The notes beneath the pieces were generated by a model. It searched no databases and had not been told where the DNA came from. It was given only the letters and a program-made list of their open reading frames with translations. A stretch of DNA of 64,000 nt from Thauera sp. JM12B12 (GTDB lineage Bacteria; Pseudomonadota; Gammaproteobacteria; Burkholderiales; Rhodocyclaceae). The DNA is taken from NCBI RefSeq assembly GCF_039614725.1, contig NZ_CP154859.1, forward strand, positions 2,356,001 to 2,420,000. Reading direction: 5' to 3'. Below are positions 1 through 64,000 of this stretch, one piece after another. Position numbers and translations under genes: made by a program. The number at the start of each line of letters is the position of its first letter. Positions within the stretch are counted from its first letter, which is position 1.

Positions 1-288
1 GCGCTGGCCGGACAACCCATGATGCGCGGTTTCCACGCCTGGGCCTCGCGCGCCTTCGACGCGCCCGGACTCGAGGCCGCAACCGCGCTGCAACGGGCCT
101 ACTTCGTCGCGCAAAGCCGGCGCCACGACTTCGATCCGCCGGCTGCCAACCCCGGGATCGGCGACGGCATGCCCCAGGGCTGCTGCTACTCGTACAACCA
201 CGGCGCGGTCGAACGCGCCCTGCGCAGTGCAGGCACGGTGCGCGATTTCACCCACACCCCCGAAAAGTTGCTCCGCTTCGAACCCTGA
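1..288 (+). CDS. C-terminal fragment of an unidentified protein
   Basis: The reading frame is open from the first base and ends at a TGA at 286-288, so this is the tail of a gene that begins upstream of the window; the ATG codons at 19 and 22 are probably internal. About 95 residues are visible. They are rich in Ala and Arg and include a cluster GCCYSYNHG near the end. I do not recognise the family. It ends 15 bp before the CoA-transferase gene at 304 and on the same strand, so it probably belongs to the same catabolic operon. Confidence 0.55.
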   Translation, partial: ALAGQPMMRGFHAWASRAFDAPGLEAATALQRAYFVAQSRRHDFDPPAANPGIGDGMPQGCCYSYNHGAVERALRSAGTVRDFTHTPEKLLRFEP

Positions 289-303
289 ACGAGGACACCC
301 GGA

Positions 304-1536
304 ATGAACGACAGCAAGCAAACGCAAGGAACGGGCGCCCTCGCCGGCCTGCGCATCCTGGACTTCGGCCAGGGTGTGTCCGCGCCGCATTGCGCGCGCC
401 TGTTCGCCGACTACGGTGCCGACGTCATCAAGATCGAGCCCCGCCACGGCGATGCCGCGCGCAGCAGCGGCCCCTACCCGGGCGATCAGCCCCATCCCGA
501 ACGCAGCGGCCTGTTCTTCTTCCACAACACGAACAAGCGCGGGGTGACCTGCGACGTCTCGCACCCCGAGGGGCGCGCCCTGTTCCTGGACCTGGTGAGG
601 CGGGCGGACGTGCTGATCGAGAACAACCTGCCCGCGCAGATGCGCGCCTGGGGCCTCGATTATCCGACCCTCGCGGCGATCAACCCGCACCTGGTGATGA
701 TCTCGATCACGCCCTTCGGCCAGACCGGCCCCTACAGCGAGTGGCATGGGCAGGATCTCAACGCCTACCACCTGTCGGGCGCCAGCGCCCGCTACTGCGG
801 CCGTCCGGGCGAGATGCCGCTCGAGCACGGCACCTTCTCCGCCGACTACTTCGGCTCGGTGGCCGCGGCCGCCTGGGGGCTCGCGGCGGTAATGGGCCGC
901 GAGATGGTCGGCGGCGGCCAGCAGGTCGATGTGTCGTGCGCCGAGGCGATCGCCGCGGCCTTCGTCGGCGGACAGAACATCGGCGGGCTGGCGCAGGACG
1001 GACGCTGGGACTCCCGCACCGGCGTCGGCATGCCGCTCGGCGCGCCGGCGACGATCCTGCCCTGCAAGAACGGCCACGTCTGGATGCTCGCCCTCGAACC
1101 GGGCCAGTGGAAAGGGCTGTGCAAGGTCATGGGCGACCCCGAGTGGGCCAGCCTGGAGATGTTCAACGACATGTACACCCGCGCGCAGAACGCCGACCTC
1201 ATCTACGGCCTGATGAGCGACTGGCTGATGGCGCACGACAAGATGGAGATCATGGAGAAGTGCCAGGCGGCCGGCTGCCCGGTCACCGCGGTGTTCACCA
1301 TCGAGGAGGCGGCACGCCACCGCCACCTCCAGGCCCGGCACTACTTTGTCGACATCGAGCACCCCGAACTGGGACGCCTGCATTGCCTCGGCGCCCCCTT
1401 CAAGCTGCCCGCGAGTCCGGGCGGCCCGCGCACGCCGGCACCGCTGCTTGGCGAGCACAACCGGGAGGTCTTCGCAGGCCTGCTCGGCAGAACGGCCGCC
1501 GAACTCGACCACCTCGGCGCGATCGGCGCCATCTGA
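304..1536 (+). CDS. Class III CoA-transferase (CaiB/BaiF family)
   Basis: Predicted cytosolic enzyme that moves CoA between carboxylic acids through aspartyl-CoA intermediates. Its 410 residues match the usual family length. The N-terminal Rossmann segment (LRILDFGQGVSAPHCARLFADYGADVIKIE) begins near residue 16, and Asp181 in the SADYFGS segment aligns with the catalytic Asp of formyl-CoA transferase. The gene after it (1558) is a second family member only 21 bp downstream, so the two may form a heteromer like BbsEF of benzylsuccinate metabolism; both keep the Asp. An LLM flavoprotein and an enoyl-CoA hydratase follow, which points to activation of a catabolic substrate. The substrate cannot be read from the sequence. 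Confidence 0.9.
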   Translation: MNDSKQTQGTGALAGLRILDFGQGVSAPHCARLFADYGADVIKIEPRHGDAARSSGPYPGDQPHPERSGLFFFHNTNKRGVTCDVSHPEGRALFLDLVRRADVLIENNLPAQMRAWGLDYPTLAAINPHLVMISITPFGQTGPYSEWHGQDLNAYHLSGASARYCGRPGEMPLEHGTFSADYFGSVAAAAWGLAAVMGREMVGGGQQVDVSCAEAIAAAFVGGQNIGGLAQDGRWDSRTGVGMPLGAPATILPCKNGHVWMLALEPGQWKGLCKVMGDPEWASLEMFNDMYTRAQNADLIYGLMSDWLMAHDKMEIMEKCQAAGCPVTAVFTIEEAARHRHLQARHYFVDIEHPELGRLHCLGAPFKLPASPGGPRTPAPLLGEHNREVFAGLLGRTAAELDHLGAIGAI

Positions 1537-1557
1537 GCACGCTCACAGGATCAAGCC

Positions 1558-2778
1558 ATGTCGAACAAGCTCCCGCTGCAAGGCATCCGCGTCATCAACT
1601 TCGGCTGGGTGTGGGCCGGGCCGGTCGTAGGCCAGACGCTCGGCTTCCTCGGTGCCGAGGTGCTCAAGATCGAGTCTCGCGCCCGCGTCGATATGACGCG
1701 CAACCTGCCCCCCTTCGCAGAAGGCATCGCCAACCCCGATCGGAGCCTCTCGAACCATGCCTGCTGGGCGGGCAACGGCTCGGTGACGATCGACCTCAAG
1801 CACGCCGAAGGCCGCGCCCTGGCGCTGCGCCTGATCGCGGAGTCGGACGTCGTCATCGAGAACTTCGGCCCAGGCGTGATGGAGCGGCTGGGTTTCGGCT
1901 ACGAGGCCCTGCGTGCGGTCAGGGAGGACATCGTCCTCTTCTCCATGCCCGCCGCCGGCCTCTACGGCCCGCTCGAGCATGTGCGCACCTACGGCCTGAG
2001 CCTGACCTCGCTCACCGGCCTCGACAGCCTCGTCGGCTACAAGGATGGCCCACCGATCCCGGTGGAGAACGCCTACTCCGACCCCTTCGCGGGAATCTTC
2101 GGAGCCTTCGCAATCCTCACCGCGCTGCGCAACCGGCGGCGCACGGGCCAGGGGCAGCACATCGATTTCTCGCAGCAGGAGGCGGTCATGCAGATGGTCG
2201 GACCGGCCTACATGGATTACCTGTTCAACGGTCGCTCGGGCACGCCCCGGGGCAACGAACATCCGACCGCGACGATGGCGCCCCACGGGGTCTTTCCCTG
2301 TCGGGGCGACGATCGCTGGATCGCGATCGCGGTTGCCAGTGACGCCGAGTGGATGGCTCTGATCGAGATCATGGATCGGCCCGACTGGGCCTGCGATCCT
2401 GCGCTGGTGACGACGGCCGGTCGGCTGCGGGCGATCGGGGAGATCCACGACGCAATCGCGGCCTGGACCTGCGACTTCGAGGTCCGCGCACTCGCCGAGC
2501 GCCTCCAGCGCGCGGGCGTCGCCGCCACGCCGGTGCTGCGGGTCGCGGATCTGCTCGACGATCCTCACTACCGGGCGCGCGGCACCTTCATCGAGGTCAC
2601 CCACCCGCTCGGATTCCGCGAAACCATCTACGGCCCCTACGTGAAGATGAGCCGCAGCCCGGCAGCGGTGCGACCCGGCCCTGCCATGGGGCAGGACAAC
2701 GACCACGCCTTTCTCGAGATCCTGAAGCTGCCGGCCGACGAGTACCAGCGCCTGAAGGACAGCCGAGTCATCTACTGA
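1558..2778 (+). CDS. Class III CoA-transferase (CaiB/BaiF family), second of a pair
   Basis: 406 residues. It has the N-terminal family signature (LQGIRVINFGWVWAGPVVGQ), a GAEVLKIES strand near residue 32, and Asp175 in the YSDPFAG segment at the position of the catalytic aspartate, 22 residues before the TGQGQ turn as in its paralogues. It starts 21 bp after the preceding CoA-transferase and is probably co-transcribed and possibly co-assembled with it. Residues 205 to 300 hold the small second domain typical of the family. Function is inferred to be CoA activation of an acid in the degradation pathway. The substrate is unknown. Confidence 0.9.
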   Translation: MSNKLPLQGIRVINFGWVWAGPVVGQTLGFLGAEVLKIESRARVDMTRNLPPFAEGIANPDRSLSNHACWAGNGSVTIDLKHAEGRALALRLIAESDVVIENFGPGVMERLGFGYEALRAVREDIVLFSMPAAGLYGPLEHVRTYGLSLTSLTGLDSLVGYKDGPPIPVENAYSDPFAGIFGAFAILTALRNRRRTGQGQHIDFSQQEAVMQMVGPAYMDYLFNGRSGTPRGNEHPTATMAPHGVFPCRGDDRWIAIAVASDAEWMALIEIMDRPDWACDPALVTTAGRLRAIGEIHDAIAAWTCDFEVRALAERLQRAGVAATPVLRVADLLDDPHYRARGTFIEVTHPLGFRETIYGPYVKMSRSPAAVRPGPAMGQDNDHAFLEILKLPADEYQRLKDSRVIY

Positions 2779-2847
2779 CCCTCGCCGCACCCAGCCTGCA
2801 CCGCCCGTCCGGCGGTCCGGACGCAAACGATACGGAGACAGCAGACC

Positions 2848-3771
2848 ATGAAGTTCGCACTGGCAACGCCCGCACTGAACACCTATCCGGCCGCGATGGC
2901 TCCCTGGGAGCCGCGTGCGGGAGGGGCCGAGATCCTGCGCTATGCACGCAAGGCCGACGCCCTGAGCTGGAACTGGCTGACCCTGCCCGAGCACATCGTG
3001 ATGCCCAGCGAGATGAAGGAGGTGATGGGGCCGCGCTGGGCCGAGAGCATCGTCGCCGCGGCCACCCTGATGGGGGCGACCGAACGCATCCACATGCTCA
3101 CCTACATCCTGCCACTCCCCTACCGCCACCCGCTGATGCTGGCCAAGCAGATCGCCACGATGGAGTTCCTGGCCGGCGGCCGGTTCACCCTCGGCACCGC
3201 GGTCGGTCATCTGGAAAAGGAGTTCGAAGCGCTCGGAATTCCCTTCCACAAGCGCGGCGCGATGACCGACGAATACCTTGCAGCGATGAAGGTGGCGTGG
3301 ACCTCCGACGCGCCCGAGTTCGAAGGCGAGTTCGTGCGCTTCAAGAACATCACCATCGAGCCCAAGCCGATACAGAAGCCGCATCCGCCGATCTTCATCG
3401 GTGGCAACTCGCAGCCGGCCATGCGGCGCGCCGCCGAACACGGAGACGGCTGGATCCCCTGGCTGGTCACCAGCGAGGACCTGCCCGGGTGCATCGCCTA
3501 CCTGAAGAGCCTGCCCGCGTACGAGGCCAAGGCAGACCGTTTCGAGATCCTCGTCACCACCACGGCATACAAGGTCGAGGACTACTCGCACGCGGAATCC
3601 GGCGAGACGCAGATCTCGAGTGACCGCGACAGCGTGCTGCGCGAGATCGAGGCCTTGAAGAAGGCCGGCGCGACCTCGGTGCAGGTGATGCCGCCCCGTT
3701 TCGATTCCATCGAGCAGACCCTCGACTGGATCGAGTGGTACGACCACGAAATCATCCCGAACTTCCGCTGA
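2848..3771 (+). CDS. LLM-class flavin-dependent oxidoreductase
   Basis: 307-residue TIM-barrel protein of the bacterial luciferase-like (LLM) family. Visible family features are the LAGGRFTLGTAVGH loop near residue 108, the AMKVAW helix, and PHPPIFIGGNS followed by RRAAEHGDGW near residues 182-205. Members use FMN or F420 and act as monooxygenases or as two-electron reductases. No cofactor can be assigned from the sequence, but a Ddn-like protein at 25211 makes F420 worth considering. It sits between the CoA-transferase pair and an enoyl-CoA hydratase, so it probably oxidises or reduces a CoA-bound intermediate. A second LLM protein lies at 28378. Confidence 0.88.
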   Translation: MKFALATPALNTYPAAMAPWEPRAGGAEILRYARKADALSWNWLTLPEHIVMPSEMKEVMGPRWAESIVAAATLMGATERIHMLTYILPLPYRHPLMLAKQIATMEFLAGGRFTLGTAVGHLEKEFEALGIPFHKRGAMTDEYLAAMKVAWTSDAPEFEGEFVRFKNITIEPKPIQKPHPPIFIGGNSQPAMRRAAEHGDGWIPWLVTSEDLPGCIAYLKSLPAYEAKADRFEILVTTTAYKVEDYSHAESGETQISSDRDSVLREIEALKKAGATSVQVMPPRFDSIEQTLDWIEWYDHEIIPNFR

Positions 3772-3831
3772 ACGAACGACGGCCACCGCCGCACGCCTGG
3801 CGTCGATGGCCAATCTGACGAGGACGCATGC

Positions 3832-4662
3832 ATGACCGAAGATCTGCGCTACCTGAAGTTCCGCACCGAGGACAAGGTCGGAATCATCACCCTCAACCGC
3901 CCGGAAAAGCTCAACGCACTGAGCTGGGAACTGGTCGAGGAACTCGCTGCCCTGCTGCGGCGCCTGCGCTACGACGACGAGGTGCGCTGCATCCTACTGC
4001 ACGGCGCCGGACGCTCGTTCTGCGCCGGCGGCGACGTGGACTGGATCTCCGGCGAGAGCGACCGCCCGATGCCGGGCACCTCCGATCCTTCGCGCCCGAT
4101 TCCGCGCTCCCAGCGCATGACCCCGGGCGGCCCCTTCATGGACGTGACCCGGCAGATGGTGGCGGTCGACAAGCCGATCGTGGCGGCGATCCATGGCCAC
4201 GCGGTCGGCGCCGGCCTCGCCTACGCGATCGTCTGCGACCGCCGCTTCGGGGACACCACCACCAAGATGTCGGCGATCTTCACCAACGTCGGTGTCGCCC
4301 CCGACTGCGGCCTGTCCTGGTTCCTGCCGCGCGTGGTCGGGCTGCCGACCGCGCTGATGATGGTCGAGACCGGCAAGGTGTTCAGAGCCGAGGACTGCAA
4401 GGTGCTCGGACTGATCGATGAGCTCGTGCCCGAGGGCCAGAGCTTCGAGGCCGCCTTCGAATACGCACGCACGCTCGCCAGCCGCGCCACCGTCGCCGTT
4501 TCCATGGCCCGACGTATGGTGCTGATGGGTCAGACCGCGACCCTCGAGCAGATCCTCGACTACGAGGGCATCGCCGGCGTCATCGTGGCCTCGAGCCTCG
4601 ACGCCCGCGAGGGCACGCAATCCTTTCTCGAGCGCCGCAAGCCGGCGTATCGCGGCATCTGA
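3832..4662 (+). CDS. Enoyl-CoA hydratase/isomerase family (crotonase)
   Basis: 276 residues with a full crotonase fold. It has VGIITLNRPEKLNALS near residue 17, the oxyanion-hole segment SFCAGGDVDW near residue 63, and HGHAVGAGLAYAI near residue 122. The GVAPDCGLSWFLPR segment carries an Asp where hydratases have Glu, as in PaaG-type isomerases and dienoyl-CoA isomerases. A hydratase or isomerase step on a CoA ester is likely. The C-terminal ERRKPAYRG is typical of the family. It is followed after 20 bp by the SnoaL-like gene and is part of the rightward operon. Confidence 0.9.
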   Translation: MTEDLRYLKFRTEDKVGIITLNRPEKLNALSWELVEELAALLRRLRYDDEVRCILLHGAGRSFCAGGDVDWISGESDRPMPGTSDPSRPIPRSQRMTPGGPFMDVTRQMVAVDKPIVAAIHGHAVGAGLAYAIVCDRRFGDTTTKMSAIFTNVGVAPDCGLSWFLPRVVGLPTALMMVETGKVFRAEDCKVLGLIDELVPEGQSFEAAFEYARTLASRATVAVSMARRMVLMGQTATLEQILDYEGIAGVIVASSLDAREGTQSFLERRKPAYRGI

Positions 4663-4682
4663 ATCGGGCGCGAGCGGAGTCG

Positions 4683-5336
4683 ATGATGATCCACCCTTCC
4701 CTCAAGGCCTGCCTGGCGCTGCTCGCCTGCTGCGGCCTGCTCGGCGCTCCCGCCGCCTCCGCTGCGGCCGAGGATCCCGCCGCCACCGCGACGGCCCTCG
4801 TCGCGCTGCAGGCGCAGGTCCGCGAGTTGCAGGACATCGAGGCCATCAAGCGCCTCAAGCACGCCTACTTCCGGGCGATCGACAGCGCGGACGTGGCGCT
4901 GCTGAAGACCCTCGTCACACCCGACGTGGAGGTCCGCTTCATCGGCGGCGACTACGACTGGAGCCTCAAGGGGCGCGAGGAATACATCGAGGCCGTCGGG
5001 CGCAACTTCAACTCCGAGGTCATCGCCCAGCACAACGGCCACCACCCCGAGATCACGATCGAGAGCGAGACCGAGGCCGGGGGCATCTGGTACCTGCACG
5101 ACAACTTCTACAACCTGCGCGCGCGGCTGTTCACCACTGGCAGCGCCTTCTACCACGACCGCTACCGCAAGGTGGATGGGCGCTGGCAGATCGCCAGCAC
5201 GCGCTACGTGCGCCACTACGAGATCGTCACCCCGATGAAGGCGCTGCCGAACATCACGGTGAACTACCTGGCCAAGCACGGTCGCGTCGTGGACAGGGAC
5301 TGCCACAAGGACGCGCTGTGCCGTGACGCCCAGTAG
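4683..5336 (+). CDS. Exported SnoaL-like (NTF2-fold) protein
   Basis: 217 residues. The first ~30 residues are a signal peptide: a short basic start, a hydrophobic stretch LALLACCGLLGA, and an Ala-rich cleavage region. The rest is a SnoaL-like domain: an IKRLKHAYFRAIDSAD helix, DVEVRFIGGDYDW, and a C-terminal DRYRKVDGRWQIASTRYVRHYE. Such domains act as small isomerases, dehydratases or cyclases, or bind small ligands. Export to the periplasm is unusual for a pathway that otherwise uses CoA esters, so it may act before uptake. The second ATG (4686) is better spaced from GGAG at 4676-4679 than the first. Confidence 0.78.
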   Translation: MMIHPSLKACLALLACCGLLGAPAASAAAEDPAATATALVALQAQVRELQDIEAIKRLKHAYFRAIDSADVALLKTLVTPDVEVRFIGGDYDWSLKGREEYIEAVGRNFNSEVIAQHNGHHPEITIESETEAGGIWYLHDNFYNLRARLFTTGSAFYHDRYRKVDGRWQIASTRYVRHYEIVTPMKALPNITVNYLAKHGRVVDRDCHKDALCRDAQ

Positions 5337-5367
5337 CCACGCGATAGTGATCGCGCCGCGCGAACCT

Positions 5368-5388
5368 GTCATTCAGATAGGTGATGCG
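5368..5388 (+). promoter_or_regulatory. Candidate regulon operator, upstream of the Mo hydroxylase operon
   Basis: GTCATTCA (5368-5375), six bases, then TGATGCG (5382-5388). The same two blocks with the same 6-base gap occur before coxG (29756), and near matches occur before the DUF1302 gene, xdhC and the AraC gene. Here the site ends 77 bp before the start codon at 5466. The AraC-type protein at 25893 is the likely binder (inference). Confidence 0.55.
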
Positions 5389-5465
5389 CCACACCTGCGC
5401 CCGCCGTATCGTCCCTCTCACGCAAGCCCGGTGCCCCAAGCTGGCGCCGCGACAAGGATGAAGTC

Positions 5466-6344
5466 ATGAAACCGGCACCCTTCGACTACCATGCTCCCGC
5501 CACCCTTGACGAGGCGGTCGGGCTGCTCGCCCGCCTCGACGACGAGGGTTGCGACATGAAGATCATCGCCGGCGGGCAGAGCCTGATGCCGATGCTGGCG
5601 CTACGGGTGGCGCGGCCCGAGGCGCTGGTCGATCTGCGCCGACTGCGCGAAATCGACTACATCCGCAGGACGGACGACGGCGCCCTGCTGATCGGGGCGA
5701 TGGCGACCAAGCAGGCCGCGGCCAACTCGCCTCTAGTCAAGGGCACTCAGCCCCTGTTCCAGGCGGCCACGGAGCTGGTCGGCCACCGCCAGATCCGCAA
5801 CCGCGGCTCCGTCGGCGGCTCCTTCGCCCACGCCGACCCAGCCTCGGAGTACCCCGCCGTGGCGCTGGTGCTCGACACCGAGTTCGACGTGATCGGACCC
5901 GACGGTCCGCGCAGGATCCCGGCGGCGGACTTCTTCGTCACCTATATGACCACTGCGCTTGAACCCACCGAGATCCTCACCGCGGTGCGCTTCGCGCCGT
6001 TCCCGTCCGGACGCCGCTGGGCGATCCAGGAGTTCGCGCGGCGCAACGGCGACCTCGCGCTCGCCGGCGTGGCGGTCACCCTCGATGTCGAGGACGGCCT
6101 GTGCCACGACGTGCGCATCGCCGCCTTCGGCGTCGAGGCGACCGCGGTCCGCCTGACTGCGGCCGAGCAGATGCTCGAAGGCCGCCCCGCGCAGCGCATC
6201 GCCTTCGAGGACGCGGGCAAGGCCGCCGCTACGACGCTCGACGATCCGATGAGCTGCATCCATGCCTCATCCGACTACCGCCGCCATCTGGTCGGCGTCC
6301 TCACCGCACGCGCGCTCGGCGAAGCCGCCGCACGCGAGCACTGA
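5466..6344 (+). CDS. Molybdenum hydroxylase, FAD-binding medium subunit
   Basis: 292-residue CoxM/XdhB-type subunit. It binds FAD and passes electrons from the 2Fe-2S subunit to an acceptor. The FAD motifs AGGQSLMPMLALR (near residue 36) and RNRGSVGGSFAHADPASE (near residue 113) are clear. It lacks the cysteine-rich insertion that binds a 4Fe-4S cluster in 4-hydroxybenzoyl-CoA reductase HcrB, so it more likely serves a hydroxylase than a ring reductase. It is the first gene of the three-gene set 5466-9326 and has its own upstream region with a candidate operator at 5368. Confidence 0.92.
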   Translation: MKPAPFDYHAPATLDEAVGLLARLDDEGCDMKIIAGGQSLMPMLALRVARPEALVDLRRLREIDYIRRTDDGALLIGAMATKQAAANSPLVKGTQPLFQAATELVGHRQIRNRGSVGGSFAHADPASEYPAVALVLDTEFDVIGPDGPRRIPAADFFVTYMTTALEPTEILTAVRFAPFPSGRRWAIQEFARRNGDLALAGVAVTLDVEDGLCHDVRIAAFGVEATAVRLTAAEQMLEGRPAQRIAFEDAGKAAATTLDDPMSCIHASSDYRRHLVGVLTARALGEAAAREH

Positions 6345-6367
6345 CCAACCGATCCTGGGAGGCACAC

Positions 6368-6862
6368 ATGGCGAGCAATCAGCGCATCGAAGTCCGGGTT
6401 AACGACATCACATACGTCCGTGAGGTGGAGCCCCGCCTGACGCTCGCCGATTTCCTCCGCCACGAGCTCCACCTCGGCGGCACCCATGTCGGCTGCGAGC
6501 ACGGCATCTGCGGCGCGTGCACGGTCCTGATCGACGGGCACAGCGCACGCGCCTGCCTCACGCTGGCGGTACAGGCCGACGGCAGCGAGGTGACCACGGT
6601 CGAAAGCCTGCGCGACCGCGACAGCGGCGCCCTTCACCCGATCCAGCAGGCCTTCGTGGATGGTCACGGATTGCAGTGCGGCTTCTGCACGCCCGGTTTC
6701 ATGATGACCACGCTCGAGCTGCTGCGTGAGGTCCCGGATCCGAGCGACGAGCAGATCAAGGAAGCCCTCGGCGGCAACCTCTGCCGCTGCACCGGCTATC
6801 AGTCGATCCTCGAGTCGGTGAAGCTCGCCGCCCGGCGCATGAACTCGAACGCCCCTGCCTGA
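6368..6862 (+). CDS. Molybdenum hydroxylase, 2Fe-2S small subunit
   Basis: 164 residues carrying both 2Fe-2S clusters of the xanthine dehydrogenase family. The plant-ferredoxin-type motif is CEHGICGACTVLIDG followed by a fourth Cys (near residues 41-62). The second cluster motifs are CGFCTPGF and CRCTGY (near residues 103-140). The start is the ATG at 6368, preceded by GGGAGG at 6357-6362. It lies 23 bp after the FAD subunit and 46 bp before the Mo subunit, in the usual medium-small-large order of CO dehydrogenase-like enzymes. The protein passes electrons from the Mo site to FAD. Confidence 0.95.
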   Translation: MASNQRIEVRVNDITYVREVEPRLTLADFLRHELHLGGTHVGCEHGICGACTVLIDGHSARACLTLAVQADGSEVTTVESLRDRDSGALHPIQQAFVDGHGLQCGFCTPGFMMTTLELLREVPDPSDEQIKEALGGNLCRCTGYQSILESVKLAARRMNSNAPA

Positions 6863-6908
6863 GCACTGCACGCTCGGGGCGCACGCAAACCAGCATAGCG
6901 ACAAGACC

Positions 6909-9326
6909 ATGGCAATCGAAATTCCCACCCTGCCGGACCAGCTGCCGAACGATGCCCCGCGCTATGTCGGCAAAGCCGTCAATCGCGTCGAGGATCCCGC
7001 TCTGGTGTCGGGCACCGTCCAGTTCATCGACAACCTCTCCCTGCCCGGCATGCTGCACTGCGCGATCCTGCGCAGCCCGCATCCCCATGCCCGCATCCTG
7101 TCGGTCAGGGTGGACGCCGCGCGTGCCGCCGAAGGCGTCGCCGCGGTGCTCACCGGCGCGGACGTGCGGCGCTGGACCAATCCCTGCTTCACCGCCCCGG
7201 AAGGCTGGGGCAACTACTGCATGGCGGTGGACAAGGTACGTTTCGTCGGCGAGCCGGTCGTGGCGATCGCGGCGAGCAGCCGCTACCTGGCCGAGGACGC
7301 GCTCGAGCTGGTGGAAATCGAATACGAGCCGCTGACGCCGGTCGCCAACCCCGAGCAGGCGATGGCGCCCGGCGCGCCGCTGGTCTTCGAGGATCACGGC
7401 ACCAACGTCATGTTGAGCCGGACCTACACCTGGGGCGATCTCGATCGCGTGTTCGCCGAGGCCGACCGCGTGGTGAGCCGGCGCTTCCGCTGGAACCGCG
7501 TGGGCGCGAACCCCACCGAGACCTTCGGCTGCATCTGCCAGTGGGATCTCGCCGACAACAGCCTCACCTGCCACGGCGCCTACCAGACCCCCCGCTTCAT
7601 GGCCATCGGCCGCGCCGCATCGCTGAACCTGCCGGCCAACCGCATCCGCATCGTCACCCACCCGCAGGGCGGCGGCTTCGGCGGCAAGGGCGGACCGCGC
7701 GGCACCGACATTGCCGCCCTGCTCTCGCGCAAGGCGCAGGGACGGCCGGTCAAGTACATCGAGGACCGCATGGAATACCTGCTCGCCGGCGGCGGGCAGT
7801 CCTGGGACCGCTACTACGACGCCGCGCTCGCGGTGAAGGCCGACGGCACGGTGACCGGCTTCCGCGTGCGCCTGGTGGACGACCAGGGCGCCGGCGCCGA
7901 GGGCTACGGCACGATCTCCGCGGCGAAACCCCTGGCGGCCTTCACCGGCAACTACCGCATCGAGGCGGCCGGCTACGACCTGACGCTGGTGGCAACCAAC
8001 CGCGCACCGACCTACCCTTACCGCGGCTACGGGCCGCCGCCGCACAACCTGGTGCTCGAGTCGCTGATGGACTGCACCGCGCGCGAGCTGGGCATCGACC
8101 CGGCCGAGCTGCGCCGGCGCAACTACATCCGGCCGGAACAGTTTCCGTACACCGTGCCCAGCGGCAACGAATACGACAGCGGCGACTACGAGGCGGTGCT
8201 GGATCGCGTCCTCGATCTGGCCGACTACAAGGCCCTGCGTGAGCGCCAGGCCGCAGCCCGCGCCGAGGGCAGGCTGGTCGGTATCGGCGTGGTCAATACC
8301 GTCGAGCCCGGCGTGTTCGACTGGAACGCCTATGCCACCGTCGGCGTCCCCGGCGTCGGCGTGCCCGAAGGCGTGAAGGTCGCGGTCGATCTGTTCGGCA
8401 ACGTGACCGTGGCCGTGGGCTTCAGCCTCCAGGGACAGGGACAGTTCACCGTCGCCGCGCAGGTCGCCGCCGACTACTTCGGCATCGACATCGCGCAGGT
8501 CCGCATCGCGAATACGCCCTCGGACGTGGCCCTGCCCCACTTCGGCCAGGGCGGCAGTCGCCTGGGCGTTGCCGTCACCGGCGCGGTCCTGGGCGCCTGC
8601 GAAAAGCTGCGGGCGACCCTGTGCAGGGTGGCCGCGCACGTGATGCAGGCGCCCGCCGAGGCCGTGACCCTGCGCAACGGCCGCCTGCACCGCATCGACG
8701 CGCCCGAACATTCGATGTCGCTGGCCGAGATCGCCGGCCTGATGCTGTCGCGCACCGACCTGCTGCCGGCAGGCGTCGAGCCCTGCCCGGAAGCGACCTA
8801 CGTATGGGCCTCGCCCAACCGCAACGCGCCGGACGACCAGGGCCGCTGCCGCAGCTACCTCACCGCGGCCAACGCCACGCACATCGCGCTCATCGAGATC
8901 GACCGCGACACCGGCCGCACCCACATCCTCGACTACACCATCGTCGACGACTGCGGCACCCGCCTCAACCCGGCCAACGTCGAGGGCCAGCTGCAGGGCG
9001 GCGTCGCCCAGGGCATCGGCGCGGCCTTGTACGAGGAGTATGTGTACGACGCCGACTGCCAGCCGCTGGTGAGCACCTTCGTCGACTACCTGATCCCGAC
9101 CATCCATGAAGTCCCGATGACGCGCAAGGATCACCTGGTCACACCCTCACCGGTCGCACCGCTGGGCGCGAAGGGCTGTGGCGAGGGCGCGATCCACACC
9201 ACGCCGGCGACCATCCTGTGCGCCATCAACGACGCCCTCGCGCCGCTGGGCAAGGAACTGCTCGAGACACCGGCCTCGCCCCACCGCCTGTGGAAGCTGC
9301 TGCGTGACGAGGCCCGCCGCATTTGA
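6909..9326 (+). CDS. Molybdenum hydroxylase, large molybdopterin subunit
   Basis: 805 residues of the CoxL/XdhA type, carrying molybdopterin cytosine dinucleotide. Family features are the QGGGFGGKGG loop (near residue 254), FSLQGQGQFTVAAQVAADYF (near residue 505), and a C-terminal GAKGCGEGAIHTTPA with the glutamate expected at the Mo site. The CO dehydrogenase signature loop with its Cu-binding Cys is absent, replaced by YPYRGYGPPPHN, so this is not a CO dehydrogenase. It probably hydroxylates a ring or allylic carbon with water as oxygen source. The substrate is unknown. XdhC (27163) and CoxG (29837) are its likely maturation and anchoring factors. Confidence 0.93.
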   Translation: MAIEIPTLPDQLPNDAPRYVGKAVNRVEDPALVSGTVQFIDNLSLPGMLHCAILRSPHPHARILSVRVDAARAAEGVAAVLTGADVRRWTNPCFTAPEGWGNYCMAVDKVRFVGEPVVAIAASSRYLAEDALELVEIEYEPLTPVANPEQAMAPGAPLVFEDHGTNVMLSRTYTWGDLDRVFAEADRVVSRRFRWNRVGANPTETFGCICQWDLADNSLTCHGAYQTPRFMAIGRAASLNLPANRIRIVTHPQGGGFGGKGGPRGTDIAALLSRKAQGRPVKYIEDRMEYLLAGGGQSWDRYYDAALAVKADGTVTGFRVRLVDDQGAGAEGYGTISAAKPLAAFTGNYRIEAAGYDLTLVATNRAPTYPYRGYGPPPHNLVLESLMDCTARELGIDPAELRRRNYIRPEQFPYTVPSGNEYDSGDYEAVLDRVLDLADYKALRERQAAARAEGRLVGIGVVNTVEPGVFDWNAYATVGVPGVGVPEGVKVAVDLFGNVTVAVGFSLQGQGQFTVAAQVAADYFGIDIAQVRIANTPSDVALPHFGQGGSRLGVAVTGAVLGACEKLRATLCRVAAHVMQAPAEAVTLRNGRLHRIDAPEHSMSLAEIAGLMLSRTDLLPAGVEPCPEATYVWASPNRNAPDDQGRCRSYLTAANATHIALIEIDRDTGRTHILDYTIVDDCGTRLNPANVEGQLQGGVAQGIGAALYEEYVYDADCQPLVSTFVDYLIPTIHEVPMTRKDHLVTPSPVAPLGAKGCGEGAIHTTPATILCAINDALAPLGKELLETPASPHRLWKLLRDEARRI

Positions 9327-9396
9327 TTCGAACCGCGCCCGCGGCCCTTGCGTGCCGCGGGATGCCGCGGTCACCCGCCAGACGAGGATTTCCGAA

Positions 9397-10671
9397 GTGA
9401 GCAAGCCCGATCTTTCCGCCGGCCCGCTGGCCGGCCTGCGCGTACTCGACCTCTCCACCATGCTGGCAGGGCCGTATGGCGCGACCCTGCTCGGCGATCT
9501 CGGTGCGGACGTGATCAAGGTCGAATCCCCCTATGGCGACGAAAGCCGCCACCTCGGCCCCAAGCGCGGCGAGGAGCGCGGCCCCTACCTGAGCCTGAAC
9601 CGCAGCAAGCGCGACATCGTGCTCGACCTTCAGCAGCCCGATGCCCAGGCCGTGTTCGCCCGCCTGGCCGCAAGCGCCGACATCCTGGTCACCAACATTC
9701 GCGAACCGGCGCTGAGCAAGCTCGGCCTTGACTACGAGCAGGTGCGCAGGCACCGGCCCGACATCATCTGGATCCGCGTCACCGCCTTCGGCGCCGACGG
9801 ACCGTATGCCGGCCGCCCGGGCATCGACTTCCTCGCCCAGGGCTATACCGGCGTACTGACCCTGAACGGCGCGCCCGAGGGCGAGCCGGTGCGCACCGGC
9901 TTCCCCGCGGTCGACGTGATGACCTCCTTGCTGGTGAGCAACGCCGCACTCGCCGCCTTGCGCGCGCGCGAACTCACCGGCGCGGGGCAGCGCATCGAGG
10001 TCTCGCTGCTCGACGCCCTGATGCACGCGCAGGCGAGCTCGATCGGCACCTACCTGGCGACCGGCGACCGTCCGCAGCGCACCGGCAACCGCAGCCTCTA
10101 CTTCGCGCCCTCCGGCGTGTATCCGACGCGCGACGGCAAGCACGTCGTGATCACCACGCCGGGCGAGAAATTCTTCGCCAAGGTGTGCCGCGCATTGGGC
10201 ACCGACTGGGACACCGATCCGCGCTTCCATGACATCGACGCACGGCTTGCCAACCAGGACGAGCTCGATCGCGTGATGGCCGTGCACACACGCCGTTTCG
10301 ATCGCGAGGAGCTGGTCGTCCGGCTGATCGCGGCCGATGTGCTCACCGCCCCGATCAATGAGGTCGAGGATGTGATCAAGGACCCGCAGATCCTGCACAA
10401 CCGCATGATCGTGCCGGTCGAGCACCCCGAACTCGGTCGCATCGACGTCACCGGCATCCCGCTGCACTTCTACGGCACCCCCGTCGAGGTGCGCAAGCAC
10501 CCGCCCATGCAGGGCGAGCATACGCGCGAGCTGCTCGCCGAACTGGGCTACGCGCAAGGCGAGATCGACACCCTGATCACCTCCGGTCTCGCAGCCGACC
10601 ACCTGGAACTGCGCCGCCAGCGCTCTGAACGCCGCACCCGCCGCGCCGCAGAGCGCGCGCCGGCCAGCTGA
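9397..10671 (+). CDS. Class III CoA-transferase (CaiB/BaiF family)
   Basis: 424 residues from a GTG start at 9397 with GAGGA about 9 bp upstream; the frame is open further upstream, but family similarity begins at LAGLRVLDLSTMLAGPYGAT. Asp173 in FPAVDVMTS is at the catalytic position. The small domain carries the SGVYPTRDGKHVVI segment near residue 237. The last 20 residues are an Arg-rich tail not usual in the family. It follows the Mo hydroxylase by 70 bp on the same strand, which suggests that it loads CoA on the substrate or product of that enzyme (inference). Confidence 0.9.
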   Translation: MSKPDLSAGPLAGLRVLDLSTMLAGPYGATLLGDLGADVIKVESPYGDESRHLGPKRGEERGPYLSLNRSKRDIVLDLQQPDAQAVFARLAASADILVTNIREPALSKLGLDYEQVRRHRPDIIWIRVTAFGADGPYAGRPGIDFLAQGYTGVLTLNGAPEGEPVRTGFPAVDVMTSLLVSNAALAALRARELTGAGQRIEVSLLDALMHAQASSIGTYLATGDRPQRTGNRSLYFAPSGVYPTRDGKHVVITTPGEKFFAKVCRALGTDWDTDPRFHDIDARLANQDELDRVMAVHTRRFDREELVVRLIAADVLTAPINEVEDVIKDPQILHNRMIVPVEHPELGRIDVTGIPLHFYGTPVEVRKHPPMQGEHTRELLAELGYAQGEIDTLITSGLAADHLELRRQRSERRTRRAAERAPAS

Positions 10672-10723
10672 GCAAGACGGTGTGCAGGCACGGCCCTGCC
10701 CGCCCCCGCACAGCCGATCGATC

Positions 10724-11935
10724 TCAGCGCCGCGCGCTGATGCGCCGGCTCAGGCCCCACGCCACTCCGATCGAGAGCAGGGAGATGAGGATGGCGATCT
10801 CCCCGACGCGCGCGAAGCCGCTGAGGCGGCCGCTGTCGTCGAAGACGATCATCCACCCCGCGAACAGCGCGCCCGCGCCCATGCTCAGTTGGGTGACGAC
10901 GCCGTTGAGCATCATGAAGCCGCCGCGCAGGCTGGCGGGTGGCCACTCCGAAAGCAGTGCGAGGGTGGGGATCCAGCGCCCATACACGGTGATGAAGAAG
11001 GCCGCGCCGAGCACCACCGCCAGCCAGAGCGGCAGGGACTCGCTGCGGCTCGCCAGCGCGATCGTGATCACCGAGGCGAGCACGGCCCAGAGAAACACGC
11101 GAAACCGGCCATGCCGATCGGCCAGCCGACCGATGCGGGGCGACGTCTGGAGGCTGAGCGCCCCCGAGGCGAGGAAGACGAGCGGTAACTGGCCTTCGCT
11201 GACGCCCACGTTCCCCACCCAGTAGGGGGCGAAGTAGGCCCCCAGCGCGTAGGCCGATCCGCTAATCGCGAAGGTCAGCACGAATGCGGGCGCGAGGGCG
11301 GCAAGCTCGCGCAGGCCGGGCATCCGGGCGCCGCCGGCGGTCACGCCATGCTCCTGCGCCCTGTCCACGCAGGGGATGTGGCGGCGGATGCCGAGCATCA
11401 GCGGCCCCACCAGGATCAGCAGGAGCGCGAAGGCCGCCCGCCAGTCGAACGCCGAGGCAACCGCGAGCCCGAGCGGCACCCCGATGACCGAAGCCAACGC
11501 ATGACCGGTCATCACGGTGCCGAGCGCGGCTGCACGGCGCTCGAGCGGCACGAAATCCGCCACGGTCGCCTGCACCAGAGAGGACAGCACGCCCCCGCAG
11601 GCGCCAGCCAGCACGCGCGCTGCAATCAGCCAGGCGAAGCTGCCCGCCAGCACGGTCAGCAGCAGCGAGGCCGCGAATCCGGCATAGACGATGAGCAGGA
11701 GCTTGCGCCGCGAGAAGCGATGGATCGTCGCGCCCAGCGCAAGCCCAGCGATGCCGGCGCTTGCGGTGTAGGCAAAGACGAACTCGCCGAGGGCAGCGAG
11801 CGGTAGGCCGAGCGCACGCAAGAGCTGCGGCGCGAGCGGCATGAAGAGCATGAAGTCCACCAGGTGGGTCATGTGGACCCACCTCAGGACCGCGGTCAGC
11901 CGGTCGGCTTCATGCGCCGGCGGACTTGAGGACAT
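10724..11935 (-). CDS. MFS transporter
   Basis: 403 residues with about 12 hydrophobic segments and the major facilitator layout. A motif-A-like RFSRRKLLLIVYAG lies after helix 2, and a second-half counterpart IGRLADRHGRFRVF near residue 260. It is the last gene of the leftward operon and its start lies 26 bp inside the end of the EthD-domain gene, so the two are probably translationally coupled. A role in uptake of the acidic substrate or export of an intermediate is inferred from context only. Confidence 0.85.
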   Translation of the reverse strand: MSSSPPAHEADRLTAVLRWVHMTHLVDFMLFMPLAPQLLRALGLPLAALGEFVFAYTASAGIAGLALGATIHRFSRRKLLLIVYAGFAASLLLTVLAGSFAWLIAARVLAGACGGVLSSLVQATVADFVPLERRAAALGTVMTGHALASVIGVPLGLAVASAFDWRAAFALLLILVGPLMLGIRRHIPCVDRAQEHGVTAGGARMPGLRELAALAPAFVLTFAISGSAYALGAYFAPYWVGNVGVSEGQLPLVFLASGALSLQTSPRIGRLADRHGRFRVFLWAVLASVITIALASRSESLPLWLAVVLGAAFFITVYGRWIPTLALLSEWPPASLRGGFMMLNGVVTQLSMGAGALFAGWMIVFDDSGRLSGFARVGEIAILISLLSIGVAWGLSRRISARR

Positions 11936-12623
11936 ACTGGCTGGTCTGCACCACGTCGAGCTTGTCGAAGTCGATGAAACGGGCGCAGCTCTCGCCGATC
12001 AGGGCCTGATTACGCAGGCACTTGTCCTCGTCGCCGGGCGCGTCGAAGAAGGCGCGGAGATCGCCGTGGGCCGCAGGGGGGTAGCCCTCCTCGACGATCG
12101 CGTCATAGTGCGGCGAGTCGAAGCCGAGCGCGCGCCCGACCACGTTCTGGGTGTAGAGGAAAGTGTCCTGGGCGTCCATCGCCACCTGCGTGTGCGACTC
12201 CAGCCAGATCTCCAGCCAGGCCTCGCGCGCTACCCGGGGCGGACGGCGGAACATCGCGATCTGCACGAAGCCGGGCGTACGCTCGCCGAGCGGCGTCGGG
12301 AAGCGCGTATTCAGCAAGGCCTGCGATTCACTCACGACATAGCTCGCCACCCGCCCGCCCAGGCTGACGAGCACCGCGTCGAAGGGCTGGCGCACGGCGC
12401 GGCAGGCCGAATCCAGCCACACCGAGACGAAGGCCTCCATCGCCGGCACGCAGGCATGGAACTCGGGCGCCGCGCCGCGCGCGGCCTCGTCGGCGAGATT
12501 GAGGACGAGGCCGCGCGCGCCGAACTCGAGCAGTTGCGGCGCCACCTCCTCGCGCAGGCGGCGGTGGAAATCCGCTGCGTCGATGCGCGGATCACGCCAC
12601 AGCACATAGATGAGCTTTTCCAT
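11910..12623 (-). CDS. Tandem EthD/dimeric alpha-beta barrel protein
   Basis: 237 residues. Two related segments are visible: MEKLIYVLWRDPRIDAADFHRRLREEVAP at the start, and GFVQIAMFRRPPRV with WLEIWLESHTQVAMD near residues 125-160. This is the pattern of two EthD-type ferredoxin-like halves fused in one chain. EthD-like proteins accompany many hydrophobic-compound degradation clusters, and their chemistry is mostly unassigned. The start codon overlaps the stop of the preceding amidohydrolase by one base (TGATG), so the two are coupled. Confidence 0.72.
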   Translation of the reverse strand: MEKLIYVLWRDPRIDAADFHRRLREEVAPQLLEFGARGLVLNLADEAARGAAPEFHACVPAMEAFVSVWLDSACRAVRQPFDAVLVSLGGRVASYVVSESQALLNTRFPTPLGERTPGFVQIAMFRRPPRVAREAWLEIWLESHTQVAMDAQDTFLYTQNVVGRALGFDSPHYDAIVEEGYPPAAHGDLRAFFDAPGDEDKCLRNQALIGESCARFIDFDKLDVVQTSQYVLKSAGA

Positions 12624-13603
12624 CAGGCCACCTTCGGAGCGCGTTTGGTCGGCTCAATGCCGGTCAGGCGGGCAAGGTTCAAACCCAGGATATTGGCCTT
12701 GTCCTCCTCGGTGAGCTGAGCGTAGCCCCACTTCTCCTGCAGCTCCTGCGGCATGTCGAAGTAGCGGATGTAGTCGGTGACGCGCTGCAGGTCGTCGAAG
12801 GGCAGGTCGAAGCCGAGCACGATCTTCTCGGAGTTCATCCACTGCAGCGCGGTGCCGATCGCGTGATAGCCGCGGTAGGGTGCGCGCTGGTACCAGCCGA
12901 TGATGCCGGAGATGCTCATGTAGAGGTTCTTGTGCTTGCCGCACAGACCGATCAGCTCCTCGGTGTCGGGCCAGCCGGCGTGATAGGCGATCACCTTCAG
13001 CTCGGGGAAGTCGAGCATGATGTCGTCGAGCTGGCCGACCGCGCAGTGGTTGCTCGGCTGCGGGCAGACGTAGCTCATGCCGGTGTGGATGGTGAGCGGC
13101 ACCCCCAACTCCTGCGCCTTCTCGTAGAACGGCCACATGCGGCGGTCGTTGAGCGCGGCCTCGTCCTCGGGCGCATAGACCTTGCACAGGCGGGCGTCGC
13201 GCTCCTTGACCAGGTATTCCAGCTCCCAGATCGCGTGCTTCAGACCGCGCTTGACCACCGGGCCGCAGTTGGCCTCGAGGTACATGCGGCCGGGATAGGG
13301 CGCGATCTGCTGCAGCATGAAGCCGTTGGTCGACATCGACACGGTGCCGCCGGTGATGTCCATCATCGGCTCGCGCAGGCAGAACGCCACGTCGATGTTG
13401 GCCTGGTCCATGTACTTGATCAGCTCGCTCGCGATCGGCGACGGCCACTCGCTGTCGAGGTCGCGCCCGGCCCATGCACGCAGCACGCCATTGACGCTGT
13501 CATGAAAATGCTGCATGCCGGGGTAGTAGCCGATTTCACTCATGGTCTGCAGGTTCATGAAGTGGAACTCGGTCATCGCGACGAAATAGTCCTTGTCAGC
13601 CAT
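12623..13603 (-). CDS. Amidohydrolase-2 (ACMSD-like) family protein
   Basis: 326 residues in an amidohydrolase-2 TIM barrel. The later metal-site elements are visible: VPLTIHTGMSY (near residue 180), KVIAYHAGWPD (near residue 218), and an Asp in VLGFDLPFDD (near residue 278). The canonical HxH near the N-terminus is not seen; the chain begins with TEFHFMNLQ instead, so the metal site may be altered. Family members act as decarboxylases, hydratases or beta-ketoacyl-CoA hydrolases. In this operon, next to crotonases and a thiolase-like protein, a C-C hydrolysis or decarboxylation role fits (inference). GAGGAGAAG precedes the ATG at 13603. Confidence 0.82.
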   Translation of the reverse strand: MADKDYFVAMTEFHFMNLQTMSEIGYYPGMQHFHDSVNGVLRAWAGRDLDSEWPSPIASELIKYMDQANIDVAFCLREPMMDITGGTVSMSTNGFMLQQIAPYPGRMYLEANCGPVVKRGLKHAIWELEYLVKERDARLCKVYAPEDEAALNDRRMWPFYEKAQELGVPLTIHTGMSYVCPQPSNHCAVGQLDDIMLDFPELKVIAYHAGWPDTEELIGLCGKHKNLYMSISGIIGWYQRAPYRGYHAIGTALQWMNSEKIVLGFDLPFDDLQRVTDYIRYFDMPQELQEKWGYAQLTEEDKANILGLNLARLTGIEPTKRAPKVA

Positions 13604-13642
13604 GCTCGCTTCTCCTCTGGTGATGATCGGTGGGCGGTCCGC

Positions 13643-14422
13643 TCAGCGGCCCGTGTACTGGGGTCTGCGCTTCTCGGCGAAGGCGCGCGGGCCTTCCTGC
13701 GCGTCCTCGGATGCGAACACGCGTGCGGACATCGTCTTCTCGAGCACGAAGGCCGGTTCGTTGTTGAGCGCGCGTAGCGCGATCTCCTTGGCGGTGCGCA
13801 CCGCCAGCGGCCCGTTCTCGCAGATCCGGTGCGCATAGGCGAGGGCCTCGTCCATGAGCCGGTCGGCGGGAACGACCTTGTTGATCAGGCCGACCTCGTA
13901 GGCGCGTTGGGCGTCGATCGTGTTGCCGGTGAGCAGCAGCTCCATCGCGATCGCCCACGGGATCTGCTGCGGCAGGCGGATGTGCGACCCGCCTGCGGGC
14001 ACGACGGCCCAGCGGACCTCGGCGAGGCCGAACTTGGCCGTGTCGACCGCGATGCGGATGTCGGTGCCGAGCATGAACTCCAGTCCGCCCGCCACGCACA
14101 TGCCGTTCACCGCGGTGATGATCGGCTTGAAGTTGCGCTGAAAGGGGCGCTTGGCCGGGTCCTCGTAGCCGAGCGCATCGCCATCGTTGAGCGCGGGCAG
14201 CGCCGCCTTCATGTCCAGGCCGGTACAGAAGGACCTGTCCCCGGCCCCGGTGAAGATCGCGACGCGCAGCGCCGGGTCGGCTTCGAAGTCGTCGAAGGCC
14301 GCCTCCAGTCCGATCAGCATCTCCTTGGTCAGCGAGTTCATCGCGTCCGGGCGATTCATCGTGATGATCGCGATCGGGCCACGCTTCTCGTAGACCACAC
14401 TTTCGGGCAGATTCAGTTCCAT
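13643..14422 (-). CDS. Enoyl-CoA hydratase/isomerase family (crotonase)
   Basis: 259 residues from the ATG at 14422, chosen over an in-frame ATG 18 bp upstream because AGGAGA lies at the right distance. Crotonase features are IAIITMNRPDAMNSLT (near residue 16), the oxyanion-hole segment RSFCTGLDMK (near residue 62), and NGMCVAGGLEFMLGTD (near residue 104). The GLAEVRWAVVPAGGSHIRLP segment has Glu at the first catalytic position, but the second Glu is not obvious. The ending EKRRPQYTGR is typical. It is part of the leftward operon. Confidence 0.9.
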   Translation of the reverse strand: MELNLPESVVYEKRGPIAIITMNRPDAMNSLTKEMLIGLEAAFDDFEADPALRVAIFTGAGDRSFCTGLDMKAALPALNDGDALGYEDPAKRPFQRNFKPIITAVNGMCVAGGLEFMLGTDIRIAVDTAKFGLAEVRWAVVPAGGSHIRLPQQIPWAIAMELLLTGNTIDAQRAYEVGLINKVVPADRLMDEALAYAHRICENGPLAVRTAKEIALRALNNEPAFVLEKTMSARVFASEDAQEGPRAFAEKRRPQYTGR

Positions 14423-14485
14423 CTCGTCTCCTGTCGTCATCGTGTGGCGGGGCCGCGATCGGGACGCGCGGCAACCCGCCGCCCT

Positions 14486-14911
14486 TCAATCCCCGGATCG
14501 CCTGAAGCAAGGCAACCAGACGTCATCACTCACCTGTGTCATGGCAAGCTCCACCGGCATGCCGATCTCCAGCGCCGCTGGCGCGCAGTCGATCACCCGC
14601 GTGAGCAGGCGCACGCCCTCGTCGAGTTCGACGATCACCGGCGCATACGGCGCATCGGCGGCGAATGCCGGGTGCAGGGGACGCACCACCTCTGTCCATG
14701 AGAACACCTTGCCACGTCCGCTCGAACGGGCCCACACCCAATTGGGTGAACCGCAGTGCGCGCACAGTTCGCGTGGCACGTGGCGGTGGCGCCCGCAGTC
14801 CTCGCAGCACTGGAAGCGCAGCTCTCCAAGGGCGCACCAGCGATAGAACTCCCCCGTGAGGCCGGTCCGGGCTGGAAGCGGTTTGCCGTAGTCGGCGCTT
14901 GCTGCGTTCAT
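14486..14911 (-). CDS. DUF35 Zn-ribbon/OB-fold protein, partner of the thiolase-like protein
   Basis: 141 residues from the ATG at 14911 with GGAGGAGAGG upstream. The N-terminal rubredoxin-like Zn ribbon is CCEDCGRHRHVPRELCAHCG (near residues 35-54), followed by an OB fold (GKVFSWTEVVRPLHPAF onward). Such proteins bind acyl-CoA and pair with thiolase-fold enzymes; ChsH2-DUF35 with the aldolase Ltp2 in steroid side-chain degradation is the known example. It starts 25 bp after the thiolase-like gene, so a two-subunit complex is likely. Confidence 0.88.
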   Translation of the reverse strand: MNAASADYGKPLPARTGLTGEFYRWCALGELRFQCCEDCGRHRHVPRELCAHCGSPNWVWARSSGRGKVFSWTEVVRPLHPAFAADAPYAPVIVELDEGVRLLTRVIDCAPAALEIGMPVELAMTQVSDDVWLPCFRRSGD

Positions 14912-14936
14912 GTCGTGCCTCTCCTCCATTTCAGGC

Positions 14937-16100
14937 TCAGCGCCGCAGGATGGCGATGCTGCCATCGCCGAAATCGCCCCAGCCGGTAACCACGCCGATC
15001 TCGGCACCCGCCACCTGGCGGGCATCGGCCGCGCCCCGCAACTGACGCACCGCCTCGACGACGTGGCTGATGCCCAGCACATGGGCCTGGGACAACAGCC
15101 CCCCGTGGGTGTTGACGGGCAGGCGCCCGCCGAGCTCGATGCCGCCGTCGGCAACGAAGCCACCGCCTTCGCCGCGCTTGCAGAAGCCGGCCTCCTCGAG
15201 CTGCTGGATCACTTCGAAGGTGAAGCAGTCGTAGATCTGCGCGAAGTCGACGTCTTCAGGCTTGACTTCAGCCATGCGAAAGGCCTCCGGCGCAGCGGTG
15301 GTGAGCCCGATGCGATGGAAGTCCGGGCGGCCGCAGATCTCGTCGGCCGGATAGGGCTGGCTCGCCGCAGCGCCCATGATGAATACCGGGCGCTGGCGGA
15401 GGTCGCGCGCACGCTCGGCGCTGGTCACGATGAAGGCGGCGGCGCCGTCGGTCTCGAGGCTGCAGTCGAACAGGCGGTAGGGCGACGAGATCATCGGCGA
15501 GTCCAGGTACTGCGCCATGTCCAACGGCTTGCCGTGCATCAGCGCGGCCGGGTTGAGCTGGGCGTGGCGGCGCATCGCGATCGCCACCGCACCCAGCTGT
15601 TCCTCGGTGGTGCCGAACTCGTGCATGTGCCGGCGCGCCATCAACGCATACCACTGCGGCGGCGCGGTCAGCCCGAAGGGCAGGTAGAAGTCGCGCGCGA
15701 TCGCGCCGCCCGGAATGGAGTCGACATCGTTGGCAGCCGTCTCGCGCACCCGGGCACCCGAGTAGCCGTTCCAGCCGCCCGGCACCAGCACGTGCTCGGC
15801 CACCCCGGTGGCGACCGCCATCGCTGCCGCACGCAGCGAGGCGACCGGCGCCGCGCCCCCCATGTGCAGGGTCGCGGCAAAGCGCAGGTTGGTGCAGCCG
15901 AGCTCGGCGGCGAAGGCCTCTGCCTTGCCGACGTTGGGGAACGGCATGATGCCGTCGATGTCCGCCGGCTTCAGGCCGGCATCCTCGATCGCCGCCATCG
16001 CCGCCTTGAGCTGGATGCCCATCTCCGACAGTCCGGAGCCCGGTTTGCGGCAGAAGGGGGTTTCGCCGATCCCGACGATGCAGGCCTTGTCGCGCAGCAT
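14937..16100 (-). CDS. Thiolase-fold protein lacking the catalytic cysteines (Ltp2/SCP-x-like)
   Basis: 387 residues with the thiolase fold. It has an IVGIGETPFCRKPG start, an AAIEDAGLKPADIDGI helix, DGAAAFIV (near residue 218), QIYDCFTFEVIQQLEEAGF (residues 288-306), and NTHGGLLSQAHVLG (residues 330-343). Where thiolases have the nucleophilic Cys, residues 78-90 read LHMGGAAPVASLR. The C-terminal Cys of thiolases is replaced in VTGWGDFGDG. The family His (H340) is kept. A Claisen-type thiolysis is therefore unlikely. With the adjacent DUF35 gene it resembles the steroid retro-aldolase Ltp2, so a retro-aldol C-C cleavage of a beta-hydroxyacyl-CoA is my preferred reading. Confidence 0.85.
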   Translation of the reverse strand: MLRDKACIVGIGETPFCRKPGSGLSEMGIQLKAAMAAIEDAGLKPADIDGIMPFPNVGKAEAFAAELGCTNLRFAATLHMGGAAPVASLRAAAMAVATGVAEHVLVPGGWNGYSGARVRETAANDVDSIPGGAIARDFYLPFGLTAPPQWYALMARRHMHEFGTTEEQLGAVAIAMRRHAQLNPAALMHGKPLDMAQYLDSPMISSPYRLFDCSLETDGAAAFIVTSAERARDLRQRPVFIMGAAASQPYPADEICGRPDFHRIGLTTAAPEAFRMAEVKPEDVDFAQIYDCFTFEVIQQLEEAGFCKRGEGGGFVADGGIELGGRLPVNTHGGLLSQAHVLGISHVVEAVRQLRGAADARQVAGAEIGVVTGWGDFGDGSIAILRR

Positions 16101-16103
16101 GGC

Positions 16104-17033
16104 TCAGCCCCCCGCCGCCGCGGGCGGATGCTCGGCCTGATAGGTGTTGAGCAGATCCTGCCGCGCGCCGGCCTCGCGCTCGCGCAGCGCCCAGAACCCG
16201 GGCTTGCGCTTGGCGAGGAAGGCCGCGCCGCCCTCCTTGCCCTCGGGCATGTCGAACCAGTCGGGGTACATCGCCGCCGAGGTCACGCACGACTCGCGAT
16301 AGCCTTCCATCTCCTGGTCGAACGCGGCCTTGAGCACCTCCAGGCAACCGGGACTCTTCTCGAGCAGCTCGGCACACCAGCGGTCCACCTCGGCCTCGAG
16401 CTCGTCGAGCGCCACCACCGTGTTCACCAGCCCCATCTCGAGCGCCTGCTCGGCCTTGTACTTGCGGCACAGCATCCACATCTCGCGCGCCTTCTTGGCG
16501 CCGACCACCTTGGTGAGATAGGGCACGAAGAAGCCGTCCGCCGGCGAGGACACCTTCGGGCCGGCCTGGCCGAACACCGCGTTGTCGGCGGCGATGGTGA
16601 AGTCACAGCAGTAAGCCATGTGGTTGTGCCCGGCAATGCAATAGCCCTGCACCTGGGCGATCACCGGCTTGCGCGACAGGCGGATCAGGCGGTTGTGCGG
16701 GTAGCGGTTGTAGAAGGCTTCGCGCAGGCCCCAGCGCTCCCACTCCACATCGCCGCCGGCACCGAAGTGCTTGCCCTTGCCGGCGACGACGATGACGCCG
16801 ACCATGGGGTCGTGGTTGGCGTCGTAGAAGGCGCGGAACATCTCATCCACCGTCGCCAGCGTGAGCGTGTTCATCTTCTCCGGTTTGTTGAGCGACACGC
16901 GGGCGATGCTGCCGCCCGTCAGCAGATGCCGCTTCTTCTCGTAGAGGATCTCCGCAAAGTCGTCCAGCCCCTCGCCGCCCACCTGCTCCCAGGCGCTCCA
17001 CGCGCTCACACCCTGGTCTTCGCTCACGTTCAT
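16104..17033 (-). CDS. BadI/MenB-like crotonase, probable ring-opening hydrolase
   Basis: 309 residues from the ATG at 17033. The frame is open further upstream, but similarity begins near EILYEKKRHLLTGGSIARVS. The segments GKGKHFGAGGDVEWE, AGPKVSSPADGFFVPYL and GAKKAREMWMLCRKYKAEQA are distinctive of the naphthoate synthase (MenB) and 2-ketocyclohexanecarboxyl-CoA hydrolase (BadI) branch rather than ordinary hydratases. BadI opens an alicyclic beta-keto-CoA ring by a reverse Dieckmann reaction. No other menaquinone genes are nearby, so a catabolic ring-cleavage role is preferred. It is 3 bp before the thiolase-like gene. Confidence 0.82.
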   Translation of the reverse strand: MNVSEDQGVSAWSAWEQVGGEGLDDFAEILYEKKRHLLTGGSIARVSLNKPEKMNTLTLATVDEMFRAFYDANHDPMVGVIVVAGKGKHFGAGGDVEWERWGLREAFYNRYPHNRLIRLSRKPVIAQVQGYCIAGHNHMAYCCDFTIAADNAVFGQAGPKVSSPADGFFVPYLTKVVGAKKAREMWMLCRKYKAEQALEMGLVNTVVALDELEAEVDRWCAELLEKSPGCLEVLKAAFDQEMEGYRESCVTSAAMYPDWFDMPEGKEGGAAFLAKRKPGFWALREREAGARQDLLNTYQAEHPPAAAGG

Positions 17034-17086
17034 CGCTCGTCCGTCCTCGCTGTTGTCCCCGATCCCCGCCCGCGCACAAACCGTGC

Positions 17087-18295
17087 TCAGGGGATCGCGC
17101 CGCAGGCCTTCATGGCCTCGATCTCGTCCCACTCGTAGCCGAGCAGCTCCATCATCACCAGCTCGGTGTCCTGACCGAGCTGGGGGCCGAGGCAATGCAC
17201 CTCGCCCGGCGTCTTCGACAGGGTGATCGGCAATCCGCGGATCTCGACCTCGCGCTGCACCTCCTCGCACCAGGTCTTCATGAAGTATTTGTTGCGCCAG
17301 GCCTGCTCGTCGCGGATGACGTCGGCGAGGTTGTTCACCGGGCTCGCCACCAGCCCCTCGCGGCGGAACGCGTCCATCAGGGATTCGTGGTCGTGGCGCA
17401 GGGCGTGCGCCTCGATGACCTCGATCAGCGCTTCGTTGTGCGCGCCCCGGCCTGCCGCGCTCGCAAAGCGCGGCTCGACCGCCAGCTGCGCGTCGCCGAA
17501 GGCGCGGCACAGCGCGGCCCAGCGGGCGTCCTCGTTGGGCTCGCACAGGTAGACCCACTTGCCCGCGGTCGGGTACAGGTTCCACAGCGGGTTCTCCACC
17601 TGCTTGCGCGAGCGCTGCAGCGCCGCGGATTCGTTACCGGCCAGGAAGGACTGCAGGAAAGGCGCGGCGAGGAAGAGCTGCGCCCCGTACAGGGAGGCAT
17701 CCAGGCACTGCCCGCGCCCGGTGCGCTTGCGCTGATGAAGCGCCAGCACGATACCGAGCGCCGACATGATGCCGCCATAGGCGTCGCCCGAGCCCATGCC
17801 GAGGTAGATCGGCGGCTCGCCCGGCTCGCCCAGGCGGGCCATGATCCCGGTGAGCGCCTGCACGGTCATGTCGAAGGACGGCTTCGACACGTCGCCCTGA
17901 CGGCCGTAGCCGGTGTTGGTGGCGTAGATGATGTCCGGCCTGATCGACTTCAGCTTCTCGTACGACAAGCCCCAGCTCTCGAGCAGGGCGGGGGCGAGAT
18001 TCGACAGGAACACGTCCGATTCGGCCACCAGGCGGTACATGATCTCGCGTCCGCCCTCGGTCTTGAGGTCGAGCGCGACGCTCTTCTTGTTGCGATTGAT
18101 GACCAGGAAGTACTGGTTCCAGTCGCCGATCTCGAGCGACTTGATCGAGCGCACGCCACGCGCTTGGTCACCGCCCTGCGGGCGTTCGATCTTGATCACC
18201 TCGGCACCGAAGTCGGCCAGGTACTGAGCCGACACCGGCCCCTGGAACCAGACCGTCAGGTCGAGGACGCGCATGCCTTCCAATGCTCGTGCCAC
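17087..18295 (-). CDS. Class III CoA-transferase, catalytic-type subunit of a pair
   Basis: 402 residues from a GTG at 18295 with a strong AAAGGAGG 5 bp upstream. The N-terminal MRVLDLTVWFQGPVSAQYLADFG is typical, and Asp171 in MGSGDAYGG sits at the catalytic position. It lies 21 bp after the gene 18317-19498, a relative in which this Asp is replaced. The two are probably the subunits of one heteromeric CoA-transferase, with this one carrying the active site (inference, modelled on BbsEF-type enzymes). Its substrate is unknown. Confidence 0.9.
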   Translation of the reverse strand: MARALEGMRVLDLTVWFQGPVSAQYLADFGAEVIKIERPQGGDQARGVRSIKSLEIGDWNQYFLVINRNKKSVALDLKTEGGREIMYRLVAESDVFLSNLAPALLESWGLSYEKLKSIRPDIIYATNTGYGRQGDVSKPSFDMTVQALTGIMARLGEPGEPPIYLGMGSGDAYGGIMSALGIVLALHQRKRTGRGQCLDASLYGAQLFLAAPFLQSFLAGNESAALQRSRKQVENPLWNLYPTAGKWVYLCEPNEDARWAALCRAFGDAQLAVEPRFASAAGRGAHNEALIEVIEAHALRHDHESLMDAFRREGLVASPVNNLADVIRDEQAWRNKYFMKTWCEEVQREVEIRGLPITLSKTPGEVHCLGPQLGQDTELVMMELLGYEWDEIEAMKACGAIP

Positions 18296-18316
18296 GTCAG
18301 CCTCCTTTGCTTGCCG

Positions 18317-19498
18317 TCATGCCACCACGCCTGCGCGTCGGCAGGCATGGACGGCGTCTTCCGAATAGCCGAGCAGATCGCGCAGGATCTGTGACGAGTG
18401 CTGGCCGATGCAGGGTGCGAGCGCATCGAGGCGCGCGCTGCCTTCGCTCAGGAAGATCGGGAATCCGAGGCTCTTCACCGCACCGAAGCTGGGGTGCTCG
18501 AGCTCGAGGATGTAGCGGTTCGCCAGCGCCTGCGGATCGGAGGCCGGGTAGTCGAAACGCTCGATGACATCGGCCGACATCTGCTTCTCCATGAACACCT
18601 GGCGCCAGTGCGCACCGGGGCGTGTCGCGAAGGCGGCCTCGAGCGCGTGGATGAGCGCGATCCGGTTCGTCTCGGTGCGCTTGTCATGGGTGTCGAAGCG
18701 CGGATCGTCCGCGGCGATGCCGACCGCCGCCGAGAACATCGGCCACCAGCGGTCGGTGTCGGGCATGGTGAGCGTGACCCAGCGCCCGTCGGCGCTCGGA
18801 TACAGGGCGCCCGACATCGGGTTGGAGACGTCCAGGCGCGAGATCGGGTTGAGCAGGCGGTCGCCCTTGCCGATGGCGAGGAAGGCCTGGATGTCGAGCG
18901 CCGCGCCGTACATGTTGGCGCCGAACAGCGACACATCCACCGCTTGCCCCTCGCCGGAATCGATGCGGTGCAACAGCGCCGTGACCACCCCGAAGGCGAG
19001 CATCGCGCTCGAGTGCATGGCCCCCGCACCGGTATAGACCGGCGGCTGTCCGGGCTGCGGCAGGATCGGCATCATCCCGGTGCGTGCGGCGGCCAGCTCG
19101 TCGATTGCCGGCAGCGTGCTGTCCGGGCCGACCGGCCCGAAACCCGACAGGCGCCCGAACACGATGTCCGGGCGCAGGGCGCAGGCCCCGGCGTAGTCGA
19201 TGCCGAGCGCCTCCAGCTCGATCACGCGCCAGTCCGTCACCACGACATCGGCCTTCGCCACCAGCTCGCGCAGCACGCTGACACCCTGATCGCCGCCCAG
19301 ATCCAGCGCGATGCTCTCCTTGTTGCGATGGATGAGATCGGCTTCGCAATTCCAGCCATCGGCCTCGCGCACGCCTGGCGCGAGGCGCTCGACGCGAACG
19401 ACGCGTGCGCCGAAGTCGGCCAGGAAGGCCGCGCTCAGCGAAGCGCAGAACAGTCTTGTGAGGTCGATCACGACCACGTCTTCGAGCGGACGACTCAT
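18317..19498 (-). CDS. Class III CoA-transferase homologue lacking the catalytic Asp
   Basis: 393 residues from the ATG at 19498, preceded by GAGGAGAAC. It has the family N-terminus (VVVIDLTRLFCASLSAAFLA) and small domain, but the residue at the catalytic aspartate position is Ala160 in TGAGAMHSSAM, judged by a constant 22-residue spacing to the following Gly turn in its paralogues. It is the first gene of the long leftward operon and is followed by the Asp-containing partner at 17087. A structural or substrate-binding subunit of a heteromeric transferase is likely. Confidence 0.87.
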   Translation of the reverse strand: MSRPLEDVVVIDLTRLFCASLSAAFLADFGARVVRVERLAPGVREADGWNCEADLIHRNKESIALDLGGDQGVSVLRELVAKADVVVTDWRVIELEALGIDYAGACALRPDIVFGRLSGFGPVGPDSTLPAIDELAAARTGMMPILPQPGQPPVYTGAGAMHSSAMLAFGVVTALLHRIDSGEGQAVDVSLFGANMYGAALDIQAFLAIGKGDRLLNPISRLDVSNPMSGALYPSADGRWVTLTMPDTDRWWPMFSAAVGIAADDPRFDTHDKRTETNRIALIHALEAAFATRPGAHWRQVFMEKQMSADVIERFDYPASDPQALANRYILELEHPSFGAVKSLGFPIFLSEGSARLDALAPCIGQHSSQILRDLLGYSEDAVHACRRAGVVA

Positions 19499-19818
19499 CT
19501 CGTTCTCCTCGTTCGGTTCAGAACATTCAGGCCACTGCCACTGGCTCGCGGCATCGGGACTGAGCCGGCCTCCGTGAGGTCGGTACGAGTGCCACGACCC
19601 ACGCACAGCCTGCGATGTTGGAAACGAGTTTAGTCATCCGTCGCCGGCGAACAGGCTCGGGATTGGCTCAATTGCGGCCGTTGGAACGTCAAAAACGGCC
19701 GCTCCGGAGAATCATCCAAACGGGTGATGATGGCCTGGTCACGACCTGACAGGCTCACATCTGCGGCGCGCTGTCCGCATCACGCATGTACCGGACGACA
19801 ACACCAAAGAGGAACGAC
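19499..19818. other. Divergent control region between the leftward operon and the outer-membrane genes
   Basis: This 320-bp gene-free stretch separates the leftward operon (first ATG at 19498) from the DUF1302 gene (ATG at 19819). It must hold two promoters back to back. The only specific element I see is the operator-like site at 19711-19731, oriented toward the DUF1302 gene. I could not assign -35 and -10 boxes with confidence. Confidence 0.5.
19711..19731 (+). promoter_or_regulatory. Candidate regulon operator before the DUF1302 gene
   Basis: ATCATCCA (6 of 8 matches to GTCATTCA), six bases, then TGATGAT (5 of 7 to TGATGCG). The spacing and orientation match the sites at 5368 and 29756. 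It ends 87 bp before the start codon at 19819. It is the weakest match in its second block. Confidence 0.4.
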
Positions 19819-21501
19819 ATGAGCACCGGAAAGAGGGAAAGGAGACCCGGCAGGCAAGCAGCACACAGCCTGACCCCCATCGCACTTGCGCTTGGCCTGA
19901 TCACGGCCACGACCGCACACGCGGGACCCACCATTCACCTTGGCGACGACACCACCTTGGCTTACTCGCTGACGCTTTCGCACACGCTTTCCAGCCGCCT
20001 GGGCAAGCCGGCACGCGAGTATCTGGCCGACCTGAACTATGACGACGGGACACGCAATTTCGACCGTGGCAGCCTCATCACCAACCGCACGAACGTGCTC
20101 GGCGAGCTGCGCCTGCGCCACGACAACCTGGGCGCGATGCTGCGCGCGAGCACCTTCTATGACCACGCCTATCGCGGCAGCAACGACAACGACTCGCCCG
20201 GCACCGTCAACAAGATCGGCCCGCATGACGAATTCACCGCCATCACCCGCCGCGACAGCGGCCGCTCGTCACGCATCCTCGACGCCTACGTGTATGGCAA
20301 CTGGGCGGTGGGCGAGGAGCAGTACCTTTCGCTGAAGGCCGGCCGCCATGTGCTGGCCTGGGGCGAGAGCCTGTTCTGGCCCAACATCAGCCAGGGTCAG
20401 GCGCCGCTCGACGCCACGGTGTTCAACGTGCCGGGCACCGAGGCCAAGGAAGGCTACCTGCCGGTGGGCCAGCTGTCGGCTTCGTTCACGCTCAACGACC
20501 AGGTCACGCTGACCGGCTTCTATCAGTACGAGTGGGAGAAGACCCGGCTGAACCCGGTGGGCGACTACTTCGGCTCGGACTTCTTCGGCCCGGGCGCGGA
20601 GTTCTTCCGCCTCGCACCCGGAGTCATCAGTGCGCTGCCCGACAACAGCTTCGCCGTCGCCAACTTCGCCGGCGAGATCGATCCGCGCGACTCCGGCCAG
20701 TGGGGCCTCGGCACCCGCTTCCAGGTCAGCGAGGCCACCGAACTCGGCCTCTATCACTACCGCTACCACGACCGCGTGGGCGCGATGTTCTTCGACTTCA
20801 GCGGTGATACCACCTACTCGTCCTTCGACCGCTTCGCGCGCCAGGCCTCGCCCGGCAGCGTGCCCTACTACAAGCTCGCCTACTTCGACGACATCAAGCT
20901 CACCGGCATCAGCCTGAGTTCGAAGGTCGGCGACGCGGTGCAGTGGGCGGCCGAGTTGAGCTACCGCGAGGACGCTCCGGTCTACGTGATGACCCCGCTC
21001 GGCCCGGCACCCGCACGCGGCAGCTACTTCCAGGGCAACCTGAACGCACTCTACATCCTCGGCCCGTCGAAGATCGCCCACCAGACCACGCTGATGGGCG
21101 AGATCGTGCACCAGCGCATCCAGAGCGTGGACGACCTGGCGATCAGCAGCGGCGGTTTCGATCTGGGCCGCTTCGACGACTACACCTACAAGACCGCCAC
21201 CGGTGAGCAGACTCGCGGCTCCACCCTCGTCGGCCTGGGCGCGATCTTCGACTATCCCGCGGTGTTCTCCGGCTGGGATCTGTCCACCAAGGCGATCTGG
21301 ACGCAGAACGTCGCCGGCAGCGCCTACAGCGGCATGGGACGTGACGAGAAGCGCCTGACCCTGGGCGCCGACTTCAAGTACCTCGGCAACTTCACCATCG
21401 GCCTGACCTACGTCGGCTACCTCGGCTCGCCCAGCGTCGCCAATGGCCGCAACCTGGCCGACCGCGACTATGTCTCGCTGAGTGCCAAATACACCTTCTG
21501 A
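19819..21501 (+). CDS. DUF1302 outer-membrane beta-barrel protein
   Basis: 560 residues from the ATG at 19819 (AGAGGAACGAC upstream). A signal peptide spans about residues 1-36 (PIALALGLITATTAHAG). The mature part has alternating polar/aromatic strands, the AGRHVLAWGESLFWPN block typical of DUF1302, and the terminal aromatic residue (YTF) of outer-membrane barrels. DUF1302 proteins accompany degradation of steroids and other hydrophobic compounds and are thought to help them cross the outer membrane. It is followed 29 bp later by its usual partner, a DUF1329 protein. Confidence 0.9.
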   Translation: MSTGKRERRPGRQAAHSLTPIALALGLITATTAHAGPTIHLGDDTTLAYSLTLSHTLSSRLGKPAREYLADLNYDDGTRNFDRGSLITNRTNVLGELRLRHDNLGAMLRASTFYDHAYRGSNDNDSPGTVNKIGPHDEFTAITRRDSGRSSRILDAYVYGNWAVGEEQYLSLKAGRHVLAWGESLFWPNISQGQAPLDATVFNVPGTEAKEGYLPVGQLSASFTLNDQVTLTGFYQYEWEKTRLNPVGDYFGSDFFGPGAEFFRLAPGVISALPDNSFAVANFAGEIDPRDSGQWGLGTRFQVSEATELGLYHYRYHDRVGAMFFDFSGDTTYSSFDRFARQASPGSVPYYKLAYFDDIKLTGISLSSKVGDAVQWAAELSYREDAPVYVMTPLGPAPARGSYFQGNLNALYILGPSKIAHQTTLMGEIVHQRIQSVDDLAISSGGFDLGRFDDYTYKTATGEQTRGSTLVGLGAIFDYPAVFSGWDLSTKAIWTQNVAGSAYSGMGRDEKRLTLGADFKYLGNFTIGLTYVGYLGSPSVANGRNLADRDYVSLSAKYTF

Positions 21502-21530
21502 TCGTTGTGCAACGAACCAAGGAATCGAAC

Positions 21531-22910
21531 ATGAAACCCAGACTCATTGGCCTGGCGGTCGCCGCGGCACTCGCCCTGCCCTTTGCCGCCGGTACCGCGC
21601 ACGCCAAGGCGACGGCGGACGAGATCGCCCGCCTCGGCAAGGATACAAACTGCATCGGCGCCGACAAGGCCGGCAACGCCGACGGCAGCATTCCGGCGTG
21701 GAGCGGCAAGTGGCTCGGCGTGCCCCCGCAGGTCGACTTCAAGGGCACGGGCAACCACCCGATCGACCCTTACGCCGGCGAGAAACCACTTTTCGAGATC
21801 ACAGCGGCGAACTTGCCGCAATATGCCGCGCGCCTGACCGACGGCCAGAAGGCCCTGTTTGCGAAGTACCCGGACACCTTCCGCATGCTGATCTACCCGA
21901 CGCACCGGGACTTCCGTTACCCCGACGCGGTGTGCGAGGCCACCAAGCGCAACGCAGAGGAGGCCGAGCTGCTCGACGACGGCATGGGCGTGCATGCCTA
22001 TACCAACGGCGTCATGTTCCCGTTCCCGAAGAGCGGCCTCGAGCTGCTGTGGAACATCACCGTCCCCTACCGCGCCTACACCGAGGAGCTGATCTCGGAC
22101 AACGCCTACGTGATCGCCAACGGCAGCATCAACTGGGGGCGGGTCAAGTCGCGCAACATGGGTCCCAGCCACAAGCCCGGAATGATCGAGCCGGTCGGTG
22201 AGCGCGCCGCCTCCTGGTATCTCAACGAAACCCTGCTGCCCGAGCGTGACCGCGGCGAGATCAACACCGGCGTCGAGTTCTACAACTATGGCAAGCAGCC
22301 GCGTCAGAGCTGGCGCTACGATCCCGGTACCCGCCGCGTGCGACAGTCGCCGGGCTACGGCTTCGACATGTCCTTCCCGGGCACTGGCGGCTCGATCACG
22401 GTCGACGAGGTGCGGATCTGGAACGGATCGCCCGAGCGTTACGACTGGAACATCCTCGGCAAGCGCGAGCTCTACATCCCCTTCCACGCCTACCGCGTCC
22501 ATTCGCCGGACATCAAGTATTCCGAGCTGCTGATGAAGGGGCACGCGAACCCGGAGTACATGCGCTATGAACTGCGCAGGGTTTGGGTGCTGGAGGGCAA
22601 GCTGAAGGAGGGCTTCCGTCACCTTTACGGCAAACGTGTGATGTACATCGATGCGGACACGATGTTCCCGATCATGGCTGACAACTACGACGCTCGCGGC
22701 GAGATGTGGCGCACCTCGATGCTCAACCACTTCTATGCCTATGAGATGAACACCTGGCAGGCCGGCGCAGGCTTCTACCACGACCTCAATGCCGGCACCT
22801 ATCTGGGCTTCAATCTCATCAATGAACAGCCGAACGCCTACCGCCTGAACGAGAACAAGGTCAGCGAGCGCGATTTCGGTCCCGAGGCGGCGCGTCGTAT
22901 CGGACAGTAA
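21531..22910 (+). CDS. DUF1329 outer-membrane-associated lipid-binding protein
   Basis: 459 residues with a cleavable signal (LIGLAVAAALALPFAAGTAHA). The mature part begins KATADEIARLGKD and contains NADGSIPAWSGKW, both typical of DUF1329 proteins, which are related in fold to LolB/LppX-like lipid carriers. With the DUF1302 protein it probably forms a system for handling a hydrophobic substrate or lipid at the outer membrane. The last block (NEQPNAYRLNENKVSERDFG) is also typical. It is followed by a strong terminator at 22960. Confidence 0.9.
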   Translation: MKPRLIGLAVAAALALPFAAGTAHAKATADEIARLGKDTNCIGADKAGNADGSIPAWSGKWLGVPPQVDFKGTGNHPIDPYAGEKPLFEITAANLPQYAARLTDGQKALFAKYPDTFRMLIYPTHRDFRYPDAVCEATKRNAEEAELLDDGMGVHAYTNGVMFPFPKSGLELLWNITVPYRAYTEELISDNAYVIANGSINWGRVKSRNMGPSHKPGMIEPVGERAASWYLNETLLPERDRGEINTGVEFYNYGKQPRQSWRYDPGTRRVRQSPGYGFDMSFPGTGGSITVDEVRIWNGSPERYDWNILGKRELYIPFHAYRVHSPDIKYSELLMKGHANPEYMRYELRRVWVLEGKLKEGFRHLYGKRVMYIDADTMFPIMADNYDARGEMWRTSMLNHFYAYEMNTWQAGAGFYHDLNAGTYLGFNLINEQPNAYRLNENKVSERDFGPEAARRIGQ

Positions 22911-22959
22911 AGCTCCACGCCCCCGGCGCCGCTCCGGGGGCCACCGGCTCTCCCTCCTG

Positions 22960-22994
22960 CCTGCGTCCGTCCTTCGGGACACGCAGGTTTTTTT
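22960..22994 (+). terminator. Rho-independent terminator after the DUF1302-DUF1329 operon
   Basis: CCTGCGT (22960-22966) pairs with ACGCAGG (22981-22987), and inside it GTCC pairs with GGAC around a TTCG loop. Seven T follow (22988-22994). It lies 50 bp after the DUF1329 stop codon. Confidence 0.85.
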
Positions 22995-23080
22995 CTGCCG
23001 CGGCGCCGCCTCGCGCCGCATGACAGCGCGCCCGGACACGTCCTCCTGCACCGGCTCCCGCCGCGCGCGCAGCACCTCGC

Positions 23081-23119
23081 AAAAGGACGAAGGGCCACCG
23101 CAAACGGTGGCCCTTCGTC
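23081..23119 (-). terminator. Terminator of the leftward flavoprotein gene
   Basis: A perfect 15-bp stem runs 23086-23100 and 23105-23119 with a 4-base loop. On the minus strand it is followed by a short T run (AAAA at 23081-23084 on the plus strand). It lies 33 bp beyond the stop of the 23152-25149 gene. Confidence 0.75.
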
Positions 23120-23151
23120 ATCCTTCCGGTCGACGCGCTCGCGCGCGCCGC

Positions 23152-25149
23152 CTACACCATCATGCCCACGCTCGCGCCGTGGCGGGTCGACTCGGCCAGT
23201 CGGCGCGGTACCCAGGCCGCACCGGCGAGGAAGACGCGGGGAAGGCTGCCGTCGGCCTGCAGCTGGTAGTACAGCTCGGGCTGCTGGACGGCGCCGTACA
23301 CCAGCACCACGCTGTCGAAGCCCGGCTCGCGGTAGTTCCGTTCGCCCCAGGACGACACGAACTCGAGCGCGTCCGGCGCCACCGCCTTGAGCACCCGATT
23401 CGGGTGCACCGCCACCCCGCACTGCTCCATGCGCTTGAGCACCATGCCGATCGAGTAGCGCGCCACCTCGGTGGCGAGATGGACGGACTTGTGGAACACC
23501 TCGACCTGGCGACCCTGCGCGGCGAGATATTCGGCCACGCAAGGGGTCTGGTAATAGTCTTCCTGCGAAACTACCGCCACGCGCTTTCCGGTCTCGACTT
23601 TGCCTAGCAGCACGTCCCAGCCCTGCACCACGTGCGGCAAATCGATCCCCGGCACGGCCTCGGGAACGCGCGGCAGGGCCCCGGTGGCCACGACCACCGC
23701 ATCAGGCGCGAGCGCCTTGATCGTCTCCACGTCGGCACGTATCTGCAGGCGGACATCGACGCCCAGACGCGCGAGCGCGTTCTCCTCGAAATACACTTGG
23801 TCCTCGAAGGAATCGCGCCCCGGCGCGCGCGCCGCGATCAGCAACTGCCCACCGAGGCGCTTCCCCTGTTCGAGCAGCGTCACCTTGTGGCCGCGCAGGG
23901 CGGCGACGCGGGCGGCCTCGCAACCCGCCGCCCCACCGCCGACCACCACCACATGCCCTGGCTGCGCGGCCGGGCGGAAGCTGTCCCGCCACTGCAGCTC
24001 GTTGCCGATCTCGGGATTGATCGAACAGGTGGGGACGTAGGGAATCGTCATCGGTTCCGAGGCCTCGTCAATGCATCGCGTGCATGCGATGCAGCGGCGG
24101 ATCTCGCCCAGCCGCCCTTCACGCGCCTTGTTGGCGAACTCGGGATCGGCAATGCCTGCCCTGACCATGCCCACCAGGTCGCAAAAGCCGCCCTTGAGCA
24201 GTTCCTCGGCCAGCACCGGGTCGTTGATGCGGCCGGTGAACAGGACGGCGATCCTGCGATCCAGCTCGGCCATGTCCGAACGCGCCGCCTTGCCGAATTC
24301 GCGGTACTCGGCGTGAGGATGGTAGGACGAGGGCACGTATGACGGCGCCCCCCAGCAATGCCCCACATCGAGGTCGACGAAATCGAGCAAGCCGGTCTCG
24401 GCGATGTAGTAGAGCATCTCGCGCAGCTCGAGGTTGTCGTAACCGCCATCGCGCGACTCCTGGCCGTTGATGCGGATGCCGACGGCGAGCTTGTCGCCGA
24501 CGCGCATGCGGACCCGACGCAAGGCCTCGATCACGAAGCGCACGCGCTCCTTCGGCCCGCCACCCCACTGGTCGGCGCGGCGGTTGGTCACCGGGGACAG
24601 GAAGCTGTAGCCAACCGTCTCGTGCGCACAATGGATTTCCACCCCGTCCGCCCCGCTCTTCATCGCCGCTTCGGCGGCATCGGCATAGCCCTCGAGCAGG
24701 AATTCGATCTCCTTCTCGCCGAGCACGTGCGGCGTGTAGTCCTGGGCGCCGACGACCGGCACCGGCGACGGCGCCCACAGCGCGTTCAGATGCGTCAGCT
24801 GGACCACCACGACCGCGCCACTGGCGTGGATCTCGTCCACGAAGCGCGTCCATCCCTCAATGAAGGCCGGGTTCTGGTGGGCCGCGAAATGACAGCCGAA
24901 CCCCCCGCGCAAGGAGACCTCGTCGGGGGCGCCCTCCGGAAAGGGCAAGTTGAGCAGCCAGGTCTCGCTACCGATCCAGCCCGTGCCGCCCCTGGCTTTC
25001 GCGCCGTGGTGGGCGATGAAGTGCTCGTCGATCAGCCCCGGTGCGCGCGATGAGTTAATAGTGTTCGTGGTTTCGCAGATTCGATTGGGCACCCGCATCG
25101 GACCGATCTGCAGCGGCGAGAACAGGTGCTCGAAATTCACATTGCTCAT
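23152..25149 (-). CDS. FMN/4Fe-4S/FAD oxidoreductase (old yellow enzyme fusion; dienoyl-CoA reductase / TMADH family)
   Basis: 665 residues from the ATG at 25149 (GGAGGAGA upstream). An FMN TIM barrel (residues 1-370) contains DGVEIHCAHETVGYSFLSP. Then comes the 4Fe-4S motif CIACTRC with a fourth Cys 16 residues on, and a dinucleotide-binding domain beginning HVVVVGGGAAGCEAARVA. The C-x2-C-x2-C spacing matches trimethylamine dehydrogenase rather than the C-x2-C-x3-C of dienoyl-CoA reductase, but the Cys that links FMN in trimethylamine dehydrogenase is absent. A reduction or oxidation of an unsaturated CoA ester, or an N-demethylation, are both possible; context favours the former. Confidence 0.87.
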   Translation of the reverse strand: MSNVNFEHLFSPLQIGPMRVPNRICETTNTINSSRAPGLIDEHFIAHHGAKARGGTGWIGSETWLLNLPFPEGAPDEVSLRGGFGCHFAAHQNPAFIEGWTRFVDEIHASGAVVVVQLTHLNALWAPSPVPVVGAQDYTPHVLGEKEIEFLLEGYADAAEAAMKSGADGVEIHCAHETVGYSFLSPVTNRRADQWGGGPKERVRFVIEALRRVRMRVGDKLAVGIRINGQESRDGGYDNLELREMLYYIAETGLLDFVDLDVGHCWGAPSYVPSSYHPHAEYREFGKAARSDMAELDRRIAVLFTGRINDPVLAEELLKGGFCDLVGMVRAGIADPEFANKAREGRLGEIRRCIACTRCIDEASEPMTIPYVPTCSINPEIGNELQWRDSFRPAAQPGHVVVVGGGAAGCEAARVAALRGHKVTLLEQGKRLGGQLLIAARAPGRDSFEDQVYFEENALARLGVDVRLQIRADVETIKALAPDAVVVATGALPRVPEAVPGIDLPHVVQGWDVLLGKVETGKRVAVVSQEDYYQTPCVAEYLAAQGRQVEVFHKSVHLATEVARYSIGMVLKRMEQCGVAVHPNRVLKAVAPDALEFVSSWGERNYREPGFDSVVLVYGAVQQPELYYQLQADGSLPRVFLAGAAWVPRRLAESTRHGASVGMMV

Positions 25150-25210
25150 GAATGTCTCCTCCGGTTTAACCGGCACGGAAGACGACGCCTCCGTGCCCCC
25201 AGGCCAGCTC

Positions 25211-25729
25211 TCAAGCGGGTCCGGTCGGAGTCAGGATCACAATCCCGAAAGGCCGGTCGGTCTGCGACTGGAAATAGCCCCAGGTCGGGAAAAGTGCATT
25301 CAGCCGCGGCCAGAGCACGTCACGCTCTTCCTGGGTCGCATCGTGAGCCGTCGCCGTCATGCGCTTCCGATCGCATTGCACCCAGCATTCCGGATTAGCC
25401 TTCACGTTGAGATACCAGGCCGGAGGCTCGTCGTAACCGGCCAGCGACGCGACAACGACCATGTTCTCGCCGTCCTGCAGGAAAACCAGCGGGGTGGTCC
25501 GCTTCTCTCCGGATTTGCGACCGATCATGGTGAGCAGCAAGGTGGGCAGACCAGACGGCGAGCCCTCACCGGTCGACCACCCATCCGGGTTGGCGAGATA
25601 GCGCTCGACATCGGCTTTCGCATCTCCGCGTATACGATCCAGCGAGGCCGTTGCCCCCTTCAGCCCCTCCCAATCCGCGTCGGACATGAAGTCCGGCTTC
25701 ACCATCTTTTCCCGATCGTGCGTTGACAT
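25211..25729 (-). CDS. Ddn-family (DUF385) deazaflavin-type nitroreductase/quinone reductase
   Basis: 172 residues of the split-barrel family TIGR00026/DUF385. Family features are LPTLLLTMIGRKSGEKRTTPL near residue 64, ENMVVVASLAGYDEPPAWYLN near residue 88, and a C-terminal WPRLNALFPTWGYFQSQT. Characterised members (Mycobacterium Ddn) use the deazaflavin F420. F420 is uncommon in betaproteobacteria, so either the organism makes it or this member uses another flavin. It lies between the OYE-type gene and the AraC regulator on the same strand, 61 bp before the former. Confidence 0.82.
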   Translation of the reverse strand: MSTHDREKMVKPDFMSDADWEGLKGATASLDRIRGDAKADVERYLANPDGWSTGEGSPSGLPTLLLTMIGRKSGEKRTTPLVFLQDGENMVVVASLAGYDEPPAWYLNVKANPECWVQCDRKRMTATAHDATQEERDVLWPRLNALFPTWGYFQSQTDRPFGIVILTPTGPA

Positions 25730-25892
25730 GATTCCGCTCTCCAGCCAGTTTCAATAAAGAATGACCCCAGCGCTCAGTCTAGTGAAGCGGATTCGCCCCC
25801 CTCCCGAAGCCGGAATTTCGGATGCGGCCTTTGCGATGCCAATTCGGGACACCCTTCGGAGGTCGCAGACACAGCTCCGGAAATCCGGCAAA

Positions 25893-26897
25893 TCAGGTTT
25901 CCAGCCCGCGCACGTCCGATAGCGTCCTGCCTGTCCAGCCCTTGAATGCCCGCCTGAAGTTGCTGACGCTGCTGTAGCCAAGCAGGAAACCGATTTCCTT
26001 GGGCGTGAGCATGGTGTGTTTCAGATACTGGACGGCAAGATCCTGGCGGGTCTGGTCGAGGATCTGCTGGTAGCTCATGTCTTCCTCGACGAGGCGGCGG
26101 CGCAGTGTGCGTGCCCCCATCTTCAGTTGCCGGGCCATCTCGTCGAGGGTCGGGAAATTGCCTGGATTGTTCATGAGGTAGTTGCGAATCGATTCCGCAA
26201 GCACCGTCTTGTCCCGATTCTTGGCGGCGAGCAGTTCGCAGTTGCGTGCGCACAGCTTGAACACCTCCTCGTTGGCGAGGCTGATCGGATCCTGCAGGCG
26301 GTTGATGTCGAAAACGACCACGTTCCGCGGCTGATTGAAGTAGATGGGGCAATTGAAGCGCCGAACGTAGCGCGAGATGTCGGCCGGCTGCGGATAGGTC
26401 AGGTGGAGTTCCAGCACCGGGAAGGGGCGGTTCGTCAGCGACGAGGCAAGCTCGATGGTCTGACTGACGAATTCCTCGATCCCAAAGCGGAGCACATCGG
26501 TCATGCGGTGAACGTCCTGAATCTCGGAGAACCACCGCCCGTTGGCGATGTAGTTCCTCGAGGCGAAAATATGCTGCTCATTCAAGTCACGATAGCGGTC
26601 ATAAAGTTCGCGCGACGCCTTCAGAGTCGGCGCACTGAGCGCGGCATAGCCGAGGATGCCCAGATCGCTGATCTTGAACTCCTGCCCGAGGCTGATTCCC
26701 AGATGCGGATCACCGGTGAGCGCGAGCATGTTGAGGATGATCTGGCGATACTGGGGCGGCCTCGGGCGACCGTGCGGATCATCCAGGCGATCGGCCTTCA
26801 GTCCGGTGCCTTCAAGCACCTGCTCGGCAGTGAACCCGCGGTATTGCATGCGCTCGAGATAGAAATCGATCTTGCTCTTGGGCTTCAGGTCTTTCAT
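25893..26897 (-). CDS. AraC-family transcriptional regulator (OruR-like)
   Basis: 334 residues from the ATG at 26897 with GGAGGGG upstream. The N-terminal ~200 residues look like the arabinose-binding-like domain of the OruR group. The C-terminal double helix-turn-helix spans about residues 235-330 (FPTLDEMARQLKMGARTLRR and PKEIGFLLGYSSVSNFRRAF). It is divergent from xdhC, and two operator-like sites lie in the shared region, one facing each gene. It is the best candidate for the regulator of the whole catabolic region, probably sensing a pathway compound (inference). Confidence 0.9.
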   Translation of the reverse strand: MKDLKPKSKIDFYLERMQYRGFTAEQVLEGTGLKADRLDDPHGRPRPPQYRQIILNMLALTGDPHLGISLGQEFKISDLGILGYAALSAPTLKASRELYDRYRDLNEQHIFASRNYIANGRWFSEIQDVHRMTDVLRFGIEEFVSQTIELASSLTNRPFPVLELHLTYPQPADISRYVRRFNCPIYFNQPRNVVVFDINRLQDPISLANEEVFKLCARNCELLAAKNRDKTVLAESIRNYLMNNPGNFPTLDEMARQLKMGARTLRRRLVEEDMSYQQILDQTRQDLAVQYLKHTMLTPKEIGFLLGYSSVSNFRRAFKGWTGRTLSDVRGLET

Positions 26898-26981
26898 GTT
26901 CCCCTCCGGCAGACGACTGCAGGACCATCACCCGACCGTCCGCGTCGATGTGGCCGCATTTGATCAAACCCGGGCGGACGC

Positions 26982-27002
26982 CGCATCACCTGATCGAGTT
27001 AA
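26982..27002 (-). promoter_or_regulatory. Candidate operator before the AraC gene (autoregulation)
   Basis: On the minus strand it reads TTAACTCG, six bases, TGATGCG. The ten bases AGGTGATGCG are identical to those at 5379-5388 and 27101-27110. The site lies 85 bp before the AraC start codon and points toward it. The first block is only a 4 of 8 match. Confidence 0.45.
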
Positions 27003-27089
27003 ATTCCCCCGCGGCCTGTTGGGATTCATTCACGGACCCGATCCAGCGCGAAGTTCGGAATCTGTGGCCGCCCCTTCGCGCACCCGCTG

Positions 27090-27110
27090 TTAATGCATAG
27101 AGGTGATGCG
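27090..27110 (+). promoter_or_regulatory. Candidate operator before xdhC
   Basis: TTAATGCA (27090-27097; 5 of 8 to GTCATTCA), six bases, TGATGCG (27104-27110). It is oriented toward xdhC, 53 bp before its start codon, and faces away from the second copy at 26982. Confidence 0.45.
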
Positions 27111-27162
27111 GCCGATCGCCGGCGTGTGCGAGAGTGGGGCTCCACACGCGGGGTGAACGAAC

Positions 27163-28359
27163 ATGAACGAGCGCCAGCTGATCACGAACGCCTTTGACGA
27201 TGCGCGCGGCCAAGGCGAAGCCGTCGCGCTCGCCAGCGTGGTTGCAGTCCGCGGCTCGACCTACCGCCGTCCCGGCGCACGCATGCTGATCACCGAGACC
27301 GGTCGGCGGACGGGGCAGGTGAGCGGCGGCTGCCTCGAGCGCGACGTGACCCGACAGGCGAGCAAGGTCCTCACCCGCGGCATGCCCGCCCTGAGGCTTT
27401 ACGATTCGCTGGACGAGGACCTCGCCGAAGGTTTCGCGCTCGGCTGTAACGGTGCGGTGCTCGTCCTGATCGAGCCCGCCAACGAGAATGTCCTGCACCT
27501 GATGCGTGTCCAGCGAGCCTGCCTCGCCCACCGCCGCCGTGGAGCGATCGCCACCGTGTATGCGTGCCAGGACGGAGCGAACGCACAACTCGGCGCGCGC
27601 GTGTCGATGATCGAGGGCGAGACGCCCCAAAGTTCCGGGATCGCATCGGATCGGCTCGCCGCTGCGCTCGGCAGCGCCGTTGCGCAGGCCCTCGAGCGAG
27701 GTTACGGCGGAGACTGGTCCGAACAGACCGGTCACGGCAACATCTCGGCCTTCATCGAGGTCTTCACGCCGCCGCTTCAGGTCTTGATATTCGGGGCCGG
27801 CCAAGACGTGGTGCCGCTGGTTTCCTTCGGCAATGCGCTCGGCTGGCGCATGCAGGTGGTTGCTGCCACCGGCGGGTTCGGTGTGCGCGAGCAATTCGTC
27901 GCGGCGGACGCCGTCCATATCGGCTCGGCACGTGACGCGGTGGCCACCCTGCACCCCAATGGCGACAGCGTCGTTCTGTTGATGTCGCACAACTTTTTGC
28001 GCGACGTCGAGGCGTTTTGCGCACTGGCGCCGGTTCGGCCGCGCTTTTTCGGGATGCTCGGGCCGCAGCACCGCGCCCAGCGCCTGATCGAGGAAGCGGC
28101 GGCACGTGGAACGCGCATCGATGATGCGATGCGGGACAGCATCTTCGGCCCAGTCGGGCTGGACATCGGCGCCGAGACTCCCGCGGAGGTCGCACTGGCC
28201 ATCAGCGCCGAGATCCAGGCCCTGATGCAGGGTCGTCATGGCGGACATGCCCGCCTGCGCAATGGACCGCTGCACACCGACGTCCTCACCCGAGGGGCGG
28301 ACGCCCGTGCGCTCGAAGGCCAGCCCAGCCTGCGCCTCTGCAAGCTCGAGCCGGTCTGA
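27163..28359 (+). CDS. XdhC/CoxI-family molybdenum cofactor maturation protein
   Basis: 398 residues in the two-domain XdhC layout. The N-terminal XdhC-CoxI domain carries GSTYRRPGARML and QVSGGCLERDV (near residues 28-60), and ALGCNGAVLVLIEP near residue 90. The C-terminal Rossmann domain starts near residue 205 (VLIFGAGQDVVPLVSF). XdhC proteins bind molybdenum cofactor, promote its sulfuration and insert it into hydroxylases. The only such hydroxylase in the window is at 5466-9326, about 18 kb away, and both genes share an upstream operator-like site, which supports a functional link. Confidence 0.9.
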   Translation: MNERQLITNAFDDARGQGEAVALASVVAVRGSTYRRPGARMLITETGRRTGQVSGGCLERDVTRQASKVLTRGMPALRLYDSLDEDLAEGFALGCNGAVLVLIEPANENVLHLMRVQRACLAHRRRGAIATVYACQDGANAQLGARVSMIEGETPQSSGIASDRLAAALGSAVAQALERGYGGDWSEQTGHGNISAFIEVFTPPLQVLIFGAGQDVVPLVSFGNALGWRMQVVAATGGFGVREQFVAADAVHIGSARDAVATLHPNGDSVVLLMSHNFLRDVEAFCALAPVRPRFFGMLGPQHRAQRLIEEAAARGTRIDDAMRDSIFGPVGLDIGAETPAEVALAISAEIQALMQGRHGGHARLRNGPLHTDVLTRGADARALEGQPSLRLCKLEPV

Positions 28360-28377
28360 CCGGCCCGGGCTCACAAC

Positions 28378-29250
28378 TCAGTCCATTCGGCCGATGACCT
28401 CGTCGCCAAAGCGACGAATGGCATCGAGTTGGGCGAGCTTGTCGTTGGGACCGCATTTCATATCCCACGGGACCAGTCCGGCGTGTGTCAGGCCAAGGTC
28501 GCGCAGGCGGCGGAAATCGTCCAGCGTCCTCGCACTGAAATCGATACCGTGGATCTCGTAGTCAGTCCGATCGAGCGATCCATACTCGGCACGGAAGCCA
28601 TTGAGCTGCGAAACCAGCGATCTCAGGGTTTCAACGTCGGTATTCGCCGAGGCCCAGCCGTCACCGAGGCGCGCGGCGCGACGGAGCGCCGGCTTGCTGT
28701 GCCCGCCGATCAGGATCGGCACCGGGTGCTCGGGTACAGGGCGCATGCGCAGCGGACCGAACTCGAAATGCCTGCCGTGATACTCGAAAAAATCGCCGCC
28801 CATGGCAGCACGCAGGATCTCGATGCACTCGTCCATGATCTCGCCACGCTTGTCGAAGTTGACCCCGTTGTAGACGAAATCCTCCTTCCAGGGGCTGAGG
28901 CCTGCACCCAGGCTGATCCGTCCGCCCGACATCACCGCAAGAGAGGTAAGCGACTTGGCCAGGATGAGGGGTTGACGGACCGGGACCTTGAGCACCCCCG
29001 GATAGAAACGCAGGCGCGTGGTGACCGCCGCCATGGATGCCATCGCCACGAACGGTTCGATGAACTCCGACTGCTCCAGGTAGCCACGGATCGCTTCCGT
29101 GTCCGCATACGGATAGTCGGATTCGGTCGCCTTGGGGTAGAACAGGCTGTCGGGCATGGAAAGGCTATCCCATCCCGCCCTTTCGGCCTCGCGGGCAATA
29201 TCCATGTAGTGGCGATAGCTGGCGAAGCCGAGCTGAAGGACGAATTTCAT
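28378..29250 (-). CDS. LLM-class flavin-dependent oxidoreductase
   Basis: 290 residues from the ATG at 29250 with GGGAGC upstream. Luciferase-like features are LAVMSGGRISLGAGLSPWKED (near residue 104), EYHGRHFEFGP (near residue 157), and PVPILIGGHSKPALRRAARLGDGW (near residue 177). It is a distant paralogue of the protein at 2848. Cofactor (FMN or F420) and reaction are unknown. It is convergent with xdhC, 18 bp apart, and appears monocistronic. Confidence 0.87.
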   Translation of the reverse strand: MKFVLQLGFASYRHYMDIAREAERAGWDSLSMPDSLFYPKATESDYPYADTEAIRGYLEQSEFIEPFVAMASMAAVTTRLRFYPGVLKVPVRQPLILAKSLTSLAVMSGGRISLGAGLSPWKEDFVYNGVNFDKRGEIMDECIEILRAAMGGDFFEYHGRHFEFGPLRMRPVPEHPVPILIGGHSKPALRRAARLGDGWASANTDVETLRSLVSQLNGFRAEYGSLDRTDYEIHGIDFSARTLDDFRRLRDLGLTHAGLVPWDMKCGPNDKLAQLDAIRRFGDEVIGRMD

Positions 29251-29836
29251 CGGAATGCTCCCTTGGTGATGGCGGTGCGGCTTCGGTGTGGCATCTTCAA
29301 TGCACACTCTGCCCGTTCAGCCTCGATAAATGTTCCATGCGAGAAGCCACAAGCGGTCATGTCGGGGTTGCCGTAGCCCCGATGCACAGACGATTCTGCG
29401 CAGTCCCGGGCCCGCGGGCATCACCAATAGGGATTAGGCATGCGCCTAGCGCTGAAAATGGGCCACCAGCTAGGCTACAACCGATTCCGGCTCGTCATGG
29501 CGAAGGTTTGTGTCCGCTATCAGCCACCTTGGCTACGCTTGCGCGCTCGAAGGAGGCGAGCCGGCCGAGATACTCCGGCTCGCACACTCCAAACTGCGCG
29601 CTCGGGGCGAGCGCCTCTTCAATGCAGCCGATTTGCGTCCCGAGCGCCGTGCCCGACCAGCATCACAGGACGGTGCGGCGCATAGTACCGTTCGAGAGCA
29701 GGGCATCGGCACATGAGCCATGCGCCGAATCCTCGCGCCCGCTGAAACGTGTTCCGTCATTCATCTGAATGATGCGGATCACCCCCCCCCTCCGTTAACG
29801 TGCTCCCGACACTGATTTGAGGAAGAGGAGGTCACC
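29251..29836. other. 586-bp gene-free region before coxG
   Basis: Short open frames here show no family resemblance and no ribosome binding site. The region must hold the leftward promoter for the LLM gene and the rightward promoter for coxG. It contains an operator-like site at 29756-29776 and a run of nine C at 29782-29790 between that site and the coxG start. I see no RNA gene or repeat in the remainder. Confidence 0.5.
29756..29776 (+). promoter_or_regulatory. Candidate regulon operator before coxG
   Basis: GTCATTCA (29756-29763), six bases, TGATGCG (29770-29776): both blocks identical to the site at 5368 before the Mo hydroxylase genes. It ends 60 bp before the coxG start codon. Confidence 0.55.
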
Positions 29837-30475
29837 ATGGCCCTTGAGATCAAGGAATGTTTCGAGGTGGCCGCGCCGATCGACAAGGTGTGGGCCTTCA
29901 TCAACGATCCAGAAAACGTGGTGGCTTGCATGCCCGGAGCCAGCCTGAAGGAAATCGTCGACGCGAACCAGTTCATCGGTGCGGTCAAGCTCAAGATCGG
30001 TGCCGTGAGCGCCCAGTACCAAGGCACGATCACCTACGCCGAACGCGACGAGGCTGCCTATGCGGTCAAGATGCTCGCCGCCGGCAACGAGCGCGGGGGA
30101 GGAACCGTGAGCGGCACGATTCTCACCCGGCTCGAATCGCTGCCGTCAGGCGTTACCACGCGCGTCGAGTGCGAGTCGAGCATCGACCTTACCGGCAAGA
30201 TCGTTCAGGTCGGTCGCGGCATGATCGAAGGGGTCTCGGCGCAGATCATCAAGAAATACGTGGGCAATGTGCGCAACCTCCTCGAGGTGCCCGGCGAGGC
30301 CGCAACCAAGGTGCCGACGGAGGCCGGCACCGGTGCATCGGAAGCGCCGACCACGGCCACCGCTCCCCCGCTGCGAGCCGCGAAGGAGGACTCGATCAAC
30401 GTGGCGGCGGTCGTCTTCAAGGTCATGATTGATCGCATTGCGGGCTTTTTCCGCCGCCTCTTCGGGCGTGCCTGA
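29837..30475 (+). CDS. CoxG-like SRPBCC protein with C-terminal membrane anchor
   Basis: 212 residues. The SRPBCC/CoxG domain (residues 1-150) contains FEVAAPIDKVWAFINDPENV and ACMPGASLKEI, both typical of CO dehydrogenase subunit G. A Pro/Thr/Ala-rich linker and a short amphipathic or hydrophobic tail (VAAVVFKVMIDRIAGFF) follow. In Oligotropha CoxG recruits CO dehydrogenase to the membrane. Here it probably does the same for the Mo hydroxylase at 5466-9326, with which it shares an operator-like site. AGGAAGAGGAGG lies just before the start. Confidence 0.88.
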   Translation: MALEIKECFEVAAPIDKVWAFINDPENVVACMPGASLKEIVDANQFIGAVKLKIGAVSAQYQGTITYAERDEAAYAVKMLAAGNERGGGTVSGTILTRLESLPSGVTTRVECESSIDLTGKIVQVGRGMIEGVSAQIIKKYVGNVRNLLEVPGEAATKVPTEAGTGASEAPTTATAPPLRAAKEDSINVAAVVFKVMIDRIAGFFRRLFGRA

Positions 30476-30520
30476 GGCGGACCAGATCGGCATGAGCAAC
30501 TCACCAGCGGAGCAGGCTCG

Positions 30521-31561
30521 ATGTTCTCGACCTCTGGCTGTGCCACGATCACGGCGAGCAGGCTCGGAGAACTCGCCTTCGAGTCAGCCTACTCGAGCGC
30601 GCTTTCACCACTGAACGGTCCCTTCTGCCTGCTCATCGAGCTTGACGGCAGCAGCAAGGCCGAAGGTACGGAGTTGCCTCCACGCCTGCACCAGTGGGTT
30701 GCGACGCAGGCTGGTCCAGTGATCGGCGTCGGTAACGCGAGCGCTGGCCGGCATGCACTCGGCGCAACCTGTGATCTCGTCCTCCCTGACGACAAGGGGC
30801 TGGGCACGCTGCTGGACAACATCGCGAAGGCACCGATCACAGCGACGACGCTCGTTCAGGTCCTGCGGCTGACCGAGAGAATGCCCGCCGCGCAGGCGCT
30901 CACGGTGGAGTCACTCGCATATGCCACGCTGCAGTCGGGGGCGGAGTTTCGCCGATGGTCCGAGTCCCATCCACCTGAGCCGAGCCGGATTCCGACCGAC
31001 AACGGCCCTCCGGTCTGCATTGAACGCCACAACGGGACGATTGAGATCAGGCTGAATCGCCCCTCCAGCCGCAACGCTATGACCTTGGAGATGCGCGACG
31101 CATTGGTCGAAGCATTCGAGCTAGCGAGCACGGACGACAGCGTCAGTACCATCGAGGTGAGCGGGGTCGGCGCTTGCTTCTCCACCGGAGGCGCACTCGA
31201 TGAGTTTGGCACTGCCGTCGACCCCGCCAACGCACACGCGGTGCGTAGCCTGCGCCTGCCCGCAGCCACCCTGCTGCGCAGCAATGCGACCACTCGGTTC
31301 CATGTGCACGGCGCATGCATCGGATCGGGCATCGAGTTGCCTGCGTTCGCCAACCACCTGAGCGCCAGTCCGGGTAGCTTCTTCCAACTCCCGGAGATCC
31401 ACTTCGGGCTGATACCCGGCGCTGGCGGCTGCGTCAGCATCCCGCGCCGGATCGGCAGGCAGCGAACCGCTTACCTGGCACTCTCTGCACGTCGCATCAA
31501 TGCGACCACGGCGCTCGAATGGGGTCTTGTCGACGAGATCAGGCCGGCAGCTACACCCTAG
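30521..31561 (+). CDS. Tandem crotonase: degenerate N-terminal copy plus enoyl-CoA hydratase domain
   Basis: 346 residues. The C-terminal ~190 residues form a crotonase (TIEIRLNRPSSRNAMTLEMR, CFSTGGALDEFG, HGACIGSGIELPAFANH, HFGLIPGAGGCVSIPRRIG). The N-terminal ~150 residues keep the later part of the same fold in decayed form (VIGVGNASAGRHALGATCDLV, then LRLTERMPAAQALTVESLAY) and lack an intact oxyanion hole. The gene follows coxG by 45 bp and is convergent with the amidohydrolase at 31566. A hydratase role in the same pathway is likely; the first half may be structural. Confidence 0.78.
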   Translation: MFSTSGCATITASRLGELAFESAYSSALSPLNGPFCLLIELDGSSKAEGTELPPRLHQWVATQAGPVIGVGNASAGRHALGATCDLVLPDDKGLGTLLDNIAKAPITATTLVQVLRLTERMPAAQALTVESLAYATLQSGAEFRRWSESHPPEPSRIPTDNGPPVCIERHNGTIEIRLNRPSSRNAMTLEMRDALVEAFELASTDDSVSTIEVSGVGACFSTGGALDEFGTAVDPANAHAVRSLRLPAATLLRSNATTRFHVHGACIGSGIELPAFANHLSASPGSFFQLPEIHFGLIPGAGGCVSIPRRIGRQRTAYLALSARRINATTALEWGLVDEIRPAATP

Positions 31562-31565
31562 CAGC

Positions 31566-32960
31566 TTACGCGTAATGGATGACGCGTCCGGCGCCAACCG
31601 TCAGACGAACCTCGACCGCGGCGGCGTCCTCGAACACCTGCTTTAAGGGCCGGTCAAGCACGCACAGATCGGCGACACTACCGACCGCCAGCCTGCGACG
31701 GGTGAGACCCGGTCGTAGCGGGTCCGAGCAGTAAAGATCGAGCACCGAGGCGGGCCCGAGCCGCTCGGTGGCGCCCAGCAGATGTCCCGCGCGTGTCCGC
31801 CGCTCCAGCGCCGCGGCCAACGCCTGCCAAGGATCGGGATCCCCGTACGGCGCATCGGATCCGGCACCTAAAGGAATCCCCGCAGCAGCGAAGCTTCCTG
31901 CACGGTAGATCCCTTCCAGCTCAGTTGTCGACAGCGAGGCGAGGTAGGTGTCGCCGCGTTCGAAAATGAAATTCGGCTGCGTGACGACGTGCAGGCTCGC
32001 CTCGCGGATCAGTTCGACCGCCTCCGCAGTCGCTAGGGCCGCATGCTCCAGGCGGTCGCCGGCCTGCACGCCTGCTGCCTGCAGCGCCGCTACCGCTAGC
32101 AAGAGCTCGACGAGCGTCACGCAATGAACGGCCACCGGACGGCCCACGCCGTGGCTGCGCTCGATCCGCTCGCACAATGCGTCGAACGAGGGCAGAGCCG
32201 CTTCGCGCAGATGGATCTTTGTTGCGCCTACGGAGAGACCGGGCATCGTCCAAGACGGGTCGAGCGCCTCGCTACCCATCATCAGCACATTCTGTTTCAG
32301 ACGCCCTGCCTCACGTTCGGCAGCAAAATGGCGAAACTCGGCGAGGCCGTTTCCAGGGCTCGCCTCGGTCACGCCAGTGATGCCGAAGCGGGCAAGCCGC
32401 AGGCTGGCTTCCCCCAGCGCCGGCATGGACCCGCCGAGCCGCTCCCGCAGCCAGGCATCCGCGCTGTAGATGCGCCCGGTCAGTCTGCCCTCGACGCGCT
32501 CGAACGGATCTTCCCCACCCCTCTCATCGACCCCGAGGCATTGCAGGCCAAGAGAGTTGAAGATCCAGAGTTGACCGCTGCGATGCTGGATGCGAGCCGG
32601 GCGTCCGGGCACGACACGATCCAGCCAGCATCGGTCGATATCGCCCGCCACCGACTCGTGATAGCCAACGCCACGGATCCAGCCGTTGGAACCTCCGGCG
32701 CATCTGGTGAGCGTCGCAGCAAGCGCTTGCGCGCAATCGAGCTGCGGCGGTCCGCAATGCACCGAGTCGATCGCTGCGGCGTAGGCGAGTAGATGCAGGT
32801 GATGATCGTGCAGGCCAGGCAACACCGCGCCACCCGCAGCATCGAACACGCTCTCGCCCGGCTCGACAGTAAGGTCCGGCGCAAGCGCGACGATGTGCGC
32901 ACCGTAGATACGGAGAGCGACCTGCGCGTGCTCGGGCGTGTTCGCATTGACGATCAGCAT
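31566..32960 (-). CDS. YtcJ-like amidohydrolase (Amidohydro_3)
   Basis: 464 residues from the ATG at 32960, which overlaps the end of the upstream CoA-transferase gene by 7 bp. The frame is open far upstream, but similarity begins at MLIVNANTPEHAQVALRI. The metal site HDHHLHLL lies near residue 51, a His in RPVAVHCVT near residue 275, RLEHAAL near residue 311, and a late Asp in GAGSDAPYGDPDPW near residue 377. The canonical HxH is present (HHLHL). It probably hydrolyses an amide, ester or cyclic bond. It is the last gene of the leftward set 36211-31566. Confidence 0.83.
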   Translation of the reverse strand: MLIVNANTPEHAQVALRIYGAHIVALAPDLTVEPGESVFDAAGGAVLPGLHDHHLHLLAYAAAIDSVHCGPPQLDCAQALAATLTRCAGGSNGWIRGVGYHESVAGDIDRCWLDRVVPGRPARIQHRSGQLWIFNSLGLQCLGVDERGGEDPFERVEGRLTGRIYSADAWLRERLGGSMPALGEASLRLARFGITGVTEASPGNGLAEFRHFAAEREAGRLKQNVLMMGSEALDPSWTMPGLSVGATKIHLREAALPSFDALCERIERSHGVGRPVAVHCVTLVELLLAVAALQAAGVQAGDRLEHAALATAEAVELIREASLHVVTQPNFIFERGDTYLASLSTTELEGIYRAGSFAAAGIPLGAGSDAPYGDPDPWQALAAALERRTRAGHLLGATERLGPASVLDLYCSDPLRPGLTRRRLAVGSVADLCVLDRPLKQVFEDAAAVEVRLTVGAGRVIHYA

Positions 32961-34372
32961 GCGAGCAACTCGTCCAGGGCTGCGTTGTCGGCACCATGCG
33001 TGCGCGCAACGCCGCCCACAATGGGCCGCTGCGGCCTGCAGCCAAGCAGTCCGCATGCGGACGCCAGCGCATGCCAGCGCCGCATGCGCGCCTGAAGCGC
33101 ATCCACACCGCGCCACTGTTCCCAGGCTGCGCAGCACTCCACCACATCGCGCATGGCGAGCGAGACCAGGCTTCCACCCCCGGCGGCATGTGCGCACCAG
33201 GCCGCAAGCGCGGCATGCAGCCCCGTCAGCGGATCGGCGATTGCATCCCCGCAGAACGCCCATTCTCCGGTGGCTTGCGCAAGCACCGCAGACAATCCGC
33301 CCCCCACGCCGGCGTCGTCACCAAAGGCGACCCAGTTCGCCTCGGGTTCCTCGCGACCATGGCCGGTGATACTGACCCAGCTCAGGCCAGGATTCTCGGC
33401 GAGCATGCGCTCGGCGTCGATGCCAAGCTGGCGCAGTGCGCGCGGCCGGGAGGCCTCGATGACGATGTCGGCCGTCTCGATCAGTCGGCGCAGCCGAGCC
33501 ACCCCCTGGGCGGACGTGAAATCGATCGCCACGCAGGTCTTGCCCGAATTGAGCAGATCGAAGAAGTCCGGGTTGCCGGCGCGGGCGCCGTCGGGGCGGA
33601 GCGTGCTCTCGACCTTGATCACGCTGGCACCGAGCTGGTGCAGTATCTGCGCGCAGAGCGGCCCCGCCCAGAGTGAAGAGAGGTCGACCACCCGGGGTAC
33701 GCGTCCACTTCGCGCAGGCTCAACGCGCTCACCGAAGTTCTGCACACGACACCAAGGGACACCGTCCCGCGGCAACGCATTCGCGTCGGCCGCCGGCAAG
33801 CCGAGCAGCCGCGCACGCCCAAGCGCCGCCTCCACCGTATGGGCACCAAGGGCCGTGGCGAGCTGCGCCCAGTCCGCAATCTCACGCCCCTCCATCCATG
33901 CGGGTACCAGCTCCCAATCCTCGGCGCGCGCCAGATTGACGGCCAGCATGCCGTCTGCGGCCTGCAGCAGACGGCAGCTACCGCCGGGAGAGTGGCGCCC
34001 CTGCCGGCGCAGGCCGAGCAGTGCGGCACGGTGCACAAGCATGACGTCCGCCTGCTGCCACGCGGGTGGCAACTTGACACCGAGTGCCGCGAGCGCCCTC
34101 AGCACAGCGTTGGCACATGCCCCAACCGGGGCGGGCAGCATCCTGCCGGGTCGTGAGGGGTTCCCGGTAATCCACATCAGCCCACTGCACACCCAGGCCA
34201 GCGCCGGATGAAGGTCTGCCGGTCCAGATTCGATGCGGACATCCGCACCGAGCGCCGCAAGCAGATGCGCGGCGTAACGGGTCTCACACCCCTCCCCCGC
34301 AAGGATGAAGCCGCGGCCGGACAGAAGCATCCCCGCCGTCGAGTTGGAGGGCACTGCACGTCCGGCATCCAT
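32954..34372 (-). CDS. CaiB/BaiF-type CoA-transferase with rearranged domain order
   Basis: 472 residues. A recognisable family start (RVPRVVDLSSLWAGPLCAQILHQLG) appears only at residue 224, and Asp380 in IADPLTGLHAAL is at the catalytic position. The chain ends soon after, near the point where normal members begin their small domain. That small-domain-like part is instead found before it, near residues 130-210 (RLLQAADGMLAVNLARAEDW), after a short Rossmann-like start. The order looks circularly permuted or the product of a partial fusion. It lies between an acyl-CoA ligase (14 bp upstream) and an amidohydrolase (overlapping). Confidence 0.8.
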   Translation of the reverse strand: MDAGRAVPSNSTAGMLLSGRGFILAGEGCETRYAAHLLAALGADVRIESGPADLHPALAWVCSGLMWITGNPSRPGRMLPAPVGACANAVLRALAALGVKLPPAWQQADVMLVHRAALLGLRRQGRHSPGGSCRLLQAADGMLAVNLARAEDWELVPAWMEGREIADWAQLATALGAHTVEAALGRARLLGLPAADANALPRDGVPWCRVQNFGERVEPARSGRVPRVVDLSSLWAGPLCAQILHQLGASVIKVESTLRPDGARAGNPDFFDLLNSGKTCVAIDFTSAQGVARLRRLIETADIVIEASRPRALRQLGIDAERMLAENPGLSWVSITGHGREEPEANWVAFGDDAGVGGGLSAVLAQATGEWAFCGDAIADPLTGLHAALAAWCAHAAGGGSLVSLAMRDVVECCAAWEQWRGVDALQARMRRWHALASACGLLGCRPQRPIVGGVARTHGADNAALDELLAC

Positions 34373-34386
34373 GTTCGCACCCGCCT

Positions 34387-35895
34387 TCAGGTCGGGAGCG
34401 AGAGCTCGTCGCGCAGCACCCTGCGCAGGATCTTGCCCATCTCGTTGTAGGGCAGTTGCTTACGGAAGCTGATCACGGCAGGCACGCGCGAGGAGCGCAG
34501 GCGCGCACGCACCCAGTCGCGCAGTTCGGCCTCGCTGACATCCGTACCGCGATTGATGACCACCGCCGCGCCGACGGTCTCGCCCCATTCCGTATCGGGA
34601 ACTGCAACCACGGCCACATCGGCGATCGCCGGATGCTGACGCAGCACATCCTCGATCTCTCCCGGCGAGATGTTCTCACCACCGCGCACGATCACGTCGT
34701 CGGCCCGACCATCGAGGTAGAGAAAACCGTACTTGTCCACATAGCCACGGTCCCGCGTCGGGAACCAGCCGTCCCCGTCAAGCAGGCTGCCGATGCCCAG
34801 GTACTCACCGGATACCTGCCCACCGCGCACGAAGACGTCTCCCACCTCTCCCACCGGCAAGGCCTTGCCGTCGCAATCGCGGATCTCGATCTCGACCGTG
34901 CCGATCGGGCGGCCGACCGAATGCAGGCGCTTCCGGACCTCGGGGTCGACGCTGAAGAAGCCTTCGCGGTGGCCGTCGGGGTCGAGCAGTGCGATGGTCG
35001 AGCTCGTCTCGGTGAGGCCATAGGCATTGGTGAAATCGACCCCGGGCCAGAGCTGCATGGCACGCTCGATCACCGGCGCAGGCATCTTGCCGCCACCATA
35101 AGCAAGCGCGCGCAGGCTCGGCAGCGCCGCATCTCCCCCGCTGGTGTCGATGTACTCGATCACGCGCGCAAGCATCGTGGGGACGACGAAGGCATTCGTC
35201 ACCTTCTCGCGCTGACAGGTGTCGAGCCAGGCCTCGCCATCGAAATTAGGCAACTGCACCATGCGACGGCAGGCATACGTTGAGCTCAGGATCGCCGAAA
35301 TTCCGGCGATGTGATACGGCGGCACCGCGACGAGCGTGGCATCGTCATCCTGTGCCGCACCGAATTGCACGGTACCGAGGATGTAGCTCATCAGATTTTC
35401 GTGGCGCAGGACGGCCGCCTTGGGCGCACCCGTCGTGCCACTGGTGAACAGCTGCACTGCGACCGCATCCGGCTCTGCGGGGACAGCGTCGTCTGCCGGC
35501 ACGCCCGCATCGAACGCCTCGCGGAGGAAGGTCTCGCGGTCGACCACGATGAATCCTGGCGGAATCTCCACGCCTTCGAGCAGGGCCGGGTCGGCAATCA
35601 GCCAGGCCGGAGCGATCCGGGCCAGCAGCGCCTGGATCTCCGGCTTTGTCAGCCGGTAGTTCATCGGCACGTACGGAAGCCCGGCGCACGCCGCAGCGTA
35701 CAGCGCGACCGGCGCGGCAATGCTGTTGATGTCCAGGAAGCCGACGTGACGACAACCGCTCCCACGGATCTTCGCACCGGCGCGACGCGCAGCTTCAAGC
35801 ATCTCGGCATAGCGTATCGAGCGCTCACCACAGGTCACTGCAACCCGTTCCGGATGGCATTCCGCCGCCATCTCCAGCGTCATCAGCACGTTCAT
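34387..35895 (-). CDS. AMP-forming acyl-CoA synthetase/ligase
   Basis: 502 residues from the ATG at 35895. ANL superfamily motifs are clear: the P-loop FTSGTTGAPKAAVLRH (near residue 150), NAYGLTETSS (near residue 288), RDRGYVDKYGFLYLDGRADD (near residue 378), and the C-terminal catalytic Lys in LPYNEMGKILRR. It activates a carboxylic acid to its CoA ester via the acyl-adenylate. It is the only ligase in a region rich in CoA-transferases, and follows the small 103-residue gene by 4 bp. Confidence 0.9.
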   Translation of the reverse strand: MNVLMTLEMAAECHPERVAVTCGERSIRYAEMLEAARRAGAKIRGSGCRHVGFLDINSIAAPVALYAAACAGLPYVPMNYRLTKPEIQALLARIAPAWLIADPALLEGVEIPPGFIVVDRETFLREAFDAGVPADDAVPAEPDAVAVQLFTSGTTGAPKAAVLRHENLMSYILGTVQFGAAQDDDATLVAVPPYHIAGISAILSSTYACRRMVQLPNFDGEAWLDTCQREKVTNAFVVPTMLARVIEYIDTSGGDAALPSLRALAYGGGKMPAPVIERAMQLWPGVDFTNAYGLTETSSTIALLDPDGHREGFFSVDPEVRKRLHSVGRPIGTVEIEIRDCDGKALPVGEVGDVFVRGGQVSGEYLGIGSLLDGDGWFPTRDRGYVDKYGFLYLDGRADDVIVRGGENISPGEIEDVLRQHPAIADVAVVAVPDTEWGETVGAAVVINRGTDVSEAELRDWVRARLRSSRVPAVISFRKQLPYNEMGKILRRVLRDELSLPT

Positions 35896-35899
35896 GGCC

Positions 35900-36211
35900 T
35901 CAGTCCGAGGACGGCAGGGCCTTCGCCTGCTTGACCACGAGCTCACCGCCGTCAATCGACAGGCTACCCTTCCCACCCTTGGTGCACAGGAACTCGAAAC
36001 GCTCCGCTTCATCGGTGTAGCGCTTGCCCACCAACGTGCCCTGGGCAAGCGCAGCCTCCGGGGCCAGACCCGCCGACTTCTCTGCGGTCATCGCAAGCAT
36101 CTCGGCGCCACCGCATTCGAGGCGGATATCGTCCGCAGCCGCTCGAACCACCATCACCTCGGTATCGCACACCGCACTTTTCAGTCGCGAACCTGCTTTC
36201 AACGTAGCCAT
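35900..36211 (-). CDS. Small hypothetical protein upstream of the acyl-CoA ligase
   Basis: 103 residues from the ATG at 36211 with GAGGAGC upstream. The sequence (SRLKSAVCDTEVMVVRAAADDIRLECGGAEML) suggests a small mostly-beta protein with two Cys. I do not recognise a domain. It starts the leftward operon and is 4 bp before the ligase gene, so a role as a small partner or carrier-like factor of that enzyme is possible but unproven. Confidence 0.72.
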   Translation of the reverse strand: MATLKAGSRLKSAVCDTEVMVVRAAADDIRLECGGAEMLAMTAEKSAGLAPEAALAQGTLVGKRYTDEAERFEFLCTKGGKGSLSIDGGELVVKQAKALPSSD

Positions 36212-36540
36212 TTCAGCTCCTCGAACGATCCAGGGTTGGAAAGACAGCGAACGTGCCAAGCACCCTTCCGGAACCGAAATCTCCGGCCGCCGCTATCGAT
36301 GAGCGAATTCTGTTCGATGCAAAGCGCGCTCATCAACGCCTCTCCGGCACCCTGACCTGAATTGAGCCCGAATAGGCCGAATCAGACCTTTGCGGCGATC
36401 CCGCCCCTCACGGTTTTTTTCTATCTTGGCTCTGGGGCTGCACCTTCCGCCCGTGCCTCGGACCAGCCATGTCGCGCACTACCTGATCCGACACCCCAGG
36501 CAGCCTCACCCTATTCCGCAAACGAGCACGAGACACGAGC
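36212..36540. other. Divergent intergenic region
   Basis: This 329-bp gene-free stretch lies between the leftward ligase operon and the rightward CoA-transferase at 36541. It contains a T7 run near 36414 but no convincing hairpin before it. I find no copy of the GTCATTCA-N6-TGATGCG site here, so these two operons may be controlled differently. Confidence 0.4.
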
Positions 36541-37770
36541 ATGCAGCCACCTCCTCCTCTTTCCAGCCTTCGCGTGATCGAGAGTTCCATTCTCGGCCCT
36601 GCCGCAATCACCACCGCACTGGCCGACCTGGGCGCCGACGTGATCAAGGTCGAATCCCCAACCGGCGACTACATCCGCGAGATGACTTGGCCGATCATCG
36701 AGGGGGTCTCGCTAATGCACTACCACCTCAATCGCGGCAAGAAGAGCATTACGCTCGACCTCAAGGTCGAGGTCGCCCGCGGGATCTATCGCGAGCTGGT
36801 GCGCGGTGCCGACGTCGTCATCGAGGCATCCAAGCCGGGGGCACTGGCCCGCTACGGACTCGGCTACGACGACCTGCGCAAGATCAACCCGAAGATCGTG
36901 TTCTGCACCGTATCCGGCTACGGTATGACCGGCCCCTACAAGGACATGCCCTCGCACGGGATCGCCTATGACACCTGGAGCGGCATCGTGAAGCCGGCCT
37001 ATGACGAGGAGGGCTTCTGCTACATCCCCGAGCACATCGGCATCGGCATCAACGCAGCGCCGCTTTTCGGCGGGCTGGCCGTCCTCGCGGGCGTCATCCG
37101 TGCGCGCGAGACCGGCGAAGGCTGCTTCATGGAGCTCGCGCAGAGCGACGCGGCTGCCGCTTTCGACTGGTACCGCAGCGAGAGCCACATGGCCTACGCC
37201 CGCCCCGAGGACGTGGTCACCGGCAACAAGGCCGACAACTACGTGCGCCGTCCCGTCGCCACGGCGGGCATGAAGGAAGGCGTCCGCTATCAGCTCTATG
37301 ACAGCGCCGACGGCCACGTGCTGTTCATGGCCTCCGAGCAGGCATTCTGGAAGAACTTCTGCGCCGGCGTCGGCCGCATCGATCTTTTCGAGAAATGGCC
37401 GGGCTCGAAATACGCCGACCACGCGCGCGGCAATCGCGAACTCCAGGCCATCCTGCGCGACATCTTCCGCTCGCGCAAGACCCGGGAATGGCTCGACTTC
37501 GGTGTCGAGTTCAACACGCCGATCGCCCCCGTCAACACGCCGGCGAACATCGTGGACGACCCCCAGTTCAAGGACCGTTTCCACGTGCTGCCGCAGGAGC
37601 GGCACGGCGCCGACATGCTCGGCTTTCCGGTCAAGTTCATCGGCGAGCCCGAGGTTGCCCCCGAACGCGCGCCGACCGTTGGAGAACACACCGAAGCCGT
37701 GCTGAACAAGGTCCTCGGCTATGACGCCACCCGGATCGCCGAACTGCGCGAAAAGGGTGCCCTCGGCTGA
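36541..37770 (+). CDS. CaiB/BaiF-family protein without the usual catalytic Asp
   Basis: 409 residues with the family N-terminus (LRVIESSILGPAAITTALADLGADVIKVES) and small domain (QLYDSADGHVLFMASEQAFW near residue 258). At the catalytic position, 22 residues before the TGEG turn, the sequence is GIGINAAPLFGG (Ile170/Asn171), so the Asp used by characterised enzymes is missing. It may act as a non-catalytic subunit, as an isomerase/racemase-type member, or use another residue. It is followed by the nitronate-monooxygenase-like gene after 159 bp. Confidence 0.85.
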   Translation: MQPPPPLSSLRVIESSILGPAAITTALADLGADVIKVESPTGDYIREMTWPIIEGVSLMHYHLNRGKKSITLDLKVEVARGIYRELVRGADVVIEASKPGALARYGLGYDDLRKINPKIVFCTVSGYGMTGPYKDMPSHGIAYDTWSGIVKPAYDEEGFCYIPEHIGIGINAAPLFGGLAVLAGVIRARETGEGCFMELAQSDAAAAFDWYRSESHMAYARPEDVVTGNKADNYVRRPVATAGMKEGVRYQLYDSADGHVLFMASEQAFWKNFCAGVGRIDLFEKWPGSKYADHARGNRELQAILRDIFRSRKTREWLDFGVEFNTPIAPVNTPANIVDDPQFKDRFHVLPQERHGADMLGFPVKFIGEPEVAPERAPTVGEHTEAVLNKVLGYDATRIAELREKGALG

Positions 37771-37929
37771 TCGTGCGCAGCGCGTCATGCAATGAAACAT
37801 GAGCGGCCACATTCGATACCGCAAGCGCGGAGCGGGCACGAGGTGGCTGCATAAAATCGATTCGACAGGAAGGGCGCACGACATCCGGTGCGCCCCACGC
37901 ATCGAAACAGCATCCGGAGGCAATGACAC

Positions 37930-39024
37930 ATGGACAGTCCCCTTCATACCCCGCTCTGCGACAAGCTCGGCATCGAGTATCCCGTCGTCGCCTTCACACA
38001 CTGCAAGGACGTCGCCGTCGCAGTGATAAACGCCGGTGGTTTCGCCGTGCTGGGCGAGGCCCTGCACACCCCGGACCAGATCGCCGCCGACATCAAGTGG
38101 ATCCGCGAGCGCATCGGCGGCAAGCCATTCGGCATCGACCTCGTTCTGCCCTCCTCGGTGCCCGAGGAGAAGACCGTCGACGAACTGATGGCGATGATTC
38201 CGCAGGAGCAACGCGATTTCGAGCAGCAGATCAAGCGCAAGTACAACGTCCCCGATCCCAAGGTGGCGCCGGACATTCACCACTGGGGCGGGCTGGACCA
38301 GAAGCGTGCGCTCGACCAGCTCGAGGTCATCTTCGACGAGCGCGTGCCGGTGTTTGCCTCCGGCCTGGGATCGCCGGCCTTTTTGCTCAAGCGCGCGCAC
38401 GAGCTGGGCATGCAGGTGTGGGGCCTGGTCGGCAAGCCACGGCAGGCCAAGCGCCAGATCGAGGCCGGCACCGACGTCATCATTGCCCAGGGCTACGATG
38501 CCGCAGGCCACACCGGCAATATCGGCACCTTCTCCATCGTCCCGCAAGTGGTAGATGCGGCGCGTGGCACGGGCGTCCCGGTGATCGCCGCGGGCGGCGT
38601 CACCACCGGTCGCCACCTCGCTGCAGCGCTCGCGCTCGGCGCCGACGGCGTGTGGACGGGCTCGCTGTGGCTGACCTCGCGCGAATCGGACGTCAACATG
38701 CCCCTCAAGGAGCGTCTGCTCGAGGCCGAGACCGAGGACACCATGTACTCGAACTGCATCTCGGGCTACACCATGCGCACCACGCGCTGCCCGTGGCACG
38801 ACGAGTGGATGAGCGACGCCGCACCCGCAGTGCTCAAGCCACCGCTGCAGATGATCCTGTCGTCGAACTACATTCAGGGCTCGCTGGACTATCAGCGCAA
38901 GGACCTGATGACCGAGGCCGCCGGCCAGGGCATCCACTACGTCAAGGAGATGAAGCCCGCCCGGCAGATCCTTTCCGACATCGTCGAGGAGGCACTCGAT
39001 GTCTTCGACCGATTCTCAGCCTGA
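37930..39024 (+). CDS. Nitronate monooxygenase-family flavoprotein (IpdC-like)
   Basis: 364 residues from the ATG at 37930 with CCGGAGG upstream. It is an FMN TIM barrel of the 2-nitropropane dioxygenase type: IEYPVVAFTHCKDVAVAVINAGG at the start, GTDVIIAQGYDAAGHTGNIG (near residue 180), and VIAAGGVTTGRHLAAALALGADGVWTG (near residue 217). Members include enoyl reductases and IpdC, a CoA-ester oxidoreductase of steroid C/D-ring degradation. In this region, next to a CoA-transferase-like gene and EtfB, a flavin oxidoreductase acting on a CoA ester is more likely than nitronate oxidation. Confidence 0.82.
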   Translation: MDSPLHTPLCDKLGIEYPVVAFTHCKDVAVAVINAGGFAVLGEALHTPDQIAADIKWIRERIGGKPFGIDLVLPSSVPEEKTVDELMAMIPQEQRDFEQQIKRKYNVPDPKVAPDIHHWGGLDQKRALDQLEVIFDERVPVFASGLGSPAFLLKRAHELGMQVWGLVGKPRQAKRQIEAGTDVIIAQGYDAAGHTGNIGTFSIVPQVVDAARGTGVPVIAAGGVTTGRHLAAALALGADGVWTGSLWLTSRESDVNMPLKERLLEAETEDTMYSNCISGYTMRTTRCPWHDEWMSDAAPAVLKPPLQMILSSNYIQGSLDYQRKDLMTEAAGQGIHYVKEMKPARQILSDIVEEALDVFDRFSA

Positions 39025-39313
39025 GTCGCCCTTCAGTGCCGGGTTCGAACCGGCACTTCGCGACCTCGAGGCCGAATGCGACGGGGGCCGCCCGATCGAA
39101 GGCACCCACTTCGCCGGGCGGCAATCCTTTACCGGCCGCCTGACCGGACATTACCGGGACTACGGCCCCTATCCCTGGCGCTGGTACCTGCTCGGCTCGC
39201 TCACACGCAAACCCGAGGGCTTCGCCCATGAAGCAGTCTGGTGCGACGCCGACAGCCTGTACCCGGTCTCCGACCCCGGGCGGACGATCGAACAATCCTG
39301 CAGAACGGAGTAA
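38999..39313 (+). CDS. Small hypothetical protein
   Basis: 104 residues, starting 26 bp inside the end of the flavoprotein gene and ending 3 bp before the EtfB gene, so it is locked into this operon. The middle part is rich in aromatic residues (GHYRDYGPYPWRWYLLGSLT). No signal peptide or known domain is visible. The tight overlaps on both sides support a real gene. It may be a small partner of the flavoprotein (inference only). Confidence 0.62.
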   Translation: MSSTDSQPESPFSAGFEPALRDLEAECDGGRPIEGTHFAGRQSFTGRLTGHYRDYGPYPWRWYLLGSLTRKPEGFAHEAVWCDADSLYPVSDPGRTIEQSCRTE

Positions 39314-39316
39314 ACA

Positions 39317-40105
39317 ATGCGAATCGTGGTTTGCGTGAAGGAAGTGCTGGACCCGGCTGCGGTCAACAACTACGCCCTGGCAGGCGGCCTCAGGATGAGC
39401 GCCGACGGTCGTCACCCGGACGTCGCCGCCATCCCCCGGCTGATCAACGGCTATGACGAACAAGCGCTCGAGGCCGCCCTGCGTCTGCGCGACGCGGGCG
39501 TGGACTGCCGCATCGTGGCGCTCACCATCGGCAGCGACGCGACCGCGATGCTCAAGCAATGCGCGGCACTCGGCGCCGACGAGATTGTTGCCATCGACCC
39601 GGGAGGGATTGCATCGGATACCAGCGGCATCGCGAAAGTGCTCGCTGCCTGGATCCAGAACACTGGCGGGGCCGACCTTGTGCTCTGCGGACGCCAGGCG
39701 TCCGACGACGATCAGGGCGTAGTGCCGCTCGCGCTCGCGGAAACCCTTGGCCATGCAGTGACCACACTCGCGCGCGATGTCAACTTCGCTGACGGTCAAC
39801 TGACCGTCACGCGCGCAACCCCGGAAGGCGATGAGGTCGTGCGTGGAAAGCTGCCGGCAGTCGTCACGGTCAGCAACGAACTCGGCGCCCCGCGCTTCCC
39901 GACTGCCAAGGCAAAGATGGCTGCCCGCAAAATGGTCGCTGAAGTCGTTCCGATAGACAGCCTCGGCGTTGATCCGGCCACGCTTACGCCGCAGATCGAG
40001 TTGCAACGACAGGTCGTACCGCAGGTTCAAGGCAACTGCGAGTTCATCACGGGCTCTCCTTCCGAGATCGCGCAGGCTCTGATGGCACGCATTCGCGCAG
40101 TCTGA
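39317..40105 (+). CDS. Electron transfer flavoprotein beta-subunit-like protein (no EtfA nearby)
   Basis: 262 residues from the ATG at 39317 with ACGGAG upstream. It has the EtfB start MRIVVCVKEVLDPA, a NGYDEQALEAALRLRD helix, and CGRQASDDDQGVVPLALAE near residue 117, which is the AMP/FAD-domain loop of the beta subunit. EtfB normally works with EtfA to carry electrons from acyl-CoA dehydrogenases. No EtfA and no acyl-CoA dehydrogenase is visible in the window. It may pair with an EtfA coded elsewhere, or serve the adjacent flavoproteins. Confidence 0.88.
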   Translation: MRIVVCVKEVLDPAAVNNYALAGGLRMSADGRHPDVAAIPRLINGYDEQALEAALRLRDAGVDCRIVALTIGSDATAMLKQCAALGADEIVAIDPGGIASDTSGIAKVLAAWIQNTGGADLVLCGRQASDDDQGVVPLALAETLGHAVTTLARDVNFADGQLTVTRATPEGDEVVRGKLPAVVTVSNELGAPRFPTAKAKMAARKMVAEVVPIDSLGVDPATLTPQIELQRQVVPQVQGNCEFITGSPSEIAQALMARIRAV

Positions 40106-40171
40106 GCGTCGAGAATCCGGCGAGCGCGGCCGCCGCCGGACTCGGCCCGGGCGCCCTTGCCAGAGCCACCC

Positions 40172-41338
40172 TCAGGCCAGCGGCGCGACCCCGCTGAGCA
40201 GCAGGCGTACCAGCTCCGTCTGCCGCGTCACACCCGTCTTTGCAAAGATCGCACGCAGTTGGCATCGCGCGGTATTACGGCTGATACACAACTGCTCGGA
40301 AGCCTCGTCAACAGTCATTCCTCCGAGCAACTGGAGGGCGAGGGTGGACTCAGCGGGAGTCAGTCCGTAAAGTCGCTGGAGCACGGACTGGGATGCCTGC
40401 GACTTCTGCTCCGCATCGCGGATGATCACCACCACGGCTGGGCTTTCAGCAGAGTCGGACCACTCGGTCATTGGCGCAGCCTTGATCACGACCCCAAGGT
40501 TCGGGCGCCCGGACGGTCGCGTCAGGGACATGCCCGAGACAAGGTGAGGCCGCGGAGTCGTCTCGCCACTGATTGCATGCTCGATCATGCCCTGCAGTTC
40601 TCTGTTCTCGGCGCCGAATGCGGCATGGAGGCGACCGTTGATCACGCTTAGACCATCGCGCTGATGCAGGATCTCCATCGCCGCATTATTGCTGCGCAGT
40701 ATGTGCCCGCACCTGTCGAGGATCACCGCCCCCACGGCGAGCCGTTCGAGCGTCCCGGCGTACAGTTGGCGTTCCGCCTCGGTCACATCGATCTGATTAC
40801 GCAGCCTGACCGCGCAGCGAATATGGGGTAGCAGGACCTGACAGATCGCACGCTCGGCATCACCGAAATTCTGGCTCCGTTCTGCACGGCTAACGCGCAA
40901 TCGGCAACAAGGATCGCCACCATCCCCCAGGTCAGCGCCCAGGTAGTAGCGGATCGTCAGCGGCGACAGGAACTCCTTGTAGATTGCGCTGCGCAGCCAC
41001 TCCTCTTCATTCACCACTTCCTCGACTGTCATTACCTGCCCCACCGGCAGATTGACGAACGGGTCGACGGCGTAGAAGAAACTGTTGTAGGTCTCTGCGA
41101 TCTCCGGCTTTGCCTCACCGGCAAAAACCACCTGCCAGGGGTGCTCGGGCGACGGCGGGCGCAGGATCATCGTCACGTAGTTGGCATCCAGCCTGTCGCG
41201 AAGGACACTAAGGAACCCGCTCCATGGTGTCGGATCAGACGTGCCCTCATGGACCATTCGCACAAGCCGATCGTATTCGGCCAGCGTAAGACCGGATTTC
41301 AGGAACAAGTCTTCGAAGTCGCTTCCAGAGATATCCAC
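40172..41338 (-). CDS. LuxR-family transcriptional regulator with a PAS-like region
   Basis: 388 residues if translation starts at the GTG at 41338, which has AAAGGAAG about 10 bp upstream; the frame stays open to 41578, so a longer form cannot be excluded. The C-terminal LuxR helix-turn-helix is clear (LTPAESTLALQLLGGMTVDEASEQL and RNTARCQLRAIFAKTG). The middle (LERLAVGAVILDRCGHILRSNNAAMEIL) resembles a PAS sensor. No receiver domain is present. It is convergent with the EtfB gene and lies beside the tor genes. Its target is unknown. Confidence 0.8.
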   Translation of the reverse strand: MDISGSDFEDLFLKSGLTLAEYDRLVRMVHEGTSDPTPWSGFLSVLRDRLDANYVTMILRPPSPEHPWQVVFAGEAKPEIAETYNSFFYAVDPFVNLPVGQVMTVEEVVNEEEWLRSAIYKEFLSPLTIRYYLGADLGDGGDPCCRLRVSRAERSQNFGDAERAICQVLLPHIRCAVRLRNQIDVTEAERQLYAGTLERLAVGAVILDRCGHILRSNNAAMEILHQRDGLSVINGRLHAAFGAENRELQGMIEHAISGETTPRPHLVSGMSLTRPSGRPNLGVVIKAAPMTEWSDSAESPAVVVIIRDAEQKSQASQSVLQRLYGLTPAESTLALQLLGGMTVDEASEQLCISRNTARCQLRAIFAKTGVTRQTELVRLLLSGVAPLA

Positions 41339-41758
41339 GCTTTCGGGCTTCCTTTCGGCCAAAGCCTCATCGCGTACAACGGGCAGAAACCAGTTGCAGT
41401 TGGGTAAACAAGCATTCAGCCGCACGATGCAAGGCTTCCACGGTAGCCCCGAACCGTGGCGATCGTCCTTGACCTGCCGCAATTCTGGGCGGTCCGACGT
41501 CCTGACGTCGAACATCTGAACCGCCCCACGAAACGGAGGTTGATCAAGCGGCCGCGCCGGCTGCCGCCTGATTTCCACAATCTGGGCCCCGGCGGAGGCG
41601 AGCTTGAAGACCTGCTGATGACTAACGAATCGGATGAAACCTCACCCGGGCCGACGCAAGCCGTTGGTTCGAAACGCCATGCTCGGGAAGGATATTTCCG
41701 GGCGCGCACGCGTCCATTGGCCGTAAGATTGCCGCCTGTCGATCCCTCAGCCTGCCAG
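41339..41758. other. Region between the LuxR-type gene and torR
   Basis: Both divergent genes could extend into this 420-bp stretch, since both frames are open, but neither extension resembles its family. I see no repeat, RNA gene or terminator here. Promoters for both genes are expected, and I could not place them. Confidence 0.35.
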
Positions 41759-42489
<731 letters not shown>

Positions 42490-42493
<4 letters not shown>

Positions 42494-45400
42494 CGGTCGG
42501 ATTCGGGCGCGGACACGCCGCGGGCGATGGCGCGCGCACCCTCGAGCGCCACGAGGGTCGCGACCCAGGTCCCCGCCAGCGCCTCGACGCGTGCGACGAG
42601 CAGGCTCTCCACGCCTCCCCTCAGGACGTCCTGTTCGAGCGCCGCGGCCTCCGCGCCCAGGCGCACCGCGCCGACGCTCACCGCCGCGCCGCGCAGCTTG
42701 TGTGCGAGCCTGGCGCAGCGCGCCGTGTCCGCCTCGTTCGCCGCAGCGAGCAGCGCGGCGACGAGCGGGTCGCCCTGGGTGCGGAAGATGCGCACGATGT
42801 CGTCGACCACTTCGGTGCCGAGCGCCACCTCCTCCTCGCGCAGGAAGGCGACATCGACCCATTCGTTCGCATCGGCAATCGGCGGTGTTCGGCCCTCGGC
42901 CTCCATGCGCGCCGGGATTGCCGCGACCTGCGCGCCGACATCCGTCCGCCCGTCTTCCGGAGGGCCGCCCCCGCTCATGTCCTTGCCAAGGCCCTCGCCG
43001 AGCAGCGCCGCCAGCACCGCACCCAGCTTTGCCCGTGAGAAAGGCTTGGACAGGAAGGCCGCAAACCCGGACTCGAGCAGCGCATCGACCTCGCGCCGCG
43101 GGATGTGGGCGGACATCAGCACGGCCGGGGTACGCGCATGCTGCGGCAGCATGCGCATGCGCGTGAGCAGTTCGCGGCCGTCGCCGTCGGGCAGGTTCAT
43201 GTCGACCAGGGCGAGCTCCACCGGCCGCGCCTCGAGCAGGCGCAAGGCGTTCTGGATGTCGGGCGCGCTGACGGCCTGCTGGCCGAGGGCGTCCAGGAAG
43301 CGCTCCACCACCATGCGGTTGACCTCGTCGTCCTCGACCACGAGCACCCGGTGACCGCGCGCGAGTCCATTCGCGCCCGGATCGGCCGCGGTGGATGCAT
43401 CGCCGGCGGCAGGTGCCGCGACCGCGGGCAGGCGCAGATCGAAGGCGACCGTCGTGCCCTGCCCCGGCGCGCTCACGAGCGCGATGCGGCCACCCATCGC
43501 CTCGACCAGGCGCCGGCACACCGCGAGCCCGAGCCCGGTGCCGGCGTGATGGCGGCCGCTGTCGCGCACCTGGACGAAGGGCTCGAACACCTCCTGCTGG
43601 CGGGCGGGCTCGATGCCGATGCCGTGGTCCTCGACCGCGAAGTGCAGCACGTCCGGCCCGACGCCGCATCGCACATGCACCGTCACCGCGCCCTCGTCGC
43701 TGAACTTGATCGCATTGCCGACCAGATTGAGCAGGATCTGGCTGAGCTTGCGGCGGTCGCCTTGCACTGCGTCCGGCACCGCCGGATCGACCTCGGCGAC
43801 GAGCGCCAACCCCCGTGCCGCGGCCCGCGTGCCCTGCACCGCGAACACGTCATTGACCGTGTCGCGCAGGCTGAACGTCATGCTGTCGAGCTGCACGCCG
43901 CCGGCCTCGATGCGGGCGAAGTCGAGCATGTCCTCGAGCAGTTCGAGCAGCAGCAGCGCCGCAGCGCGCATCTGCGCCTGGTACTGGGTGCGCTCGGCGG
44001 CGGTCGTGGACTCCTCCACGAGCTCGAGCAGGCCGAGGATGCCCGAGAGCGGCGTGCGCAACTCGTGGCTGACGGTGCCGAGAAAAGCCGTCTTCGCGCG
44101 GTCGGCGCCCTCGGCAACCTGCCGCGCACGGGCGTGATCGGCGGTCTCGCGCGCGAGCGCGGCATTGGCTTCGCGCAGCTGCGCGGTGCGGGCGAGGACC
44201 TCGCTCTCGAGCTCCTGCTGCTGCCGCCTGAGCGCCGCGGCGAGGCGGTCGCGCTCGATCGCATCGTTGCGGAAGCGCTCGAGCGCGCGCGCGAGCGAGG
44301 CGAGCTCGTCGTCTCCGGTCGTGTCGATGCGGACTTCGCGCTGTCCCGCAGCGAGCGCGAGGGTGGCCTCCTCGAGCGCGAGCAGGCGGCCGAGCGTGTG
44401 CCGACGCAGCACGTGGATGCCGACCAGCACGGTGACGAGAAGGAGCGCGGCGGCGATCACGCCGAAGGCGATCAGCCCCGAGGTGGCGCTGCGTTCGGCG
44501 GCCGAGCCGGCAGCGGCGAGGATGCGGCCGCCGCGGTGGATGAGCTCGCCGGCGAGGGCGTCGAGCTCGGTGGTGAGCTCGCCGACCGCGTTCTGCAGGG
44601 CATCAAGCTGCCCCCGCAGCGCGATCTCGCGCGCGCGCAGCGCGAAGGCCCCTTCGTCTTCCAGTGCCGACGACAGCAGCCTGTGCGCCTGCAGACCCTG
44701 CTCCCGCCCGCCCGGGTCGGCGATATCGGCGAGCCGCCGCCCGAGCAGCACAAGATGGTCGCCGAACTCGGCGCGTGCCCCCTGCAGCCGCGACACCGAC
44801 TCGAGCTCGTCGAGGCGGTCGATCAGGAAAGCCAGCGCATGCACGGTGAGATTGAGTTCGTGCATGCGTTCGAGCGCATCGACATCGAGGTCCAGCACAC
44901 GATCGCGCGCGGCCTCGCGCACCTGCGCGGGCAGGCCGGGTTCGGCCGCGCCCGGCTGCAGCAGCGTGGTCAGGGTCGAGACGAGCTGCGCAGTGGCGTT
45001 GTCGGCGTGGATGCGGGCGAGTTCGTCGAGTTCGTCGATTCCGGCGCGCAATGCGCGGACGCGCTCCATGCGCTCGGCACGCAGCAGCAGGCGCTCGGCG
45101 ATGGTGTGGCTCATGGACTCGAGGCCGGTGGCGAGCTGGTCGCCGGTCGTCTGCAGACGAGTGCGCAGCTCGGCTTCGACGTGGGGCGAGCGCAGCGCGG
45201 CAAGGCGGTCGCGCACGAGCGGCACGTCGGCACCGAGCGCGGCGCGCAACAGCTCGAGTTCGGCGGCCGAGTCGGCGCGCACCAGCCGTGGTGCCAGCGC
45301 GGCCAGACGTGCGTTGGCGCGGACGGCCTCGTGCAAGGCGTCGGCAGCCGGCAGCGTCTCGCGCACGATGGCCTGCTGACTGCCCACCACGCGCTGGAAG

Positions 45401-45546
45401 CTCAGCCAGCCCACGGCCGCCACCAGCACCGTACCGATCGCAGCTACGAGCAGCCCGAGCAGCAGGCGCTCGCGCAGACCGAACCGGCGTGCGCGCGGGC
45501 GATTCACGTAAGATTGGGCGGTCGGGTTCTGGATTGAGTGGGGCAT
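42490..45546 (-). CDS. torS: TorS-like hybrid sensor histidine kinase
   Basis: 1018 residues from the ATG at 45546. Order: membrane segment 1 (near residues 25-45), a long helical periplasmic sensor (to about 325), membrane segment 2, HAMP (RRHTLGRLLALEEATLALA), HisKA with phospho-His about 497 in VSHELRTPLSG, and a HATPase (NLVGNAIKFSDEG, GTGLGLAVCRRLVEAMGG). A receiver domain with Asp about 781 (LVDMNLPDGDG) and a C-terminal HPt with His about 948 (LAHKLRGAAVSVG) complete it. This His-Asp-His relay to TorR is the TorS layout. Its start overlaps that of divergent torT. Confidence 0.92.
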
Positions 45547-45571
45547 GCGTGTGCAGCGGTGGAGGACCATG

Positions 45572-46687
45572 ATGCGCCGGGTTTCATCTTACCGGTGGTG
45601 CGCCCGGCGGGGGCTGCGCATGTGCGCACTCGCCACCGCGCTGGCCGCAAGCGCGGCGCAGGGCGCTACGCCGGCCGCCCCCGAGTGGCCGCTGGAGCGC
45701 TGGGAGGGCGATCACCGCGCCGAGCCCCGCGCCGACGCCCGACCGGCAGGCCATTCACTGCCCTCCCCGACGCAGCGCTGGATGCTGTGCGCGGTCTATC
45801 CACATCTCAAGGACAGCTACTGGCTGGCGGTCAATTTCGGCATGACCGAGGAGGCGCGCGCGCTCGGCGTCGGGCTCGGGGTGCGCGAGGCCGGCGGCTA
45901 TGGCCAGCTCGCGCGCCAGCGCGAGCGGGTAACGGACTGCCTGCGGGATGCCGCCAACGATGCGCTGCTGATCGGCACCGTGAGCCGCAGCGGGCTCAAC
46001 GACCTGCTCGCCCCCCAGCTCGGTCGCACGCTCGTGCTCGGCCTGGTCAACGACATCGACCCGCAGGTGGTGCGCGCGCGCATCGGGGTGCCGTGGTATC
46101 AGCTCGGCTGGGCGGTCGGCCGCTGGCTGGCCGGGCGCCATCCGGGCGGCGGCCCGCGGGCCCGCATCGCCTGGCTGCCCGGACCGGCCGACGCGGACTG
46201 GGTCGGCTTCATCGACCGTGGCTTCCGTGACGCGATCACGGGCAGTGCGGTCGAGATCGTCATCGAGCGCCACGGCGACACCGGCCGCGCAATCCAGCGC
46301 CGGCTGGTGGAGACCGTGCTCGACGCGCAGCCGCAGCTCGATTACCTGGTGGGCAACGCGCCAATGGCCGAGGCCGCGATCGCCGAACTGCAGCGCCGCG
46401 GGCGCGAGGACGCCACCGCCATCGTCGCCTCCTACCTCACGCCGGGCGTACATGGCGGGATCATGCGCGGCCGCATCCTCGCCGCGGTGACCGACTTTCC
46501 CGTGCTGCAGGGGCGGCTGGCGGTGCGCCAGGCCCTGCTGGCGCTGGAGGGGCTGGCGATCGAGCCCTACGTGGGGCCGGCCGTGGAGCTCGTCGACCGC
46601 GCCTCGCTGGCGCGCTTCCCGGCGCAGTGGATGCTGCCGCCCGCCGGTTTCGTTCCCGTGTACGAGATCGCGCCGACCCGGCCCTGA
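45572..46687 (+). CDS. torT: TorT-like periplasmic TMAO-binding protein
   Basis: 371 residues if started at the ATG 45572, which has GGAGGA 5 bp upstream; in-frame ATGs exist at 45545 and 45569. An N-terminal export signal (LRMCALATALAASAAQGA) precedes a periplasmic binding protein fold (WMLCAVYPHLKDSYWLAVNFGM, then ALLIGTVSRSGLNDLL). In E. coli TorT binds TMAO and the sensor domain of TorS. The gene is divergent from torS with overlapping start regions and convergent with torA, so the sensory role fits. Confidence 0.87.
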   Translation: MRRVSSYRWCARRGLRMCALATALAASAAQGATPAAPEWPLERWEGDHRAEPRADARPAGHSLPSPTQRWMLCAVYPHLKDSYWLAVNFGMTEEARALGVGLGVREAGGYGQLARQRERVTDCLRDAANDALLIGTVSRSGLNDLLAPQLGRTLVLGLVNDIDPQVVRARIGVPWYQLGWAVGRWLAGRHPGGGPRARIAWLPGPADADWVGFIDRGFRDAITGSAVEIVIERHGDTGRAIQRRLVETVLDAQPQLDYLVGNAPMAEAAIAELQRRGREDATAIVASYLTPGVHGGIMRGRILAAVTDFPVLQGRLAVRQALLALEGLAIEPYVGPAVELVDRASLARFPAQWMLPPAGFVPVYEIAPTRP

Positions 46688-46701
46688 GGCCCGGTCGGCG
46701 C
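46670..46701. terminator. Stem-loop between convergent torT and torA
   Basis: GCGCCGACC (46670-46678) pairs with GGTCGGCGC (46693-46701) across the torT stop codon. No T run follows on either strand, so it is at best a weak or bidirectional terminator. Confidence 0.4.
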
Positions 46702-46721
46702 GCGAACGCGTTCCGGAAGGC

Positions 46722-49370
46722 TTACATCGGCTTGGCGTTCCGCTCCAGGAAGTCGAGTACCAGGGCGCGTTCCTCATCGCTCAGCCCGGCGCGCGGGAAC
46801 ATGCTCTCGGTGATGCCGTGCCACTGCTTGACGGTGTAGTCACCCGGCTCGCGCGGCACATGGCAGAGCGTGCAGCGTTCGTAGAACAGCTTCTCGCCCG
46901 GCGTCAGACCGGCGGTGGCGGCGGCCTTGGCCTCTTGGGCGCGCTCGGTCAGGGCGAGCGCGGCGGCCTCCACACGCCCGGTCGTGGTCTCGACCACCGG
47001 CGGCTCGTAGGCGCGGTTGGGGCCTTCGGCGTCGGTGCATTTGCGGAAGTAGGCCAGGCAGGTATTGGCGCTGGTGGCCTGGCTGAGGTCGCTCGCCGCC
47101 ACGCTGGTGGTGAGCACGTTGATCGCGCCGCTGTTGCAGCGGCCCTTGCTGTCCTTCGACAACCAGGCGCCTTCGTAGATGCTGATCACGCCCTTCATGA
47201 TGTTGGACGACACCCGGGCGCCGACGATGACCGCGCCGCGGTCGTTGTACACCTCGATCAGGTCGCCGTCCTTGACGCCGCGTTCGCGCGCGTCCTCCTC
47301 GCTGACCAGCGCGAACTCGCGGCCCTGGATGTTGAGGTGCTTCGCGCATTCGGCGTTGGCCATCTGCGAGTGCACCCGCATGTAGGGGTGCGGGCTCACC
47401 ACATGCACCTGTCCCGGCTTGGCATTGCCGAGGAATTCGGCCGGCTCGAGGTACTTCGGGATCGGCGGGCATTCCTTGGTGCCGAAGCGCTCGAAGGCTT
47501 CGACGTACAGGCCGATCTTGCCGGTGGCGGTGTGCAGCGGGTTCTTGACCGGATCGGCATAGAAGTCGCCATGGCGCACCCAGCGGCGGGCGGCGGCGGG
47601 CACTTCCATCTCGGCGACGCCGGTTTCCCAGAACGCCTCGAAGGGGATCGTGGCGTCGGTGTTGGCGTAGCTCTTCCTGACGATGTCCATCACCGTCAGG
47701 CCCTCGGTGAAGCCGTACTCGACGCCGAACAGCTCGGCGAGGCGGCGGAAAATCTCGAAGTCGTCCAGGCTCTCGCCATAGGGCTGGATCACCTGGCGCA
47801 TCGCCCAGATCTTGTCGTTGCTGTAGGTGCCGCCCGTGCTGATGTCGTCGCGCTCGAGGTGGCTGGTGGCCGGCAGCACGATGTCGGCGTAGCGCGAGGA
47901 CGCGCACCACCACGGGTCCTGGTTCACCACGGTGTGCACCTTCTTCGCCATCGCCTCGATCAGCTCGTTGGTGTTCTGCTGGTGATGGACGAAGTTGTTG
48001 CCGGCGTTGTAGATCATGTGCACGTCGGGGAAGGTGAAGTTCGCGCCGTCGCGGGTGTAGGGCTTGCCGGGGTTGAGCAGCATCTCCGAGATGCGCGAGG
48101 CCGGGCAGCGCCCCTTGGCCGGGTTGCGTCCTTGCGGGATGCCGACCGCGCCGCGCTTGCCCGACACCGGCATGCCGCCACCACCGTAGTGCCAGGAGAA
48201 GCCCACGCCCTCGCCCGGCTTGCCGATCTTTCCGGTCATGGCGGCGAAGGCGATGATGGCCCAGTGCGTCATCTCGCCGTGGTGGGCGCGCTGCAGCGAC
48301 CAGGCGCCGGCGAACTCGGTGCGCTTGCTGGCGAACAGGTCGGCCATCTCGACGATCTTCGCCGCCGGGATGCCGGTGATCTTCGCCGCCCATTCCGGGG
48401 TCTTGGGCGGCGTGCCGTCGGCGTCCTTGCCGAGCAGGTAGGGCAGGAATTTCTCGAAGCCCACGGTGTACTTGTCCAGGTAGGCCTTGTCGTACTTGCC
48501 GGTGGTGTAGACGTGCCAGCACATGGCCAGGAACAGCGCGGTGTCGGTGTTGGGAACGATCTTCACCCACTCGGCGCGCATGGCCTCGTCGGTGGTGGTG
48601 CGCTGCGGGTTGATCGACACGAACTTCACGCCGGCATCGCGGATCGCCTCCCAGCGCGAATACATCTGGTGGTCGGCCACCGTGTATTCGATGCGGTTGT
48701 TCTTCCACGGGTCGCAACCCACGAGCACGAAGACCTCGGTGTGGTCGCGGATCACTTCCCAGGAGGTCTGCGGCGAATACACCTCCATGTCGCCGATGAT
48801 GTGCGGCAGGCTGACCTGCGAGGCGCCGCCGGAGTAGTCGCCGGTGGTCACGCTGTGGCCGCCGATGAGGCCGAACAGCCGCCCCTGCAGCACCTGCGGG
48901 CGCAGCACGCCGGCATGCGACCAGCCGCCGTAGGACGCGCTGAACACGGCGTCGTTGCCGTGCTGCTCGATGGTGCGCAGGCTGGCGTCGGCCACCAGGG
49001 CGAGTGCATCTTCCCAGGACACGCGCACGAACGGTTCCTTGCCGCGCAGGTGCGCCTTGACGTCGCCGCGCGGATTGGCGAGGTAGGAGCGGCGCACCAT
49101 CGGGTACTGCACGCGGGTGGGATGGTAGGTGCGGCTGAGCACACCTTCGAGCAGCATCTGCGTCGGCATGGGGTCGAAGCCCGGCAGCGGCTGCACGCCG
49201 ATCAGCACCCCATTCTTCACCACCGCCTTGAAGGGACCGTAGTGCGAGGCATGCGGGATCAGCACGGTGTCGGCGGCGAACACCTCGTTGAGGCCGAAAA
49301 GCTTGAGACCGCCCGCGGCGACGGCGATGGCGGCGGAGGACTTGAGGAAGGCGCGGCGGCTGAGCGACAT
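46722..49370 (-). CDS. torA: TMAO reductase TorA with fused C-terminal c-type heme domain
   Basis: 882 residues from the ATG at 49370 with GGGAGA upstream. A Tat signal (SRRAFLKSSAAIAVAAG) is followed by a DMSO/TMAO-reductase-family catalytic domain: SASYGGWSHAGVL with the Mo-ligand Ser, GDYSGGASQVSLPHIIGD, and SINPQRTTTDEAMRAEWV. It binds bis-MGD and reduces TMAO in the periplasm. Unlike E. coli TorA (about 850 residues, no heme), the last ~60 residues carry CTLCH and a possible Met ligand (ITESMFPRAGL), as in the C-terminal domain of TorC. No separate torC or torD is in the window. Confidence 0.92.
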   Translation of the reverse strand: MSLSRRAFLKSSAAIAVAAGGLKLFGLNEVFAADTVLIPHASHYGPFKAVVKNGVLIGVQPLPGFDPMPTQMLLEGVLSRTYHPTRVQYPMVRRSYLANPRGDVKAHLRGKEPFVRVSWEDALALVADASLRTIEQHGNDAVFSASYGGWSHAGVLRPQVLQGRLFGLIGGHSVTTGDYSGGASQVSLPHIIGDMEVYSPQTSWEVIRDHTEVFVLVGCDPWKNNRIEYTVADHQMYSRWEAIRDAGVKFVSINPQRTTTDEAMRAEWVKIVPNTDTALFLAMCWHVYTTGKYDKAYLDKYTVGFEKFLPYLLGKDADGTPPKTPEWAAKITGIPAAKIVEMADLFASKRTEFAGAWSLQRAHHGEMTHWAIIAFAAMTGKIGKPGEGVGFSWHYGGGGMPVSGKRGAVGIPQGRNPAKGRCPASRISEMLLNPGKPYTRDGANFTFPDVHMIYNAGNNFVHHQQNTNELIEAMAKKVHTVVNQDPWWCASSRYADIVLPATSHLERDDISTGGTYSNDKIWAMRQVIQPYGESLDDFEIFRRLAELFGVEYGFTEGLTVMDIVRKSYANTDATIPFEAFWETGVAEMEVPAAARRWVRHGDFYADPVKNPLHTATGKIGLYVEAFERFGTKECPPIPKYLEPAEFLGNAKPGQVHVVSPHPYMRVHSQMANAECAKHLNIQGREFALVSEEDARERGVKDGDLIEVYNDRGAVIVGARVSSNIMKGVISIYEGAWLSKDSKGRCNSGAINVLTTSVAASDLSQATSANTCLAYFRKCTDAEGPNRAYEPPVVETTTGRVEAAALALTERAQEAKAAATAGLTPGEKLFYERCTLCHVPREPGDYTVKQWHGITESMFPRAGLSDEERALVLDFLERNAKPM

Positions 49371-49372
49371 GA

Positions 49373-51220
<1,848 letters not shown>

Positions 51221-51316
51221 TCGGGGCGGGGCTGGCCGTGGCGACTGTCATGCCATCCCCACACCCAACGGGGTCATAATGGCGGCATTCCCGCAGGCAA
51301 CCATCGGGAGCCGCCC

Positions 51317-53203
51317 GTGGCCACACCAGAACTGGAACGCATCCTTGCGCGACACCGCAGGGACCCGCTGCAATTGCTGCAGATCCTGATCGATGTCCAG
51401 GCTCACGAGGGCTGGTTGCCACCGGCCACGCTGAGCGCCATCGCCGAGGGCCTCGCGATCCCGCGCGCCCGGGTAGAGAGCACGGCGAGCTTCTACAGCT
51501 TCCTGCACACCCGGCCGGCGGGCGAGTTCCGCATCCTGTTCTCCGACAACATCACCGACCGCATGCTCGGCAACCAGGCGCTGATGCGGGCGCTGTGCGA
51601 CACGCTGTGGCTGGAGCCGGGCAAGGTGTCGGAAGACGGACTCGTCTGCGTCGACACCACCTCCTGCACGGGCATGTGCGACCAGGGGCCGGCGGCGCTG
51701 GCCAACGGGCGCACCATCACCCGCCTCACCCCCGAACGCATCGACGAGATGGCGCACCTGATCCGCCGCCGCGTACCGGTGGGCGACTGGCCGCCGGAGT
51801 GGTTCCTCGTCGAGGACAACATCCGCCGCCGCGACGTGCTGCTCGACCACGGCCTCGCGCCGGGCGAGGCGCTCGCCGCTGCGCTCGACCGCGGGCCGAC
51901 CGCCCTGCTCTCCGAGATCGAACGCTCCGGCCTGCGCGGGCGCGGCGGCGCGGGCTTCGGCAGCGACATCAAGTGGCGCTCGTGCCGCGACGCCTGGGGC
52001 GACGCGCACTACGTGATCTGCAACGCCGACGAGGGCGAACCCGGCACGTTCAAGGATCGCGTGCTGCTCGCGAGCTACTTCGACCTGGTGGTCGACGGCA
52101 TGTGCATCGCCGGCCTGGCGATCGGCGCGAACAAGGGCTTCATCTACCTGCGCGGCGAGTACCGCTACCTGCTCGACCGCCTGGAGACCCGGCTCGCGCA
52201 GCGCCGCGAGCAAGGCCTGCTCGGTCGCAACATCCTCGGCCGCGGCTTCTCCTTCGACATCGAGATCCACCTCGGCGCCGGCGCCTACATCTGCGGCGAG
52301 GAGTCGGCGCTGATCGAGTCGCTCGAGGGCAAGCCGGGCAAGCCGCGCATCCGCCCGCCCTTCCCCGTCACAAACGGCTACCGCGGCCAGCCGACCACGG
52401 TGAACAACGTCGAGACGCTGGCGCTGGCAGCGCTGATCGCGGTGCGCGGCGGCGAGTGGTTCCGCGCCATCGGCACGCCGGCCTCGACCGGCACCAAGCT
52501 GCTGTCGGTGTCGGGCGACGTCGAGCGTCCGGGCATCTACGAATTTCCATTTGGCGTCACGGTGGCCGAGGTGCTCGAGGCCGCCGGCGCGCGCGACACC
52601 CAGGCGGTGACCAGCGCCGGCGCGGCCGGCCACTGTCTGGCGGCCGACGAGTTCGGCCGCCGCATTGCCTTCGAGGACGTCGCCACCGGCGGCTCGATCA
52701 TGGTCTTCGACGCCTCGCGCGACATGTTCGAGGCGGCGCGCAACTTCGCCCACTTCTTCGCGCACGAGAGCTGCGGCTTCTGCACGCCGTGTCGCGTCGG
52801 CACCGCGGTCAACGCGCGGCTGATGGACAAGCTCGCCGCCGACCGCGGCTCGCCCTACGATCTCGATGAGATGGCGAAGATGCACCGCCTGATGCAGGGC
52901 GCCAGCCATTGCGGGCTGGGCAACACGGCGACGATCGCGATCGACGACATGCTCGCCAGGTTCCGCCCCGCCTTCGAACGCCGCCTGATGTCGACCGAGT
53001 ACGAGCCGGCCTTCGACCTCGACGCCGCGCTCTCGCAGGCGCGCCGGATGACCGGGCGCGACGACCCGGGGGCACACTTGGGCGACAACCGCGCGGCGCT
53101 GGCCGCAGAACGCGCCCACGCGCGGGGCGACGCTGCCCTGGCCGCCGAGTGGCTCACGCCCTCCCCCGTCAAGGCCGCTCAAAAACGGGGCTTGCAGCCA
53201 TGA
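51317..53203 (+). CDS. hoxF: NAD-reducing hydrogenase diaphorase subunit HoxF
   Basis: 628 residues from a GTG at 51317 with GGGAG upstream. The N-terminal ~150 residues are NuoE/HoxE-like. The remainder is NuoF-like: GLRGRGGAGFGSDIK for FMN/NAD (near residue 207), GAGAYICGEESALIESLEGK (near residue 318), and the 4Fe-4S motif ESCGFCTPC with a late Cys (HCGLGN). In the NuoE-like part only the second Cys group (CVDTTSCTGMC) remains, so that 2Fe-2S cluster is probably incomplete. It moves electrons between H2-derived clusters and NAD+. It overlaps hoxU by 4 bp. Confidence 0.94.
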   Translation: MATPELERILARHRRDPLQLLQILIDVQAHEGWLPPATLSAIAEGLAIPRARVESTASFYSFLHTRPAGEFRILFSDNITDRMLGNQALMRALCDTLWLEPGKVSEDGLVCVDTTSCTGMCDQGPAALANGRTITRLTPERIDEMAHLIRRRVPVGDWPPEWFLVEDNIRRRDVLLDHGLAPGEALAAALDRGPTALLSEIERSGLRGRGGAGFGSDIKWRSCRDAWGDAHYVICNADEGEPGTFKDRVLLASYFDLVVDGMCIAGLAIGANKGFIYLRGEYRYLLDRLETRLAQRREQGLLGRNILGRGFSFDIEIHLGAGAYICGEESALIESLEGKPGKPRIRPPFPVTNGYRGQPTTVNNVETLALAALIAVRGGEWFRAIGTPASTGTKLLSVSGDVERPGIYEFPFGVTVAEVLEAAGARDTQAVTSAGAAGHCLAADEFGRRIAFEDVATGGSIMVFDASRDMFEAARNFAHFFAHESCGFCTPCRVGTAVNARLMDKLAADRGSPYDLDEMAKMHRLMQGASHCGLGNTATIAIDDMLARFRPAFERRLMSTEYEPAFDLDAALSQARRMTGRDDPGAHLGDNRAALAAERAHARGDAALAAEWLTPSPVKAAQKRGLQP

Positions 53204-53949
53204 ACGATTCCTTCCTGCTCGACGGCGAGGAGATTCCCTTCACGCCCGGCCAGACCGTGATGCAGGCCGCCACCGCTGCGGGCAAGTACATCCCGCATCT
53301 GTGCTGGCATCCGGACTTTGCCGCGCATGGCTCGTGCAAGCTGTGCACCGTGAAGATCGGCGGCCGCTTCGCCACGTCCTGTACGGTGCGCGCCGCCGCC
53401 GGCCAGGAGGTGGAGAACCGCACTGAAGCGCTCGACGCCAAGCGCCGCACCCTGCTGCAACTGCTCTTCGTCGAAGGCAACCACTTCTGCCCCTCGTGCG
53501 AGAAGAGCGGCGACTGCGTGCTGCAGGCCACCGCCTACGAGATGGGCATGCTGACGCCGCACTTCGACCACTTCTACCCGGACCGCCCGGTCGACGCCTC
53601 GCACCCCGAGGTGCTGCTGGAATTCAACCGCTGCATCCTGTGCGAGCTGTGCGTGCGTGCCAGCCGCGAGGTCGACGGCAAGAACGTGTTCGCGCTCGCC
53701 GGGCGCGGTACGCGGTCGCATCTGATCGTCAATAGCGAGAGCGGGCGCCTCGCCGATACCGACTTCGCCGCGACCGACCGCGCGGCCGAGGTCTGCCCGG
53801 TGGGCGTGATCCTGAAGAAGCGGGTGGGTTTCGCGGTGCCGATCGGCGCACGCACCTACGACCTGAAACCGATCAGCGCCGCGGCCACTGAAGGCGCGCC
53901 GAAGGATGCCTCGGTGACCGCCACGGCGCGCGAGAAGGAGGCCCGCTGA
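53200..53949 (+). CDS. hoxU: NAD-reducing hydrogenase diaphorase small subunit HoxU
   Basis: 249 residues from the ATG at 53200, within the end of hoxF (ATGA overlap). The NuoG-like N-terminal part carries the 2Fe-2S ligands (CWHPDFAAHGSCKLC with a following Cys), the His/Cys 4Fe-4S site (HFCPSCEKSGDC near residue 90), and a further 4Fe-4S set (CILCELC near residue 145 and CPVG near residue 198). It carries electrons from the HoxYH hydrogenase module to HoxF. Length is typical for HoxU. Confidence 0.94.
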   Translation: MNDSFLLDGEEIPFTPGQTVMQAATAAGKYIPHLCWHPDFAAHGSCKLCTVKIGGRFATSCTVRAAAGQEVENRTEALDAKRRTLLQLLFVEGNHFCPSCEKSGDCVLQATAYEMGMLTPHFDHFYPDRPVDASHPEVLLEFNRCILCELCVRASREVDGKNVFALAGRGTRSHLIVNSESGRLADTDFAATDRAAEVCPVGVILKKRVGFAVPIGARTYDLKPISAAATEGAPKDASVTATAREKEAR

Positions 53950-54539
53950 TGGACCGGCACAACGTGAACGAGGCACCGGGCTCGAGCCCCGCTGCGCCGC
54001 CGCGCAAGCTTAAGGTCGCCACCGTGTCCCTCGCGGGCTGCTTCGGCTGCCACATGTCCTTCCTCGACATCGACGAGCGCATCCTGCCGCTGCTCGAGTT
54101 GGTCGAGTTCGACCGCTCGCCGCTCACCGACGTCAAGCACTGCGGCCCGTGCGACATCGGCCTCATCGAAGGCGGGGTGTGCAACGCCGAGAATGTGCAC
54201 GTTCTGCGCGAGTTCCGCGCCAACTGCAAGGTCCTGATCGCGCTCGGGGCGTGCGCGGTCAATGGCGGCCTGCCCGCGCAGCGCAACCACCTCGACCTCG
54301 GCGACATCCTGCAGATGGTGTATCGCACCGGCCACGGCCTGGCCCCGGGCAGCGCCATCCCCGACGACCCCGAGCTGCCGCTGCCGCTGAACCAGGTGCA
54401 TCCGGTGCACGAGGTGGTGAAGATCGACTACTTCCTGCCCGGCTGCCCGCCCTCGGGCGACGCGATCTGGGCCTTTCTGACCCAACTCATAGAGGGCAAG
54501 GACCCGGCCCTCGGCCACGGGCTGCTGCAGTATGACTGA
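53949..54539 (+). CDS. hoxY: NAD-reducing [NiFe] hydrogenase small subunit HoxY
   Basis: 196 residues, overlapping hoxU by one base (TGATG). It holds the proximal 4Fe-4S ligands: CFGCHMS (near residue 33), CGPCDIG (near residue 65), GACAVNGG (near residue 101) and LPGCPPSGD (near residue 165). It has no Tat signal, as expected for the cytosolic group 3d enzyme. The first ~20 residues are a Pro/Ala-rich extension. It conducts electrons from the NiFe site in HoxH to HoxU. Confidence 0.94.
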   Translation: MDRHNVNEAPGSSPAAPPRKLKVATVSLAGCFGCHMSFLDIDERILPLLELVEFDRSPLTDVKHCGPCDIGLIEGGVCNAENVHVLREFRANCKVLIALGACAVNGGLPAQRNHLDLGDILQMVYRTGHGLAPGSAIPDDPELPLPLNQVHPVHEVVKIDYFLPGCPPSGDAIWAFLTQLIEGKDPALGHGLLQYD

Positions 54540-56016
54540 GACTCGCGCAATGAGCTTCGAACTCGAAACCGCCCCCGCCGACGCCGGTACCCTGCGCCGC
54601 GTCGCCATCGACCCCGTGTCGCGCGTGGAAGGCCACGGCAAGGTCACGATCCTGCTCGACGAGCACAACAAGGTGCACCAGGTGCGCCTGCACATCGTCG
54701 AATTCCGCGGCTTCGAGCGCTTCATCCAGGGCCGCCCGTACTGGGAAGTCCCGGTCATGGTGCAGCGCCTGTGCGGCATCTGCCCGGTGTCGCACCACCT
54801 CGCCGCGAGCAAGGCGCTCGACCTCGTCGTCGGCGCGACCAAGGTCACGCCCACCGCGGACAAGATGCGCCGCCTGATGCACTACGGCCAGATCCTGCAG
54901 TCGCACGCGCTGCACTTCTTCCACCTGTCCTCGCCCGACCTGCTGTTCGGCTTCGACTCCGAGGTCGGCCGGCGCAACATCGTCGGTGTGGCGGAGAAGT
55001 ACCCGGAGATCGCGAAGAAGGGCATCCTGCTGCGCAAGTACGGCCAGGAGGTGATCCGCCTCACCGCCGGCAAGCGGGTGCACGGCACGGGTGCGGTACC
55101 GGGCGGCGTCAATCGTGCGCTGAGCGTCGACGAGCGCAAGGACCTGCTCAAGGACGCCTATCAGATGATCGCGTGGAGCCGCGAGGCGGTGCACATCATC
55201 AAGGAGCTGCACCAGCAGAACCCCGCCCTCTACGACCACTTCGGAACTTTCCGCTCGAATTTCATGGGCATGGTCGCGCCCGACGGAAGCCTCGACCTCT
55301 ACCACGGCGTGCTGCGCGCCAAGGACGCCGACGGCAGCATCCTGTTCGACCAGGTCGACTACCAGACCTACGACCGCCTCATCACCGAGGAGGTCAAGCC
55401 CTGGAGCTACATGAAGTTCCCCTACTTCACGGCCATGGGCCCGGAAAACGGCTGGTACAGGGTCGGCCCGCTCGCGCGCGTGCAGAACTGCGACAGCATC
55501 CCCACGCCGTTTGCCGAGCACGAACGCCGCGAATTCGTCGCCTACGCCGGCGGCAAGCCGCTGCACGCCACGCTCGCGTACCACTGGGCGCGCATGATCG
55601 AGATGCTGTTCGCCGCCGAGACCATCAAGGAACTGCTGCAGGACGACGACCTCTCCGGCACTGACTTGATGACGAGCGGCCAACGCCGGCGCGAAGGCGT
55701 GGGCGTCATCGAGGCACCGCGCGGCACCCTCTTCCACCACTACCAGGTGGGCGACGACGACCTCGTCAGCATGGCCAACCTCATCGTCTCCACCACCCAC
55801 AACAACCAGGCGATGAACAGCGCGGTGCGCGAAGTGGCCAGGCAATACCTCGATGGCAACGAGATCACCGAGGGTCTGCTCAACCACATCGAGGTCGCCA
55901 TCCGCGCCTACGACCCCTGTCTGTCCTGCGCCACCCACGCGCTCGGCAAGATGCCGCTCGAGGTCACCCTGGTCGACGCCGAAGGCACGGAGCTGGACCG
56001 GAAATACAAGCAATGA
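54532..56016 (+). CDS. hoxH: NAD-reducing [NiFe] hydrogenase large subunit HoxH
   Basis: 494 residues, overlapping hoxY by 8 bp; an alternative start is the ATG at 54550. The L1 motif RLCGICPVSHH (near residue 78) and L2 motif DPCLSCATH (near residue 460) supply the four Cys ligands of NiFe. After the L2 motif a ~26-residue tail remains, which the protease HoxW is expected to remove after metal insertion. It splits H2 in the cytosol. The hyp genes for cofactor assembly are not in the window. Confidence 0.95.
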   Translation: MTETRAMSFELETAPADAGTLRRVAIDPVSRVEGHGKVTILLDEHNKVHQVRLHIVEFRGFERFIQGRPYWEVPVMVQRLCGICPVSHHLAASKALDLVVGATKVTPTADKMRRLMHYGQILQSHALHFFHLSSPDLLFGFDSEVGRRNIVGVAEKYPEIAKKGILLRKYGQEVIRLTAGKRVHGTGAVPGGVNRALSVDERKDLLKDAYQMIAWSREAVHIIKELHQQNPALYDHFGTFRSNFMGMVAPDGSLDLYHGVLRAKDADGSILFDQVDYQTYDRLITEEVKPWSYMKFPYFTAMGPENGWYRVGPLARVQNCDSIPTPFAEHERREFVAYAGGKPLHATLAYHWARMIEMLFAAETIKELLQDDDLSGTDLMTSGQRRREGVGVIEAPRGTLFHHYQVGDDDLVSMANLIVSTTHNNQAMNSAVREVARQYLDGNEITEGLLNHIEVAIRAYDPCLSCATHALGKMPLEVTLVDAEGTELDRKYKQ

Positions 56017-56459
56017 CGGCGCCGGTGCTGGTGTTCGGTTGGGGCAACCCGAGCCGCGGCGATGATGCGCTCGGGCCGCTGTTCGTGGAGGCGGTCGAGG
56101 CGATGGCGCTACCGGGTGTGGAATGCCTCACCGACTTCCAGCTTCAGGTAGAGCATGCGCTGGATCTCAAGGGGCGCGAGCGGGTGCTGTTCGTGGATGC
56201 TTCGGCCAGCATGGCGACGCCCTTCCAGATCGAGCCGATCCAAGCCGCCCGTGACGCGAGCTTCACCAGCCATGCGGTGTCGCCACACGCCATCCTTCAG
56301 GTCTTCGAGGACATCGAGGGCCGCCCTGTCCCGCGCAGCTGGTTGCTCGCCATCCGGGGCGAATCGTGGGAGCTCGGCATGCCATTGGGGGCGTCCGCTC
56401 GCGCAAACCTGCACGCAGCCCTTGCCGCCTTCGGCACCTGGCTCTCCGGTCCCGCCTAG
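56013..56459 (+). CDS. hoxW: Hydrogenase maturation endopeptidase HoxW
   Basis: 148 residues, overlapping hoxH by 4 bp (ATGA). The M52 peptidase start VFGWGNPSRGDDALGP carries the conserved Asp/Glu region, DFQLQVEHALDL follows near residue 42, and a metal-site His lies in TSHAVSPHAIL near residue 86. It cleaves the C-terminal tail of HoxH after NiFe insertion. As last gene of the hoxFUYHW operon it completes a minimal set; hoxE and hoxI are absent. Confidence 0.9.
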   Translation: MTAPVLVFGWGNPSRGDDALGPLFVEAVEAMALPGVECLTDFQLQVEHALDLKGRERVLFVDASASMATPFQIEPIQAARDASFTSHAVSPHAILQVFEDIEGRPVPRSWLLAIRGESWELGMPLGASARANLHAALAAFGTWLSGPA

Positions 56460-56591
56460 GGATTTCCCTGGACCGTCCGGTCCGCGCCCGCCGCGCAGAT
56501 CGCCCGCATTCGCGAGCGACCGCGATGCCCCGCCCGGAGCGAGCGCGCTCCCGCTTGCCGCTGGGCCCGAACGATAGCCGGCGCTTGCCCC

Positions 56592-58004
56592 TTACAAGCC
56601 GCGCAACTGCTCCAGCGCCTCCTCCACCCGCTCGACCGCGATCACGGTGAGTCCCTCGATCGGCTGCTTGGGCGCGTTCGCGCGCGGAACGATCGCGGTG
56701 TCGAAGCCGAGCTTGGCCGCTTCCTTCAGCCGTTCCTGCCCGCGCGGCGCGGGGCGGATCTCGCCGGCAAGGCCGACCTCGCCGAACACCGCTAGCCCGC
56801 GCTTGAGCGGACGGTCGCGCAGCGAGGACACGATCGCGAACAGGATCGCGAGGTCGGCCGCCGGCTCGGTGATCTTGACCCCGCCGACGGCATTGACGAA
56901 CACGTCCTGATCGAAGCACACCACACCGGCGTGGCGGTGCATCACCGCAAGCAGCATGGCCAGCCGGTTTTGCTCCAGGCCGACCGACAGCCGGCGCGGA
57001 TTGGGGCTCTGCGATGAATCGACCAGGGCCTGCACCTCGACCAGCAGCGGGCGGGTGCCTTCCTGGGTGATCAGCACACAGCTGCCGGCGACCTGCTGCG
57101 AGTGCTGCGACAGGAAGATCGCCGAGGGATTGGAGACGCCGCGCAGGCCGCGCTCGGTCATCGCGAACACGCCGAGCTCGTTGACCGCGCCGAAGCGGTT
57201 CTTGAACGCCCGGATCAGCCGGAAGCTGGAGTGGGTGTCGCCCTCGAAATAGAGCACGGTGTCGACGATGTGCTCAAGCACGCGCGGACCGGCGAGCGTG
57301 CCATCCTTGGTGACGTGGCCGACCAGGATCAGGCTGGTGCCGCTCTGCTTGGCGAAGCGGGTGAGCTGCGCGGCGCATTCGCGCACCTGGGCGACCGAGC
57401 CGGGGGCGGACTGCAGGGTCTCGGAATACACGGTCTGGATCGAGTCGATGACCGCGACCCGCGGGCGCGCCGCGCGCAGCGTGTGCAGGATGCGCTCGAG
57501 GTTGATCTCGGCCAGCATCTGCAGCGGCGACGATGGCAGTTGCAGGCGCTGGGCGCGCAGCGCGACCTGCTCGCCCGACTCCTCGCCGCTGACGTAGATC
57601 ACCCCTGCAGCCGCCTTGGCGGCCGCGCCCTCTCCGCCCGCGGCCGGACGCGATCCTGCAAGATGGGACAAGGCCTGCAGCAGCAGCGTCGACTTGCCGA
57701 TCCCCGGGTCGCCACCGATCAGCACCACGCCGCCGGCGACCAGGCCGCCGCCGAGCACGCGGTCGAACTCGTCCAGGCCGGTGGGCTGACGCGGTTCCTC
57801 GCGGGGTTCGAGTGCGGACAAGGGCTGCAAGCGGCTGGTTTCGCCCGCCAATGCGGCGAAGCGACTACCTGCTGCGGGCGCGGACGGCTCCAGTACCGTC
57901 TCGACCATGGTATTCCAGGCCTGGCATTGCGGGCACTGGCCTTGCCAGCGCACGGCCTGCGCACCGCATTCGGTGCAGACGAAAGCGGATTTCGAGCGTG
58001 CCAT
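56592..58004 (-). CDS. radA: DNA repair protein RadA
   Basis: 470 residues. It has an N-terminal C4 zinc finger (CTECGAQAVRWQGQCPQC), RecA-like Walker A GDPGIGKSTLL (near residue 100), the RadA-specific KNRFG motif (near residue 268), and a Lon-like C-terminal domain (LAGEIRPAPRGQERLKEAAKLG). It is a hexameric helicase that extends D-loops in recombination. It is convergent with hoxW across 132 bp in which I see only weak inverted repeats. Confidence 0.96.
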   Translation of the reverse strand: MARSKSAFVCTECGAQAVRWQGQCPQCQAWNTMVETVLEPSAPAAGSRFAALAGETSRLQPLSALEPREEPRQPTGLDEFDRVLGGGLVAGGVVLIGGDPGIGKSTLLLQALSHLAGSRPAAGGEGAAAKAAAGVIYVSGEESGEQVALRAQRLQLPSSPLQMLAEINLERILHTLRAARPRVAVIDSIQTVYSETLQSAPGSVAQVRECAAQLTRFAKQSGTSLILVGHVTKDGTLAGPRVLEHIVDTVLYFEGDTHSSFRLIRAFKNRFGAVNELGVFAMTERGLRGVSNPSAIFLSQHSQQVAGSCVLITQEGTRPLLVEVQALVDSSQSPNPRRLSVGLEQNRLAMLLAVMHRHAGVVCFDQDVFVNAVGGVKITEPAADLAILFAIVSSLRDRPLKRGLAVFGEVGLAGEIRPAPRGQERLKEAAKLGFDTAIVPRANAPKQPIEGLTVIAVERVEEALEQLRGL

Positions 58005-58021
58005 CGAGGGGATCCGTAATG

Positions 58022-58063
58022 AAAACGCCCCGCACCGCTGCCTGAGGCATGCGGCGCGGGGCG
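58022..58063 (-). terminator. Rho-independent terminator of the LysR gene
   Basis: CGCCCCGCACCGC (58026-58038) pairs with GCGGCGCGGGGCG (58051-58063) with one mismatch around a 12-base loop. On the minus strand it is followed by TTTT (AAAA at 58022-58025). It lies between the LysR stop (58080) and the radA start (58004). Confidence 0.7.
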
Positions 58064-58079
58064 TCGAATGGGTCGTGGC

Positions 58080-58991
58080 TCAGTCTTGCTCGCGTTCCAT
58101 GCGCGCAAACTCCTCGCAGACGTAATCGGCGAAGGCATTGATGAGACGCGAGCGGAACTTGTCGCGCGGCAGGATCACCTCGAGCGGCGTGTAGATGCGG
58201 GGCGTGAGCGGAATGGCCACCAGCCGGCCGTCTTCGACGTCACGCAGGATGGCGCGCCGCGACGCGATCGCGAAACCCAGGCCGGCAGCGGCAAGCTGCT
58301 TGATCGCCGCGAGGCTGCCCAGCTCCGCACACAGCGTGATCTGGCTGCCCGCGATGCCGGCGGCCTCGAAGAAATCGTCGGCGATCTGGCGGATGCCGTT
58401 GCCCGGGTCACGGTCGATGAACGGGTGACCGACGAGATCCTGTGCGGTCAGTTCCTTGAACTTTGCGAGCGGATGGTCCGGGCTGCAGATCACGAACAGT
58501 TCGTCCCGCGCGGCGCTGCGCCGTTCGATGCTGGGCTGCTCGGTGGCGATCTCGATGAGGCCGATGTCGAGGTCGCGCGCGGCGACGCGGTCCTCGGTGA
58601 GCTTCGACGTGCCGACGACGACGCGCGGCAGCACGCCTGGGAAGCGGCGCTTGAATCCCTAGAGGATCTCGGGCAGCCAGTAGGCGGCAATCGTGGTGCT
58701 GGTGCCGATCTTGAGCTGTCCGGCAAGCTCGTCGGTGAGCTCCGAGACGCGTGAGTCGAGTTCGGCAGACAGGCCGAGGATCTTCTCGGCGTAGGCGAGA
58801 ACCAGCTCGCCGGCGGGGGTCAGGGTGATCTTGCCGTGGCCGCGGTCGAGCAGGCGGGTGTCGAAATGCTCTTCCAGCTGCTTGATCTGGAAGGTGACCG
58901 CGGGCTGGGTCATGTGGAGGTGTTCGGCTGCGCGGGTGAACGAGCCATGCTTCGCCACCGCGTGGAATACCTGGAGTCTACGGTCTGCCAT
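58080..58991 (-). pseudogene. LysR-family regulator interrupted by an in-frame amber codon
   Basis: The frame 58991-58080 would give 303 residues of a LysR regulator: HTH (GSFTRAAEHLHMTQPAVTFQIK, residues 16-37), then a substrate-binding domain continuing past the break (VLPRVVVGTSKLTEDR) to the normal end. Codon 111 (58661-58659) is TAG between LPEIL and GFKRRFPG, where a single base change from CAG (Gln) would restore it. There is no frameshift. It is either a recent pseudogene, a sequencing error, or a read-through site. It is divergent from lplT. An inverted repeat AATAA-N7-TTATT (58998-59014) abuts the start. Confidence 0.85.
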
Positions 58992-59219
58992 GGTAATAAT
59001 AAGTACGATTTATTTCGCGAATTAAAGCACAGTCCGGGGCGTTTTTGGGTGCGCCTTGTCGGTCACGTGCGCAAGGCCCGGATTTTCCTGCGCGCGCGCC
59101 TGCCAAACCGCGGTCTGCGAACATTTGCGGCAACATCTCACGGACCTTGAGCGGGATCACAACCGCAAAAACAGCTTCGTGATATAAACCGCGCTCCATC
59201 CCGTGATCAGACACTGACG

Positions 59220-60470
59220 ATGCCGCTCGGCTTCTACATCATCATGGCGGCGCAGTTCTTCTCTGCGCTCGCCGACAATGCCCTGCTGATCATCGCCATC
59301 GCCATGCTCCGGGACATGGCGGCGCCGTCGGAATACGAACCGCTTCTCAAGCTCTTCTTCACCGTTTCCTACGTGGCGCTGGCCGCCTTCGTCGGCGCCT
59401 TCGCCGACTCGATGCCGAAATGGCGGGTGATGCTGATCAGCAACACGATCAAGATCGGCGGTTGCCTGATGCTGTTCCTCGGTACCCATCCACTGTTCGC
59501 CTACGCGGTGATCGGCCTCGGCGCGGCAGCCTATTCGCCCGCGAAGTACGGCATCCTCACCGAGTATCTGCCCCACCGCCTGCTCGTCGTCGCCAACGGC
59601 TGGATCGAGGGCTTGACGGTCGCGGCGATCATCGTCGGCACCGTGATCGGCGGCATCATGATTCGCGGCGACGTTTCCGCCTGGCTGGTGGCGCTCGAGC
59701 TGCCGATGGTCGACTCGGCCTTCGAGGCCGCCGTGCTGGTGGTCGGGACGCTCTACCTGGTAGCGGCGATCTTCAACGTGTACATCCCGGACACCGGAGT
59801 GGACCACAAGCCGCTCAAGAACAACCCGCTCTATCTGCTGCACGACTTCAACCACTGCCTGCGCCTGCTGTGGCGCGACAAGCTGGGGCAGATCTCGCTC
59901 GCGGTCACCACGCTGTTCTGGGGCGCCGGGGCGACGCTGCAATTCATCGTGATCAAGTGGGCCGAGCACAACCTCGGCATGAACCTGTCGCAGGCCTCGA
60001 TGCTGCAGGGTGTGGTCGCGCTCGGCGTGGCGACCGGCTCGATCCTGGCCGCGCGCTACATCTCGCTGCGCGGTGCGGTGCGCGTGATCCCGCTCGGCAT
60101 TGCGATGGGCCTCGGCGTGATGCTGATGATCGGGGTCACCGAGACGTGGATCGCCATGGCGCTGATGGTGCTCGTGGGCGGACTCGCCGGCTTCTTCGTC
60201 GTGCCGATGAACGCCCTGCTCCAGCATCGCGGCCACATCCTCATGGGGGCCGGACACTCGATCGCGGTACAGAACTTCAACGAGAACCTGTCGATCCTCG
60301 TCATGACCGGCACCTACGCGCTGCTGATCATGCTGGGCCTGTCGATCAACACGGTGATCGTGATGTTCGGGCTCTTCGTGGCCGGAACCATGTGGATGGT
60401 GAAGCGTCGCCACGAAGCCAACCAGCGCGAGTTCGACAACGTCGCCTTGCTCGAGGATCGGAGGCACTGA
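59220..60470 (+). CDS. lplT: Lysophospholipid transporter LplT (MFS)
   Basis: 416 residues with about 12 hydrophobic helices. The start FYIIMAAQFFSALADNALLIIAIAML and SPAKYGILTEYLPHRLLVVANGWIEG near residue 100 are characteristic of LplT, which flips lysophospholipids across the inner membrane for re-acylation. The acyltransferase Aas gene is not adjacent here. No clear Shine-Dalgarno precedes the ATG, but no alternative start is better. Confidence 0.9.
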   Translation: MPLGFYIIMAAQFFSALADNALLIIAIAMLRDMAAPSEYEPLLKLFFTVSYVALAAFVGAFADSMPKWRVMLISNTIKIGGCLMLFLGTHPLFAYAVIGLGAAAYSPAKYGILTEYLPHRLLVVANGWIEGLTVAAIIVGTVIGGIMIRGDVSAWLVALELPMVDSAFEAAVLVVGTLYLVAAIFNVYIPDTGVDHKPLKNNPLYLLHDFNHCLRLLWRDKLGQISLAVTTLFWGAGATLQFIVIKWAEHNLGMNLSQASMLQGVVALGVATGSILAARYISLRGAVRVIPLGIAMGLGVMLMIGVTETWIAMALMVLVGGLAGFFVVPMNALLQHRGHILMGAGHSIAVQNFNENLSILVMTGTYALLIMLGLSINTVIVMFGLFVAGTMWMVKRRHEANQREFDNVALLEDRRH

Positions 60471-60563
60471 CCACCGCCTGCTCCGCTGGCGGCAGGCAGG
60501 ACGAACGCCAGGCGCCTGACGTCGCTGCCGGGCACGGGGCGAAGGCGTGACGCGCCTCCGCGC

Positions 60564-61472
60564 TCAGCGCGCCAGCTCCGCCATCAGGCGGCGGGCGAAG
60601 CAGAGGTCCTCCCACGCCTTGGCCTTGTCCTGCGGGTTGCGCAGCAGGTAGGCGGGGTGATAGGTCACCACCACGGGAATCCCCTGGCGCTCGAAACGCT
60701 TGCCGCGCGCCGCGGAGATCGCCACTTCGCGATCGAGCAGCGCCTGCGCGGCCGGCCGGCCCAGCGCGATCAGCAGTTGGGGCCGCACCAGCTCGATCTG
60801 GCGGTCCAGATATGGCAGACAGGCCGCCAGCTCGTCGCGCTCGGGCGTGCGATTGTGCGGTGGACGACACTTGACCGCATTGGCGATATAGACGTCCTTG
60901 CCACGCTCGAGACCGAGCGCGGACAGCATGTTGTCGAGCAGGCGCCCCGCCTGGCCGACGAAGGGTTCGCCGCGTTGATCCTCTTCCGCCCCCGGCCCCT
61001 CGCCGACCAGCATCCAGCCCGCGTGGCGGTCACCGACCCCGGGCACCGCCTGCCGGCGGCGCTCGCACAGCCCACAGGCCCGACAGCTGTGGATGTCGCT
61101 CTCCAGAGCCTCCCAGTCGAGGGTGGCGATGCGGGCCGCACGCTCGCCTTGCCCGGCAACCACGGGGGCGGCGACGGTCTTCGTGGCGGGCACGCCGGAC
61201 GAGCCACTGGCGGGTACGGCGGACGGCGCGGATGGATGGGCAGGCCGATTGGCCATTGCCTGCGGTGCAGGAGCGCGCAAGCGCGACTCAACCGCCGCCG
61301 GCGGTGACGCCGCAGGTGTTCGATCCGGGGCGTCGGGATAGCCCGACGGAGCTGCGGCCTCGGCCTCGGCGAACGCCGGGCCCGCCGATTCGCGCGCCCG
61401 CAGACGCCAGATCGGCCCGAGGCCCATCTCGCGCAGCGCGGCGTCGCGCCAGGAAGACGTGCGCGCGCCCAT
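60564..61472 (-). CDS. Family-4 uracil-DNA glycosylase
   Basis: 302 residues from the ATG at 61472, overlapping the rimI stop (TGATG). An in-frame GTG lies 3 bp upstream. The first ~115 residues are a Pro/Ala-rich, low-complexity extension. The catalytic domain follows: 4Fe-4S Cys in CRACGLCERR, GEGPGAEEDQRGEPFVGQAG, NAVKCRPPHNR, and TYHPAYLLRNP. It removes uracil from DNA. The long N-terminal extension resembles that of phage SPO1-polymerase-related UDGs in betaproteobacteria. Confidence 0.92.
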   Translation of the reverse strand: MGARTSSWRDAALREMGLGPIWRLRARESAGPAFAEAEAAAPSGYPDAPDRTPAASPPAAVESRLRAPAPQAMANRPAHPSAPSAVPASGSSGVPATKTVAAPVVAGQGERAARIATLDWEALESDIHSCRACGLCERRRQAVPGVGDRHAGWMLVGEGPGAEEDQRGEPFVGQAGRLLDNMLSALGLERGKDVYIANAVKCRPPHNRTPERDELAACLPYLDRQIELVRPQLLIALGRPAAQALLDREVAISAARGKRFERQGIPVVVTYHPAYLLRNPQDKAKAWEDLCFARRLMAELAR

Positions 61473-61918
61473 CACAGCACCCGCCGCATCACGATCGCGT
61501 CCTCGCGTGCGCTGCCAGCCGGGTAGTAAGCACGCCGGCGTCCGATCTCCTCGAATCCCATGCGCTGGTAGAGCCGCAGCGCTGCAGCGTTCGACGGTCT
61601 CACCTCGAGGTAGAAGGTTTCAGCCCCGCCTTCGCGCGCCTCTCCGCACAACCACGCCATGAAACTCTGCCCGAGCCCCTGGCCCTGCGCCGACGCGACG
61701 ATGCCGATGTCGAGCAGGTGCGCTTCGTCGAGCACCTTGAGCACGATCGCGTAGCCGACCGTATCGTCGCCGTGGCGCATGATCCAGGCGTCGTGCCCGG
61801 CAGCGAGCGAATCAGCAAAATTGCCGCGCGACCAGGGATAAGCGTGCAGCTCCGCCTCGCGCGCCGCGACCCAGTCGAGGTCTTCGGCACGCATCGCGAC
61901 GAAGGACAGCTCGGGCAT
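61472..61918 (-). CDS. rimI: Ribosomal-protein-alanine N-acetyltransferase RimI
   Basis: 148 residues, with start overlapping the tsaB stop by one base and stop overlapping the glycosylase start by one base. The GNAT fold shows LLDIGIVASAQGQGLGQSFM (acetyl-CoA loop, near residue 70) and NAAALRLYQRMGFEEIGRRRAYY (near residue 109). RimI acetylates the N-terminus of ribosomal protein S18. The tsaB-rimI-UDG order is common in this bacterial group. Confidence 0.93.
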   Translation of the reverse strand: MPELSFVAMRAEDLDWVAAREAELHAYPWSRGNFADSLAAGHDAWIMRHGDDTVGYAIVLKVLDEAHLLDIGIVASAQGQGLGQSFMAWLCGEAREGGAETFYLEVRPSNAAALRLYQRMGFEEIGRRRAYYPAGSAREDAIVMRRVL

Positions 61919-62610
61919 CAGGCCCGTCCCCCGCGCGCGAGTCGCTCGGCGGTGGTCATGGCCACCTTGTCGCGCACGTACAGCGGCGCGGCCCGCTCGG
62001 GCGGCACCAGCAGGCCCCGCGTCACCGCCGTCGCCGCCAAGCGCGCAACCTCGTCCGCGCGCGGCACCGCCTCTGGCCGGCACCCCGTGAGGCGCCCCAG
62101 ATGACGGGCGCCGAGCTCCTCGGGCCAGACCTGGAACGCCGAGCCCGCGGCAAACCAGTCCCCGGTGGGCAGTTCGACGTCGAGCGGCGCGCTGCACCGG
62201 ACACTGCCCACAAGCGCGGGCATGCCATCCGCGTCGCGTGCAAATGCCGCATGGTAGACCTCCCCCATGCGCGCATCGGTGGCGACGAACACGCGCGCTG
62301 TATCGATCTGCAGGGCGAGCGCCTGCAGGCTGTTGACGACCGCGATGCCGAGGTCCGCGCCCAGCGCGATTCCCTGGGCAACGCCGCATGCAAGACGCAG
62401 GCCGGTGAAGGCCCCGGGGCCGGCACCGAAGGCGACCGCGTCGAGTTGCGCAACAGCGACATCGGCCTCGGCGAGCAGCTCGCGCAGATCGCGCAGAATC
62501 GCTTCGGAATGATTCGCGGCGCCTCGTATGCGCCGCACCAGCAGTTCGCCGCCATGCATCAGGGCGACGCTGCCGTGCTCGCACGCGGTTTCGATGGAGA
62601 GGATGTTCAT
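61918..62610 (-). CDS. tsaB: tRNA threonylcarbamoyladenosine biosynthesis protein TsaB
   Basis: 230 residues beginning MNILSIETACEHGSVALM, with ANHSEAILRDLRELL (near residue 32) and GAGPGAFTGLRLACGVAQGIALG (near residue 62), the standard TsaB motifs. It is the pseudo-ATPase partner of TsaD in making t6A37 of tRNA. It is the first gene of a three-gene leftward operon with rimI and the UDG gene. Confidence 0.95.
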   Translation of the reverse strand: MNILSIETACEHGSVALMHGGELLVRRIRGAANHSEAILRDLRELLAEADVAVAQLDAVAFGAGPGAFTGLRLACGVAQGIALGADLGIAVVNSLQALALQIDTARVFVATDARMGEVYHAAFARDADGMPALVGSVRCSAPLDVELPTGDWFAAGSAFQVWPEELGARHLGRLTGCRPEAVPRADEVARLAATAVTRGLLVPPERAAPLYVRDKVAMTTAERLARGGRA

Positions 62611-62687
62611 GGGGCCGCTATTCTACCGGCTGCAAGCGTGAGCCGGAGCGCGCCGAGCGCCGGCGGCATCGCGCCAGCGGATGCGGC

Positions 62688-63065
62688 TCAGCGTTTGCCC
62701 TTGCGCTTGGGCGCTTGTTCGGGATAGGCCCCGCGTGCCGCGTTGCGAAGGTGCTCGCGCAGGCTGCTGCGCTCCTCCTCGCTCATCTTGCGCCGCTGAA
62801 CGGCCGACTCGCTGGCGTGGTCCTGGCCACCGAGCGTGTTACGCCAGTCCCGATGACCGCGGTTGGCAGCCGGCTCCCTGGCATCAGGGTTACCGTCGCT
62901 CGCAAACAGGCCACCGCCAGGTTGCGCGTGGGCGATCGACACACTGCCCGCACTGAGGCCCATGATCGCGACGATCAGCGCCCCGACCCGGCATCGCGCG
63001 CGCAAGCTGCGCTGCATCGGATGACGTTCGAGGAATACGGCGATCTGATACGAAAAGCTCTTCAT
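62688..63065 (-). CDS. Small exported hypothetical protein
   Basis: 125 residues if started at the ATG 63065; a later ATG at 63017 (MQRSLRARCRVG) would give a more standard signal peptide, and a GTG at 63101 a longer form. None has a good ribosome site. A hydrophobic segment (VGALIVAIMGLSAGSVSIAHAQ) is a likely signal. The mature part is Arg/Glu-rich with KMSEEERSSLREHLRNAARG and a Lys/Arg tail. No known domain. Confidence 0.65.
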   Translation of the reverse strand: MKSFSYQIAVFLERHPMQRSLRARCRVGALIVAIMGLSAGSVSIAHAQPGGGLFASDGNPDAREPAANRGHRDWRNTLGGQDHASESAVQRRKMSEEERSSLREHLRNAARGAYPEQAPKRKGKR

Positions 63066-63306
63066 GGAGGACGATCGACGATCGGGCGGAAGAAGGCGCA
63101 CGCCTGAGCCCGATGGCGCGAAATGAGGACACCCGGAACATACGGCAATCCGGGCCGCTTCGGTAGCCCGCTCGGCCGGATCTGGCGCGTGTTTGTAAGG
63201 CGATATTGCACGCCAACCACATGCTTACGAAGGGTTACCCCAAGGCCCGCCCGGCGACACGCGGAGACGCTGGCACGGGTTCATTTCTCAGGCTAGCATT
63301 CCGCGC

Positions 63307-64000
63307 ATGAACCAGAAAACACGCTATCGCATTCTCGTCGTGGACGATGACGCCCGCTTGCGCGAGCTGCTGTCACGCTACCTCCAGGAGCAGGGCTTCG
63401 CGGTCAAGGCAGTGGGTGACGCGCCGATGATGGACCGCGCCTTGCATCGCGAGCACTACGATCTCATCGTGCTCGATCTCATGCTGCCCGGCGAGGACGG
63501 GCTGGCGATCTGCCGCCGCCTGCGCGCGGCCGAGAATCAGATCCCGATCATCATGCTCACCGCGAAGGGCGACGATGTCGATCGGATCGTCGGCCTTGAG
63601 ATGGGTGCCGACGACTACATCGCCAAGCCCTTCAATCCGCGCGAGCTTGTTGCCCGCATCCAGGCGGTGATGCGACGCCAGCCGCAGACGCTGCCGGGCG
63701 CGCCGACGCCCGAGGACGAGATCGTCGTGTTCGGGCGCGTCAGGGTGAACCTCGGCACGCGTGCGCTGGTGCGCGATGGCGAGGAGATCCAGCTCACCAC
63801 CGGCGAGTTCTCGCTGCTCAAGGTGCTGCTCACCCACCCCCGCCAGCCGCTGTCGCGCGACAAGCTGATGGAACTGGCGCGCGGTCGCGAATATGGCGTG
63901 TTCGATCGTGCGATCGACGTGCAGGTGTCGCGCTTGCGCAAGCTGGTCGAGGACGATCCCGCCAAACCACGTTACATCCAGACCGTCTGGGGCTTCGGCT
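63307..64000 (+). CDS. ompR: OmpR response regulator (runs off the window)
   Basis: 231 residues visible from the ATG at 63307; the gene continues past the window end. The receiver domain has VDDDARLRELLSRYL, phospho-acceptor Asp in LIVLDLMLPGEDG, and DDYIAKPFNPRELVARI. The winged-helix domain runs to the last base (KPRYIQTVWGFG), only a few residues short of a normal OmpR end. The envZ kinase gene is expected just outside. It controls porins in response to osmolarity in related bacteria. Confidence 0.9.
   Translation, partial: MNQKTRYRILVVDDDARLRELLSRYLQEQGFAVKAVGDAPMMDRALHREHYDLIVLDLMLPGEDGLAICRRLRAAENQIPIIMLTAKGDDVDRIVGLEMGADDYIAKPFNPRELVARIQAVMRRQPQTLPGAPTPEDEIVVFGRVRVNLGTRALVRDGEEIQLTTGEFSLLKVLLTHPRQPLSRDKLMELARGREYGVFDRAIDVQVSRLRKLVEDDPAKPRYIQTVWGFG

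Follow-up and report, generated by a model that had tools for sequence, protein, structure and literature searches.

Along a 64-kb stretch of the Thauera sp. JM12B12 genome (64,000 nucleotides, referred to below as the window), genes for a molybdenum hydroxylase, an xdhC-type maturation factor, CoxG, a porin-like protein and an AraC-type regulator lie scattered among other genes. An earlier note on this DNA proposed that a shared 21-bp operator ties them into one regulon, and the question is whether the operator is real, which pathway it would serve and which protein would read it. The rarity of the site and its conservation in relatives support the shared operator and the scattered regulon. 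We regard it as probable that a cluster-specific activator of the anaerobic steroid (2,3-seco) pathway uses this site as its operator, with the AraC protein as the most likely reader.

The molybdenum hydroxylase and the neighbouring genes

The hydroxylase is encoded on the plus strand by genes for an FAD subunit of the AtcABC-type hydratase/dehydrogenase (5466–6344; Pfam FAD_binding_5 and CO_deh_flav_C), a 2Fe-2S subunit of AtcABC (6341–6862; Pfam Fer2 and Fer2_2 in the ORF 6101–6862, and NCBIfam) and atcA, a molybdopterin subunit of the 1-testosterone hydratase/dehydrogenase type (6909–9326; primer matches and named relatives). The published degenerate atcA primers (PMC5554518; expected product approximately 1100–1200 bp) matched with 0 mismatches at 7011–7033 and 8157–8183, giving an in silico product of 1173 bp (7011–8183). 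Because both primers match exactly, the enzyme is, judged by its sequence, AtcABC, which serves as the marker enzyme for anaerobic steroid degradation by the 2,3-seco pathway. Among the best 120 of 6649 matches, AtcA had named relatives in T. terpenica, Aromatoleum and Denitratisoma, with identities of 88% to T. terpenica 58Eu, 79% to Denitratisoma sp. DHT3 and 70% to D. oestradiolicum. Passages of PMC9980454 report induction of atcABC by testosterone in Thauera sp. GDN1 and name T. terpenica and T. butanivorans as carriers (relatives L040 and L039 in our set), and a passage of PMC8399759 places AtcABC homologues in the bile-acid cluster of Azoarcus sp. Aa7 (relative L043). A KshA_C domain was located about 142 kb from atcA, and the locus numbers of GDN1 place ksh some 130–147 genes away from atcABC; such a domain was present in 9 of 10 genomes searched and is therefore not a discriminating feature.

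Further along the plus strand are genes for a DUF1302 protein (19786–21501; Pfam PF06980), labelled porin-like in the earlier note, a DUF1329 protein (21507–22910; PF07044), the xdhC-type molybdenum cofactor maturation factor (27163–28359; PF02625 and PF13478) and CoxG (29837–30475; PF06240), and on the minus strand a gene for a luciferase-like oxidoreductase (28378–29307; family profile match, LLM class, TIGR03619). Other betaproteobacteria also carry genes for DUF1302 and PF07044 proteins in aromatic operons, and the authors describing these name the PF07044 product as an exporter. The plus-strand ORFs at 14910–19633 were rejected as genes, as they lie antisense to an operon on the minus strand that contains thiolase, ECH and CoA-transferase genes.

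Six copies of a 21-bp site

The site was found before atcABC (Operator 1, GTCATTCAGATAGGTGATGCG, 5368–5388, plus strand, -10-like box TATCGT at 5407–5412), before DUF1302/DUF1329 (Operator 2, ATCATCCAAACGGGTGATGAT, 19711–19731, plus, CAGGCT at 19750–19755), before araC (Operator 3, TTAACTCGATCAGGTGATGCG, 26982–27002, minus, TCAAAT at 26958–26963), before xdhC (Operator 4, TTAATGCATAGAGGTGATGCG, 27090–27110, plus, CGAGAG or GAGAGT at a spacing of 18–19 bp) and before coxG (Operator 5, GTCATTCATCTGAATGATGCG, 29756–29776, plus, TAACGT at 29796–29801, 19 bp away). These are the five sites of the earlier note, two exact and three degenerate (Operators 2, 3 and 4), each at the position it gave. A pattern scan showed that GTCATTCA-N6-TGATGCG is identical at Operators 1 and 5, which were also its only two exact matches in the whole genome (4.17 Mb; 4,171,389 bases), and the 10-mer AGGTGATGCG was exact at three sites, as claimed, against 0.18 expected. 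All five sites point toward the downstream gene and lie 52–84 bases from its start codon, close to the 53–88 first reported. When a profile built from relatives only was run over the 64 kb, the top six places were these five and a further site before the luciferase-like gene (Operator 6, CTAATCCCTATTGGTGATGCC, 29417–29437, minus, -10-like CAGAAT at 29393–29398), which scored 24.3 against a maximum of 15.2 among 342,740 null positions. The earlier note had missed this sixth site and had not named the pathway.

Within the window alone the number of consensus matches was not striking: with up to 3 mismatches 4 were found against 1.77 expected, and 8 of 100 shuffles reached 4. This near-chance count favours a chance resemblance among unrelated promoters, but the excess of the site over chance comes from data beyond the window. 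The degenerate pattern TMAYNCRNNNNNRTGATGCG had 4 matches in the genome, all of them reported sites in the cluster, and 4 in G193, the closest atc-carrying genome, all orthologous, versus 116 among the places listed for the other 197 family genomes (approximately 0.6 per genome). Three further genomes (G044, G129 and G074) also had 4 matches each, two of those in G044 being regulon sites and the others scattered. This pattern was drawn up with the relatives' sites in view; the five-site window profile and the relatives-only profile are less circular. The earlier note had counted frequent occurrence elsewhere as evidence against its proposal, and both the 2 exact and the 4 degenerate genome matches fell in the cluster. 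Chance was rejected on the rarity of the degenerate pattern and on the two profiles, for which the in-window count alone would be insufficient, and given this rarity and the conservation in orthologous promoters we consider it extremely improbable.

Conservation was examined in clade A, which comprises the Thauera-type and Aromatoleum/Azoarcus relatives. The five-site window profile scored 32 of 44 orthologous clade-A promoters above all 4182 control pieces, which were scored with operator sites masked, so that a lack of conservation upstream of orthologues, also named beforehand as counting against the proposal, was not seen in the closer relatives. When each promoter class was left out in turn, the picked site was the best forward match in 41 of 42 regions. 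Regions outside these 42, where no site had been noticed, were scored later; none of five Aromatoleum/Azoarcus coxG regions nor the DUF1302 region of L023 scored above controls, and the coxG region of G199 did.

Operator 1 was present in 11/11 readable clade-A atc promoters (the window's own counted) and Operator 3 was kept with at most 2 mismatches in all 10 clade-A relatives examined, which puts the site in 11/11 araC promoters with the window included. Operator 4 was found in the 9 clade-A relatives whose xdhC adjoins araC (weak in L025 and L040), Operator 2 in four Thauera-type relatives (L021, L038, L039 and, weakly, L040) and Operator 5 in five (L022, L038, L039, L100 and L040, the T. 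terpenica record, with two copies). In the Aromatoleum-type G044 the 250 bp before DUF1302 lacked Operator 2, with a look-alike located 339 bp upstream, and the site was present upstream of coxG in 0/5 Aromatoleum/Azoarcus records. Operator 6 had an orthologous site in G193 (L022:8639, minus strand), and a check by eye before the luciferase-like gene of L038–L040 revealed no separate copy.

Promoter geometry and mode of action

The consensus of the site is (G/T)T(A/C)A(T/C)nC(A/G)-N5-(G/A)TGATGCG, with a class-weighted information of 1.32 bits per column; the sequence upstream carries 0.15 and the spacer 0.12. A -10-like box followed at a near-fixed distance of 18 bp (last base T in 38/42 and second base A in 32/42), which indicates that the site covers the -35 position. 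With its fixed distance and orientation to the -10 box, this layout, as predicted from sequence, is class II activator geometry. The promoters look weak unaided, and a bound activator would recruit RNA polymerase, with the TGATGCG half occupying the -35 position and a sigma-70-type -10 box following some 18 bp later.

The near-fixed distance would also be expected if TGATGCG were only a -35 box recognized by an alternative sigma factor, but conserved positions reach 13–14 bases upstream of TGATGCG, farther than a -35 box would extend, and the -10 box follows the ordinary TAnnnT pattern. Because the conservation extends upstream, we judge this explanation very unlikely. A dimeric repressor (TetR, GntR or MarR type) that recognizes the site as the palindrome TCAYYCA-N2-TGRRTGA and occludes the -35 region in the absence of inducer would fit the perfect 7+2+7 palindrome within Operator 5 and the mean pairing at coxG (6.2 of 7) and DUF1302 (5.0) sites; however, pairing was poor at araC (4.2) and xdhC (2.7), GATG was invariant in 42 aligned sites with a degenerate left arm, TGATGCG was the gene-proximal half at all six window sites and the ORFs tested in the first 41 kb included no repressor gene. 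Repression is thus an unlikely mode of action, and activation is the reading retained here.

The candidate reader and known systems

The AraC/XylS-family protein (25893–26897, minus strand) carries an Arabinose_bd N-terminal domain (PF12625, E 1.1e-34) and a C-terminal helix-turn-helix (PF12833, E 2.2e-15), and the ORFs tested within the first 41 kb included no second DNA-binding regulator. Its best NCBIfam scores, in bits against the cut-off, were 147.4/250 for QhpR, 128.9/570 for GliR and 124.9/500 for CypR, all far too low, and it is therefore none of these three. An orthologue was present in 11/12 atcA genomes and in 0/187 other genomes at at least 60% identity, and in 399 genomes of the order searched at E 1e-100 the only match was in its own genome. 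The atc promoter carried the site in 11/11 readable cases (own counted) where AraC identity was 72–100% and in 0/6 where it was 62–67%. The lack of a second regulator among those tested ORFs, the co-occurrence of the orthologue with atcA and the site before the araC gene itself make the AraC protein the best candidate reader, an assignment that we favour with some confidence.

The choice of this protein in the earlier note thus stays plausible, but it is weakened by the 62–67% identical orthologues and by a second operator. Genomes with atc and a 62–67% identical AraC had the site in 0/14 promoters (0/8 araC, 0/6 atc), with a best score of 8.5 versus 18.8 for the top control; the motif was not found in Denitratisoma-type and other relatives of this group, including G083, G129 and G114, where the araC gene lies near the atc genes and both promoters lacked it. 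The second helix-turn-helix, SSVSNFRRAFK, was unchanged in these orthologues. A different box, AATGA..ATAGnCC..GATCnGATT, was common to 5/6 of their atc promoters and occurred in the scanned loci only upstream of the FAD-subunit gene, plus one extra place in L030. A partial look-alike of the 21-bp site, CATCGGACGATGCC, was seen by eye in L081 and left out of the counts.

The second operator, a direct repeat TCAATTGCGGCC / TCAAAAACGGCC with a period of 21 bp (19668–19700), lies between the minus-strand CoA-transferase operon and plus-strand DUF1302 and is conserved, with one 0-mismatch place in each of 6/6 atc-carrying Thauera-type genomes searched; four Aromatoleum/Azoarcus genomes had a place with 1 mismatch. 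Such a period is typical of AraC proteins and fits AraC dimers. This raises the possibility that the 21-bp site is a genuine activating operator whose reader is a different regulator with its gene elsewhere, and that AraC instead reads the TCAAnTGCGGCC repeat at 19668–19700 and a single copy on the araC -10 box (26952–26963). A similar half-site in opposite orientation, GTCCACATTTG, was seen by eye before araC in L031 and L034 (with one mismatch in L035), three relatives without the 21-bp site. However, the double repeat was found at one promoter with half a copy at araC, was not seen by eye before Aromatoleum/Azoarcus araC, and was not found in G205 although G205 has the 21-bp site; nor did the ORFs tested in the first 41 kb offer another DNA-binding regulator. 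We consider a separate reader possible but doubtful.

If the AraC protein is the reader, its inducer would be an early degradation product or a steroid (androgen or bile-acid derived), and it would activate its own gene and control the six genes or operons downstream of the sites: atcABC, DUF1302-DUF1329, araC, xdhC, coxG and the luciferase-like oxidoreductase gene. The regulon is a predicted one, of a known type, in a pathway for which the literature searched describes no regulator. The titles and abstract openings searched showed no paper describing a regulator or an operator for atcABC or for the 2,3-seco pathway, a word search for AraC in the text of PMC9980454, PMC6208644 and PMC5554518 gave no occurrence, and a 2019 review (PMC6678751) names no regulator in its section on the anaerobic pathway. 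PMC9980454 calls uptake mechanisms and transporters unclear and describes lower serum androgen in mice given Thauera sp. GDN1. Anaerobic steroid degradation by denitrifying bacteria is relevant to hormone removal in sludge and sediment; a defined operator with a single candidate sensor makes questions of uptake and regulation testable and could yield a steroid-responsive biosensor part.

As in other AtcABC systems, including those of GDN1 and Azoarcus sp. Aa7, the enzyme appears to be a xanthine oxidase-family molybdoenzyme with three subunits, here with an exact atcA primer match, whereas the passages on those systems considered here describe neither a regulator nor an operator. Pathway-specific control of steroid catabolism is shared with TeiR/TesR and HsdR of Comamonas and KstR/KstR2 of actinobacteria, but these are presented, in the relevant passages of PMC6678751 and PMC8399759, as LuxR-, LysR- and TetR-type proteins of the aerobic pathway. 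The ORFs tested in the first 41 kb contained no steroid regulator gene of these three types. In domain layout, a site on the -35 position and a regulator gene with its own site, the predicted system resembles AraC/XylS class II activators such as QhpR, GliR and CypR; unlike the textbook AraC-type site, which is a direct-repeat pair, it has one 21-bp site per promoter with a partial palindromy that is unusual for this family.

Copies of the 21-bp site in the window and in related genomes

The sequence GTCATTCA-N6-TGATGCG, which the earlier note had claimed in two identical copies, was found exactly at 5368-5388 and 29756-29776, before the Mo hydroxylase operon atcABC and before coxG, and the claimed degenerate copies were located at 19711-19731 (plus strand, DUF1302), 27090-27110 (plus, xdhC) and 26982-27002 (minus, araC). 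All five point towards the downstream gene as proposed, with start codons 52-84 bases beyond, and the 10-mer AGGTGATGCG is indeed exact at three of them (0.18 expected). Inside the window, the number of consensus matches at three mismatches was not significant (4 found versus 1.77 expected; 8 of 100 shuffles reached 4) and evidence therefore had to come from outside it. The exact sequence occurs only twice in the genome of 4,171,389 bases, at the two positions above.

Matches to the degenerate pattern TMAYNCRNNNNNRTGATGCG were sought in 199 genomes from the same family, a search that is not fully independent given that the pattern was drawn up after relatives had been inspected. It gave 4 matches in the own genome, every one a reported site, 4 in G193 (same genus), every one at an orthologous position, and 116 in the remaining 197 genomes (about 0.6 per genome). 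Four matches each were also present in genomes G044, G129 and G074, two of those in G044 being regulon sites and the others scattered, and in T. terpenica (G202) two of the four zero-mismatch places were on other contigs. With one mismatch the own genome had 22 matches versus 4 for a reversed-pattern control, and one additional match in the window fell within the xdhC coding region.

Conservation was examined in clade A, defined as the genomes with AraC 72-100% identical and reached through the relatives of this regulator (Thauera-type: G193, two MAGs, T. butanivorans and T. terpenica; and Aromatoleum/Azoarcus genomes). The 42 upstream regions, the five of the window included, comprised araC (11), xdhC (10), coxM, the FAD-subunit gene that is first in the atc operon (11), coxG (5) and DUF1302 (5). 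Left out of this set were the coxG region of G199, locus L042, whose record is that of L025, and regions in which no site had been seen, namely those of coxG in five Aromatoleum/Azoarcus records and of DUF1302 in L023. The site in each region was initially chosen with a loose pattern, and profiles leaving out one promoter class at a time had the chosen site as best forward match in 41/42 regions, all but xdhC of the T. terpenica locus L040. A profile of the five window sites alone exceeded all 4182 controls (pieces of the same loci with chosen sites masked) in 31/37 regions of relatives, which bears out the expected conservation before orthologues; these counts are not independent events, since several relatives are closely related (36 unique sites). 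Below the top control were araC of L025, xdhC of L025, L040 and L041, coxM of L080 and DUF1302 of L040. When the left-out rows were included, 32/44 regions, coxG of G199 among them, were above all controls; the coxG regions of the five Aromatoleum/Azoarcus records were not, nor was DUF1302 of L023, which has a look-alike 339 bp upstream. Between the window and Aromatoleum/Azoarcus, 12-18 of 21 site bases were kept and 1-8 of the 18 spacer bases behind the site. The atc promoter carries the site in all 11 readable clade-A regions, own included. In the T. terpenica coxG promoter (L040:6320-6430, minus) the operator is doubled, with tandem copies 24 bp apart.

A sixth site and promoter geometry

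Both window strands were scanned with a profile of the site plus the -10 region built from 36 relatives' sequences, window excluded. The six best places were the five sites of the earlier note, all recovered, and one that it had missed, at 29417-29437 (minus, CTAATCCCTATTGGTGATGCC), with a score of 24.3 versus 15.2 for the highest of 342,740 null positions. This operator lies 109 bases ahead of a luciferase-like gene (28378-29307), with a counterpart at the orthologous position in G193; no separate copy before the luciferase-like gene was seen in loci L038-L040. The seventh place (17.5) was the opposite strand of the palindromic coxG operator. The eighth, at 14730-14750 (minus), is the palindromic TTCACCCAATTGGGTGTGGGC within a coding region and scored 16.1, just over the null maximum.

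Alignment of the 42 promoters on the site revealed a second conserved block, TAnnnT, at bases 19-24 after TGATGCG, which had no role in selecting the promoters (second-position A in 32/42, last-position T in 38/42; class-weighted information 0.75 bits per column versus 0.12 in the spacer). The window's coxG and xdhC promoters fit better with a spacing one base longer. This block places TGATGCG at the predicted -35 position, and no consensus -35 box was visible by eye. A site on the -35 position without a consensus -35 box is the layout of class II activators, and this is the predicted layout of the promoters with the 21-bp site. The halves of the site match as a direct repeat at a mean of 4.0 of 7 bases and as an inverted repeat at 4.3 of 7 (coxG 6.2).

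AraC as candidate reader and a second operator

The earlier note had named the AraC/XylS-family protein encoded at 25893-26897 (minus) as the most likely regulator. No other DNA-binding regulator was found among the Pfam-tested ORFs of the window's first 41 kb, and an orthologue (at least 60% identity) is present in 11/12 genomes with atcA and in 0/187 others, the sole atcA genome without one being G131 (88% complete). Both observations favour AraC as reader of the 21-bp site, but two others count against it. In seven genomes with atcA the AraC is 62-67% identical, its second helix-turn-helix unchanged (gene near atc in G083, G129 and G114, apart from atc in the other assemblies), and in genomes with such an AraC the site was found in 0/8 araC promoters and 0/6 readable atc promoters. 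The other is a conserved second operator at 19668-19700, a direct repeat (TCAATTGCGGCC / TCAAAAACGGCC) with a period of 21 bp, located where DUF1302 and the CoA-transferase operon diverge. It had one zero-mismatch place in each of the 6 Thauera-type atc genomes searched and a diverged, one-mismatch place in four Aromatoleum/Azoarcus genomes; it was not found in G205, G083, G139 and G103. Weaker scattered matches (1-2 mismatches) occurred in G129, G048, G169, G201, G202 and G203, with one more in G044. Its position before CoA-transferase genes was confirmed in the window, G193, G200, G201 and G202, and by coordinates in G192. A single half-site overlaps the Thauera araC -10 box (26952-26963, minus). 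Given this evidence for and against it, AraC is moderately favoured as reader of the 21-bp site.

The atc promoters of loci L029, L032, L033, L084 and L088-L091 (Denitratisoma-type and other relatives) are without the 21-bp operator and have in common a different conserved box, some 150-200 bp ahead of the FAD-subunit gene, which suggests regulatory rewiring. Adjoining the steroid cluster, at 41456-49433, are a response regulator ORF (start 41456), a TorS-like sensor kinase and a molybdopterin oxidoreductase.

The steroid pathway and known regulation

Both published degenerate atcA primers (PMC5554518) match the hydroxylase large subunit (6909-9326) with zero mismatches and give a product of 1173 bp. 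Named organisms among the best 120 of 6649 large-subunit relatives include T. terpenica, Aromatoleum, Denitratisoma, Sterolibacterium and Steroidobacteraceae, and also Rubrivivax and Halieaceae. Reported atcABC carriers include T. terpenica and T. butanivorans, and testosterone induces atcABC in Thauera sp. GDN1 (PMC9980454). In Azoarcus sp. Aa7 (locus L043) AtcABC homologues lie within a bile-acid cluster (PMC8399759), and a bile-acid product may therefore act as inducer, as may an androgen. The neighbouring genes fit steroid catabolism, as judged from their predicted products: an OYE-family protein (449 bits with the best mycofactocin OYE model, whose cut-off is 793, and 311 of 825 with BaiCD), proteins resembling ChsH2 and thiolase, and a number of CoA-transferases and ECH proteins. 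DUF1302/PF07044 genes are not steroid-specific, given that aromatic operons of betaproteobacteria also hold them (PMC6449761). The steroid cluster of this betaproteobacterium also encodes an LLM-class oxidoreductase (28378-29307; TIGR03619, F420-dependent by name) and F420H2_quin_red-family proteins (25211-25729).

A 2019 review describes TesR/TeiR and KstR in its aerobic part and names no regulator in its anaerobic section (PMC6678751), and according to a 2021 review little is known about regulation in Proteobacteria that degrade bile acids (PMC8399759). No description of a regulator or operator of the pathway was found in the literature searched, subscription papers being mostly outside its coverage. 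Class II regulons of the AraC family are a well-known type; the one predicted for this cluster is new, and it appears to be new for the anaerobic steroid pathway.
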